A stretch of 64,000 bases of DNA from Clytia hemisphaerica. Lineage: Eukaryota; Cnidaria; Hydrozoa; Leptothecata; Clytiidae. The stretch is from assembly GCA_902728285.1 (NCBI GenBank), contig CACVBU010000136.1, positions 464,713 through 528,712 on the forward strand, written 5' to 3'. The notes beneath the pieces were generated by a model. It did not search any database. It was given only the letters and a program-made list of their open reading frames with translations, and had not been told where the DNA came from. This document shows positions 1 to 64,000 of this stretch, one piece after another. The translations under genes were made by a program, and so were the position numbers. Positions within the stretch are counted from its first letter, which is position 1. Each line of letters begins with the position of its first letter.

Positions 1-3000
1 AAGAGGAGTTGATATGCATAGCCTCTGATAGACGTTCACCACTAGCCTTGGTTTTCTTTATACGTTCGCTACCTGCTAAATCGCATCTACAAAAAGAAGA
101 AAATAAAATACGATAGAATGGTGATCGGTATACATAAAATACACCAATGTCTCACAGCCCGGTTGAACTTCTTCCCTCAGTGGGGATATAAAATTTCTAT
201 TGAAACCCCGATTTCTATTGTTTCCAGCTCAAAATTAATTTCAATGAGAATAAAATTGAGAGGCAATTTCCAAGTGGGGTTCGATAGAAATGACAAATAA
301 CGCATATGTTCATCAGTAAAAATGAAAAAAGTGGTGCAACTTACTCATAGCGCGAGATCGGATGTTAAGACATAATTTCATCACGAAAATCTCTCATAAG
401 AGATCTCACTAGTTCCAAATCCTTCTATTGGTTTCAAAATATACAGACCATGAATATTAGAATCAATGGTTTTGACTTACATATAGATTTTTCCACGGAC
501 TGAAGTGACTCCATCTTCGAGGTCAGTTAAGTTGCCAAGCACATCTTCATTTTCCTGTAAAATCAGATGGTCGAAATATTAAAGCTTCTAAAATACTAAA
601 TTACTGAAATATTAAAACTTCTAAATGAAAATTTCTGAAATGATCAAGTGTTTCAGGACTGAATGTGAATAAATATCTCTAATGCGACATCAATTCAGTT
701 TAGAAATCAAATTCATTGGGAATATCAAAAAGAGATTCTGAGAATCAAATAATCATTGGAAATATTTTGAAGGAACTATCCTTACGTCATCATCGCCTCT
801 CAGTGTTTCGAATGTATCGTTCTAGAATGTAAAGAATACAAAATTTAAAGTTAATTTACACAGGAATACTTTCTATTCCTCATCGTTTTCTTCAATTTAG
901 TTAGTGAAGTTCCCTTTTTTGGGATTCAACCCCTGTAAGAAGCAAATGGAAAGTAGCACATAAGTCTTTCTGACGTCATAGGCTTTTCATCAAGACGGGA
1001 GCTATCATTTCTCAAAAACAGGCCTCTTGATTAACTGAGAAATGTAACACGAAAAACATAACACGAGAAATGTACATTTTAAAAATTCACGAAAACTTTA
1101 GTAGTAAAATTTCTTCTAAAACTAGAATTCGTGAAAGTGCTATCCCTGAAAATTTGCATCTTTAAAGTGTTTTATCGGTAGAGAATTCGTCCGTGAAAAA
1201 TATCGCCAGTAAAAAAGATTCATTGGTAAAAGAATTTGCAACCAAGCGATTTTTCGTCAGAATTTTCTACTAAGGTATATAAAGTATACCCTAGAGAGTT
1301 ATGGAAAATTTGGAGGCAGGGTATATATCTGGGCGGACTAACCATGCTTCCAGCGAAACTATCATGACCACTTTCTTCGTCATCTGAGAAATAGAAATCG
1401 GGAGTTTTCATTCCGTACGAAGATGGAGATGCCATTCGACTTGCTGGGTTGTCATTGCCAACACGTTCTTTCAAAATCTTCAGCTGGATGATGGCGTGAG
1501 ATCTGAGAATGAAGATGAAAAGATAGTTCAAGGAAGTTAGTTCAAGTCTTATGTTTAGAATTTGGTGGTTACCAAAGAAACATGTAGATGAAAAGCAGGT
1601 TCCCATGTATTAGGTTTAGTGTGAAAGGTATTTCCATTTCAGAAAGATGCCCAGTTTAAAAAAGATTATGCTAGATTATTGAAGTTTCTGTTTCAAAGCA
1701 AAAACAGAAAACATCACTTAGCCTGAAGAAGAAGATGATTTTAAGCAAAAGAATCAACCATCCCAAATTGCTGAAGAAAAAAATGTCCCTTACCTGCTAG
1801 AGACACGATTCATTTTGGTTTCAGCGAACACTAAACGTTTCCGTCCAACTTTGAGAAGATTTAAAACTTCTTCGGGCGAGTGCACGACATATTCTGTCAA
1901 ATTCTCAATGTAAACTCCTTAAAAATCAAAACAGAGTTGAAAGTAAGTAAAAATAACACCAAGAGAACACCTTCGAGACATAATACTTATTTATGTAATT
2001 TTGGGGTCTCGGATATGGTAGAAAATCAGTAAAAACCCTGAAGAACTCGATGTAATTTTTTTAATATTTGAATAGTTCGTGACATCATTCTTTTAATTTA
2101 CAAATCACTTTTCTAGAAAATTCCCTCCGAAATTTCATATTTCTGAATTATTTAAAAGGTACAATGGATCGAACCGCTCCCTGAATAATAAGCTGGAAAG
2201 ATGAGTTTAAACTCATTTTTTGGGGTCCAGTTTTGTTTTGTCATGTCAGTTCTTGACCATAAAACTATTTGTCTGGTCTTATTTACTTTCCACTTTCTAA
2301 AAACACGGTGGTTCTAAGACAGAAAAGCGAACCTATTTCGAACGAAGAAATCAACACTGAAAGCTCATGTTTGTCTTAGCACTAGTTTAGACAGACAACT
2401 TTCTGCCCTGCCTATTTTAGTTGTTAGAGTAGGCAGTTGAAATCTTTGCTTGGAAAAGTTTGAAATAAGACAATGCATTGACGTCAAAAACGGACCATTC
2501 CTTGAGTTTAGACGGCCAACTTTCTGCCCACTTAAATTCACTATTAATGTTCACGACAATAAAAATAGACAGTGTCAAAGATGGACCGTCTATACTAAAG
2601 CTTACTCACCTTTTTTGGGGTGTTCACGAAGCGATAGTTCGACAGTCCTTGTCTCGTTCAAGAGATCGTAAATCTTCTCTTGATAAATTTGCATGTACGA
2701 GCATGTCACCTGTGAGCAGGGTATAAAGAAACAAAATATTACTAACTAGGAAAAACTTGTGAACACTCTGTACAGTGAAAAGAAGAATCTATTCGTTTGG
2801 TATTTAAGCATAGAGGATAGAGAGAAACATACCATATATCGATGTCGTTGATCACAATTGATGACTTTGAAGCACTGGTACATAACACGTACTGACATCC
2901 CATCATTTGACATCAATGAATACGTTTTACCTGCAAAAGAATGGAGAGATCTTATTGGACAGTTCACTGAACATGAAATTGCACGTGGTCTATGAGGTGT

Positions 3001-3971
3001 AAATCAATGATACAATATTTCTTATGATAAAGAAAGGAGGTGTGCCTCTATACTGAGAAGGTAGAACATACAAAATTTGCACTCGTGTGGCACCGAAAGG
3101 GGAGAAAGACTTTCTTTCGTCGATTGAAAAATATGCAAGCAAATATCCTTTAAAAATTAATTTTCCTTGCTCATTCACAAAAGAAAACAGACTAAAGAAT
3201 ATAAAAAACACATGAAATAACGAGTACAGTTGCGCCATCGAAAGGAAGTATCTTTTAGAATACAGAACACCTTCCAGTAAAAAAGGGTACTTCGTGTTTT
3301 AGGGAAGGTTCCAATACAGTAGAGTCCAATACAAAACACTGACAGGCATAATATTTTAGTTGAAGGGATAAGGCTTCTAGAGAGAAGTTAATTTTTTTCG
3401 TACCTGTTCCGGTTTGACCATAACACATGAGAATTCCATTAAAGCCACTGAGTGCAGAATAGACCAGAGGTTCAGCCACGTTTTTGTACACTTCTTTATT
3501 GTTAGCATGGTCAGGAAGGACGCCATCGAATTGAAAAAGTTGGTCTTTCTTACCGTCGAATAGATTGATCTGTAATTAAAGAGTATTAAGTGTTAAACTT
3601 TCACAGAAAAATTGAGGTGTGGTTGATCAGATCTAACTTATTTTCCAGAGTTAACTTAGCAGAGCAGACAATGTGATAAGAAATTATCTGAGATGGTACG
3701 GATGACTTAAATTTCACAGTTTTAGGAAGACAGCATTTGCAGTAAAAACAACATATGACATTGATGCGTAACCAGAAACTTCTTCCTTCTAGTAGAAAAC
3801 AGAGTCGAATAGTGTCAAGACATCAAGACTAATTGTTGCCAAAGAAATAATCTACAAGATTTACCTGTTTGTTTTCGTCATCCGCGATGGTCACGGCAAG
3901 CGGGTGTTTATTGAGATCTTCCGATTCGTTGAGCGGTCGTAAACGGACAAAAACCTGGACACGACCAGGGT
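1..3971 (-). CDS. Kinesin motor domain, eight complete exons plus one cut by the window edge
   Basis: ATP-driven microtubule motor. Exons in transcript order: 3865-3971, 3404-3569, 2833-2930, 2610-2709, 1794-1917, 1343-1502, 786-821, 481-554 and 1-86 (continues off the left edge). All junctions are GT-AG and the phases agree throughout, giving about 317 codons. Visible motifs: the opening strand PGRVQVFVRLRPLNE; P-loop GQTGTGKT, split by the intron between 3404 and 2930; YMQIYQEKIYDLLNE; switch I NRVSSRSHA, split between 1794 and 1502; switch II DLAGSER followed by SEAMHINSS in the last exon. Between switch I and switch II there is an acidic insertion of about 75 residues (exons 1343-1502, 786-821, 481-554). 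The insertion and the VYKNVAEPLVYSALSGFNG-type core recall ungrouped (armadillo-kinesin-like) motors more than kinesin-1, but that placement is a guess. The C-terminal tail, which would settle the family, is outside the window. Confidence 0.95.
118..300. repeat. Fragment of the CTGTCTCACAGACC repeat family (kinesin intron)
   Basis: Contains CACAGCCCGGTTGAACTTC and GGGGATATAAAATTTCTATT blocks that recur at 12012-12285, 26320-26570, 27160-27430 and 27590-27840. No coding potential. Confidence 0.5.
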
Positions 3972-5440
3972 CTAAAAAAGAAATAGAAATAATAAAGTTC
4001 ATGTTTCTACCTCATTGAGGCCCAGTTGCATCAAAGTTCACTTGATCAGCCTTTAGGTATCCTTTAGCCATACTATACTACGCACTAAGGTACAGGATTT
4101 GTTGTATGGGAAATGGGAATCAGCTGGAAAGAGAAATCCAAGTAGTATAAAAAGGGCTTCAAAACGGTAAAATGATCACCTCGGTTTAATTTGCAATGCA
4201 TTACAACAAATCAAAAGAAATCTAATTGGTTAATACGAAGTGTAAACCAATGTGTCAGAGAAATGAGCCAAATTTATAGTGTTTAAAAATGAAATTTAAA
4301 TTCATATCTTTCCATGTTTCACAAAAACATAAAGGAAATTCTTCGCCATGTGAAAATAAGGAGAATTTCAAAAGGTCAATATTGTCATCAAAATTATCAA
4401 AAATTTCAGAGAAATATTTTGTAAATAGGGGATCTAAAAATGGAGGTTTTGTTAATAAAACCGTTCTGAGTGAAGTTGTTACGTCAGGTTTTGAAAGGTT
4501 AAAATCTCAAATACACCATTTAATGAAGCAAATCCCTAAAATTCCGTTTTTGATCTGACACAAAAATTTCTAATTCTATGATATTTACATCATATGAACA
4601 AACATATCGAAAATCTGATAGCCTTAACGAAAGTTTCAGACTGACAAAAAAAAGCTTCTTGGATTACATTCAAACAATGACGTCATCAAATAAATTTATT
4701 TCGTAATATGAATTTATGACATTTTAGTAGGAAATGAAAGTTCGACGCTGGATTAAGTTATGTTTTGCACAAACAATCTAAATTTTGAATTATGAGGAAA
4801 TGATAAACAATCGAAAAATCAAGAGTTTGTCAATCACTTTAAAGACACTTGATCCTTCTAGAAGTACAGAATCATTGTAAAACCTGGAAAAACTCACATG
4901 GGAAATATTAGAAGTTTGAAAAAAAGGCTAAAAATACTTTAAAAAGGGAATGTCAGATTTTAATCAAACATTCAAAATTCTGATCAATCGAAAAAATGAT
5001 CGGATTAACTTGATCGGATTAAATCTCCTTTAGATAAAAGTTGACAATTCATCGGTGCGACAATCATACCCTCTTCATGCAACTAAATGGCCCCATTTTT
5101 TTAATACCTCATAAATTCGACAAAGTACTAATTCCTATTAATTACTTAATGAAATCTGATTAACAAAACGCTATTATAATTTGACGATAAGGACGTCACT
5201 AACTTTTGGATACCCTCCATTGCTTTGGAAACTATATCCAAGAAAAAAAGAAACAGGTTTTAAGGTTTCTTTTTTAATTGTAAAGAAAATTTAGAGTGGA
5301 TCTTGAAAGTGAAAACTTTTAACATCAAAAATGCTTTAGTGTTTAGAATCAATCAGAAATATTTTAAATTATCTATCATCGTAATGGGGTTGGCATCATT
5401 ACGTCAGACAATCAAACCATGAAAAGATGCGCCATCTTAC

Positions 5441-5450
5441 CTGCTTTCAT
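5441..5450 (-). CDS. Possible minimal first exon (MKA)
   Basis: ATG AAA GCA G followed by GTAAGAT is a strong donor in phase 1, the nearest such site upstream of the motor exon. It would give a nearly bare motor (MKAD then PGRVQVF). It is only ten coding bases long, so transcript evidence is essential. Confidence 0.3.
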
Positions 5451-7357
5451 GGTGAACTGTGAACCGTCTCAGGCGTACTGAGGATCACTCAAAACATCTT
5501 TTTTATTCCTTTTTACGAAATCATACATGGAAAGAAAAATCTCATAACCTCTGTTTCAACATCTCAATAATACCGTCATTCAGAAATTTTAATTTAGCAG
5601 CTCCTAACCTTCTTTTGAATTCTCATGTAATTTGACTTTGGATGCAATATAAGACAATCCTACAGCTCTGTATGAAATCATGGTAAACAGATTAACTTTT
5701 ATTTTAAGAAGAAAGACGTCATCGAAAATTATTCCCACTTAACTTAACTCTCTCATTGATTTGATGAAATCAGTGTCCGTCAAAGTGAGTCGGACATGCT
5801 TGATCTCCCTACAACGTGGTTAGAATGTCTTACATTATGCAATGTGTGTAGATGGTACTACAAAACAAAGACTCTCTAGAACCCAATCTATATTCGTCTT
5901 TTTATTAGAACAATTTATAAGAATAATGAGGCTCAAAAACGTTTAAAAAAGAACAATTCAAGAACAACCCTGTCTCTGAAAAATGATTTCATGGTTCGGA
6001 TTAGTAAAAATAGGTTAGCTCATAAAACCTCAAATTTGGCTTAAAGAGAACGATTGCTGGCTAAAAAAATTGCGGGTCGTCATCTCTCAAAATAATTAAC
6101 TGGTTTTTATGAAAAAATAGTGTGCTAAAAGCTACCACAGCTAAATCATTCCATATTTCTTTTATTTCATCTCTTAACGAAAATCTCCGAGCAAAAATAA
6201 CAAAAAGACCAGGACAAGCTAGACTACCCTAATTTTTTAATTCATAAACGAGACATAAACCCAAATTATCAAAAAACGCATCTCGAACATCAAACAAATT
6301 CGAAAGTATACACAAACTGATAAAAAACAAATCGATTGATTGATATCGTCGTTCTAAACATTGCAATCTAGTATGATCATATCAGTTTTTTTGAATCTAT
6401 CTTTTTTTCCCATTAATTAGGAGATAATTTCGAAGCAATTAAGAAAACAGCAAGACAACTCAATAATAATTATGGCAAGGGAAAATAGTTAATGAGATGT
6501 GTTGAGTGTTTAGGTGGGCCCAATATTGGCCTGGCCAATGAATGGTTGATAGATAAGTACCATCATTAATTTGAGAGGAACCAAAGAAGACTAATATGAT
6601 ACTTCTCCTACGAAAAGCATTTAAATCGTCGAAAAAATGCTTAAAAATGCTCAAAAACAGAGCATGATTCTCGTAATTAATAATCCTCTCTCTAAATTGA
6701 ACCAATAGCTCCCTCAGTTTAGGTCTTACAGAAATTTATATATAATTCAAAAATTTGTATAAGATGAAAGTCTTCGTAACTCAAAGATTGAATTAGAAAT
6801 CTGTTGACCGATTGTTGACTGTTAGTACTTGAATAAGTTTCATTTTGAAATACTTTAAAATAGCACGAAGGTAGTGAAATGAAATTTCTTACACATCTCT
6901 TGTTAACTCTTGATTGTTGTTGAAATCAATCTTCAAAACAACAAATTCACATACAACATTTAATACCACTACTTCATCCCAAGCACCCACCACACATAAC
7001 AGATTAAAAACACACTGAAAACATTACAACAAATCTCTGTGTATCCACTTTCGAACACAACAAAACACAAACGTTCAGCGTAGTATCTAATTACAAACAA
7101 AAAGAAACTCGATGTCATTCCAGACACCATGTCAAAACTGTCGAATTTCCTGAACCAATCATTTTATAAACTCTTCAATTGTATTTTACTGTATACAATT
7201 AATGAATGCCACCATACAACCCTAAGGAAAACTGCGCTTTGAAACCGTTAGCTATTTAAATAGTTAGATATTAGATTTTAACCAAACTTCTATTTTCAAA
7301 GAGAAATACGAAATTAAGAAATTCTAAGCACATTTTTTTGAAACCATGACAACATAC

Positions 7358-7391
7358 CTGGAGCCAAACACAATAATTGTTTTGAACTCAT
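7358..7391 (-). CDS. Possible short alternative first exon (MSSKQLLCLAP)
   Basis: An ATG followed by ten codons ends at a GTATGT donor in phase 1, which would splice in frame to the motor exon at 3971 (MSSKQLLCLAP, then a split Asp codon, then PGRVQVF). The donor is good, but an exon this short could arise by chance. The case rests on its sharing phase 1 with all other upstream exons. Confidence 0.35.
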
Positions 7392-7695
7392 AATTTATTT
7401 GTTGATGAAATTTTCGTATTGAAATTATTAATACCATATGAAGAAGCAAAACTCTCATTTATGTAAAGTTTCAAATTCAAAACCAAGCATTTGCACTCTT
7501 AAACTTCAAAAGACCTTCTATTTCAGATGTATAATAGTCATAGAAGGTAGTCCCCAGGTAGTCTGAATCGCAGACCTCTATAGATTTAATTCCTATATTT
7601 CTATAAGAAACTCTTTCAATGTTTTCTATGTCCCACCATATAGGAACCCTGTTAAATGAACGTTCTTTTATTTTGTCATTTTTTGAAATCCTTAC

Positions 7696-8026
7696 CTTTG
7701 CCATCCATGAGGGTGTGTTTTGGGAAGGGTGAGACTGCGCTTCCCCTACTGCTTCTGTTACTTTTGTTACTCTTGGTACTTTCCCTACTGACACCACGGT
7801 AAATACTCTCACTCCTTGACACTGGTACCGTCATTGAATGACTGGATGTGGTGCTGGTTGCAATTTTAGGTGACGCACTGTTTCGTTTCTCATTTATACT
7901 TTTGATCTTCTTTAGGTTAGTTTTCTTGACGTATAAGGGCCGTCGACCAAACAATAAAGACTTTTTGGTGGTCGGTGCGTCCCCTTGTTTGTTGTCTTTC
8001 TGTTTGATTTTTTCGGAATCCATCAT
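7696..8026 (-). CDS. Kinesin alternative first exon, basic Ser-rich N-terminus (MMDSEK...)
   Basis: An open exon of 110 codons plus one base starting MMDSEKIKQKDNKQ and ending HTLMDGK before a GTAAGG donor (phase 1). That phase joins exactly to the motor exon at 3971, completing an Asp codon before PGRVQVF. Composition is rich in Lys, Ser and Arg with stretches such as STKSNKSNRSSRGS, so it is probably disordered and able to touch microtubules. An in-frame stop lies ten codons upstream. Every AG between that stop and the ATG would need a phase-2 partner, which no neighbouring exon supplies, so this is best read as a first exon with its own promoter, not a cassette. No known domain is visible. 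Confidence 0.7.
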
Positions 8027-9651
8027 TCTATCCGAAGAGGAACTCCTTTTTCTTCAAATCAATCAACCAAACGATAATAGATAAAACATTTGCCCAAAAA
8101 GTCCTTTTTTTGAGCTTTTGGAATCTATCCAGCCTTTATTCAGTTATACCGTATTTATGTCCCCTCATAATATTCTTTCTATTTTTCTCGATTCGTGTCG
8201 TCTTAATTTTCTGAATTCTCTTATCTTATTGAAAAACAAAATGAATAGAAGAAGAGAATAATTCATAAGAAGAAAATGAAGAAAATATTCGAAAAAGACA
8301 AAACCAAAAGTTATGCTTCCATATGACCTTTATTTTGGAGAAACTCCGTAAAGACTTTACTACCATTTTAAAGAATATTTCTGGAGTATTGGCCAAGAAG
8401 CAAGTAAGAAAATGAAGAAGTCAATATTTTTCGGGAAAAAAAAAGAAAATTAAAAACAATCAATACACAAAAGTTTTCACTGCGAAATCTTATCATCAAC
8501 CAGCAGATGTTTTTAGGGGGTTGAAAAAAGAAAGAAATAAAGTTCCTTCCCACCTCTATTTTCGCTCTCACAAACTGAGAAAGGATGGGAAAATGAACTT
8601 CTTTATCAAAGGGTTTAAAGCCACAACCTCTGGACAGGACAAACTTTCAGTTCGATAAAGAAACTTTTAAGGGGTTAATACTTCAGAAAGGTAAATAAAA
8701 AAACCAAAATCCAGATGCACTTCTAGATGCACATTGTTGGGACGATAAGAATTTTGTTTTTTTCATGTTTTTCATAAGAAAATTTTGATCAGAACACAAT
8801 TTCTGCCACAACCTAAGAACAACTCAGATTTCAGAACTGGCTGAGGGAATGTTGGTTTTTTCAAGCTCTTTAAGCTAAAAATTGAAGGAAGTAAACAATA
8901 AAAGTCATTTGAAAAATCGAACGTAAAAATCAGGAAAAAAAAGAAGAGCTGGTGTTCAGCCATAATTGACCAGATCTTAAAAAGCGGTTATTTGAAAAGT
9001 CTACGAGGATAATGAAGTAATCCATCATAACAACAAAAAGCAAGTTTACTGAAGTCTGGATTAAAAGTCAAAGCAAGAGCAATGAAAAGTTGAAAGAACG
9101 CACGTACACAACAAAACCATGCTACAGTATTGAAACTCTAGTAACATTGAGCATCAAAACAAAAAGCACGTGAAAAGTGTTCACTGAAAATCAAGTAACA
9201 GACAAAAAGAGCACACATGTGTCATCATAATCACACGTTTTCATGTAACACAATACACTTTATAAACGATGACAAAAATCGATAGATCGACTCAACACTT
9301 CATAAACCATGAAAATTGTTTTGTCATAATTCATATTTTAACTCTATAACATCTTAAACATGAAACAGACACAACTGTTGTGGCAGTTACATCTCCTTCA
9401 ATCAAAAAGCTCAAAAAGTTTGATACCATATCAAGCAATAAGTTGAGACTTAATACTTGTCTCTTTATGAAGTAAAGACAATTAAAGAATAAAGATGCCT
9501 CTTGATGAATTTTGGTTGTTTTATCTCTATCTATCTTATCTCGAAATCTCGACTTTTCTTTTGACTTAATTAATCCACTATCTTATTTCGTAAAATGGTG
9601 AACAAGCAGTTTTGTATAAACGAGATTTTTCTTTCTTTGGATGAGGAGTAA

Positions 9652-9854
9652 TACACGTCTTTTATAAGAACAAGATATGTAAGAACATAAGGCTTCGATG
9701 GCCAAAATCTTAAGAATAAGTTAAGAACATTATAAGGCTTTGTGGACTCTAAAACACCCAATGGACAAAAAAAAGGACAAAAAACTGACAAAATGGTAAA
9801 AATCAAAAAATTCAGAACATCTTAAATGTTGAATGTTCTTATAAAAAACGTGTA
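9652..9854. mobile_element. TA-flanked MITE, TACACGT/ACGTGTA family
   Basis: Begins TACACGTCTTTTATAAGAAC and ends GTTCTTATAAAAAACGTGTA, an inverted pair. 203 bp with no transposase, so non-autonomous. Same ends as 10606-10852, 12286-12653, 30273-30643 and 50123-50270. Confidence 0.75.
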
Positions 9855-10605
9855 ATGTAGATGACACGAGAATAGGCCACTGTTGTTACGAACCCAGTGT
9901 GAATCGTTTTGTCGTTTTCTCTCTCTTTCATGAAAATAATCAATAAAATGCTAATGCTATAGGAGTAAATCAAGGTTGCTCTCAGCCAAGAAAGTCTTGA
10001 TCAACACAAGATGTTCATTATAAGAAACACAATAAAATCTGATGCGTAATTTACATCGACTGTTTCAAAAACATAGCCGAAATATCCAGATTTCCACTCT
10101 TCTTAAAACAAGAATATTGGCAAATGTCAAAGATAACGACAAAAGAATCCTGATATTACCTAAGACACAGCATACCTGATCACAAACTAAGAAATACTTT
10201 TCATTATGCTTAAAATGCCATTTCAATGCATTATATACAAACAACTAACCAGCATCAAACCCAGCTTGAAATCAAGAGAGTGACAATACAATAAAGGAAG
10301 TCGAAACATAAACTATTATTGCTAGAAAAATTTCATTATATATTATCCTATTATGAGTGTCTCCAGTGGGAAAAACATTGACAATGCTTTACATAGAAGA
10401 AAAGAATAAAACTCGAATGCAAGGGGAAGCAGGGAAGAAAACCTTCAAGATAGTATTCCTACATTTCCTTCCTGTTTCTCCAGTTCAGTGATGAGGCAAT
10501 CAGCTCTTAAAAAGTTTTGAGAAAAATATCTCTGCCTCATCAAGCCTTTGGGAATCAACGTGATTTAATAATAAAAATCCCCATCATTATTATTGTGGTC
10601 AAATC

Positions 10606-10852
10606 TACACGTTTTTTATAAGAACAAACTATAATAAGAAGAAAGGCTTCGATGGCCAAATTGTTAAGAACAAGTTAAGAACATTTTAAGGCTTTGTAGA
10701 GCTTGAACACTCAATTTCTTAGGAAAATGGACAAAAATACATAAAAAATGGTGAAGTTAAGAACATGTTTAAAAGATTTTTAGGCTTAAAACTCAAAAAG
10801 TTAAGAACATCCAAAGGCTTCAAAAATTTTGCTCTTATAAAAAAAACGTGTA
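10606..10852. mobile_element. TA-flanked MITE, TACACGT/ACGTGTA family
   Basis: Begins TACACGTTTTTTATAAGAAC, ends CTTATAAAAAAAACGTGTA; 247 bp, non-coding, inside a kinesin intron. The interior resembles 9652-9854 (AAGGCTT...GATGGCCAAA, AGTTAAGAACATTTTAAGGC). Confidence 0.75.
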
Positions 10853-12011
10853 TTGCTGTCAACTTGGTCAATTCTTTTCAGTGGAAAATGCTGACTTAAA
10901 CGAGAGTCACAAGGTAAAAAATTATTAACATTTACGTTTATCGACAACCAAAATCTTTCTCAAGCGTAGCCCTAACTTTAAAATCACACTTTTATGATCA
11001 GAAGTCCGACACAGAAAAATGACATTGAAAAACAATACTCGAGTAAAAGTAATTAGACCGCATTTCTAACTCGTAACATGTATACATACAACACCATTCG
11101 AAAATCAGTTTTTTCTTTCCTAAATTTTCTCCAATTTCAACAACGTAGTTACAAAAATTTTTCATACTAATGTTGTGTATGTAAAAATGTCTCATGCATG
11201 TTTAAAAAAAGTTGAATATTGACATTTGCTATTAAACGTCTTAATCATTTCTCTGAACTTTTGAATTATAAAGTGCATGTCAACAATGTTGAGAAAAGTG
11301 TGTCTAACAGTCCGTTTATTGTCATTAGTAGGGGTCATCTACAAAGGGCTCAACTTTCAAAATATTAAGAATAACATAAGAAAGAGTATTAAAGAGAAAA
11401 TTGACAAAACTTTATACAATAGCACACTTTCATTTTTTTCTAACTTGCTTTTTATAGGAATTTTTATGTGCCATTTATTCTGGAGCGTAAATTGACTTAA
11501 CATTGACTAAAACTTTTTTAGTACATTCATCAAACACTGAATCAAAGGTTGAGTTGAGAATTGATATTGAAACTGATATTTATTGCACGTAAAGTTCACG
11601 CAAACCGAAATTGCAAGAACACCTTATCAAACACAATTTTCAAAAAGCAATTCTTATGAAAACTTGACAGTATAAACCTTTTAAGTAGATGAAAATTCCT
11701 TTGATTAGCACTACATGAATAGAGCAAAGCGGACGCGTGACAAACACAAGCGGAAAATAAACACAGGAAATCAGGAGAAGTTGACCAAAAGAGACCTTAG
11801 CAAGTCAACTCCATGGGAGAATGTTGACACCTCACAATGAGGCTACAAAATGGACTTCTTGTTTTTTAATCGTATTTTCTTGTCATATTAAAGTTGCATA
11901 CATAACTAGAAATGTTATTGTATACTTAACTTATACTTGTTGTAAATGAAAACCAAACGCTGGCAGAATACCGCCTTACTGTTTGAAAATTGGCAAAAAT
12001 AGCATAAAAGC

Positions 12012-12661
12012 ACACCCTGTCTCACAGACCCGGCCGAACTTATTTCCTCAATAGGGATAAAAATTCCTAGTGAAATCCCAAAACCCCAATGGGGATAAAA
12101 ATTCTATTCTTCCAAGGTTAAAAAATCCAGTGGAGATGGTTTTGGAGTGCAATTTTTAAACATTGAATTTCGAGTGCGGATGAAATCAAAGTCAATTTCC
12201 CAGTGGGGCTGAAATTCCAAGGTATTTTCCTACCGGGGACGAAATTTTCGCTGCATTTTCGAGTGGGGTCCCAGCGGGTCTGTGATACACGTTTTTTTTT
12301 TTATTAGAACACTTAAAATTTGACTGAGCCTGGATGTGCTTATTTTTTTAGCAATTTTCAGCCTTAAATGTTCTTAAATGCGTTCTTAATTTTTCAGACT
12401 ACTCTAAATCGACAATATCATGCAAAATAAAGAGCATATAAAATTGGTCAATTTGGACAATATTTGACTCTCGATTTTAGAAAATCCATGCCTAAGTTGG
12501 GTTAAAACTGCTTGAAAAGAAGAAAAATTGTAGTTTCTTGTCATTTTTTTCCAAACTGAGGCTGGGCATGTTCTTACGATGTTCTTAATTTTTCGACGAA
12601 TTTCAGCCTAAATGTTCTTATAAACTGGGTTCTAATAAAAAAAAAAACGTGTACAGGGTGT
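12012..12661. mobile_element. TIR repeat (ACACCCTGTCTCACAGACCC), split by a later MITE
   Basis: Left end ACACCCTGTCTCACAGACCC pairs with right end GGGTCTGTGA|TACAGGGTGT once the MITE at 12286-12653 is removed. The interior has blocks such as GATAAAAATTC and CCAGTGGGGCTGAAATTCC, repeated elsewhere in the window. Confidence 0.7.
12286..12653. mobile_element. 368-bp MITE inserted at a TA inside another element
   Basis: TACACG followed by a T-run and TTATTAGAAC at the left; TTCTAATAAAA followed by an A-run and CGTGTA at the right. Nearly identical along its length to 30273-30643. It interrupts the 12012-12661 element at a TA, as Tc1/mariner-type elements do. No ORF of transposase size. Confidence 0.85.
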
Positions 12662-12793
12662 ATAAACTAAAATTTAATTTTCTTTAATGCTCAATCCCTA
12701 AACTAGATAGTAAATTGGGCCTATAAACATAAAGGCGGAGAACCTATATCCTTATCAATATTAAGAGTTAAAAGAAATGAATTAAGAACTTAC

Positions 12794-12824
12794 AAACTTT
12801 CTTAAAGGCGCTGCTGTGTGACAT
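12794..12824 (-). CDS. Possible short alternative first exon (MSHSSAFKKV)
   Basis: Ten codons from an ATG end at a GTAAGTT donor in phase 1, giving MSHSSAFKKV plus a split Tyr codon when joined to the motor exon. It sits in the large intron between the 14745-14984 exon and the 7696-8026 exon. The donor is near consensus; coding potential cannot be judged at this length. Confidence 0.35.
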
Positions 12825-13978
12825 TTTCCTGACAGTCATAAGTAGATTGATCAATTTTCTTGGTATTCAAGTCTTCATCGGTCTCAAATGTTGTGATGTT
12901 CAAAAATGTTGAAAAATTTTTTTTCTGAAATTCCCCTTTTTTCCCTTTCTTCGTTTTTTTATCAAATGAAGTGATTAATAATCAACATCAGAACCAAAAC
13001 GAAGAAAAGAAGATTTCAGAGATAAGAAAATTTCTTCCCCCTTTGGATGGGCAACGTATAAGAAGACTATGAAAAGATTGAACCTGAAAAAATTCTAAAG
13101 AAGTAAAGAAACTGACGCAGAGATGGACAACAACATTGAAAAAAATAGAAGATGTTTCTCATAAATTATTTAACAGACGAAAAAATGAAATGATAACTGG
13201 ATATTTTCATCGAAAAGAACGATGGTTAGAAATTGTTTAAACGAAGAAAGATAATATCTCGTTGAGATGACACTGTTTCGTGTCTATGAAACAAGTCAAA
13301 CTTGAAAAACGATCAAAAGGGTTCCTGTGGGTTGAACACTGAAAAGGAGTCTGAAAAATACTTGCAAAGGAAACTTGACTTTGAGCAATCCCTTCGCCTT
13401 GAGAATGTGCCCCGATGTGATCATTGTCAACTCATAAACTATACTCACTAAAAATCATTTTTAAATCGGCAAATCTCAACAAATGCTCCAAATTTGCAGG
13501 ACTATCCTCCCTAAAAGTCGCTTTCTATTGACCAATTTAGTTTTACAAAACAAACTCCCTATAGACTGTTCACATGAGTCATTGACTGTCGCCCTTATTT
13601 AATAAAGTTCCCTATGGTTTAGAAGGTAGACATAGAAAGTCCCTCTAGCAAACATAGCTGTGAGTGACCAATGAATGGCTCCGTCTCTGTAATATAATAG
13701 AGACTGTACCAAACAAAGAAATTAAAAAAGAATATCCTTGCAAAACTCAAGGAACTAAGATGTCTGCAGTCAGCATCAACTAAATTTTAACCTTACAAAG
13801 TTTCAAAGTCATGGTAAATTCTAAGATCGAAATGTTAATAACAACAATTAAATTTTAGAAAAATGAGCAAGAAGCTTTTGTTAATAAACACTTTTTTACT
13901 AAAGATGTATCAAAGAATTCAATCATTTTCAGCTATATTTTAAAAACAAAGAATAACGAAAAGAAGAAATAGAGATAC

Positions 13979-14000
13979 CTGTGAAACTTTCAACCGTCAT
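13979..14000 (-). CDS. Possible short alternative first exon (MTVESFT)
   Basis: Seven codons from an ATG end at a GTATCT donor in phase 1, compatible with splicing to the motor exon at 3971. The donor is weaker than those of the other candidates. It is listed because it shares phase and strand with them. Confidence 0.25.
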
Positions 14001-14744
14001 TTTACATCATCAAGCAAGTCTTCACACAACTTGTTACAGAAAACAGTACAGCATTCTCACCAAACACTAGAAAGTCTCGACGTTATCTTTCTTCAATAAG
14101 TATAATAATATTTCTCTTACTCTTCAGACTCATGAAAATTTAAAATCAAAATAAGTGTGAAAAATTGCAGTCAGGAAAAAAAATGGAAGAATAAAAAAAC
14201 AAAAGCAAAGAGCGAAAGGAAGAAATATGTAACAGCTTGTTAGTTTATGGGGTTTTTCTTTTTATTGGATTTTAATAAAAGAGCTCAGTATATGAGAAGA
14301 TAAACATAGAGTTGAGACAATAAAATGTTCCCATTAAATTTTCACAAAAAGGTCTGAACTTGAAACTTGTTTCAAAACTGTTTAAAATGATATTGAAGAA
14401 CGATTTGTCTTGATAAGATTAGCAAGAATCAACTGCTATCAAGTTGTAAATTCAGTGAGCTTCTTCTTTAAAGAAAATTTTCATTGTATGGTGGAAGATG
14501 ATTAGCTTGTATAACAAGGAACTTGAAGCGCTGACGGCAGGAACTACCTATCACTCAGGCTATGGCGACGCAGATTGCAGAATATCACGATGTTAACCAG
14601 ATTCTAATTTCAATTAATGTTTTTGTGCAGTTGTTTTGATTTTGTTTGACTTGTTTGCATTGTCATTATTATGTTTTATGGTCCGAAATTATTTTGGAGT
14701 TCAAAATTCAGTAATGTAAACAATGAACAATAGACTATTCTTAC

Positions 14745-14984
14745 CATTTACAGTAGTGACTTTAGTCCCTGGTCTTCGACTCATAATTCCTTCTTTCTTT
14801 GCAATATCCAAAGTATGAAAAGTCCCTCTACGTTTCAAGTTGATGCTTTTCTTTGAAGGAGGAGCAACAGATAGAGTGTCTTGCTGTACAGCTGGTTCGA
14901 TGACTGGCAGGGTATTGGACACTGGTGAACGTTTGTTGACTTTGGGTCTTTCACCAGCACTGAATGATTTGTGCCTCTTTACCA
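14745..14984 (-). CDS. Kinesin N-terminal cassette exon (VKRHKSFSAGERPK...)
   Basis: A 240-nt exon with a CCCAG acceptor and a GTAAGAA donor, entered and left in phase 1, so it can be kept or skipped without changing frame. It encodes about 80 residues beginning VKRHKSFSAGERPKVNKRSP and ending KVTTVN. The residues are basic and rich in Ser, Pro and Thr with no folded domain, typical of regulatory or microtubule-binding linkers. It joins the preceding exon at 15308 by completing a Leu codon and can join the motor exon at 3971 through an Asp codon. It contains no start codon near its 5' end, so it depends on an upstream exon. Confidence 0.75.
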
Positions 14985-15307
14985 CTGGGAATAAAAGTTA
15001 CAAAAGAATTTCAGTAAAAAGTCATGAATTTCCTTATACAAAATATACCAAATCATTAATGTTTTACAAAAAATAATTTTCTGGTGTCTAATGTCATTTA
15101 ATTAACATTTAATTAAGACATTTTAAAGTTTTTTACTTCCCGATTGAAAATTAGGAAAGTCAGGAAAATCAGGTTTCGTCTTCTTCCTGCTCCTCTGCCT
15201 TAGCGGAGCAATAACTTTTAACTTTAGTTCAAAGGTATGGTTAACAATCAATATTTGTCGGGCCCTTTTAGCAAAAACATTGTAAATTTCATTCTGATAA
15301 AACTTAC

Positions 15308-15670
15308 GCATAGGATTAAGGCCAGATTTCTTAGGTAACTTTGAAGTATCTTTGGGATGATCTTCAATCTTTTCAACAACAGGTACTGGTTGTCTTAAAG
15401 TACTTTTCCGTTCATACATGCTATGATTACGTTGTAGGCTATTCCTCCTTTGTTTGGTGCCAGCAGCTGTGGGTGCATCTGATCGTCCACTTGATTCTTG
15501 TTGCTTCACAGCAGCATCAAATGATGCATTAAGTCTATCAAGGGTTGTAGATTCAATCCTTGTTGAAGACTCCATGATGGCTGACGCAGATGCTCTACGA
15601 CTGAATTGTGGTTGAGGTATCCTAGACGACAGTCTTCCACTGCTCATGCTGGCTGAGAGGATCTTTGCAC
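15308..15670 (-). CDS. Kinesin N-terminal cassette exon with an SxIP-like motif
   Basis: A 363-nt exon with a TTTCAG acceptor and a GTAAGTT donor, phase 1 on both sides. It encodes about 121 residues: AKILSASMSSGRLSSRIPQP near its start, then Ser/Arg/Gln-rich sequence ending KKSGLNPM. SRIP fits the S/T-x-I/L-P signature by which proteins bind EB1-family plus-end trackers, and it lies in the basic, Ser- and Pro-rich setting such motifs need. No folded domain is seen. An internal ATG at 15647 could also serve as a start. The exon is symmetrical and could be skipped in frame. Confidence 0.75.
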
Positions 15671-17322
15671 CTGAAATTTGAAAGAATAAGTGGCTATAAG
15701 TAAGAAGTAATTTTTCAATTTTTGCCTGATTTTTGTTAATTATTGGCGCTCCTATCTCTAACTAGACTTTTACTTTAGATTTTAGGCAGGGTAGAAGGTA
15801 GAACTGTTCTTGTAAAATAAAGCTTATGTGTGGAATGAAAACGACTAAGCTTTTTTTTCAAGTAGTGCTTCCTATACTATAAGATAATACAAGTTTTCAA
15901 TTTGAAGTAGCATTTTTCTGTTTTATATTTGAGATTGAAAAGAGGTGGAAATCACTGTTTGAAAATAATCACAATTGAAAAAATAATGAGTAGAGAAATC
16001 TTTTTGTGGGATCTGTAGCCTCTTATGTACATTTTTGGGCCTATCTTGTTCGTATGAGGTCATGAAAACTAAAAAAAGAAGCTTGAAGGGGAGCTGAAAG
16101 GTAGCCAAGGTTTTGACCTCTTAATATTTAAAAGATGCTTTGTTGCAAACAAAGTCGGTAAATTCCAAAGCCAATTGTGTGTCTTCAGAAGTTTTTGGCT
16201 CATTCTTCACTTACAAAACAAAATACAGTCTATCTTAAACTCACATTGACTTTTAAGTTTTGTTCTGCATGATGTGGAAAATCCCTTTCCTTGGTGGGCT
16301 TGAAAAGTTTTGAAAGCATGGGTTTACACTTTCATTCACTTGGTATATCAAAATGTAAATTTTTGGACTTGTAAGGGCATGACTGGTAATTTCCTTTCCC
16401 AGAAGTTTTCAGCTTGATACCCAAGTCAATCAAAGTTACTTCCCATGACTTTTAACATTCGAATTTTCGGTCTCCAATTCATGAAGTTGAGAGACATGAT
16501 ATGACTTACTTGAAGACAAATTGCAGACAAGAAAAATTAATTGTTTATAGGTGATGAATATTAACCCTCCTAACCCTAATGAAAGTAAAAACAAGCCATA
16601 GTATGTGTACCAACCAGTTTATATGCCTTCAAAAACAATTTACAGAAAACATACATTTTTGACTTTGTAATCCAATCGGAATCAATTTTCAATATTGGGC
16701 TAAAGCTGAATAAATAACCAAAGAACGTATCATAGCACAGTATTTCAAAGATTCCAAAGATAGGAAAATAAAATATCTTTGAAGTCTATTATTTGGATGA
16801 AAAAAAGAAAGAATTTTGCTTGGATTCATTTCTGTTATACTGTTGGCGTTTGAGACAGGTAACACCTAGACACCCTTTCTAATAACATTGGAGTAACACA
16901 ATTATAAACTTTTTTGTTTAAAGATGTTTGTCTTTTCATCTTTAAAGCATCCTTAAGTCTTTAGACATGCTATAGAGAATTCTCAAAAGTAATTAAGCGT
17001 AAAATAATTGCTTTCTCAAGATATTTTAACAAATCACCAATGCCATCATAAATATTAAAAATATCCAATCTAGCAAATGGCTTTCCATTGCCAGGTTTTC
17101 AAGCTAGACGTGTGTTGAACAAGGCTACACAATTGTATATTTGTGTGTGAAACATAAAAGCCTTGTGATGTGCAACGAAATCAAAATAAAACATACCACA
17201 TTTTTTTCTTTACGGTATTTTGACCACTTTACGTGTCTTTTTCAAGTTCAATTGTATATTTGAATATTACCTCAGCTGTTTGCTTCAATTACATTGGATT
17301 GATTCAATTATATTTACACTCG

Positions 17323-18146
17323 TACCGTAAACTGCTCTAACTTGGGACTATCTGACCAAATATGGGACGGCAATTCAGCCACCATTTCACCGAACCTCCA
17401 AAGTCATTTAATTAACATATCGCAAATCATAGATAGCAAATAAAGTGAGTACGCTAATCTCACCAGGTAGGCTTTCACGCCGCAAAAGGAACAAATCTTA
17501 ACGACAAGTAACGTGTAAATGCAATCGGTGCATTCGCGCGAGCGCCCAAACAACACAGATATAAAAAAATCCATTCTTTCTTGTGAGATCTGTTATCGAC
17601 ACTTGGTAACTTTGAAATGTCAACCAATCACGCACACTGGAAAAAAGTCTCCAGAGAAAACAACACAAAAAAATGGCGTCAAGATGTGAGCAGCGTGAGT
17701 GTGATTAAATTGTTAATTACTTCTTCAAATCATGTACAGTAAGTTGGTCTAATCTCGACATCCGTCTTCTAATTTCGACACCATTCTTTAGAGATAGGAA
17801 TAATATGAAAGTTGGAATCGGTGATTGAAAAAGAATTTTTCCTCTCTTACCACTAAGCAAAGAAAAATAGTTTCAACCTTTCTATTATTTTCAGCTCTAG
17901 AAATGGGTGTCGAATTTAGACAAGGGATGTCAACATTAGACCAAGTTACGGTGTACTTTTAAAATGCTTTAAAAAATACATTTGGTTGTGATTATAAGAT
18001 GGTGAAATTTTGATTGATAAACTTGGTTGAAGTATCAAAACAAACTTGTTGTTAAAGAGATTTAAACAGTAAGTGAATTAATACAGTCCAGAAATCAACC
18101 GTCCCAAGATATGACAAATCGTCCCAAGTTAGAGCAGTTGACGGTA
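17323..18146. mobile_element. 824-bp TIR element with a second element inside
   Basis: Ends TACCGTAAACTGCTCTAACT and AGTTAGAGCAGTTGACGGTA. A partial copy of the left end is at 58978-59080. It contains the 220-bp element 17735-17954. In a kinesin intron. Confidence 0.75.
17735..17954. mobile_element. 220-bp TIR element nested in 17323-18146
   Basis: Ends TACAGTAAGTTGGTCTAATC and TTAGACCAAGTTACGGTGTA, with inner GTCGA(A/G)ATT blocks also inverted. A similar single end occurs near 62502 (TACCGTAACTTAGTCTAATG). Confidence 0.7.
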
Positions 18147-19254
18147 CGGCACGGTACTTATGCGCTCAATCTTATCTTATTTTCGTGGCATATTGGCGGC
18201 CGCCCACACTAAAGCTCTAAACAGTGCGTCACAAAGAGCGATATTTTGATTGCACGGAAGCACTTCAAAACACCAGCTTTTTTCGAGTTTTGTCTCGTTT
18301 ACCCAAACGCTTCAATCTTGCGTAGGCTTAGGGGTCAAGACTAGAGCCCCAATAAGAGACATTTGCCTGACCAAAAAAAAATCATCATTGCCAATTTTGT
18401 TAATTGTCAGAATCGTTTACTCACTGGAAATATGCAACATTATGAAGTTGCGTTTTTTTTCGGTTGTGCTTCATTTTAAAAATAATGAAGATGAAAAGTT
18501 AACATCAATCCTGCGAGTAAAAAAAGGTACTCCGACTAGTCTATGAAAAGTGCGCTTGCGCAGCGAATAGAATATCTAGCAAATTAATATATGCATAAAA
18601 CTGACGAAATCCTTTCTTTTTTATGCTTAGGTGACGTCACCTCGATCCTGACTTGACAATGGAGAACCAAATTTGGCAATGCATAATTATTACAAGCGGC
18701 TGAGAAAGTTTGTGTGACGCCAAAGTTGCGCGATAAACAAAGCGCTAGAAAAACGCCCACTGAAAATTGAAACTAGGAATTTAATGAATATTTCACTAAT
18801 GAAGTATCAAAGTTTTTGTTTTTTGTAATTTATATTATTAATTCATAGTTTTTAAATATATTTTTTGAAAGTCAAAAGGACAATTAAAGTGAATTTAAGA
18901 TGATTGGGTGGATATTGGGGCGGAAGGGCGTTTTGCACGTTCCGAGATTGGAAATTAGACGAGAGTGAAAGACAGGGGCGTTTTAGTATGTAATATTAAT
19001 TCATTATTTCTTTATTTTTATTTTTCGCACGCAATCAAACACAATTGAATCCAAGGAATCAGTAGTTCGATTGCTTTTGACAATCAAATAACAATCATTC
19101 GATCACATTTGATTGTTTTAATTGCAATTTTTGTTCAAACTTGTTTGATTGACACCGTCTGACAGTTTTATCAAACTCAAATTCTCCACTTCGACGTTAT
19201 TTTTGCTGTCAGGCGGCTGTGCCACCATATTCAGTTAGGAACATTTGGCGAGTT

Positions 19255-19920
19255 CCTGTACGCGGCCGCAATCAAAAAAATCATAACATCACTCGTTAAA
19301 AAACGGCGTTCGTGTCTCTTCGCACTTTTTTTAGCCTAGACGATGTAGCAAACATAGTAAGTATAAGCACACTGTGCTTTTAATTGGCTGAAATTTTTTT
19401 TTGCGTCGGAAAAACTTTTTCAAACTTTCAGCGATGATTGACCAAACTGTTACAATGAAAATTATCCAGCGCATTTTTTATCTTCTTACCTTCTTCATTT
19501 TCAATGAAGCACTCAAAGTTTACTGAAGGTAAGCACATAAGATATTCTTATAATTAATGATACTCATTGAAACACACTTTGTTGTGCACTGCGGTGGAGT
19601 GCATGACGTAACTCGCGCGGCAACTAACTCGCCTTCTGTTGGAAGATCATATTGGGCGTTTTGGCGTTACCACCCATGGAAGCAGCGGGCGCCTCTGTCT
19701 TTCCGCAACTCTTTCCACCATTTTAGATGGTCTTAACAATAGATCCAAAAGGGCGCCATAATCTTGGAAGATGATTTGTTTTGGTCTCCGGCTTTGGGAA
19801 GTAGCAATGTTTTTGGTTGTTTTCAATGGGAAATGGTAAGAAACTTAAGTTTACAAGTGTCATTTAGTTTTTGCTGGTTTATAGAATGGCAGGATCCTGG
19901 ATGGTTTCCCTAACTGATAT
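19255..19920. repeat. Kinesin-locus segment duplicated at 58.0-59.6 kb
   Basis: Blocks 19258-19440, 19441-19530 (includes the micro-exon) and 19840-19915 each match sequence at 58013-58197, 58887-58980 and 59530-59615, in the same order and orientation but with different spacing. Confidence 0.75.
19490..19522 (-). CDS. Kinesin micro-exon (VNFECFIENEE)
   Basis: A 33-nt exon between a TTCAG acceptor and a GTAAGAAG donor, phase 1 in and out, encoding V-NFECFIENEE before a split Gly codon. It fits in frame between either upstream start exon (19973-20090 or 23616-23730) and the 15308-15670 cassette. An exact copy of the exon and its splice sites is present at 58930-58962 in a duplicated segment. 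Short length makes it uncertain, but preservation of both sites and frame in the two copies is supportive. Confidence 0.5.
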
Positions 19921-19972
19921 TGTATGAATAAAAGTGGTTTTTCCTGCTGGTAGGCAATAGAATTACTTATAC

Positions 19973-20090
19973 CTGAATCATCCAAACCAAAATCAGGGAA
20001 CCAGTCTTCTTCTTCACCTGTTGATTCTTCAGGAGATGGTGTACGAGAAATGGATGATGAAGAAAAATATACTGAACATGCACTGTCCAT
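19973..20090 (-). CDS. Kinesin N-terminal start exon (MDSACSV...)
   Basis: An open exon of 39 codons plus one base, MDSACSVYFSSSSISRTPSP followed by an acidic run (EESTGEEEDWFPDFGLDDS), ending at a GTATAAG donor in phase 1. It can join the micro-exon at 19522 or the cassette at 15670 without a frame change. Upstream bases AGGAAAAA before the ATG could also be read in frame if the exon were entered from 23616-23730 using a weak TTGAG acceptor, so it may be either an alternative first exon or an internal one. No known domain; the SRTPSP stretch looks like a proline-directed kinase site. Confidence 0.65.
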
Positions 20091-20379
20091 TTTTTCCTCT
20101 CAACTGAAGTGCAGTGCAGCCCTGGTCCTCTCAATATTATACAGTAATTTATATTTATAGATTCATCGTAATTTAAGCATCAAGAAGTCTTTGACAGTTT
20201 AAAATGACTCTTAAAAATAACAACACTCCATGTTCAAGATCTTTTTTTGATGACGAAATGATATGCGTCCTTCCTCCAAGTTTTTTTTTTTTTTTCTGAA
20301 ACTCGTGGTGTCCTGTTTGTTTACATCGCACCATATTCAGACTTTCGATAGAGGTGCGGAATCTCAAATCTGTGATATT

Positions 20380-21134
20380 CAGTCAAGTACTATTGCAAAC
20401 TAGGAGAAATGCGTGTATTTCGCTTAAATAGGATGATTTATCCTAAATAAGATATAATCGATAGCTTAGTTAGGAGAAATAGCAGAAAAAGTTGATTTTC
20501 TGAACAAATTCAGAGATCCGCGTCAAGCTTTGCATAAATTTAAGGAATTTGGAGCTAGTATAGTATGCTTGTGAAGTCTGATCCATCAGTCAGCGTGCGT
20601 TCAGAAGTTATTCAACTTTTGACAAACTTCAGATTTTATGCATCAAACTCTCTTAGTAAAAACTTTGCTCGTAACGATGTTTTGAAGAAATAGAAACTTA
20701 GATATAAATAAACTTATCCTATTGTTGTAGTAGACACATTTGCGCAATTTACGTTTGTGTGGTTTGTGTCAAGGAGAATGAACACTTTCTCGTCCTTCGA
20801 CACTTTTGATTCACGCTCATATTTTTCATACGGCAAAGCGTGTAACAAAAGCATTATTTCTCCTAATTTGTATATTTTATCCAAAATAGGATAAATGTTT
20901 TATATTTTTTCACTCCGCGCTGATAAGAAGCTGACATTTGGCCTAACATGATCTTCTTTATGAGTATAATTGATTTAGAGAGTTAAAAAGACGCGGATCT
21001 CTGTAGTTGTTCAGAAAATCAACTTTTTCTGCTATTTCTCCTAACTAAGCTATCGATTTTATCTTATTTAGGATAAATCATCCTATTTAAGCGAAATACA
21101 CGCATTTCTCCTAGTTTGCAATAGTACTTGACTG
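20380..21134. mobile_element. 755-bp element with ~150-bp inverted repeats
   Basis: Left arm starts CAGTCAAGTACTATTGCAAA; right arm ends TTTGCAATAGTACTTGACTG; pairing continues for about 150 bases with few mismatches. Flanked by ATATT on both sides (20375-20379, 21135-21139), a likely 5-bp target duplication. No transposase. Confidence 0.85.
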
Positions 21135-21138
21135 ATAT

Positions 21139-21395
21139 TAGTGAGGTTAAGTAAATCGGTAACATCACGACGACGAACGAAAATTTAACAGGCTAGTGAG
21201 TTTCAACCAATCAAATTTCGTATTTCCACTAGCCTATTATATTTTTCGTCCGTCGTCGTGATTATCCCGGTATCACGACGACGAACGAAAATTTAACAGG
21301 CTAGTGAGTTTCAACCAATCAAATTTCGTATTTCCACTAGCCTATTATATTTTTCGTCCGTCGTCGTGATTATCCCGGTATACTTAACCTCACTA
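21139..21395. mobile_element. Palindromic element with a tandemly doubled 108-bp core
   Basis: Outer ends TAGTGAGGTTAAGTA and TACTTAACCTCACTA. The core is a 99-bp palindrome (ATCACGACGACGAACGAAAA to TTTTCGTCCGTCGTCGTGAT) present at 21164-21262 and again at 21272-21370, apparently identical. Confidence 0.85.
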
Positions 21396-21469
21396 TTTTA
21401 GCGCCGTAAAAATCTATATGGTATGGAGTGGTTTGTTGTGTGACCGTAGACTGCACTGCCGTAGAGACG

Positions 21470-21815
21470 TACAAATCAAGGTCATAATATTTGAGAAAAA
21501 GGTAAATTTCCCAGGAAGTTTTGAAACACAATCGATTTGTAAATGTGCTCTCTAAAGTAGGTTCGAAGGGTAGAGTTTTAACTCTGAGTTTTAACGCTAG
21601 ACTTAGTACTTAGGAGCTTAGGATCTGAGGATTTAAATATTCAAAATAGTCCAATAGGGCTCAGATTATAGCCTGGAAGACTGCCAACTCCTCCCAAATT
21701 TAGATATTTGATTAGGTTAAAGAGATAGCCCAAAATCGACTTTCTCGCCGGAACTTTAAATCTTGAAAAGCGTTAAAATAACCTGAATTCTCAATATATT
21801 TCGACCATATGATTA
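21470..21815. repeat. Dispersed repeat, copy 1
   Basis: Blocks AAGGTCATAATATTTGAGAA, CACAATCGATTTGTAA, AGAGTTTTAACTC and AAATCGACTTTCTCGCC recur in order at 39765-40110, and less well at 24615-24850. No ends or coding sequence identified. Confidence 0.65.
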
Positions 21816-22130
21816 TAGATTATGCTATAGTCTAAGACGAATCACAGAAATAAGCCCAAAGCCGACAAAAACTCGCAAACGGCAAAGACGATGTTATCGT
21901 CTGTTACAGGGATAGTAGTAAAGGCGGGAATATGCACAGAGTCTAAAGCCGTTATGGTGGTACACGGTAAGAAATCGGCGGGGGAATTTCGAAGAAACGA
22001 CAAGACTGACAAACTCTACCGACTGTAAATTCTTTTCGGCAAGAGACTCCGTTTGCAAATTTTCTTCGGCTTTCGGGCATATTTTTTAGTTAGTGATTTG
22101 TCTTAGATTATAGCATAATCTAGTGTGATA

Positions 22131-22627
22131 CTTTAATCGTAGAAATTTTAGCGAGACTAATTTTAGCGTTTTAGCGAGTTTTCCCTATTTTTGCTAAAAT
22201 TAATCTCGCTAAAACACGCCGAATCGACAGATCGCTAAAATTTATCCGCGCTAAATTTTTCCAAAACGCAATTCGCTAAAATAAATCCAGTTTTTTTCTT
22301 CTTTTTTTTTACGATTTTTGCGAAAACTAATAAAGATATTTATTTTTGTCGGTCCCTAGAGTTCTGGAAGAAAATGTAGGCTTAAAAACACACGCTTATC
22401 TCGAACCTCCGTTATATCTCGAACTTTCACCAAAATACATCTCAAAAAGTTATTTGGAAATGGCGATTCGCTAAAATTAATCCACGCGAAATTTTCTGAG
22501 ACAAGTATTCGCTAAAATTTATCCACGCGAAATTTTTTGAAATCGTGATTCGCTAAAATAAATCAAGATTTTCCTGACTCGCTAATATACGCTAAAATTA
22601 CTCTCGCTAAAATTTCTACGATTAAAG
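22131..22627. mobile_element. 497-bp TA-flanked TIR element rich in CGCTAAAAT
   Basis: Ends CTTTAATCGTAGAAATTTTA and TAAAATTTCTACGATTAAAG, flanked by TA. The interior has many copies of a TTCGCTAAAAT(A/T)(A/T)ATCC motif in both orientations. Confidence 0.75.
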
Positions 22628-23260
22628 TAGTGCGATACTGAAAAAGACGATGAAACCCACCCTAGGCTGGCAGGCTGACGTGTAATATAAATTTTGGTGT
22701 CGGTAAAGCACAAAATTAATGAGGCACCAATTCTATCGATTTATCGGTGGCAATTTTTTGTGTTTTTTTTTTCATGTAAATTAAGTAGAAAATACCGTAG
22801 ATGATGATACATAGATAGATAGCTTATTTTCATTAATGATCAAATATATTCCTGACGTATTTCCAGGATCCTTTTGCTATTTTTTTGGGGGTGTTATGAC
22901 AAGAATAATTGTTCTGCTGTATAAAAATGCGTGGACAAATTTGGTACTGGCCACCCAAGTCGAGTAACTTTCATAACCGCCAGAGTCTTGTTTTTTTATT
23001 CGTTGTAAAGCGGCAACAAGAACAGGTTTTGGTCAAGTTTTGGCTGGGTGGAAATTAGAAATTTTCAGTATTCAGGAACTAACGGTAGCTAAAATAAGAT
23101 ACGCAAATCCTATGAAATAACTTAAAAAATCTAGTTGATAAAGACAACCGTCGAAACGTCACACGCACTACTGTATTTTTAATGTTCACTTTTAATTTTT
23201 GACACAAATATACATTAGCTTTTACATTCACTTAATAAATCTAGGATAGAGTAAATAATC

Positions 23261-23554
23261 CCGGGGGGGGTACTACCCTTGTCGATCAACGGGGGTGCTC
23301 CGCTGAGGTTCGAAAAATGAACCCTACGTGGGACTCGAAATTTGCGAAAAAAGTGACCCTGAATGGGACTGAAATTCCAAAATTTTCTCAAATTTTCTAC
23401 TTTTTCACCAAATTTTCCAAAAATAGGCACCCTACGAGGGACTGATTTTTCTATTTTGGTGTTTTGCGACCCTACCTGGGCGACTCGTGGAGGTTGAAAA
23501 AGGTACCCTGACCAGCGGAGCATCCCTGTAACCCATCTTGCCCTAGTACCCCGG
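23261..23554. mobile_element. G-rich TIR element with a 10-bp flanking duplication
   Basis: Ends CCGGGGGGGGTACTA and CTAGTACCCCGG; GTAAATAATC occurs at 23251-23260 and 23555-23564. Inverted inner blocks GGTGCTCCGCTG / CAGCGGAGCATCC. It lies just 3' (on the minus strand) of the distal kinesin exon. Confidence 0.75.
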
Positions 23555-23615
23555 GTAAATAATCAGCTCATACTTTTCAAATAACATAACGTTCGGCGGG
23601 AGAGCAGGCTCTTAC

Positions 23616-23730
23616 CTTCAATGGAAGCACTATGATCATCTTCAAACTCATCATGAGCTTCGACATTTTCCTCATCTACTGTACTGTTTAGTACAATTTG
23701 TATTGATTCTTCGCGATATTGTGTACCCAT
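23616..23730 (-). CDS. Most distal kinesin first exon (MGTQYREES...)
   Basis: ATG plus 37 codons plus one base, encoding MGTQYREESIQIVLNSTVDE and then an acidic segment ending DDHSASIE, with a GTAAGAG donor in phase 1. It joins the micro-exon at 19522 or cassette at 15670 in frame. With both large cassettes it would give about 250 residues before the motor. It is the furthest-upstream coding exon I can support; I did not identify the promoter. Confidence 0.65.
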
Positions 23731-24614
23731 ACTGATACTTCGTCACCATGAAACCTCTTCAATGCTGGTCAAGTCTCCTTACTCGTCATGGCGTTTTCCC
23801 AGGGTAGGAATATAGTAAATTTGCGACCAACCAAATCTGTGATAACAAAATCTAAATGTCTATAATAGTGAACAAATTCCCTCAACTTTTACGCAAATTT
23901 TCAATATCTGTAAGTATAAAATGCAAAAGAGTTCTTTCATTAATATTTTGAAAGATTCAAAGAACGTTGCGGCACTTTTTGCGAACTTTCTGACGTGTTA
24001 TACGCTAAAATACTTTACCGTACGTTAAAATACGTTAAAATTATCGTTTCCTCTTTTCTTGATCTCAGTTTATATTCTCAAACCACCGAAAAATTTTCCA
24101 TTAAAACCCTCAAAACATCAATTAAAATCTCCCTGAGATGCTACCACCAATTGACGAAAATATTTTTGATTTCTTTCTTTTTTCAACTTTAAAACTTTAT
24201 TTTCGCGTTATTTTGAAAACTCAAAGAAGTCTGTATATCAACTTTTCATCGTTGATTCATTGGGAAAAAGTTTTTCCGCACGGAGAAAAAAGATTTTTCA
24301 GATTTATTTATTATGCATATCATCTTGTCAATGTATCATATGGTATTTAGCCTTCGCTCTTTCACTCGCCATAATACATAATGCCTGATTCAGGAAAAAG
24401 TTTTCAAAACTTTGTATTCAAATGTGGAATAAATATTTTATTTAAAATTCCATTCATAAATTCAGCTCGACTTTAAGTTATCTTTACGGTACGTTCACAC
24501 TTGAAAGAAAAATTCTAGCTAGTTTTGACCGCTAACAAGTTCAACCTCTAGACAACCTGTTAATCTAAATGTCTCATAATGTCTCGATGTTAAAAATAAA
24601 ATGAAATGAAGAAT

Positions 24615-24850
24615 CTACAATATCGATAATATTTGAGAAAAAGTGGAATTCCCACGAAATCTTATAGCCACAAACGATTTGGAATAGATTTTTAACTCTG
24701 AGTTTTAACATGAGACTTCTGAAGATTCAAAAGTTCAAGAATGTTCTAATAGGACTCAGAATATAACCTGGAAGTCTATAAACCCCACCCAAATTGAAAT
24801 ATTAATACCGGGTGTGTATAATAAAAATGAGTTTCTCGCCCAAACTTTAA
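24615..24850. repeat. Dispersed repeat, degraded copy
   Basis: Resembles 21470-21815 and 39765-40110 (TATTTGAGAAAAAG, TTTTTAACTCTGAGTTTTAAC, TAGGACTCAGAATATAACC). Confidence 0.5.
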
Positions 24851-25229
24851 AAAATGCTAAAAACGAGGAAATAAGCCTTGAAAGTTGTCATTGCTAATGT
24901 GTTTGGGGCTTTAGTGAATCAGATTTCTTCGGTCTGCACAAAATGCTCATGAATTTTGTAAGAAAATCCTCGATAAATTTAACTTTTTTGAACAATAAGA
25001 AATTGCAAACAAAATATTAATATTAAATTTTGAATCCAATTCAGTATTTCGTCATATTGAGGATCATTAAAAATAGAGTATTACTCGCCGTGCAGAAAAA
25101 TAATCCTTTTTTATCAAAATTCTAAAATTGATTACAGTTTATATTTATTGATCCCCTCACTAATATCAAGTACGGTAATAAAAAAGGGGAAAGATCGTGT
25201 GAATAAGATCTTTTAGTATCTGATGAAAA

Positions 25230-25800
25230 AGTATCCGGTAATCGATTAATTTCGTTGATACCGTGAAAAGCACAGGTCAAAATCATATATTGACGCTGTG
25301 CCGACGAATCGAGATTCTATTCATCGCGCAATCAACGAAGACAAAAGTTCCCATAACGACCATCCAAGATCTTGGATTAAGTTCAAAGCTGATATTTTCA
25401 TTCCCGTAGTTGAAAACACAACTAAAAATTATCATCAATGCTTTTTAAAAAGAGTCAGTGATAGAGAATCATAACATAAAACCTGTCTATTATTTCGATT
25501 CAATTAAAAGTGACATTTCCATAATTAATAGTTTAGTAATTACTGTTATACATTTGGGGATCATGTAAAAAATTTCTTTCGAAAGAAACTCACTTCAATT
25601 ACACTTGGAGGTTTCTGGGGAATTCGTAAATAGTAAACTGCATACTGATACAGTCTGCTAGACATTGATAAGGTAATATTTGCTCTTCATCTTTGATTCT
25701 TTCTACAGTGATTGGATTGACACATGCACGATAAAATTTCTATTATTGGTCTTCAGAGGTTAATATATTCTTTGAAAACTTAACCTCTGATACTCAGGGT
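25230..25800. repeat. Segment duplicated at 26205-26720
   Basis: Shares GACGCTGTGCCGAC, AATCGAGATTCTATTCATCG, ATCCAAGATCTTGG, TTTAGTAATTACTGTTATAC and CTTTCTACAGTGATT with 26205-26720 in the same order. In the second copy a member of the CTGTCTCACAGACC repeat family lies between the two halves. No gene seen. Confidence 0.65.
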
Positions 25801-26204
25801 ATTTCGTTGACTTTTTTGTTGACGCTTCAGATTTAGGCAAGATAAGAGTTCTTGGCTTTTAAGCCGCAAAACCCGGATATTACAATACTCTGGGAGCCCT
25901 CATAACTAGAAAACCCAAAGCATTGAGATATATACCGTAAAATTTCGTCCTGAATTGTAGCGTAGACAGGCGTGTCGCAAAATTTGTGTAGGAGAGCAGA
26001 TATTTATGTCACAGTCTATCTACGCTACTCGGAAAGCTACTACGAATCCTCTTTTATTCTCCACTGGGACGTCTAAGCATTGAAAAGTATATTTTTGAAT
26101 CTTCATACTAAGAAAGATGCTTTTTCATAAGTATTGGCATTCATCTCTTTCAATTTACGTTCGCTTGCTGAAGATAAGAATTCTCACCTGTCACTGAGAC
26201 AAGT

Positions 26205-26720
26205 GCCGTGAAAAGCGCAGGCCGAAATCATATGGTATCGACGCTGTGCCGACCAATCGAGATTCTATTCATCGCGCAATCAATGCAGAGAAAAGTAACC
26301 ATGACGATAATCCAAGATCTTGGACGTCAATCCAATTTCAGCCCCACTGGGAAATTGACTTTGTACTTTGATTTCATCCCACTCGAAATTCAATGTTTAA
26401 AAGTTGCACTACAAAACCATCCCACTGCGACTCATTTTTTTTCGTTTTTTTTTCTTCGTTTTTTCACTACTCTTCACTCTTCACTACTCCTCACTCACTC
26501 GGCTTTTTAACCTTGGAACAATAGAATTTCTATCCCCATTGAGATTTCAATAGGAATTTTTACAATGGTTTAGTAATTACTGTTATACATTTGGGAATCA
26601 TGTAGAAGCTCTTCATCATTCTTTCTACAGTGATTAGAGTGACGCATGCGTGATAAAATTTCTATAATTGGTCGTCAGAGGTTGATATGATATGTTCTTT
26701 GAAAACTCAACCTCTGACAT
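26205..26720. repeat. Second copy of 25230-25800, with an inserted repeat
   Basis: Matches 25230-25800 on both sides; 26320-26570 belongs to the CTGTCTCACAGACC-type family (AATTTCAGCCCCACTGGGAAA). Confidence 0.6.
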
Positions 26721-27159
26721 GGAAAAATATCCATCTGCATATAAGTTTGTAATTCATGTCAGCAGCTTTGCATAACTTCCTCTGCTCAGACTTTATACAT
26801 ATGTCACACCATGAAGGGTCACACCAAAGTAAAGACTTGAAAATTTTCTTTAAAAGAAACCATTAACAGAAAAGTAACGTCAGACCGATCATTCCAGCTT
26901 AATTACTACCGTAACTCATTACTAACAGACCACATAGATGTGATTTAAAGCTTGACAGTCAATTTCTTGTTCACGTAGAAACAATTAAAATTATTAAATG
27001 TTTTCTATCATTTGACCCTTTGCTTTTTTACGTGGTGCATTTGAAATGAATGGATGTCGTTGTTTTTGTTTCAGAATTAAGTATGGAGGCTTTTATGCAA
27101 TCACATTTTAAGTTTAAAGCACCATACTCAACTGACCTCGTAGCCATGGTGTAGTCTGG

Positions 27160-27840
27160 GCCATGGTGGGACTTTTTCCCATAGTAGGGATGAAAATTTT
27201 CAACAAAACCTCAATTGAGATTATATTGTTCCTAGATCAAAATATTCAGTGGAGATAGTTGTGGAGTACATTCCAGTAATTTCCAGTATTTTCCATTGAA
27301 TTTCAAATGGGATAAAACAAAGGCGATTTCCCAGTGGGGCTGAAACTGTAAGGTATTTTTGGAAGGAGAATGGAATTTTGGCCAATTTTTTCAATTAGAC
27401 AGGGGTTCCACCTGGTCTGTGACACAGGGGTGTTATTCCAGTGCCTCTTGAACAGTAGCCTCCAATTCATGTATGTTACTTTTAATTTGTTTAGATCCTG
27501 ATTGAACATCTGTTAATCCGATTTGATCAGCACTTTCACCATCCTTGAGTTACCTGGTCGAAACTGCAGGGTGTAGGAATTTTTCAGCCAGTGGGGGTAA
27601 AAATAACGGGCCAAAACTCATGGGGGATTGAAATTCCCCATATTTTATGGCTTGAGATTTGAATTCTATTGCCAGAAAATTCAGTGGGGATGGAAAAAAT
27701 AGCACAATATTTCGTAGTATGAGGATTTTCTTATTTGATTATTTTCAGCGGAGACAAAAAGTAAAGTATAATTTTCCATTGGGGACTATATTTTCAACAA
27801 TTTTTCCAGTGGGAAGGTGTCTCAGTGGGCCTGTGAGAAG
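27160..27840. repeat. Two copies of the GGGTCTGTGA repeat family
   Basis: 27160-27430 and 27590-27840 both carry the GGGATGAAAATTTTC and CCAGTGGGGCTG blocks and end in GGTCTGTGACACAGGG or GGGCCTGTGAGAAG. Confidence 0.55.
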
Positions 27841-28065
27841 AGTTGTGTTGATGAGTGTCTTGTTAATGTCTGAGGAAGATAAAATACTTATGTCCGATGA
27901 TTCTTTCACGAACGTGGTCGGGACACATTTTTTATTCAGATTAAGAATATGATTTGCTCTACTTATCCAAGATTTAAAATTAAAAACAATGATAGCCAGG
28001 GATCTTTATCAATCATCCATTACTTTCGAGTCGCAATTAAAGAGAGCTCATTAAAGAATCTTTTA

Positions 28066-28221
28066 ATGCCCGGAAAGAGAAGAGAGACATCCGGTTACGA
28101 TGCCATTTACCGAAAACAAAGACGCATTTTTTTCTTGCTTTTTCTTGCATTTCTTTGGTTTTTTTATGGCCATGCTAGGAGGTGGTACAACAAGGAAGGA
28201 GGATGGTTAACTGATTTTTAA
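28066..28221 (+). CDS. Doubtful small single-pass membrane protein ORF
   Basis: A 51-codon ORF starting MPGKRRETSGYDAIYRKQRR followed by a hydrophobic segment (IFFLLFLAFLWFFYG) flanked by basic residues, then a short polar tail ending GGWLTDF. The ORF is open further upstream to 27949. Positive charge before a single transmembrane segment is what one expects of a small tail- or signal-anchored protein, and AATAAA occurs at 28378. I do not recognise the family, and an AT-rich non-coding stretch could produce it by chance. Confidence 0.25.
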   Translation: MPGKRRETSGYDAIYRKQRRIFFLLFLAFLWFFYGHARRWYNKEGGWLTDF

Positions 28222-28914
28222 TCATTCCTTTTTCGCTAAATTGAATTTGAGTAGAGAAGTTTCTGGTATAATTTGAAGGAACTTATTTGAACTCTTTATG
28301 TGTTTGTTCATATCGTACTTGATGTAGAGGATAAATTACTGGACTTGGGACAAGTAGAATCCAAAGCTACTTTTAGGAATAAAACCTGTACTAATGTTAT
28401 GTGTTAGTAAGCCATCACCATATCTCACTAGTGAGAGTCTTCCAGACATTGTGGATGAATGGGAGAGTCAATATGGATGGAGATTAAAATCTATATTCAG
28501 TTGCTTATTTCGAATAAGGGTTATCTGAGGAGTTTTCAAATTTCATAGACTTACAATCCAACAGGGAGTCAAGCTTCAGGATTAGGTGTATTATATTTAC
28601 CACGGGTATGAAGTTTCTGAGCACTATCTCATCGAGAAAGACTTTATTTTATTTGTAATTACAGTGGGTCTGTGGAGGTCTGAGATGCCATTGGTTTATT
28701 GTGCCAGGAACAGAAAGCAATTGTTTGAGTTGCTGAAACTTTTTAGTTGTAGAGGTATTTGGTTAGCCAGTATCTTTCCACAAAGGGAAGTCAGTTACAC
28801 TTTGTTAAAACGCGATAAAAAAGCGCGGTTATCGTTTAACAGGCTCAGCCTGACATTGTCATTAAAAATGTTCAAATTGTGATGGTTCGAATATAGCTAT
28901 TTCTAAGAGTATTT

Positions 28915-29225
28915 TCACGAGGTCCTACCCCCAGTGGAGCCTCAATTGACGCAATCATGCAATTTTTTTTCGAAATTCACGCATTTTCCTCAAGTTTCAC
29001 GCAATAAATAACCCGATTTTCAGAAAATCGGGGAAACATTGGAAATTCGGGAAAACTGCACATAATCGGTGGAAGAAGGGAAAATTCACGTAATCACGCA
29101 CAAAATAGCCCATTTAATTCACGCATTCACGTATTCATGCTTTTTTTTGTAATTTTCACGCATTCACGCTACCGAAAATGTCCATTCACGCATTCACGCA
29201 AACCGCTCGGGGAGCCCCTTTCACG
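28915..29225. repeat. CACGCATTCACG-rich repeat
   Basis: Bounded by GAGGTCCTACCCCCAGTGGA and CGCTCGGGGAGCCCCTTTCA, with at least eight CACGCA or TTCACGCA words between. A related copy is at 46885-47095 (GGAGGTCCTCAGC ... CACGCAAACCGCTAGGGGCC). Confidence 0.55.
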
Positions 29226-29229
29226 GTGC

Positions 29230-30270
29230 TAATGAAATTCGAGTTAAAGAACATCAAACTATTGAGACTATACCCCACCAAATACTGTATCAAAAAGGTT
29301 ATACTGAATTTTACGGTTTATTTTTGGAAAACTTTTGATTAGAAGGGATGGAAGCTATAGAATGTCGCTATGATTGCATTTGAATAATTTATGAAGAGAG
29401 CAATAACCGGAACCAGCAGCGATTCTAATAATTTTCATTCTAATAGATCAATCTGGATGGATCACAAAGGATTCTCCGACAAATGAATATAAATAAACTC
29501 TGTTGTTATTTTTTCTTACAATCAAATTGATTCGTTGATGAAAAGCTCATTAAATTAATTAGACAGTGCTGGTCAAAAGGCGTCGGTTTGGCGGTCATAC
29601 AACCTTTCGACCAAAGCAATTAGTGAAGATGTATAATTTATTATTGCGTTCTTTTTCCTTTAGCTTTAATGCTTTATATATCGTTTGATGTGTGCATAGA
29701 GAGTGGGATATTTTAAAGTATTTTTTGTAGTGTACAAAGAAGAAAGGAAAGTGACACAAATAGATTCAATAGATTTAATCTTGGTTTAGAGTTCGACATC
29801 GATGTTTCGGGGGTTATCCAATGTTTAGAAATGGGATTATTTGACACCGTGTTATTTAGTCAAACGTGCCACACCCCTACAGTAATCAAATACTGTATAC
29901 CGGACAAATATCAGAAACGGGGAAAATGAAAAAGTCAGTTTTCAAAATATTCAACCCCTTATTTGAGAAAAGAAAAATTTTCACACGCGTTTTTATTTTA
30001 ACGGCGAGGTTGGTTTTCTTGAAAAAATATATTTGCGACGTCCAAATAGAAGATAATAAGATGTGCAAATATAACCGATAATCAATTTATTTTACAAAAT
30101 GTTCCTATTTGAAATCCATTGCTCAAGCTCAAAGCAAATTAGACAAATGCGATGCCACGTGGCTAGTCATTAGATGTGGATTTGTTTGAAGAAAAATGGG
30201 AGGGAGGGAAGATTATTAGGATAATTATTTCATGTTTTCGTCTTTCTAAAACAAAGATATGATTTGGTGA
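29230..30270. other. Gene-free stretch
   Basis: AT-rich with no supported ORF, RNA or repeat end. The short ORFs here look like chance. Confidence 0.5.
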
Positions 30271-30272
30271 TG

Positions 30273-30643
30273 TACACGTTTTTTTTTTTATTAGAACACT
30301 TAAAATTTGGCTGAGCCTGGATGTGCTTATTTTTTTAGCAATTTTCAGCCTTAAATGTTCTTAAATGCGTTCTTAATTTTTCAGACTACTCTAAATCGAC
30401 AATATCATGCAAAATAAAGAGCATATAAAATTGGTACAATTTGGACAATATTTGACTATCGATTTTAGAAAATCCATGCCTAAGTTGGGTTAAAACTGCT
30501 TGAAAAGAAGAAAAATTGTAGTTTCTTGTCATTTTTTTCCAAACTGAGGCTGGGCATGTTCTTACGATGTTCTTAATTTTTCGACGAATTTCAGCCTAAA
30601 TGTTCTTATAAACTGGGTTCTAATGAAAAAAAAAAAACGTGTA
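30273..30643. mobile_element. 371-bp MITE, near-identical to 12286-12653
   Basis: Same ends (TACACG plus T-run; A-run plus CGTGTA) and interior (TAAAATTTGGCTGAGCCTGG, CATGCAAAATAAAGAGCATA). Only a handful of differences over the length, suggesting recent movement. Confidence 0.85.
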
Positions 30644-31630
30644 TATTAGCTATCAAGATGAATCGTTGATGATCTTACAGAATGATGGATGATAAATGAT
30701 TGAAAGGTCATGGTGATTTTCATATGAACGGTAAATTAGAAAGAGGCAACACGGACGATCGCACATTATAGCATTTAGTATTTTCATTTCTAAATAGCTC
30801 ATCATACTTCACGTTCTAGATGGAATATGATAAAATTTAGAGACCTTTAAAATGTCAACACAAAATTTTAGAAAAGTTTGATCACCTGGATAGTAACTTT
30901 TAACGAATTTCCTTTGAAGCTGTTTTTTTTATAATTCTTCGAAAGTTTTTATCTTTTTAACAATATATTGAAAATAAAGTGTTGATAAATAAAGCTGTAC
31001 TATTGAAACTTTTTTCACATTCACGTTGAAAATAGAGAGTTGATAATAGATAGCAAGGGGTTGAAGAGGATCGCACAGCCGTAATAGTAAATTTGTGTAT
31101 CTTCAACAGAGACGGTTACGGGTTTCTGTTCTGTCTATAGATCGATAGATCCTGGTGATCTCGATCAACGTGTGGACGGTATCAAAACTGAAGATGAAGG
31201 AAATGACTGACAAGATTTGAAACAACCCGCTTTTTTGACCCAGGATCTAGACAAATCAATAGTAGGTGACATACATAAAATCGCTTTCAGAAACTTCACC
31301 TTAAAATGAAAATACATAAACTCGCTAACCTAACATGAAATTCGAATGTTTCTTCTCAAAAGTGGCTCTGGTTTGTGATTTTTAAACTGCGTGAGTTCAA
31401 TATTATGGCATTGGAGAACTAAACAGATCTGTTTCATATGCCAAATATTAGTTAGGGCAAAGGCTGAAACAATCTGAACATTAAAAACAAAATGCTCATT
31501 TTCTGCATTTACGCCCTTTCCCGTGATGACAATCCATTGCGCGCGCAAAAAAAATGCGCGTACATCATGCCGAATAAAATTTTGCGGGAAAGTAGGTCGC
31601 CATCGGGCTCACAGTCTTTTCATAATTTTT

Positions 31631-31677
31631 TATGTTTTGCCATGTCAACTAAATTTTAGTTGACATGGCAAAACATA
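31631..31677. repeat. Perfect 23-bp hairpin
   Basis: TATGTTTTGCCATGTCAACT plus AAA, one unpaired base, then the exact reverse complement. Isolated, with no coding context. Confidence 0.9.
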
Positions 31678-32254
31678 TAGATCAAAAATCCAAAACTATC
31701 AAATCTTGGTAGTAACCAATCAGTATTCACTTAGTAATTTCAAGTAAAGGGAAAAGCTTTATGATGCAATTTCGAGCCACTCAGAAAAAAACCAGTGTTG
31801 ATTTTGGATTTCGAATAACGTCATCGACGTCATTATTTATAAATGGTAGCCGAAGATGTGGATTGAAAGAAACTTTACAAATTTTAGTACTTTTGTCTGC
31901 TATCTGTCATCTGTGGGATCACTTTCGATTTTATCGATTTTAAACAGGAAGAATTTTACTGTTTGTGAGAATATTTGGAACAGAAAATATGTATTTTTAG
32001 TTTGATTATTCCAATGTTTAGGTCTGAGATTTTGGTTTTTTAATCATTCATGTAAACATATGCATAAGCACAAAGTTTTGATTTGCTTTTGTGCCGGCGC
32101 GGCGGCGGTGGTTGTAGTGGCATTTTAGTATTTTTTGCCTGCGATGTTGTGGATAAGATTTGCACTACAGTATTTTTGATTTTCAGTTTTAGTATGAACC
32201 TTGTTGATACCAGACCGTCCGGTGTTTTTGTCTGGTGCTGAAAAGTATATTGTA

Positions 32255-32440
32255 TAGACCTTTTTTCAAAGAGGACGTCCTGTTGAATAATTATGTAGTC
32301 CAGCCATAAAAACAATATTAGAGCCATGCATATTACTGTATCATGCATATTAAAATAATTATGCGTGGTTTTATCATTGTTTTTCTGCTGGACTAGGTAC
32401 ATAATTATTCAACAGGGTGGCCTCTTTGAAAAAAGGTCTA
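32255..32440. mobile_element. 186-bp near-palindromic element
   Basis: TAGACCTTTTTTCAAAGAGG at the left and its reverse complement at the right; arms pair for about 50 bases (through TGTTGAATAATTATGTA). Related ends at 32675, 33214 and 33304. Confidence 0.75.
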
Positions 32441-32450
32441 TTGATAAAAT

Positions 32451-33003
32451 TACTGTGAAGTCGGGGAACTTGCATCAGTGGAGGCTGCTAACATGATGCA
32501 TAGAGCCCTCAAATGAATGACCTGTCTGGTCCTTAAATAAAATACAAAGTTAAATCAAAACAAAAATGGAAGAGTAGAGCTGCGAGCGAAGCTGCGTTCG
32601 TAGTTTATTTGTTTTGAAATTTTGCTGCTTTGATTGGTCAGTCATTTGAGGGCTTGCATGTTAGCCTCCACTAATAGACCTTTTCGCCTTTCCATCTGCC
32701 ATATTGAATTGTATGCAAAAATTATGGTGGCCGAATTGCCGTGGTGAAATTCCCTTAGAAAGTATGCAAAACATATGCAGAAATAGTGGGGTCATTTAGC
32801 ATAATTTACGGGAAAACAATATGATCTAGCTGAAACTTTCTCCAGACCTTCTCTATAGAATGGTTATGCCTCAGGAAAAATTCCCCTAAAATCCCACTGG
32901 TGGAACATCCCTTTTTTGGGACATTTCTATTTTCCCCAGGCAAAATCCTAAGGGCGAAATTTTTTGAAAAGGTCTATAATGCAAGTTACCCGACTTCACG
33001 GTA
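32451..33003. mobile_element. 553-bp TIR element containing two further elements
   Basis: Ends TACTGTGAAGTCGGGGAACT and GTTACCCGACTTCACGGTA. Inside are 32476-32672 (AGTGGAGGCTGCTAACATG / CATGTTAGCCTCCACT) and 32675-32976 (TAGACCTTTTCGCC / AAAAGGTCTA), set end to end. Confidence 0.8.
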
Positions 33004-33213
33004 CGCCAGCCAAAACTGATACATAAGAAGCTAGCTACAAAAATTCTTCTTGACACCCGGACCTTTTTCTTTTTAGCTTTTTATAGATGTTTTGGTGAAG
33101 GCGACAGTCTTTTGAATAACTAGGAGGACATTTTTGTGTTTTTTTATCTCCTGATGCTGGTTTCTGTCAGTTGACACAAAATGACCTCTTTGTTAGCAGA
33201 GATATCCTTGCAA

Positions 33214-33775
33214 TAGACCTTTTGCTAATCACGATGTCATGTTGAATAATTAAAAACTCTCACATTGAAGCAATGACACAACATTGATGCAAAAAGTTTT
33301 TAATAGACTTTCGCTTTTCAATCTGCCATATTTTGAATCATATGCAAAAATACAGAAACGAAAAAGGTATGGTTCAAATTTAGTTAGAAAATATGGAAAA
33401 CATAAGTTTACACAAAGTTTGTAAATGCTGACAAAGAATACGATAATAGGTTTTAACTTCATAATTTATAAAGAAATTGCTAAACATTAAAAATCTTTTT
33501 GAAATCTGTTCTTAAAGTTATTAGCATTTTCTGTTATGATGCCATTAAAAAATTCCACTAAATGAAGTACACACACCAAATTTTCAAAACACAGATCTTG
33601 AAATCAGTGGGAGAGGCAAAATTGATCTTTCTTTTTTTTTACACTTTATATAATATAATGCCAATTATGCATGTAAGTTTGATATTAGTACTATCTTTTT
33701 GCATAGGTTTTGCATATTTTCCTTTGGAATCTCACCACAGCAATTTGGCCACTGCAATAAAGCGAAAAGGCCTAT
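33214..33775. repeat. Degraded TAGACCTTTT-family copies
   Basis: TAGACCTTTTGC at 33214, TAGACTTTCGCTTTTCA at 33304 and GCGAAAAGGCCTATTG near 33760 resemble ends of 32675-32976. Confidence 0.45.
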
Positions 33776-33873
33776 TGCTGCATGGGGTTATTTTCTGACT
33801 ACGCAATTTTGCTAATACAATGGGTAGAAAATGAAAGTGAAAATACCCTTTGTAATGCATCCGGATAAATGGA

Positions 33874-34344
33874 TACCGTGAGTGGTCCTAAATCCGACAG
33901 CCCTGCCTAAATCCGACCCCCCCAAATAACTGCTATGAAAAAAAATTCTATGTTTACAAACAACATTCCCTCTCCAAGTTGAACAATAAACTATTGCAAG
34001 AACTCTCGCGAAAGAAAACATCTAACAAGATGACTATAATGTCAATATGTCAATTATTGTGATTGAAAAAGTGTGAGTTGTAAAAATAATTACCTCTATT
34101 ATTCTGAATCCGTTGCTCGTGTTTAAAATATTAATAATTTTGTAATAAAAAACTATGTTTTGTATAAGAAGCAATTATTGTTATATATGGTTCAATTGGT
34201 TCAGTGTATCAAATCTCTCAGTTTAGTTGAAACTTTGGTATCTTCATTGCGTCACAGCGAATGGTTCGTTTTTATTTTAGTTTGTATCTTTGAAAGACCC
34301 ATCGGATTTAGGCAGGGCTGTCGGATTTAGGACCACTCACGGTA
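33874..34344. mobile_element. 471-bp TA-flanked TIR element
   Basis: Ends TACCGTGAGTGGTCCTAAAT and ATTTAGGACCACTCACGGTA, continuing into GACAGCCCTGCCTAAATCCGA on both sides. A partial copy lies at 59192-59420. It is about 600 bases upstream of the SIL1 start. Confidence 0.85.
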
Positions 34345-34950
34345 AGTTTAAGTAACGTGGTTATAAAGTCATTAGCATCGCGATAGCATGTTATGAGCTT
34401 GAATTTGAATAAAAAAGAGTTTCTATAAAATAATTGTTTCATCTCTAAAGGAAAAAATTAGAAAATCAAAGAAAGACAGTTAGAGAATTTTATTAAAAAG
34501 TCTATAACTAGCCCAAAGGGAGTTTCACTATGCTTTCTGAAAGCCATAATTTCTTTCCATTCTTTGAGTCTTAACTTAACCACCACCTTAACTTTCACTT
34601 TCACTTTTTAAAACACTATATACAATGAATAAAAACCTGAGAATGAAAAGAGCTCATAATAGAGAGCTTTCTAAGCCATTCGTCAGATGTCAGATGTTAA
34701 GGGCCCATAACACAACACCACCAAAAATCAGTAGATAAGCTATTGCGAATCTTGAAGTGGCTTTATGTTGCTCTCAAATGAAAATTATATATGTTGTTTT
34801 TCATGGAAAAAGGCCTATAATTATCTTGACTCTTATCTTGAATTTCATCAGCTTTTTAAGGGAGGGAAAACCTTATAAAAATTCTATATGTAATAAAATA
34901 CTTTCCTTTTATTTGGCAGAGTAATTTCAAAACTGAAATATTGTTTAAGG

Positions 34951-37526
34951 ATGCAGTACTTAACGTTATCTTGGTGTTTTGTTTGGACCTTAGTTGTTGC
35001 TGTTGCATTTCATCATTGTAAGTTTTTCTGCTTTATGAATTTTATTCCAAATAAAGAGTTTTTCAACCTTAACTGATCTTGTTTGAAAACTTTTTTCCCA
35101 ATAAAAATATTATAAATAAAAGATAAAAGCAGTTTCGTTGACAATTAATAATGATAATAACTTCTTTTTCAGTTTTGGTCAGTCACCAAAATTGACTTTC
35201 TTTTCTTAATCTTTTAGTTTCATATGGGGAAAATGACATTGTTGTATCAGACATCAGTGAAGGTGTTGTTGATGGCATCCCAGATGAGATGCCAATCAAG
35301 GATGGTATCAATTCTGAGCGTTTCATACCAACCCATGAATGGCAAGTAATCAAAAGAGGGCAAGCCATACCTGCAGGACTCCATGTTCGGATGAACTTTC
35401 AAACAGGTGTCAAAGAAGCTAAGTTGATGGATTCTGAAAGTAGCGAGCAAAAGTCTGTGACAAAAGGAGAACAATTCCATGTGTCAGATTCCAGCAGTAA
35501 ATCTACTGAAGAGATAAAAAAGAAAAAGAAAGGACCAAAAATTATTCTTGCTGATGAATTACCAGATGATACATTTTCAAATGAAAAGATACATTACAAG
35601 AAATCACACTTGAAACAAGTTCTTCACGATTTCAAAGACAAGATTGGTACAAAGGATATAGAGCATGTCACTTGGTCTGATGATGCAAAGGATATGCTGC
35701 AAGAGAGTTTTGGTGAGGAAAAAGGTAAGTCCTGGTACAATATTACAAATTTTATTGATTTTTTTCAGAAATCATTGAAATCAAGATGTATTTTGATTCC
35801 AATAATGAAAACTTACAAACTTATACATGCAAAATGATTTCCTGTCACAGATATCACTTTTCCTTATTTTAAAACATAACAATTATTTTATGATGGTTTT
35901 TTATTTCAGATGAGCCAAAAACCGAAGCCAAAAAGTTTCGTTCAATGGATGAGATTAAGAAAGATCTTGAAAAGAACATGGGCTGGAATATCAAATCGGA
36001 TGTTCAAATCATGCAAGATATCGTCCACCAACTAAAAGATGAAAAAGCAACCGATAAAGAAAAATCTGTTTCACTCGATACTCTTGAAGATTACGTGCAT
36101 CAAATTGATAATGGACGTGATTTAGATAAGATTGGTGGATTGAAAGAAGTTATTCATTTGTTGAATGACTCGAGTGAAATTTTACAAGAAAAAGCTGCTA
36201 ATGTTATTGGTGGTGCTGCACAAAGGTAAACATGGAAATAAAATTTTGTGTTCATTGGCTCGTATTAAACAGGCAATTTTAAACTTTATTCTATGATCAA
36301 CAGCCATTGTTTCCTCCTCCCTCCATTTTGAGATATAGTTGACTCTCTCTAATTCGATCTTCAAGGAACGATTCTGATTCTTCTTCGAATCAGAGAAAGG
36401 TTAAGTGGAAGGAAATTTCCAGCTGAGGGGACCAATATTTTAGTTCAAACTACAGAAAGAATAGAGTGAATTGACTTTATTTGGTATTCTTCTATTTTTC
36501 AGCAACAAAGAGGTTCAAGATGCAATCTTCAAACACGGAGGCCTGAAATTCTTAATTCGAATGTTGGACTTAGCAAAAGAAAAGTTGACTCAGAAGAAAG
36601 GATTATATGCAGTATCAGCTGTCATTCGTGGCAATCATCAAATTCAAAATGAGTTTGTCAAATATGGAGGTTTAGGTTCAGTTCTTCGTATTATCAAAGA
36701 ATCTGAATCAAATGCCTTGAAGGTGAAAGCTGTGACCATGATGTATGATCTCATTGTTGAACAAAATGAAATTATGCAGAAGTTGATTCAAGCTGGAAAG
36801 ATAAAACCAGGAGAACAGTAAGTTGTTCTTTTTCTTTTGATTTTGCCATACCATTTTATATCCATACAGGGGGCTGGAAAAACCATTTCTTTTGATTATC
36901 TTGTTGTTGAATATTTTGAATGTTGACTGCTACCTTTTAGCATTTCATAGGACGGCCCTTCTAAACTTTCGTGATTTTTGCAAATTTTGGCCTTTTTCAC
37001 GAAAGTAAATGTCTTTGAAAATTCTTAACAGGGCAATTCGCGAAAGTTTATGCTCGCGAAAAAATTTCAAAAAAATTGGAAATCTATAAAATCTCGAAAT
37101 CGTAATAAATATCAAATTTTCGTCCTGATTTTTCGACCTCGTGAAAGTTTGTACGCGCCTAAAGTATTCAAAGAGAGGCCGCGGCTAAGGTTTGGTAGGG
37201 AGCTATATTTGTTGACAATCTTTTCCCATTTTTCATTCAGGTCTCCATTATTCAAATCTCTCAAAGAAGCTGGTTGGTGTCATCTACTTGTTCCAATGCT
37301 TCAAAGTGAAGATTATGATTCGAAAGAGAAAGTCATTCAAGCTCTCGTCGTTTCTGTCCAATCATGTGTCAAAGAACTCAAAAATGAAAAATATATTTCA
37401 GAGTTGACGAAGCAGTTAAAACTTCTTGAGACAACGATAGTAGAAGAAGATGATCAAGATTTTAAGAGCTATCTGGTATCGTTGAAACAACAACTTGCTG
37501 AAAATATTTTGAAACAATTAGTTTGA
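34951..37526 (+). CDS. SIL1: SIL1, ER nucleotide-exchange factor for BiP
   Basis: Complete gene. Exons 34951-35017, 35218-35724, 35910-36225, 36503-36817 and 37241-37526 have GT-AG junctions and matching phases (1, 1, 2, 2), giving 496 residues, slightly longer than the roughly 460 usual for animals. Residues 1-22 form a hydrophobic signal peptide ([14 protein letters not shown]). The conserved SIL1 block [20 protein letters not shown] lies in exon 2, followed by a charged linker. Exons 3-5 encode armadillo-like helices (for example [20 protein letters not shown]) that in SIL1 wrap around the BiP ATPase domain to release ADP during ER protein folding. The C-terminus is KQLV, not a classical KDEL, so ER retention is presumably weak or indirect. 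The first ATG was chosen because it begins the signal peptide. An AATAAA at 37800-37805 is a plausible polyadenylation signal. Confidence 0.95.
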
Positions 37527-37799
37527 TGAACACAGTAGTGTGTTGTTGATGTGGAAGAGAAGGATTTGTTCTCGTGATACTTTAAGGACTGAGTGGCAGA
37601 TATCTTGGTTGCTTTTAAGATTGAAGAACCAAAATGATACAAATTCCCAGCTGTGAACTGGTATTAACTTGTCGAATTAAAACAACCACATGTTTTTAAC
37701 TTGAGTACCAATCTACTCAAAAACTTTTCCATGGAAGGTCGATGAACAGGCGATTTATTTTGGTATGAACTCATAAAGAAAGAATCAATATGAATACAG

Positions 37800-37805
37800 A
37801 ATAAA
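37800..37805 (+). promoter_or_regulatory. SIL1 polyadenylation signal candidate
   Basis: AATAAA about 275 bases after the SIL1 stop codon, on the same strand. Confidence 0.5.
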
Positions 37806-39764
37806 GCAGAATATTCGCGTTCATATTTTTAACATAGTAGCATATTCAATTTTATATTGCGTAGCTGGGATCAAAATACTTCAACCTTTGAAATGCGGGA
37901 CATCAGTTTTGTAAGATGACGCGGTACAGTGGGCTGGTGAAGATAAAGTTGACTGCAGCTCAACTTTTTTGGAATGAGCGCATTGTATGACGTCATTGAT
38001 AGACAAATTGATCTCCCGTATCTTCTGTTTAAGATGAATCGATTGGAGGTTGATTAATGGCTTGAGACCAACTTTTGGATTTAATGGTAGTGTCGTCTTT
38101 ACTTTAGTAGATTAGATTATTTTTAAAAAATCTTTAAAAAAATGTAGTATTTAGTTTTTTGAATTTTTATTAGAATAATTAATTGTACATAATTTTCTGT
38201 CCTATTAATTTGGAAGGTCAACATATTTATATGGCAATTACGTCACATTTTTTGTTGTATTAATTGTTAGGAAGTTGACTGCAGTTCAACTTTCTTGAAA
38301 TTTGCATCAAACTGGATGTGTAAATTGCCTATTGAAATTGATTGACCTCTCTTTCACAATGAAAATTATTTTGTCAGGATTTAATTTAGTATATCAGCAC
38401 GTTTTGTAAAAATATTCTTCGTGGACTTAATCTTTTCAATTTTTTTTTCTGGTAGTTTTATCATTAGTTTATATTCTGTTTTTCAAACTCTTTTTTAGCA
38501 TTTTGGCTTACATTCAAAAGGATCAACTGTAAGCAGAGATAGCAGGTAGTCTACTGAATTTCTGCCAATAACATTCTTTTTAAACATTTGTTAGATTTTT
38601 ACTAACTTTTTTTGAATTTATTTATTAGACTTAGTGGGGAATAATTACATTACAACTTTAAAATCTTTTTTACGAATTTAACTTTATTGTAATATTCGAA
38701 AGTATCTTCTTGAAATTATGAGAAAATCGAACTAGTTTTTCGAACAAAGATAATTTTCTTTTCTCCTGTGCCGCGCGCGTATTTTCTGCCTTGCCAGCAC
38801 GAGAGACGCGTCTCCTTTAGAAAATAATATCTTAAAAGAATTCAATGAGAATTTCTTGGAACAAACATTAAAAAAACGGTTGCTAAGGGACTTAGGAGTC
38901 ACCCTGTCAACTTTAAAATCTCTTTTCTAGCCTTCCGAGTTGATATTTTCACTTGGGATTGTCAGAGTACGTTCTTATTGGTTGGTAAAATGTTCTGGCA
39001 CTGAAAGTACGTTTTTCGAAATCTCGACCTAATGTTTTGAATTCCCAGGTATACATTGTGCACCCCAAAAAGCGGACAATTTTTTATATAAAGTAATATC
39101 CTCCGCTTAAAATAATTGAAATTCTCTGTTCAATCAATAGATAGTCGATTCCCAAAACTATTGAATAGCTTTGGAGATTGAAATACCGTATTACTTCGAA
39201 TAAACGCCCCGGCCGTAATTATTAAATAATTTATAACCAAGGTCGCTTTGATAAAGCGAAAAGGAGCCTCGAGATGTAGAAAAGAAACTGGTCAAAATCA
39301 GTCTGAATACTAAAAGAATACAATCACCAATATAACTAAGTTTTTTCCATATTATGCTTCCTTACAGCAGCCTGTTTTACATGAGGATTTTACTTTGTAT
39401 GAAATTTGTCTGCATTCTTTGGGACACACTGTACTGTGTGGCCCCCAATATGTTGGTAACATTTAAAGAATACGAGCATAGATTTGATAGATAAAATGCT
39501 AACAGTACCTTTTGGTCGTCAAAATGTAGGTCTGTGGCGCTCAAAATTTAGGTTTACTTTAAACCACAAAAACCAAACTGTCTACAATCGGCGCTGAAAT
39601 ATTTGGCACAAAAGGGGAATTCCCTGAAGACTTTAAAACCGCTCAGCTCAAAAATGTTCCAATTTAAGGCTGAGAATATAGCCTGGAAGTCATTTAATCC
39701 CTCCAAAATCGAAAAATCCAATGAAGCAAAGTGGAAGTACTGAAACTGCAATTCTACAATCAAG

Positions 39765-40110
39765 GTCATAATATTTGAGAAAAAAGGGAAATCCACCGGG
39801 AAGTTTTTAAACCACAATCGATTTGTAAGTGCTCTAAAGTAACCTACTTTAAGAGGAGAGTTTTAACTCCGAGTTTTAACATGAGACTTAAGACTTAGGA
39901 GGACCTTAGGATTTGAGGATCCAAAAGTTCAAAAATAGTCCAATAAGACTCAGAATATAGCCTGGAAGTCTGCCAACCCCTCCCAAATTGAAATATTCGA
40001 TTAAATTAAAAAGATAGCCAAAAATCGACTTTCTCGCCAGAACTTTAAATCTTGAAAAACGTTAAAATAACCAAAATTCTCAATATATTATGACCTTAAT
40101 TGTAGCATTT
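39765..40110. repeat. Dispersed repeat, copy 3
   Basis: Closest to 21470-21815; both contain TAGCCTGGAAG, CTCCCAAATT and CTCGCC(A/G)GAACTTTAAATC. A further truncated, related piece lies at 39640-39720. Confidence 0.65.
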
Positions 40111-40646
40111 TATATTCTGAAAAACGTTAAAATACCCAAAATTGCCAATATATTTTAGCACTGATTGTAGTCCAGGTACGCTAGAGTGAAAGATCACATG
40201 TACTCGTTCTCCAATAAATTTCCCACCTGAATGAAGTAAAAATTTATAAATGTTCATATCATAAAGGATTTCAGGATTTTTGATAATCATGATTTAAGGG
40301 AGAGTCATAAAGTATCTACAAGAGAGGGGCGGAGGATTTCCGAAAATCGGAAAAAAAATTCGCACCCACCTAGACATGTCCAAAAATTTTTCGAACCCCC
40401 ACTCAACCAAAGCAACCCCCCCCTCGTGCAATCCATGCCTTGTTCATAACTTAAATGAATGTTGGTGAAATGTGAAATTGGATTTCAGACATCGCTTTCT
40501 GGACTTTACAATCTCATTTATATCATTTTTGTGTGGCACACTGAGGCACAACCGGTTTGCGCCGACAGAGAGCATTTTAAATTTTTAACCCTCTCATTTA
40601 GCTAAAACCTGAAAATTTACATTCTTAAAAAGTCTATTACAAAAAT

Positions 40647-42282
40647 TTAAGGTGGTAGTCTACCGAGAAATGGAAAATCATCGAAAAAATTGTCGAATTT
40701 TGGTTTTTGGGTGTTTTGAGATCCTTAGGTCTTTCTGAACATCTCCTGGAAATTTCAGAGAGATATCTTTATTTTTCAGGTCGCAGTGAGCATTTTTGTC
40801 CTGCTGGGTGCTTGAAAAATCGCCCTAGCAACGGAAAAAATCCCGTTGCTAAGGACTTATTTTTTCAATCTCGGCCGAAACATAGCAATGTGATACGCCA
40901 AAAGAAAGCTCTTTTTACGCCCTTTTCGAGCGTCAAAATATTATTTTCCGTGGCATTACGTCATCCTTAAAATTAAAGATGGTAGCTTCAGTAGTGTAAC
41001 ACATCAAAACAAGCTGAAAAGCAAGCTGTTAGCATGATTCTGCAGATTTCTTGGCAGGTTTTAGATCAAAACTTAATTTCTTTGATGGAAATGATTTGTT
41101 TAAATGAAGAATAGACTCTACAGAAGCCATAAAGTTGCTGTACATTGGTTATGTTGCTGGATTTCTACGAAAAACATTTAAGTTGCCGCCATTTTGTTTT
41201 GAGGAGCATATAGGCGGTGAGAGGCGGTGTGTGCTTTTTGGTGGCTCACATAATGTTTTGTAGTGGATTTAAATGCAACTGAGATATTTCCAAGCACAAC
41301 ATGATGTAACAGAGATGGAAATGTGCATTATAATGAACTGGACCTAACTTCTGGAGACGCACATTCTCATCTGACACCCGCCACTCATAACAGCCTTCCT
41401 TCGGTCAAGAAGCCAGCTCATTGCTCATTGTCATCTAGTCTATGTGAATAAAAATATGCACACAAAAAGTTTTCATGCCTACAGAGAGTTATGCTGGACT
41501 TTCAATGAACATTTTGACACACTTATGTGGCTGTTTTCACCCAAATTTGATGTTATCGCAAGATTACCGCAAACTTTGCTATGTATACATGACTTTAGCG
41601 CAACATGTTTTTGTTGATTTTTGGATATTTTATCAATTTTTTGTGAAATGTTTTACTTTAACTTTTGAAACCTGACTGGTTGGATGAGTATTCAGTGAAG
41701 AAATTTTTTGAAAAGAGCTTTCCAACTTAAAATAATACCCATTTTTGCAGACTTTTGCCTTTTTCTTTGATTTTCTCAAAACGCGTTTCCGGGGGTTTGC
41801 ATTCACCTTGTCAGAAATATCTTAGGATTGAGAGTAGCTACAGACTTGAAATTTTCAGGGAAGTTTCCTTACATGATTGTGTATTGAATGAATGGATTAA
41901 AAAGTTTTAAAATTGGTTTCCTGATTTTTAATCTCAAAAAAGCGTTTTTTTCAGTTTCTTACCCCCTGGAAAAAAATTTCAATTTTTTTTTTCACTCATT
42001 CCAGACCTTTTCTAAATATTAGTCATTTAAAAAAAAAACTAACTTCATAGGTCAAGCCGACTATTCAGAAAACCTGACACAAGCAAAATAAAGTATTTTA
42101 CCCCCTGACTGATTTTACCCCCGTCTTTGGTTATTTTTAGAATTTTTTTTTATTTTTAGAAATGTTAATAGTTGATATACATTTCCTGAAAATTTCATTA
42201 CGAAATGTAAAGAAGTTCTTGAGTTATTGCAAAAAATGTGATTTTTTGACTTTTGAAATCTGGCGGTAGACTACCACCTTAA
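40647..42282. mobile_element. 1.6-kb TTAA-flanked element, non-autonomous
   Basis: TTAA then GGTGGTAGTCTACCG at the left; CGGTAGACTACCACC then TTAA at the right. TTAA duplication is the signature of piggyBac-type transposition. The ORFs inside are short (longest 87 codons) and unlike a transposase. Confidence 0.75.
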
Positions 42283-43740
42283 AAATGACTAAAGTGCAGA
42301 GATATTGCACCTTCTAGGTGACCCCTAGGTGCTTCCAGTTAGTGCAGAAGTTATTGAAAATAAGACTAGAATTTCAAGCTATATTTCTTAAAAATTAAGA
42401 TTTTTGCAGCATGCAAAGACAAAATAATAGATTATGATCGGTGTAGTTTTAAAGTTGATCGGCCGTCAGGGCAAAAATTAAAAAAAAAGACTCATAAATG
42501 GTTAGAAAAAATTCATTTTGAATCAACCTGGTGGGATGTCAAAAAAATTTCGCACCCCCCCCTAAGGGTAGCAAAATTTTTTCGTACCCCCTAGAATCCT
42601 CCAGCCCCCTCTAGTAGATACTTTATGACCGCTTCCTATGTCCAAACTGAAAAAGACTGTTTTGTTTAGATGAAATTTTTTGTTTTCATTGATTTTTTGA
42701 AACCATTTTATCAAGTAATACTTTTTGGGCGTGGCTTAAGATGTAGAAATTCCAGAATTATCGAATATTATTCGGATCTCATTATTTTAATTTATTTAAA
42801 GAGAAAAAAAAACAAGATTAGTTATTCCATCCCTTACACTATTTATTTTCATGACATGTACCATTGCAATGTCTTCTAACATTACATCATGGAGCAAACA
42901 GCTGATTGGTTGTAAGTGACGTTTGACTGATTTTACATCGTCATTGCAGTGATGCATATCATGAATTGATTTTATCTCACTAAGTACACGTTTTTTTTAT
43001 CAGAATATAATTTTTTTGGCTGAGGGCGAGCATTGTTCTAAACAAAAGGCCTGTTGTTCTAACTCCAAAATCACACCCTGATATTCTAAAAGAAGCTATT
43101 CTTACAAAAGAAAAAGTTTGTATGAACATGTTAATTACTCTTGGAATCTTTTGATTTGAAATCGGAATTTTTGCATAAAGGTTTTTCTTCATTTAAAAAA
43201 TTAAATGACGTCCACACATATCAACAATTATCGTTCGTCATTCATTAAGACATTAATTAGTACCGACATTCCAATTTGAGCTCATTAAGATGAAAGTTCA
43301 AGGAGTTGTTATATAAGTTTTTGCTTTAACCTGGCTCGAACCTGGTAAAACATCCGAAACAAAAAATTTGTAAACCTTTATATTTGCAAAAGAAATCAAG
43401 AGAAACTGATTTCCCCAAGGTTGACACTGCTACTGCCATGGATACTATTTTTGACGTTTTCAGTACCATTTTTAGCTGACTTGTGGGCTAACCAGAAAAT
43501 TTCGCGATTTTTCGACGAAAAAAATCTTATCGAAATTTTAAAGCATTCCCTTAGTAGATAATATAATGCCTGGAAAAAGTAATAAAAAAGACTTTAAATT
43601 CATGAGGAACGGAAAATCTATTAACAGAAATAATAAAAAAGTATCAAATAATAAATGCCTAATATATCTATGCTAGTTTAGTATTTTTAGTTTGTCTCCA
43701 AATAAAAAAGAATCTTTGAAAGGACGAATAAATTTTCGAT

Positions 43741-43746
43741 TTTAAT
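43741..43746 (-). promoter_or_regulatory. Possible CHORDC1 polyadenylation signal (ATTAAA variant)
   Basis: ATTAAA on the minus strand about 155 bases past the CHORDC1 stop; the canonical AATAAA was not seen nearer. Confidence 0.3.
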
Positions 43747-43901
43747 TTCCTTAGTCCACCGGATTAAAAAGTGTCAGAGTGTTCTTTCATCAAATCATCT
43801 AGGTACTATGATCCAAAGGCCAGTAAAGAAATATTAGCTCAGATAATAGTGTCCTTTACATAATATTAAAAAAAATGCAAAAAAAACTATTAAATGTCAT
43901 T

Positions 43902-46900
43902 TTAACTGGATGGTGCAACAAATTCGAGTTTTGGCCAACTGAATTGATCACGTTTTATTAATTTGATTTCGCATTTCGTGCCAAGATACTCAACGTTGCT
44001 TTTCTCCGGTACAATTACCTGGTAGATGAAAATTTCAATCAAAAGCTTGATAAATACAATACAAAATTCATATAAATATTTCGTGTCAGTACGATCATTC
44101 ACATTTCATTTTATTAGCAACAAGGTTGCTAAGCCTCGAGGGCTAAGGCTAGCCATTGGCCCCATTACAGTGGGTTCGACTGACAATTCCTGCATTAATA
44201 ACACGCATGCGTAATTTGTCGTTCTTTTAGACCACATGTAGTTATATAAATATGGTATAATATCAGTGGTGATCTTTGTAAATTTTTCATAAGATGAGCT
44301 AAAACGCTAAGTAACCCTAGAGTTGACCCGAAAATTAGAGTTGCTTATTACAAAAAAATGAGATAAAGACCTAAAGGCCGCTACCCACTCAGCATTTTAT
44401 GGTCGGCGAACAAGGCGCACGGCTTAATTATTGCATAAATTGCATAAATTGAGCCTTTAAAGGCTGTCGCTTTGAGCGCAACAAGAGAAGAGTTGAAACT
44501 TTTCAACTTTTTTTCGCTAGGCTGTGCGGCTTCCCTATTGTTCTTTTTTAAATAGCCAATCAGAAGAGACATTTAACTCTCTTGTACCGTGTGCAAAAAG
44601 ATATCAACAATAGAAAAAAGAAAAAATGTGCATGATATCTCCCCTTAATAAACTAATCTCCCTTTTATTTTGAGTCAGTGGAATAGGAAAAGCGTTCAGC
44701 GACCAAAGCGCCCGAGATGTGCGCCTTGTTCGCCGACCATAAAATGCTGAGTGGGTAGCGACCTTAACTAACCAGAAACAAATAATGGTAGAAAAATATC
44801 AAACAAGTTTCATTGTTACCCCGTTAAGATTGACTTCTAGATCGAACACATTGACTCCACCATTGAATGCCACGGATGCTTTCATCTAAATATAAGTATA
44901 GTAAAGAAGTTAAACTCAAAAAGAGTCTCTTTTGACCAGTCTTTTGTCTGAAAAATAGAGACAATACAAAATCAAATATTTTCAGATATGCTTAAATTTT
45001 CGATCCGTTTTAAATGATTTGATATAGAAACTTCTCAAAGTGGATGTTTTGAATTGAAAACAGGTATGATATCTACCGAGGTTTGGTTCGCTTCTACGCA
45101 ACACTTTTCAGGCTCGCAACATTTTGCGTATATGGAAATGATGACATTTTTCGACGTTTGATGCCAATCGTAACGACAAACCGACTTTTTCTCTGCGATC
45201 TAAAACAAGAATATATATCCTTTTCTGAAAGTGATCTTAAGAAAGGTAAAAAGCTGTGCAATAAAAACCTATCAGAGTCAATTTCAAGCAGAAGCAAAAT
45301 ACGATTTGCAATAAATTCGGAAGTTAAAACATTATTAATATATTACAGTGTTGGGTCAAATTTACATTTGCTCTCATTTTTTGTGTTTTGCTAATAATTT
45401 ACAACCTTTACCACCTTTTTTTCCCCAAAATACCGTTTCAAAATATCTTATTTTGCCGATCTGAGTGACTTCAGAAAGCGAAAAACAAATTTAGTGGCCC
45501 CCAGAATATAGGTCAACATTTTTAACGATTTCTAAAAAACGGTTTCAGATAGCTATCCTAAATTTTTTTTCGGATTGAGTTAAGAAGGCTTTAAACTAAA
45601 AATAGTCGACTTGAAATAAGTAACCTGCCGTTTATCGTTAAAATTCAGACTTAAGGGTGTCAAATTGTGTCAAAATACAGGATTGAAGATTTTCAACAAG
45701 GTGAAAAGGGCTATGTACTCGGGAAGAGCACTTTGCTAATTCAGTTATTAATATTTACGACTTCTAAAAAAAACTGAATTACAAGATCATTTGTGTTTGC
45801 AAACTTTGTCATTGAAAGGGTCAAACTTGAAAGAAAAATCGGGTTTACAACCTTTAAAAACTACCCAAAAATGCGACATTTAGATTGACGTCAAAATCAG
45901 AAAATCAGTATTTTTTACGTCAAAAAGCCCATAAAAAGTAAAAACATAAGTCTCAATTTGGTCAAGTTTACCGACTATGCCTTCACTACTCATTTATAAG
46001 TCTCAATTTTTCAACTTCACGAAAATCTCAAGGTACCCTTGGCTTTGATAAATTCGGAAAGAAATTTTGTCGATTTATTATAAACCAAGCGATTAGCAGT
46101 ACAGAAACAGTGGGAAATTCGAAGGAAAAAAGCTCTGTAAAAATTTCAAAATTATCAATTAATCCTCGTCCAATCATGTCGAATTTGGACTTTTTTACAA
46201 GGAAACGCTTGCATTAATGAATCTGGCTAACCGAGTCTTTTAAACTTGTTTGTGACTAGTAATCAGCGATTAAAGTCAAACCAGCATTCTAGGGGCCATT
46301 TAACGCTTGCAGTTTTGGGCGCTGAATATCAATGGGCATCCCAGTACTCCACTAATTTGTTCGGAAATAGATTTCGATTTAGTGTAGATACATACTAACC
46401 TCACTTGGTTTCATCCAAACGCACGTTCCTACTGAGCATCCACTTTGCTTCAAAAACTCGTTAAAGTCAGATGTCCGTTTATTGCAACATGTCCAAAATT
46501 TATAACTGAAAGAGTAACGTAAAGACAAGGAAATTTTATTTTATATTTCTAACGGTAATGTAATTCTCCTACGCTCAAACCACCCCCAAAGCGTTTTCAT
46601 TTGACCGTCATGTTTCAAGATTTTTTGAGCGAAAAGTGTAAGGGAATTCATAGATATAATTATCCCCATACATACCCTTCATGGAAAACAGGATATCCAG
46701 GGTGATAAGTACATTCTCCGTGTGTTCGGTCCTCTCCTAAAAATTTCTAAAATGAAAAATAAATAATAATCATTATCTAAAGAAAGTGAGAAAAATCTCA
46801 TTCGGAATAAATATAAGTAACATAATTCACAAGTACACAGTTGTGCACTTTCGTTTTTTGTACACATTTAAAAAAATGTTTGTAAGGAGGTCCTCAGCTA

Positions 46901-49900
46901 AAAAGAGGCACCCTTCAGCTTGCTACGACGCAAATTATTTTCTCCACCACGCATCATGAAAGTTATCAGCACGCAAAAATAGCAAGAAATAGTCCAAATC
47001 ACAAATCACGCTTCTAATTGTTGCCCCATCATCACGCCATCAATCTTGATTTATAATTACGCCATCACGCAAACCGCTAGGGGCCTCTTAACACATATAT
47101 TAAAAAGGAGATTTGCTTACCATTTCACACCCGCTATGTTTACAAGGTGCTCCAACTTTTATACTGTCATCGTTATCGTCTGAAAACAAACACGCATCGA
47201 AATAATCTCTCAGTATGACCAACACTAATTCTATCGTCAAATTCATAAATGCTTTAGGAAAGCTTTAGGGTTAGGGGTATCCAGTAAGAAAAAAAGTGCT
47301 ACCAGAGGGAATAAGCGCAACCTCATCAATTTAGTAGCAATGGGCCATTCCATTAGATTTCAATACAGGGGGAGGGTGGACGAACCTTTTCAAGTGAAAA
47401 TACAATTTTTGAAACCCCCTGTATGGATGGATGGATATAAAATGGAATGGCCCAATGGGCTCTTCCAGAAAAAATCCGTCCATGTTAAAAAAATACCAAA
47501 AAATTGCAATGTCCAGGGGGTAAATTCCAATGTCCAGGGGGTAAATTCCAATGTCCAGGGGTAATTTTTTGTGTCCATGGGGCTGATTTGATGTTTGTCC
47601 AGGGGTATAACCCGTGTCCAGGGGGTTAAAAATCAAAATGTCCAGGGGGTAATTCATGAAGAAAATAATATATCCTCCACCCCCCATGAACGGATTTTTT
47701 CTGGAAGAGCCCAATCCAGTTTAATGGTTTTATTGTGGTCGTTGTGCTTATTCTTGAACTTTATGATGGTATGAATTTAGTACGAAATTAATGAACCCTG
47801 TAATTTGTCTAGATATCCAAAAATCGGAAAGATTTAAAATAGCCAAAGATTTCTTAACATTATCAACTTCATTGCTAGAACCCTGTCATATGGACAATGG
47901 AGCATCGAAGAAATATACATTATTATACCTTGTTCACCACTATTTTGTTTCAGTTTTTCTTTTAGTTTCTGGAGAGCTGTTTTCAGGGATTGTGAAATGT
48001 TGAAATTCAATTTTATCGATGGGGTACCGTCACTGAAAAATAAAAAAATAAAAAATATAAAAGACTTTCAACCACTGCAACAAAATTAAACCTTTTGAGC
48101 TGTTGTTAATAAGTGAATAAGTAACAAAAGTATTTTATCTTAAGTAAGGCTACCCCCTGAAAGCTGAAAGAAAAAGAACTGGAAAAGCTACCTAGGTCTT
48201 TCTAGAACAGTGTCGGGGTCCTTTTGTTTCATTAGTTTCGGTAAACCGTCCGTTATGACCTAAAAATCAAATAGAACATCAACAACCTTGCTATCTGCAG
48301 ACATTTTTCGAAATTCGTGTAATAAACATAATAATAGACCACGGTGGCAGTAATAAACTTTTGCATTTCGCGATAAAATAACTTTCCCAAATTCAGCTTT
48401 TCAAAAAAAATTTGCAGCGATTCATTAACTATTCTTTGTTTTTATCCAAGATTTTCAATAATTTTTGCGAAATAGAGGGCTGAAACCAGACTTTCTTCAC
48501 TTCCATCAACCTAAAATGTGTGTCAAAATGACTGTTTAAATTGCTTGAAAGAAAATTTCATGACAAAAAGCAAATTTAGTCTCAAAAATCCCCAAATCAA
48601 CTTAAAAATTGGAAAAAATGACGAAGAATACGTCAGTTTGTTATGAATAATACCTCAGATATGTCAGGTGTTGGTTCCACCTTCTTTTCTGGTAGTTTTG
48701 GTTTCTCCGGATTGTGGAAGCCTTTGGAACAGCCCTTTAAAGTAAAGAAATATACTTCATACAAGATGCCAAGATATTTTGAAGAATATAGGCATTGGCT
48801 TATTTGTGGAGAATCAATTTTTACCATCTTCTGGGACGCTCTCAGAGCAAAAAGTTGTATTGATTGTACTGTAGCCATCATTGTCAAGAACCAAGTCATT
48901 CTTTCTTACTTTCAACGCTGGGAATTTCTTGTTTTTTTTTGTTTTATAAATGGTAGTCGAGAAGTGGAATGATTTAGAAACCGAATTAGTAATGTAATAG
49001 TTTCTTAGTTTAGATAAACAACCTTCACCATTGACAATTAAGTGAGTTTGGCTTTGTTGATTTTGATCATTAAGAGGTACGCAACCTTCATCTGAAAATG
49101 TTCACACTTACAGGGATGTTTAGGAATTCCGTGAAATCGGTTGATCGTTTCTTGCAGCATGACCATCCCTGTAATGGAAAAACAACAATAAAATCAGAAT
49201 TATAGGATTAACGAGAATAGTCCCGGAGCTAGGGAGGTCAACTATGACTGTCGGAGAGGCACGTGTAAACATATGTCATCTTATAGCTATCCGAATTTAG
49301 TTGTTGACTGTCGGAATTTTTTTACTTCTTCTCGAAAAGGTGATTATTTATTCTATTGCTGAAAGTTTGCTTTAAAGTTCATGAAAGTTGAGAGGCACCT
49401 GTGCAAATGCTTACTGATTATTGAAGCCGAATAAATGGTATATCATATCAATAATTATTTTGCAGTGGGTTGAGCAAATCTTTTCTACCAGCTGATAACA
49501 CAAAATGAATATTATAATAATGACATCAAACTATTGGTCCCATTATCAGTTTCTGCAACAACGCATATCGTAAGTGGAATAAATTTCGCCAAGATTAATT
49601 TCGCAATTTTCCCATTTTCGCAGAAATTTGTCATGACGAAAAATTTAAAATCCGAATTTTGGCCAAGACTCTAAGGAAATTGAAAGAAATCGGGTGAAAA
49701 AGAGGTCGATCCACAAAATTTTGTCCACGCAAAATTTATTCACTCAAGGGTAACAATTTTCTTACAAAATTAAGATGAATTTTCTCAGCTTTTAATTCGC
49801 GTGTTTGGGGTAAAAAAAATATCATGGTTTTAATAAGGAAGGTTTAGGAGGATAAAGAAAGTAGGTCAAATTAAAGACCTTGTATCCAGGGGACTGGGTT

Positions 49901-52900
49901 CTATTGGACGCAGACAATTGATTCTTTGCTAGTTCCCATATCTAACAACTACATACATATTGCTTCTCTTCTCTCGTTTGTTTTTAGTATCGATTGAAGC
50001 AGACATGACCAAGTTTATACTATGCATGATTTTGTGTATTGCTGTAGTAAATCGATTTGCCTTTGGTGACGTATGCAAATCCTCAGGACATGTATATCTT
50101 TTTACTATGAATTGAATTTGAATACACGTTTTTAAATTATAAGAAGAATTTTATAAGAACACCAGTCCCAGATTTAGGCCCTCAGAACAATAGCTCTATT
50201 GTTTAGAACAATAAAGATTTGAGAACAATAAAGATTTGAGAACAAATTTCTTACAAAAAATAAGCGTGTATTAAAAAGGACAGACTAGCCAACTCGCACC
50301 CTCCGATATCATTTAACTTTCCTAAAAAACATTAATTGTGTTTTTTTTCTTCAGTGTTGTAACAACGGTTGCACGATTCAAAACAAAAGATGGACGAAAC
50401 GGGAGATGGTGTTGATGGTAGATATTTTTATATTTTACAGTTAACTCCACTTACTTACTTTTAATCAGAATTCGAACGGGGAATTTAATTTGTTGGATTT
50501 ACAGAAAAATTCAAATCATAGAAAGTACTAGGAACTATTAGTTCGAATTGAAAAATTTCGATAATTGAGGTTCGTCAGTCAGGAAGAAAAGACACTTTTT
50601 TTATTCTGCTACTGGCAGTTTCATGCCACTTTGGTGATAATCTTTAGGCAACTGAAACTTTATATAAATATTGAAGTTCGAATTGTTAAGACCTTAGCAT
50701 GATTATATAGAGAATGCAGTGAATATATATTGTTTATTTTAGGTATTGATGGTAGGGACGGACAAAATGGAAAAGACGGAGTGAATGGATTGAACGGTCG
50801 AAATGGTGTGGACGCTGTTAGAAATTGGAAGGAATGCGCGTGGAACAACATTGATGATAGAAGGCAATCAGGAGTTATCAAGGTTTGTTTTTAAGTGTAA
50901 CCACTAAAGCGAGAGAGAAAGAGAGAAGCTGACCCTCCCATATCATCGGACCGGGCCCTATCCCGGGATAGTTTCCTACCCCTAGATAGGGAAATCACAG
51001 CTTACCAGATATTATACTCTGTGCTTGCGACACATCAGAGCCGTGCTGTATCGATGATGATACTCGAACAGTACGGGAGAACCTTGGCAGTCTTGATGTA
51101 TTGCTCTTACTGGAGAGGAGATATCACATGGCTTGGCAGCAGGTTTTAGATGCCCCCTAAGAATTCAGGTGACCCCTAAGATTTAGGTAACCCCTGGTTG
51201 CCAAATATTTTAGGTGACCCCTAAGCCAATGACACGTCAATTTTTTTCAAAATATCCTTTCAAACAATCAAGCAAATACAACAGTTAGTTTAGCTTATTG
51301 CTAAACAGAATCAGAAAAAAATCACCAAACATAGAATCTAGCCCCCAGGTCCATCTGAAAAAATTAGGTGACACCTAACATGGTTAGTCCCCCCTAGTCA
51401 CTGGCTAAAATCAGGTACCAATTGCCGCTCGACCTTTTAGCCCCCCCTCAGGCCAGGTGGGGGGGGGGGTTCCAGCCATGTATCATCAAAAATAATAGCT
51501 CGTTGAAAAGATAACTTTATGCGGATGATATTAAGATTTCAAAGTCTTTTGAAATTTTCCAAAGTAAACATGAAAAAGAGGATGAAAAAATGAAGATTTT
51601 GAACTTCACTCAAAACGTTTTCAGATTTTCTATTTCTTTCTTGAATATCATCCCCTATAGAGATTAGAAGCGTTAAGGGCAGGCAAGCCAATATTATATG
51701 AAGAAAATCTGATGCATTGAATTTCTAGGAGTGTAGTTTCAAGAAGAATTCCAAAGAGACTTATCTGAAAGTTCAAGTAACCGGGAATCTAAGAAATTAT
51801 AACTGTGCTGGATGCTGTAAACGCTGGTTCATCACTTTCAATGGCGGTGAATGTTCGCCTGTACCTATTGACGGAATTGTGTTTATTTCCCATGCAGTAG
51901 TACCATCACAGCATGATCTACACCAAGTTAGAACCTTTTCTGGACATTGCCAAATCAATCGCACTGGTACAGTTAAAGTCGCTCTGTCTATTGGAGATTG
52001 TGCTGGTTTAAAAGCTGGAGATGGAATGACTGGTTGGAAATCGTCAACAAGAATTTATGTGGAAGAAATTGAAGCACCACAGAAATGATTTTTTTTTTTG
52101 TAGAATCTCCAAAATGTACAAAATAATGTTTGTCATTTGGGTTGAAGAATACAAAATTCATCTGAAGGATAATGGAAGGTATAATCAGATTGTTTTTTAT
52201 CAATTTCAGAGTGTATGATCAATAAAAAGAGACCGACAAAAACCTCAACATTTCTAGACATCAAACCATTGAGCAAGTTTCAGTGAGATAGAGTAAAATA
52301 TCACAGGAGGCTCGGAAAGTTTCAGTAAAAAATGGTTCAAAATGTCCAGGTTTCACTGTTGGTCAGGGGTGGGGGTCATGCAGTTATGGTACCAGACATC
52401 ATGACAGTTAGTACTATGGTGGGTCATATTTGATTTTTGGAATTTGCAGTTAAAGTCTGCCTGAAAAGTATGTCGACACTTTAGTTTTTGAGCATTTTCT
52501 TAGCCGTTGGAAAGATTTTTGAGAAGTTGAAAAATGAAGAAGAAAACAATCATGACATTGAATTTTTTAGAATATTCGATTATATTATATATCGAACCTT
52601 GCCAATTTCAAATCTGTGTTTTAGATTTTCATATCTCACTTGGATAAAAAGTTACAGCACTGTGAAGTTGATGATTTTTGGCCGTTTTAGACCTACTTTA
52701 TTATAAGAGGCTGTAACTTTTATCTAATCAGGTTTGCTCAAAATTTCGCTTATTTTATTCTCTATTGACACACTTCGTTGAGAAGTTCTATAATGTTTAT
52801 AATCTTATTATTGACATTTACGTGTTTTTCCAGGAAGCAAAATTTACCCAAGGAAAAAGTGGCAGAATCTCAGAACTAAATCTAAAACTTTCTAAAAAAT

Positions 52901-53377
52901 AAAAGGTATAATTATAAATTTCATTTAAAGGTTTACCTTGTAAGCATCATGGAAGACCGGTGCTCCTGGATGGTGTTGACAAGATTCTACAATCAAAAAA
53001 ATTCTTCATAATTATATTGTCATGAGTCACCCAGAAAACCAGGTGATAAAAACAGTTTGTTAAACTCAAACTTTTTATTTGAAATTTATATTTTAACAAA
53101 TAGAAAGCAATTATTTTATGTGCAATGACTTTTTGGAAAAATGACTTTCAAAGTCGAATGGGATGATTTTAAAACAGAAGATTTACAATTGATACACTGT
53201 GCACTTTTACATAACAAAATTAGAAAAAGAGTGAGTACTTTATGATATGTTGGGTAACCTATTAAAAGAAGTCATAATTTATGTATATATGAGAAATTAT
53301 AGAAATACAAACTCACCTTGACAATTCTCATTTTCGTTGAATTCTTTTCCACAACCTTTGTTATAACAATAAAGCAT
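43902..53377 (-). CDS. CHORDC1: CHORDC1, CHORD-CHORD-CS co-chaperone
   Basis: Complete gene of twelve exons: 53317-53377, 52937-52986, 49112-49168, 48654-48734, 48192-48259, 47929-48032, 47121-47179, 46676-46746, 46400-46505, 45077-45199, 44820-44885 and 43902-44018. All junctions are GT-AG with consistent phases; the product is 320 residues, close to the family's usual ~330. CHORD1 is residues 4-63 ([41 protein letters not shown]). CHORD2 is about 153-212 ([26 protein letters not shown]). The CS domain is about 227-320 (CRYDWHQT, then VIVPEKSNVEYLGTKCEIKL, stop after APSS). CHORD domains each bind two zinc ions and, with the CS domain, contact HSP90 in the cytosol. In CHORD2 the final His ligand position is Cys212. 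Intron 2 (49169-52936) holds a whole gene on the other strand. Confidence 0.95.
44376..44763. mobile_element. 388-bp TIR element between CHORDC1 exons 11 and 12
   Basis: Left GGCCGCTACCCACTCAGCAT and right ATGCTGAGTGGGTAGCGACC; arms of about 45 bases with one mismatch (through GTCGGCGAACAAGGCGCAC). No coding sequence. Confidence 0.85.
45400..46390. other. CHORDC1 intron without recognisable content
   Basis: Intron between exons 9 and 10. AT-rich; I see no second gene, RNA or paired repeat end. Confidence 0.5.
46885..47095. repeat. Second CACGCA-rich repeat, in a CHORDC1 intron
   Basis: GGAGGTCCTCAGC at one end and CGCAAACCGCTAGGGGCCTC at the other, with several CATCACGC words; related to 28915-29225. 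Confidence 0.5.
47339..47456. mobile_element. 118-bp palindromic element
   Basis: CAATGGGCCATTCCATT pairs with AATGGAATGGCCCAATG, and ATACAGGGGG with CCCCCTGTAT. It directly abuts the next element. Confidence 0.65.
47457..47712. mobile_element. 256-bp TIR element with TGTCCAGGGG repeats
   Basis: Ends GGGCTCTTCCAGAAAAAATC and GATTTTTTCTGGAAGAGCCC. The interior has about seven TGTCCAGGGG(G)(G)T-type units at irregular spacing. In a CHORDC1 intron. Confidence 0.75.
50005..52088 (+). CDS. CTHRC1-like secreted collagen-repeat protein
   Basis: Exons: 50005-50070 (or to 50091), an uncertain exon 2 ending at 50417, 50743-50882 and 51729-52088. Exon 1 encodes a signal peptide (MTKFILCMILCIAVVNRFAF). 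Exons 2-3 encode about nine collagen triplets (GIDGRDGQNGKDGVNGLNG) without any proline. The C-terminal domain is typical of CTHRC1: NWKECAWNNIDD, CCKRWFITFNGGECSPVPID, GHCQINRTG, TGWKSSTRIYVEE, stop. CTHRC1 proteins are extracellular, trimerise through the collagen stretch and modulate Wnt and matrix signalling in vertebrates. Exon 2 is problematic: the best acceptor (50354) leads into a TAA in the required frame. A weaker acceptor at 50389 restores the frame, giving about 197 residues in total. The gene lies wholly inside CHORDC1 intron 2 on the opposite strand. AATAAA at 52221 follows the stop. Confidence 0.88.
50123..50270. mobile_element. Short TACACGT/CGTGTA MITE in CTHRC1-like intron 1
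   Basis: TACACGTTTTTAAATTATAA at the left, ACAAAAAATAAGCGTGTA at the right; 148 bp, a diverged family member. Confidence 0.55.
50930..51480. repeat. C-rich repeat in CTHRC1-like intron 3
   Basis: Repeated AGGTGACCCCTAAG words, a CCGGGCCCTATCCCGGGATAG block and a G-run near 51463-51470. No coding sequence. Confidence 0.5.
52221..52226 (+). promoter_or_regulatory. CTHRC1-like gene polyadenylation signal candidate
   Basis: AATAAA about 130 bases after the stop codon, same strand. Confidence 0.5.
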
Positions 53378-53515
53378 TTTTGTATTCTTTTATTTTCAAC
53401 TGAAAATTAAGTTGAATCAAAGTAATTTTATTCATTTAAATTCAAATCAGGGGGGTATCGAGTCAGTGTACTGGCCCATAGCTGCTGGGGTGGTGTATTT
53501 TTTAGATTAAATTGA

Positions 53516-53828
53516 GTTAGTACAGTGTACTTAAAGGGTGGTCCTCTGAGAAAAATACAATGGAAAAGTTAGTACAGTGTACTTAAAGGGTGGTCCACTG
53601 AGAAAAATACAATGAAAAAGTTAGTACAGTGTACTTAAAGGGTGGTCCACTGAGAAAAATACAATGAAAAAGTTAGTACAGTGTACTAAAAGGGTGGTCC
53701 TCTGAGAAAAATACAATGAAAAAGTTAGTACAGTGTACTAAAAGGGTGGTCCACTGAGAAAAATACAATGAAAAAGTTAGTACACTGTACTAAAATGGGT
53801 GGTGTTCTGAATTGATACACACTGAGAA
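53516..53828. repeat. 52-bp minisatellite upstream of CHORDC1
   Basis: GTTAGTACAGTGTACT starts units at 53516, 53568, 53620, 53672, 53724 and 53776, spaced exactly 52 bases, with a diverged last unit. It begins about 140 bases upstream of the CHORDC1 start codon. The unit resembles the terminal GTTAGTAC sequences of the 55805-56345 element. Confidence 0.9.
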
Positions 53829-54240
53829 GTTAGTACATTGTACTAATCTCAGTGGTAAAAAAACACAAACCCAGTGAATTCCCATGTATATTTGGCCTAA
53901 TTTGCCAGGTCAAAGCTGGTCCGAGACCTTCAAGTCAAGGCTGGTTAAGCTATACAAATTGGCACACTGATTTTCTCCTAATGTTTCCTGTTTTTACTTG
54001 ATTGGATTTGTTTCAGAGTCGCAGCATGCGCAAGTGGAGACCGGCCTTAATTCCAATCTTGTTTACGTTTTTTTAAAGCCCTATCTACATTATGGCAACA
54101 ACAAGAATTTGAATGTGTAAACATTCAAAGCGAAGCTTTCAAGTTTTATAAAAACAAATCCGCTCTATTGCTTTATGTTTTTTAGTAACCTTGTTGGATT
54201 GATGTTAATTGAAAAAAAATCTGTATATAAGTGAAATCAC

Positions 54241-54540
54241 CGGGGGGGGGGAGGGGGTGAAAACGACCGTACGTTCGGCCAAAAATCAGGTCTCTAAAAT
54301 CGGTCCTTACAGTGCAGGTAAAATTTAGCTGAACATCGACCCTTATAGTGTAATTTTTCGAAATTTTTTGCCCTTTTAGGGGCAAAATTTTTCGAAATTT
54401 CTCAAATTTTACCTCAAAATTTGGTATTTTATAAAATTTTACACCCAAATCAACCCTTACAGTGCACTTTCCAAAGAATAAAAAACCTACCCTTAAGGGC
54501 CGCACGTCCGGTAGGTCACTTACCTTGAGTGCCCCCCCCT
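54241..54540. mobile_element. G/C-tailed element, similar in style to 23261-23554
   Basis: Starts CCGGGGGGGGGGAGGGG and ends GAGTGCCCCCCCCTGCGG; inside, CCTTACAGTGCA and CCTTATAGTG blocks repeat. Ends pair poorly. Confidence 0.45.
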
Positions 54541-55149
54541 GCGGAAAGCACCTTTTTATATATTTTGTATAATATTACATTTGATAAAAGATTTTCCATT
54601 TCAGTTTGTGTACAATGTTATTAAGTCTTTTATTTTTATTTTTCAAAAAAAGAAAAACTGCTACAGCTTGCCAGACAACCAGAAATCAAGTCACAAGAAT
54701 GGAAATAACTCGAAGTTGGTTTTGAGTGTTTTGACGTGCTAATTTCAGCTAATTTCACTGTATTTGATTGACTTTGCTTTGTCTGTTTCATTGTTTCAAT
54801 GTTTGTACTATATAAGGATTCAAGTATTTTAATATTCAAATCTTTCCTTTTATATAATTTTGTGCTTTTCCTAGCAAAATGCTTCAAAACCTTTGTATAT
54901 GGTGGCAATTAAACTTATCTGGCTAAGAAATAAAAAGCACAAACCAAAAAAATGAGTTACATCTGGTTACATGGTGCATTTCTGTAGTTGAATGTTGAAT
55001 GAATGTAATCATAGTTGAATGTGCGCAACGCACTGGGCTCAACTTCACAGCTTCATATTATTTAAAGGCCCGATTGTAACAAAACAAACCAGCTTTAAAC
55101 CTCATTATTGAAGTCACAAAATATCGTTTTTACAAAAAACTCTCCAGTC

Positions 55150-55690
55150 TCCAGGCTACCCTAAAGTTTTAGCCTCATTTTTGCAAAAAACTCGTCCCAA
55201 GGCCCCAAAAATCAAAATTTTAGAAAAATGAAAAAAACACCACCAGATATTCACCTGAGAAACAAGTGTGCCAAATCTCAGTCAAATCCGACAATTTTTG
55301 AAGTTTCCAGGCTGCCCCAAAGTTTTAGCCTAGTTTTGGCGAAAAACTTGCCCCCAGGTGGTTTAAACTTCAACTTGTATATCAAGATTTTGAGTACAGG
55401 CCGATTTTACTTTCGTTTTCAGTGGTTTCATTTTCGATTTCAAGCCAACATCTTAGCAACGGGGTGCTCGCCCATAGTTGCAGGGGTTTGCGCAAAAAAC
55501 AAAACATATATAATTTTCCAACGTTAAATAAAGTGAAAATCAAATCTTTGAAGCCCTTAATTAAAAGGACAACACATTTTGCTGATTCAGCATTTCATCG
55601 TTAAAAAATAGCCGTTTTCTGCAATAATTTCTGAAAAGAGCAATAATTGTAGTTTTTATCTTAAACACCCAACTGGCTACCGGGGGTGCT
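55150..55690. repeat. Repeat with copies at 59640-59760 and 62090-62190
   Basis: CGATTTTACTTTCGTTTTCA to GGGGTTTG at 55393-55490 recurs at 59648-59740. GCTGATTCAGCATTTCATCG to TTATCTTAAACACCC at 55580-55670 recurs at 62095-62185. An internal AAAGTTTTAGCCT block is doubled. Confidence 0.6.
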
Positions 55691-55804
55691 TAGCCCCTCC
55701 CCCCTATTTAATCTGTTAAGAGTGATTTCTTCATAAAATGTAGTATTTTACCTTTAAATTTTGCCTTTATTTGAGTTATTTTAGTTTTTTGAGTGTGTTC
55801 ATAG

Positions 55805-56345
55805 CAGGGGGGGGTGAAGCAGTTAGTACAAGACATCATGCCGGTTAGTACCGTGGTGGTGTGCCATATGAATTGGATAAAATCACTTAGTACTCAGATG
55901 TACTAACTGCAAAAAAGGGTGGTCCCCTACTAAAAATTTGCCAAATTTTGGTACTAACTGTGTAAAAAATAGGATTTTGTGAGAAAATTAAAAAAAAAAG
56001 ACCATATTTTACCAAAAAATTTTTTTGGGAAGTAGATTTTTTTTTCAAATTTTAGAAATTTTTTTTTTAAATCTTAAAAACAATTTGCTGGTTGCAATAG
56101 AAATTTGATTTTCTAAAATATTGTTTTTTCCTATTGAAAGCTATGGAAAATTGAATCATTTTTAAGATATTAAATTTTATTTTATTTGATTTTATTGAAT
56201 TTATGAAGGTCAAAAGCCTTTTTCAAGGCTAAATTCAGTTAGTACTAACTGTACTAAGTGTACCAAGGTGGTAGTGTTACTAACTTCTTCCGAGAAAGCA
56301 GTTAGTAGGCATGATGTCTTGTACTAACTGCTTCACCCCCCCCTG
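55805..56345. mobile_element. 541-bp TIR element with a 7-bp target duplication
   Basis: Left CAGGGGGGGGTGAAGCAGTT, right AACTGCTTCACCCCCCCCTG; arms of about 38 bases reaching GACATCATGCC. Flanked by TTCATAG at 55798-55804 and 56346-56352. No transposase. A half copy lies at 52360-52440. Confidence 0.85.
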
Positions 56346-58197
56346 TTCATAGACATATGATAGTGAGAAAGACTCACAACGAAGCTCGGGTTGCCATGGT
56401 TTCCTATTGTTTTTCGAGAACAATATGTCCCGAAGCGATACTGCAGGATACTGTTAGAACTCATTCTCTTTTGCGCATAAACAACATTTTTTACGCATAA
56501 ATTATGCCATTTGGGTTTTTCTTAGAGAGTGTTGCTTGCTTTAAAGTAAAATTTAGCGGGTTTTCCTAAGTAATCAAATAGCAAATAATATGTCCATCTG
56601 TCAAGGGTTTCCTCTGTTTTCACTGGGAGAAAGAATTAGGAGTTTTCACTGATTACAAGAGGAGATATTCATACTTGAATATAACACTTCAGTTTTCGAG
56701 GTATTTCGTATTCTCCAGCACATATCTTCTTAACTACAAAGGGCTACAAAAAGGATAGGACATATTGTTAACAATGATAAAAGGTACCTTCCCTCCAAAT
56801 TTTAATGTTTAGCCATTTGGCTATCCAAAGTTACAGTATTTTTGGTCAGTAATTTTTTTCTTTATTTTTTTGCATAATTAGTGATATTTTGTGAATGCAA
56901 CTTTTTTTATCAATCAATCTAGCGGGCTTGTAGCCTTTTTTGTAAACATGGAAATTAAGTAAGTAATTGGGAGGTTTTAATCCATAAAATTAAATGTTCT
57001 GAATACACTTAATTAAACATAAAATTGCAATATAAATCAATGAGTTACGGGTAAAACCAAGTAAAACCATCGAGAACAAACTTAAAACTTTTGCTTCATA
57101 AATTCAATTTTGCAAGAGTTTTTTGGAAGTTTTCTATATGTTATGCTTCCTGATTTTTACCATAAATCGACAAAAAGCCTTCTGTCTGACTGAAATATTT
57201 CTCTACAAACACAAAAATAACAAATTCATGGAAGAAAATTTATTCATACTTTCACGCATAATTATCTCCCCTTTCGCAAAACAATGGTATGGTTACGTCA
57301 CATTTCTTATCAATCAAAATTTTAACAAAAGAGAAAGAATTTTTTTATGAATGTACCACCAGTTCAACATGTACGGCTAGAACAAAAGAAAATAGCCATT
57401 GTGAGTCTTTCTTACTATCATATGTCTATGGTGTGTTTTTAGCCAAATTAGAGCTCTAGATTTCTAAAATTTTCCTGGCCCTCACGGTGTCACTGAAGGT
57501 ATGTTCCCTAATATCAAAATGCTTCCTACTGCACTGATTAATTTAACTTTATACATTTCTTTCTTAGAAGTACCAGCAATTCAAGCTCTTTTCTACAAAT
57601 TTTGAGCAACTTTTAGGCATGAGAATATCAAATCTCACGCCTTTCGGGGCTTTGCCTGTTGAACCCCCACCAGGGCTCAGCCCTTGACCTGTTGGGGGCT
57701 TACCCCCCTGCAATTGTGGACGCGGACGTGGCGTGGACCTCACTTTAATCAAATAACAATTCGGCGTGGACTTTGCATTGTTTCCACACTGGCATTCCAG
57801 GCAGCCAGGAAATTTTCGTTAGAGCCCCCTGCCCAGTTGGCTACCAAATTTTTTGATTCAAATTTTTCACTAACTTTTTACTTTTTTGAAAATAGTTTTC
57901 AACCAACAGTTAGACAACTTTTAACATGCTCTTCGTTTTTGTTTTGATTTTTTATTTGAAGTGATCCTCTTACTTTTCTCTGTCCTGGAACATTTTGCGA
58001 TTTCCAGTAAGCGCTGCAATCAAAAAATTAATATCATCACTCATTAAAAAATGGGGTGTGTCTTTTCACACTTTTTTTAGCCTAGATGATGTAGCAAACA
58101 GTAAATAAGCACACTGTGCTTTCAAATTTGGCTGAGATTTTTTTTTGCGTCGGAAAAACTTTTTTAAACTTTCGGCATTGATTGACCAAACTGTTAC

Positions 58198-58886
58198 TAG
58201 GGAGGTTGAGGCTCCCGCCTGCGGCAGTAACAAAAGCAGGACTTTTGAAAAAAAATCTTCGAGCTTACATAAATCCAGGAAGGAAAAGTTTTCTAGCACA
58301 AATTTTTTTTCCAACTTCAAGAGAATTTATTCAGCTTTCTTTTGCAAAAAGATTTATCAAGATATGTCTTTTCGTTCTTTCAAAATTTGAAATGAGTACT
58401 CGCAGGTGCGCTTTTTCAAACTTCTTGTTTCAGGAAGTTAAAATAAGCACTTTAAACTGCAAATATTTCCTTTAAATTTACAATATTGTTCAACCAACGT
58501 TATTATTTTAACAAGATAAATGTTTTTTCTTTCCAAATCTGAAAAAATCTTTAATCAAATAGATTCGGGTGGAAAACGCTAAAGGAAGTTAATGGTATGG
58601 TGACCCCCGTCTGTAGCTTGTGCTACGGAAAAACCCACTCGCCCCAGACTTCTCGCAAGGATTTCTTTTGTGAGACACTTTGATTTCAGTGCTGTGAAGA
58701 GGTAACAAGATGGCGGGAGGTTTTTGCACACAAATCTTCAAAAAATGAAATATCTGGAAAACTACTAAAGGTTTAAAGATGAGTGACCCCTCATTTTTTT
58801 TTTGAGGATACTGGAGGATAAGGGCTTTTCATTAAACTTGGTTTGACATTTTGTAAATGAGTTTGAAATTTTGACTGACCACCCTA
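58198..58886. mobile_element. 689-bp insertion with a CTGTTAC target duplication
   Basis: CTGTTAC at 58191-58197 and 58887-58893 brackets sequence absent from the parental copy, where ACTGTTACAATG is continuous (19447 onward). Ends TAGGGAGGT and ACCACCCTA are imperfectly inverted. Confidence 0.75.
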
Positions 58887-58929
58887 CTGTTACAATGAAA
58901 ATCATCCAGCGCATTTCTTATCTTCTTAC

Positions 58930-58962
58930 CTTCTTCATTTTCAATGAAGCACTCAAAGTTTA
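58930..58962 (-). pseudogene. Orphan copy of the kinesin micro-exon
   Basis: Same 33 bases and flanking AG and GTAAGAAG as 19490-19522. No neighbouring start exon or motor exon is present, so it is probably non-functional. Confidence 0.5.
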
Positions 58963-59191
58963 CTGAAGGTAAGCACATACCGTCAACTGCTCTAACGTGG
59001 GACAAAAACTGTGACAAAACATGGGACGGCAATTCGTCCTACATTTCACCGAACCTCCAAAGTAATTTGATTTGAGTTAAGGAACGGCATATTTAAAAAT
59101 ACACAATTTCTCTTTCGATTTTACAGTAAGTGAAAATACAGACCAGTTGTGGTGGTTCTCAAGATTTTGTTCTTGTCTTCTTCATTTTCGA

Positions 59192-59430
59192 ACACTACCG
59201 TTAGTGGTCCTAACTTCGACAGCCCTGCATAAATCCAATGGGGTCTTTCAAAACTAAAATAAAAACCTTTCACTGTGACGCAATGAAGATGCCAAAGTGT
59301 CAACTAAACTGAGAGATTTGATACACTGAACCAATTGAACCAAAACATTAATTGCTTCTTATACAAAACAAAATTTTCTATTACAAAATTGTTAACGTTT
59401 TAAACACAAGCAACGGATCAAAATAATTCA
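59192..59430. mobile_element. Partial copy of the 33874-34344 element
   Basis: TACCGTTAGTGGTCCTAACT then CGACAGCCCTGCATAAATCC and GTGACGCAATGAAGAT follow the reverse strand of 33874-34344; the second end is missing. Confidence 0.7.
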
Positions 59431-59757
59431 TATTAATTTTATTTTAATTTTTTTTTCCATCCTCCTGTCCAAAACTTTTCCCCATAATGTCTGTAAACCA
59501 GAAAATAAAAAAGTAATTGCCTGAGAAACTTATATTTACAAGTGTCATTTAGTTTTTGCTGGCTTATCTGGGCTTATAGAATGGCAGGATCCTGGATGGT
59601 TTCCCTAACTGTAGATCACAACTCCTAAGATTACGGAATTTGGAGTACGATTTTACTTTCGTTTTCAGTGGTTTAACTTTCAATTTCAAGACAACATCTT
59701 AGTAACAGGTTGCTTGCTCATAGTTACAGGGGTTTGTGCGAAAAATCGAACATATAA

Positions 59758-60237
59758 CCAGACAGTGTCAATCGAACGAATCGAACGCCAAATCAATTAA
59801 CGCAATTGAACGCAATCGAATAATTGCAATAGAATATTACCCAGGATTTGCCGTTCGGTTGTTTCGATTACGTTCGATTGTAATAAATTTTATTTACTTT
59901 GGTACGGTACTTAAGCACTCGGTCCCCCACGCTAAAAAGCCCTAATGGAGTGACCCAATTTAATTTAATCGCATCATCGAACGTAATCGTAATCGAACGA
60001 AATCGAAGATCAATCAAATGTAATTGACAATCAATCAAACCAATCGAATATAGTCAACTATCAATTGAACCAATCTAACCTTACTCAAATGCAATCGAAC
60101 ACAATCGAATATTACCCAGGAATGGGCTGTTTGATTGAGATTCAATTGCGTTCAACAATTGAATCGCAATTATTCGATTACTTTTGATTGGGTTGATTGC
60201 GATTTTTGTATGAAGTTTTTCGATTGACGCCGTCTGG
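59758..60237. mobile_element. 480-bp TIR element rich in CAATCGAA
   Basis: Ends CCAGACAGTGTCAATCGAA and TTTTCGATTGACGCCGTCTGG (one gap-like mismatch). The interior is built of AATCGAAC and CAATCAAA words. A related right end is at 19150-19172 (TTGATTGACACCGTCTGACA). Confidence 0.7.
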
Positions 60238-60466
60238 ATAGAAAATTTTTCAAATACCCCATTTCGATTAATGCATTGAAAAATGAAACTTTTCTATGTT
60301 TCACTTTTAGCACCAATTCTTCATAATGAAAATATTTAAGATTTCAAGTTCTTCTTTTATTCAATGATTTTTTACGGCACTTTGTTGACAATCTAACTCT
60401 CACATCAAATTCCCGCTTTCTTCAATTAATTGAAGATGAGAAAAACTTAAGCCTTAGGATCACGGA

Positions 60467-60706
60467 TTGAAACAAATATATGAAGGATGGGATTTTAAAG
60501 CCGCCCGTTGTGAAGTGCAAGGCACTGAGAGGCCACGGGTGCCAAAAGAAGGGCTGTTTGTAATGTGGCAACCTCATTGTTGGAAACTTGACAAACAGCT
60601 GCAAAGGAGCGTCGGGAAGCAATCAGTAGAAAAGACCACTTTGGTTTTTGTTGCAGATTTCGATATAAACTTCTCTCAGGGATTACTTGCCAATGTCTTA
60701 CGTTAA
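60467..60706 (+). other. Unrecognised 79-codon ORF, probably not a gene
   Basis: An ORF in slightly GC-richer sequence (contains EGLFVMWQPHCWKLDKQLQR). It matches no family I know, lies between two TIR elements and has no visible splice partners. It may be a remnant of transposon coding sequence. Confidence 0.15.
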
Positions 60707-60942
60707 CTTGTCAGCATTGTATTGTTTTAAAGGGAACTTAATACTAATACAATCCAACAAACTCTAATTAAAATAAAAAATTCTATAAAATTTTGTCATC
60801 AAAAGATGTCAGAGGTGTTAGAAAAATTTTGTCATCAAAAGATGTAAGAGGTGTTTGAAAATAGTAAAATTGCATAGAGAAAAAGATTTTTCAATTTTTC
60901 GTTGCTCAATAACATGAAAAGTTCTAAAATAATAAGTTAAAA

Positions 60943-61826
60943 CAGGGCTCGAAATAACGATATTTAGGTGGTCGGACACATTGTCCGATCAAAAATTGAT
61001 TTGGGTCGGACATGTCCTAAGGCTTTTTAAGTAAAATGGGTCGGACATTTCCGATTGATTTTTATGTATCGGACATTCGTCTTTCAATTTTCTTTCTAAA
61101 CAATTTTCTTTTAAAAGGTGTTATCCTATTAAATGGTAATTCAGTTTTGTGTTTACCGACTTTTTTCATCTTACTGCATTTTTCTGTTAACAATTATGAG
61201 TAATCTTTACTTGAATGAAAATACACCTGACAGACTACACTTACTTCCAAATCTATATACTTCAAGTCTAATACAAGCTTCTGATAGAATTTCACATTGA
61301 TCACGAAGAAGCTAAACAAATGCCAATTAATGGCCAGAAGCCTTTGATTTTTACTTGAAGCATGCCAGTGCTGCAAATAACGGCCGGTGACCGGTAATTA
61401 CCGGTCATTTTGTAGTGTCTACCGGTCATTCTGAGGCTCAGTTTTTCATTTTGTCCGGTTAAAATTTGAAGATTAGAGGCTTAGATAAATACTTAATAGC
61501 GCTTCTAATTAAAAGAGGAACAGTTTTCAAACTAAAATAGGTGTTTAACCAATCTAAGTCATCACATACTACAAATTTTCTAAGATGGTTCCACCAGACC
61601 CCCTGCTCGTTACACTCAACTCAAAAAAATTACCGGCCAACTGAAATTTCCTTATTTGCAGCACTGCATGCTTTCATTTGTTGAGAAAAAGCATCACACA
61701 AAATGAATATCTACCACTAATGATCGCAACTTTGAGAGTTTTTGTGTGTAAATAAAGAAGTTACTAATTCTATGTAAGCAATTGGGTCGGACAATGTCCG
61801 ATGTCCGACCGTTATTTCGAGCCCTG
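60943..61826. mobile_element. 884-bp TIR element containing another element
   Basis: Ends CAGGGCTCGAAATAACG and CGTTATTTCGAGCCCTG. Inner GGTCGGACA / TGTCCGACC words are also inverted. It contains 61366-61666. Confidence 0.85.
61366..61666. mobile_element. 301-bp TIR element nested in 60943-61826
   Basis: Ends CAGTGCTGCAAATAA and TTATTTGCAGCACTG, flanked by CATGC on both sides. Contains ACCGGTAATTACCGGTCATT-like palindromes. Confidence 0.85.
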
Positions 61827-62199
61827 TAAAAGATCCTGCATCGATGCAGAAACACAGCCAGAAAGAGATAACAAAACCCTGCCCGTTGTAAATTTGTTTA
61901 CATATGACTCGATTTTGCTATCCGCATTTCCAATAAAAACCAGTTGAAAACAAAACTAAACGAGTCACAGTGGGCTACTTATCGCAAGGGTGTCAAATAC
62001 CACGTGTTCAATAATAAAATCAACTTTTATTTGCAAAAACAGCAATAATTGCCAAAAACGGCAATTTTTATTTATTTACTTCTTTATTTTTCTGCTGATT
62101 CAGCATTTCATCGTTAAAAAAATTGCCATTTTCCGTAATAATTCCCAAAAAGAGCAATAATTGCAGTTTTTATCTTAAACACCCCACTGGTAGCTACGG

Positions 62200-63140
62200 C
62201 ACTGAATGAATCATGACTATGAGCCATATTTTAGGGATTATAATGAATTAAAAGCGCTTTATATTCTATTTACACTCTACATTGTTATATGACGGTCAAG
62301 GGAGAGCAAGGTGGATGCGTTAAAACCGGTGTTATGAAATCAGGCATTAAATGGCGGTGCTCCTCTTGTCTTGAAAAGCTTTGACTTACGCCGATATCTT
62401 ACTTTATATTCACGCCTTACGCCAATACGCCAAAAGAAATTACTGCCTTACGCCGAATATATTCAGCGTGCTGTTCACTAATTCCAGCTTGGCTGGAATG
62501 GTACCGTAACTTAGTCTAATGTCGACATGCCTGCCACGTGTGTCTAAATTTGGAACTGCGTGTGTCAATGTTCGATCGGAGAAATAAGTTTTACCAATGT
62601 CTAAACTTTTGACTATATCTAAAGAATTAGTAAACCTTTTTAAGATCTGTAAAAAGTTCTCTACTCCCAAATAGTTCTAGAATAAACCCTGAAAATCCCA
62701 AGATAATTGATAAAATATTAAATCTTTAAAGAAAGGTTGAAAATGAAAATTCATGAAGAAAAAACAAACCTTAAGCAAAGAAATTACCTTTATAGCTCAT
62801 TTTTCCATGAAAAATAGAAAAACTTTTGGATATTTGAGTTCCCCAAAAATTGTAGAATCTTTTAGTACATATGGCAAAAGAAAAAGAAATAATTTAAACC
62901 TTGAAATCAACTGAATTCTTTCAATAATCATAAACATCAAAAATACGTCCTTTCGCCATTTTGTTTTTTAAAAATGTGAAGTTGGAACTTCTTGTGACGT
63001 AACAAATAAATTTTCAACATCCAATGAAAATGCACGATTTGTATCACGCGGTAGAAAAAACTCACGTGACAGCAATTTCCGTAGAATGGACGTTCCGTTA
63101 TATTTATAGGATAAGAATACAAAGACATAACCAGGGGTTA
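62200..63140. other. Gene-free stretch
   Basis: No supported gene. A single repeat end (TACCGTAACTTAGTCTAATG) occurs near 62502, and a TCACGTGAC E-box at 63062-63070. Confidence 0.45.
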
Positions 63141-63146
63141 TATTAT

Positions 63147-63434
63147 TAGCTGGGGCTTCGTGAGGCTAAGCTTTTAGAGCAATGTTTTCGGTTTTTCTGA
63201 AGCATAATAAGATAGAGGAAGACCTACTGAAAAGGGGAAATTAGGGGAACAATTCTATCAAAAGTTATTGCCAAAGAAAGTCACCTTTTGAGGTCGAAAT
63301 TATGGTTTTCCTAGCATAACTTTTTATTGCAGTCCCCCTGTCCTATTCCGGTTTGACAACGGGTAGTCAAGTACATAACAAGCATACGGGAATGTTTACA
63401 CATGGACAGGATAAGTTCCCACGAAGCCCCCAGC
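63147..63434. mobile_element. Possible 288-bp TIR element
   Basis: TAGCTGGGGCTTCGTG at the left and CACGAAGCCCCCAGCA at the right; short arms and no clear target duplication. Confidence 0.5.
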
Positions 63435-63800
63435 AAGAACAAAAGTTGGATTTGGCTGAAAATGGCTGAAATTGAATCTTTGATATATTTCTTTTGGTAA
63501 AAGCTATGGTAATTCTGTTTGGCTATACGAAAAGCTTATTTATTCCTTGTCAAGATACTTTTTATTTGAAATTGGTTGCTTTACCAAACAAAAAGATATT
63601 AGAATGTCTTGACAGTTCATTTTGTCATTTTTGTGTCATTTTGGTCAGCTGAACGGATTGACGCAGCACAAGTGTTTCAACCGGTATTCCAACGAAGCCA
63701 TATTTTGGTGTGTACAGAAATTTTGCCCGCTCAAATCATCACAACAAAATGGTCAATCTCACTAATTGCGGCCACGGCATTTCCCTGGATAAAAATTCTG

Positions 63801-63810
63801 GTCACGTGAC
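63801..63810. promoter_or_regulatory. Palindromic E-box (GTCACGTGAC)
   Basis: A perfect CACGTG core with symmetrical flanks, as bound by USF/TFE-type bHLH-ZIP factors. The surrounding 63700-63900 is less AT-rich, so a promoter for a gene beyond the right edge is possible but unproven. Confidence 0.3.
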
Positions 63811-64000
63811 CATCGGTGATTTTAGACCAATGAAAACGCTTCATTTTCCCCGGATTAAAGTTGTGTCTACACTAACACGCGGGAAGTGGCTAGAAAAAGA
63901 GAGAAAAAACCGAGGGTCAAATTAAATTTTTCTCCCTTCTTGCGGCAAACATAAAAGACTTTAAGAGGCCATTTATTTAAGAAAGGGGTGTTATATCATA

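Follow-up and report, generated by a model that had tools for sequence, protein, structure and literature searches.

According to passages of PMC4657329, the N-terminal extension of the yeast kinesin Kip2 is unstructured, Ser/Thr-rich, highly basic and EB1-binding, and is weakened by phosphorylation. The kinesin locus described here resembles the Kip2 and fission yeast Tea2 extensions in its predicted basic, Ser/Thr-rich and presumably unstructured pre-motor stretch with a candidate SxIP-type EB1 motif; in those systems such a stretch is reported to affect microtubule affinity (PMC4657329). Unlike in Kip2 and Tea2, where one extension is regulated by phosphorylation (same passages), the different extensions predicted at this locus would be chosen by the first exon. 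Regarding gene structure, a reviewer's remarks in PMC6335736 mention the shuffling of 1-1 exons in Trichoplax and Nematostella, adding that the exons skipped are mostly ones that code for disordered regions. The locus is comparable to the animal pattern discussed in PMC6335736, in which alternative first exons go together with symmetrical exons that preserve the frame, with just two supported symmetrical cassettes in the present case. Among the papers listed by searches of open-licence literature, none gave an account of kinesin alternative first exons with exchangeable pre-motor tails.

We analyzed 64,000 nucleotides of Clytia hemisphaerica DNA (contig CACVBU010000136.1, positions 464,713 to 528,712; hereafter, the window). 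A kinesin gene lies on the minus strand, with its 5' part inside the window, and leaves it at base 1 (left edge). On balance, we favor the reading that this is one kinesin gene whose 5' end has alternative first coding exons, giving the protein either a long or a short front. Such a design, with alternative front ends on one motor, is of an ordinary kind, here in a new gene.

Kinesin motor exons

The first motor exon (3865..3971, minus strand, acceptor 13.0 bits) is entered in phase 1 at 3971, in agreement with the preliminary description, and is followed on the same strand in the spliced model by exons at 3569-3404, 2930-2833, 2709-2610, 1917-1794, 1502-1343, 821-786, 554-481, and 86-1. The spliced motor matched the Pfam Kinesin family (2.4e-66, 224.4 bits) and contains the kinesin motor motifs GQTGTGKT (P-loop), SSRSH, and DLAGSER. 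A PDB search with the motor returned 155 distinct sequences at E <= 0.001, with KIF3B as the best match (1.5e-40). By its motifs and its Pfam and PDB matches, the gene running leftward from 3971 is assigned to the kinesin superfamily. The best PDB scores are spread over different motors (KIF3B: 142.6 bits, CENP-E: 139.1 bits, OSM-3: 123.9 bits), and the tail lies beyond the window. A similar motor start and a long insert before DLAGSER presumably also occur in the plant armadillo-repeat (ungrouped, ARK/KIN-U) kinesins; C-terminal ARM repeats of that type, if there are any here, would fall beyond the window. Identity as the kinesin-13 klp-7 was dropped, KIF2/MCAK being absent among the matches listed (60 of the 155 PDB rows); passages of the klp-7 paper (PMC4500558) do not mention alternative starts. 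A motor pattern matched 11 stretches in the viral contigs searched, none of which encodes a relative, and Rfam and tRNA scans of the whole window found nothing.

Candidate start exons

Upstream of the motor, three candidate start exons lie on the minus strand. Start exon A (23616..23730; 38 codons, 23.1 bits) encodes an acidic peptide of net charge -11, the probable start exon B (19973..20090; 39 codons, 17.8 bits) encodes an acidic peptide of net charge -9, and start exon C (7696..8026; 110 codons, 20.4 bits) encodes a basic, Ser/Thr-rich tail of net charge +17 that is without SxIP. All three begin with ATG, end in a phase-1 donor, and have an in-frame TGA above the ATG (4, 3, and 9 codons between for A, B, and C, respectively). 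Together with three proposed cassettes described below, they form six main exons whose minus-strand coordinates, lengths, and phases were reproduced as originally reported, with GT/AG edges (GT only for the starts).

The best start exon per shuffled sequence averaged 12.8 bits (95th percentile: 17.2, maximum: 20.1; 100 shuffles). Start exon A outscores the best candidate from every one of the 100 shuffles, C lies just above the shuffled maximum (20.4 versus 20.1 bits), and B barely exceeds the 95th percentile. Using length-and-score classes with thresholds chosen after the scores were known, the class of A was reached in 0 of 300 shuffles, that of C in 0 of 300, and that of B in five of 300. 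In B, one antisense frame outscores the coding frame. Joining A and B as consecutive coding exons was rejected, their frames being incompatible when checked by hand.

Start exon C had been described as inaccessible in frame from the other exons, and inspection by hand bears this out: every AG between its upstream in-frame stop and its ATG requires phase 2. We also considered an arrangement with one distant promoter, in which noncoding 5' UTR exons lead into 7696-8026 and splicing, rather than promoters, makes the choice. UTR exons have no frame requirement, and an earlier site model scored position 8027 as acceptor-like (4.9 bits, phase 2). However, the retrained site model found no acceptor above 4 bits within the 400 nt above the ATG at 8026, although it placed acceptors scoring 8.9 and 8.4 bits some 100-120 nt above 23730 and 20090, and we regard the distant-promoter arrangement as distinctly improbable. 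In the favored model of alternative first coding exons, 7696-8026 probably has its own promoter.

Candidate long symmetrical exons and reading frames

Two long candidate cassettes, both phase 1 on each side and on the minus strand, lie between the start exons. The 363-nt exon at 15308..15670 (25.7 bits, the top of the scan) encodes a basic, Ser/Thr-rich tail of net charge +10 with the motifs SRIP and SKLP, and the 240-nt exon at 14745..14984 (18.5 bits) encodes a basic tail of net charge +12. Their scores are not significant by themselves when compared with the best shuffled internal exons (mean: 20.4, 95th percentile: 25.4, maximum: 30.8; 100 shuffles), and by score alone 14745-14984 falls below the best antisense exon (19.6 bits). 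Length-and-score classes with thresholds set post hoc were reached in 0 of 300 shuffles for 15308-15670 and in three of 300 for 14745-14984. In scans blind to the earlier exon list, the highest-ranking exons on the minus strand were 15308-15670, 7696-8026, 23616-23730, and 14745-14984, the fourth of these tying with an unrelated 47-nt candidate in one of the two scans. The proposed frame was the best of six in four of the six main exons (exceptions: 19490-19522 and 19973-20090). Measured against shuffled sequence, the three start exons and the two long cassettes stand above the usual level.

Of the six frames of 15308-15670, only the coding frame contains motifs of the SRIP/SKLP type, with local net charges of +4 for SRIP and +2 for SKLP. 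In a test made after the motif had been noticed, two [ST]x[IL]P motifs had a P-value of 0.015 and one SxIP a P-value of 0.057. A test for enrichment of basophilic phosphosites in three exons gave no clear signal (P-values of 0.033, 0.50, and 0.78). The upstream peptides matched no Pfam family.

The preliminary description held that any start could join any set of cassettes in frame. This is true for the three long starts and three cassettes, which read into the motor without a stop in 24 of 24 combinations. In the favored reading, the first exons end in phase 1 because they share one phase-1 acceptor at 3971, and since alternative first exons on one acceptor must match it, the common phase is weak evidence for modularity. 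Phase 1 occurs in six of 21 introns of the trusted models; at that rate, a pair of constitutive cassettes preceding a phase-1 acceptor would both have the 1-1 form in about 8% of cases.

Dispersed repeat and proposed short ATG exons

The third proposed cassette (19490..19522, 33 bp, minus strand, 17.0 bits) was rejected as a conserved exon, both because it scores below the best antisense exon and because it lies inside a dispersed repeat (19441-19539 matches 58881-58979 with 96% identity over 99 nt). The 62 nt at 19478-19539 are identical in both copies, and the adjoining blocks show 85-87% identity in BLAST, partly via gaps. Such identity could hint at constraint, but since no identified gene contains the second copy, we do not interpret it as selection. 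A 19-mer of the repeat was found in five stretches of genome contigs and in none of the viral contigs, with about two chance matches expected in 257 billion bases.

Four short ATG exons (5441, 7358, 12794, and 13979) had also been listed as starts, with the caution that they might be chance matches. Exons of this class (<=60 nt, ending in phase 1, donor >=5 bits) number 10 on the minus strand and 13 on the plus strand, with a mean of 8.6 in 60 shuffles. Their number is thus at chance level, and the four listed starts carry no weight and were rejected. Several smaller exons of the earlier list are probably chance or repeat DNA.

A fully modular gene, with seven starts and three optional cassettes freely combined into many isoforms, would draw on the in-frame combinations reported above. 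Given the chance number of short starts, the position of the 33-bp cassette within a repeat, and the fact that nothing indicates skipping of 15308-15670 or 14745-14984, we judge it very improbable. What stands from the original proposal is alternative starts onto one motor, the best reading and one that fits the common phase; the large combinatorial isoform set does not. Whether there is one gene or two, the set shrinks from many isoforms to two or three front ends.

One gene or two

Base composition differs along the locus. CpG observed/expected and GC3 are 1.2 and 0.41 in the motor and 0.71 and 0.48 in 7696-8026, compared to 0.36 and 0.29 in 15308-15670, 0.38 and 0.33 in 14745-14984, 0.22 and 0.18 in 19973-20090, and 0.85 and 0.18 in 23616-23730. 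This raises an alternative in which 7696-8026 is the sole start of the kinesin, and 23616-23730, 19973-20090, 15308-15670, and 14745-14984 are exons of a separate minus-strand gene upstream, with an end somewhere before 8 kb such as 13619-13686. Consistent with two genes, 15308-15670, 14745-14984, and 19973-20090 are unlike the motor and 7696-8026 in both measures, CpG observed/expected in 500-bp windows is 0.25-0.57 at 14 to 17 kb versus 0.42-1.15 at 1 to 14 kb, and a 10.8-kb gap separates 14745 from 3971. Moreover, 13619-13686 is a phase-1 terminal exon candidate of 21 codons (acceptor 10.1 bits) with a total of 14.1 bits versus 11.4 for the best antisense candidate, although it is short and the best of 23. 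Against two genes, the CpG value of 0.85 in 23616-23730 breaks the compositional split, the donor phase of 14745 fits the motor acceptor (a fit expected by chance in roughly one case in three), the basic, Ser/Thr-rich upstream tail with its EB1-type motifs would suit a microtubule protein, and the upstream peptides have no Pfam match. We consider two genes unlikely, but the most credible of the alternatives; the locus would then be an ordinary single-start kinesin beside an unrelated small gene.

Implications for kinesin regulation

We infer, from the sequence evidence above, that the supported exons belong to one gene and are in use. In this single gene, the long form would start at 23616-23730 (or 19973-20090) and run from a short acidic cap through the basic, Ser/Thr-rich tail of 15308-15670 and 14745-14984 into the motor, whereas the short form would start at 7696-8026, with nothing but another basic tail in front of this motor. 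The tails may tune microtubule affinity, as reported for the Kip2 N-terminal extension, and SRIP and SKLP may mediate recruitment of the long form by EB proteins, again as reported for that extension. A bolder proposal, which we hold to be doubtful, is that the choice of start exon switches the kinesin from an EB-recruited form, with an acidic cap and a basic tail bearing SRIP and SKLP, to an EB-independent form with a different basic tail, or back, such that promoter choice, beyond phosphorylation, would set plus-end targeting. If alternative first coding exons are indeed used, one kinesin motor would receive chemically opposite front ends through the choice of start exon, and the locus would offer a direct test of how pre-motor tails affect microtubule affinity and plus-end recruitment.

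Kinesin motor and neighbouring genes

On the minus strand, nine exons (3971–3865, 3569–3404, 2930–2833, 2709–2610, 1917–1794, 1502–1343, 821–786, 554–481, and 86–1) splice cleanly into 316 residues of a kinesin motor (Pfam Kinesin, 2.4e-66) with the motifs GQTGTGKT, SSRSH, and DLAGSER. It matches 155 distinct PDB sequences, headed by KIF3B. The gene runs past the window edge at base 1, and the remaining motor, neck, and tail lie outside. SSRSH and DLAGSER are 89 residues apart, compared to 28 in KIF3B as aligned in the PDB comparison. In the intron just before the first motor exon, an ATG (4000–4002, minus strand) is in frame with the motor via the polypyrimidine tract; a transcript begun there could encode the motor with hardly any sequence ahead of it, and the ATG is probably in frame by chance.

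Divergent from the kinesin is a five-exon gene for a SIL1-like nucleotide exchange factor (34951–37526, plus strand; Pfam SIL1 35.6 bits [cut-off 35.5], Fes1 31.7). A CHORDC1-like CHORD-domain gene (46400–53377, minus strand, modelled without its 3' part; Pfam 1.4e-48) holds in an intron, on the opposite strand, a CTHRC1-like gene with a candidate splice (50743–52085, plus strand; PF25815, 1.4e-42). Given the usual distribution of the CHORD, CTHRC1, and SIL1 families, these neighbours suggest an animal genome. Immediately upstream of the CHORDC1-like start, a 52-bp minisatellite (53515–53846) carries acceptor-like sites of 6.9–8.4 bits at exact 52-bp spacing (53545, 53597, 53649, 53701, and 53753), possibly tandem 3' splice sites. 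A 370-bp element in two copies (12286–12653 and 30273–30643, 98.7% identity), a perfect tandem of a 108-bp unit (21164–21381), and a 146-bp inverted-repeat pair (20379–21135, 98%) look like traces of young mobile elements.

Candidate N-terminal exons

The preliminary description had proposed a modular N-terminus for this kinesin, with three long start exons (A, 23616–23730; B, 19973–20090; C, 7696–8026) and three cassettes (15308–15670, 14745–14984, and the 33-bp 19490–19522), all on the minus strand and joining the motor acceptor (3971) in phase 1. The ends and phases of these six exons were as described, and all 24 combinations of a start with any of the three cassettes were open into the motor without a stop. 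It also held that start C cannot be entered from the other proposed exons: all AGs between its upstream in-frame stop and its ATG require phase 2, and none of the proposed upstream starts and cassettes ends in that phase. Under the retrained splice-site model, no site within the 400 nt upstream of this ATG exceeds 4 bits as an acceptor (an earlier version gave the site at 8027 4.9 bits as an acceptor). In-frame stops lie four and three codons above the ATGs of starts A and B, respectively.

Codon and splice-site models were trained on three gene models of the window (kinesin motor, SIL1-like, and CHORDC1-like; 21 donors and 21 acceptors, with pseudocounts from approximate textbook frequencies), and 3972–24500 was scanned blind to the proposed exons. 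On the minus strand, 15308–15670 (25.7 bits), start A (23.1), and start C (20.4) ranked first to third; 14745–14984 (18.5) tied with an unrelated 47-nt candidate (10055–10101, 18.5), and start B and 19490–19522 scored 17.8 and 17.0, with an antisense maximum of 19.6. On this strand, 15308–15670, starts A and C, and 14745–14984 were also the top four in an earlier scan (two training genes, 3960–34900; antisense maximum 17.8). Across 100 shuffles of the scanned region, with the four strongest exons taken out, the best start exon averaged 12.8 bits, with a 95th percentile of 17.2 and a maximum of 20.1. For the best internal exon the corresponding values were 20.4, 25.4, and 30.8; because shuffled internal exons reach such scores, the internal exons are not significant on score alone. 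By length and score combined (thresholds set once scores were known), the classes of 15308–15670, start A, and start C each occurred in 0 of 300 shuffles, that of 14745–14984 in 3, and that of start B in 5. Candidates of at least 200 nt with phase 1 on both sides (1-1) numbered four on the minus strand versus one on the plus strand and a mean of 0.32 in 60 shuffles, the four being overlapping versions at two loci plus 23226–23507, which has a negative coding score. The proposed frame was the best of six in four of the six exons (not in 19490–19522 and start B). The three starts and two long cassettes are probably coding, and we regard 14745–14984 and start B as the weaker two.

The 33-bp cassette fared worse, lying inside a dispersed repeat where its block is 96% identical over 99 nt to a second copy. 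Blocks 19238–19453, 19435–19539, and 19839–19916 return in 57987–59611, with order and orientation kept but split by other sequence; this copy precedes the CHORDC1-like start by about 5.5 kb and lies outside every gene identified in the window. By hand, an open frame was found to span the cassette and its supposed introns, and its peptide gave zero Pfam matches from either copy. Both copies (19238–19916 and 57987–59611) contain an identical, frame-neutral 33-bp stretch with exon-like edges within 62 identical nt, and one of the interruptions in the 58-kb copy is sequence resembling an element at 17321–18148. Short ATG exons with a phase-1 end and a donor of at least 5 bits occur at chance number (10 minus, 13 plus, mean 8.6 in 60 shuffles), and therefore the four picked by eye (5441, 7358, 12794, and 13979) have no weight.

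Common phase and gene membership

First exons sharing one acceptor must match its phase, and therefore the phase agreement is a functional condition, not a surprise. Introns in trusted models are of phase 0, 1, and 2 in 9, 6, and 6 of 21 cases; at 6/21, a pair of never-skipped cassettes preceding a phase-1 acceptor is expected to be 1-1 throughout in about 8% of cases. Judged from phase, in-frame skipping of the cassettes is possible. Alternative first exons are a well-known gene design. Symmetrical cassettes are likewise well known (PMC6335736). Among the open-licence papers listed by our searches, none described a kinesin in such terms.

Base composition bears on whether the upstream exons are instead a gene separate from the kinesin, the main rival reading, which we put at about one in four. 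The motor has a coding CpG o/e of 1.2 and a GC3 of 0.41, and start C has 0.71 and 0.48; the values diverge from these in 15308–15670 (0.36 and 0.29), 14745–14984 (0.38 and 0.33), and start B (0.22 and 0.18), with start A mixed (0.85 and 0.18). In 500-bp windows, CpG o/e is 0.25–0.57 over 14–17 kb versus 0.42–1.15 over 1–14 kb; in genomes with mosaic methylation, composition often varies less within one transcription unit. A candidate terminal exon entered in phase 1 (13686–13619) was the best of 23 (14.1 versus an antisense best of 11.4). Given this compositional split and terminal exon candidate, the upstream exons may therefore form a separate gene.

Predicted front ends of the motor

In the more probable reading, that of a single kinesin gene, the exons would give a long form (start A or B, two long cassettes, and motor) and a short form (start C and motor). 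Starts A (38 residues, net −11) and B (39 residues, net −9) encode short acidic peptides, and 15308–15670 (+10), 14745–14984 (+12), and start C (+17) encode basic Ser/Thr-rich ones. The peptide of 15308–15670 contains SRIP and SKLP, which both match the EB-binding pattern [ST]x[IL]P; this pattern is absent from the other four N-terminal peptides and from the five alternative frames of 15308–15670 (post hoc shuffling P = 0.015 for two [ST]x[IL]P and 0.057 for one SxIP). The pre-motor extension of yeast Kip2 is reported to be unstructured, highly basic, and S/T-rich, with an SxIP motif that binds EB1; when it is phosphorylated, its binding to EB1 and its affinity for microtubules are both reduced (PMC4657329). 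The predicted long form would resemble Kip2 in having a basic S/T-rich stretch with a putative SxIP-type motif ahead of the motor. By this analogy, we infer the function of both forms at every step: the long form would be an EB-recruited motor with an acidic cap offsetting its basic tail, and the short form may carry a basic tail before the motor without the EB motif.
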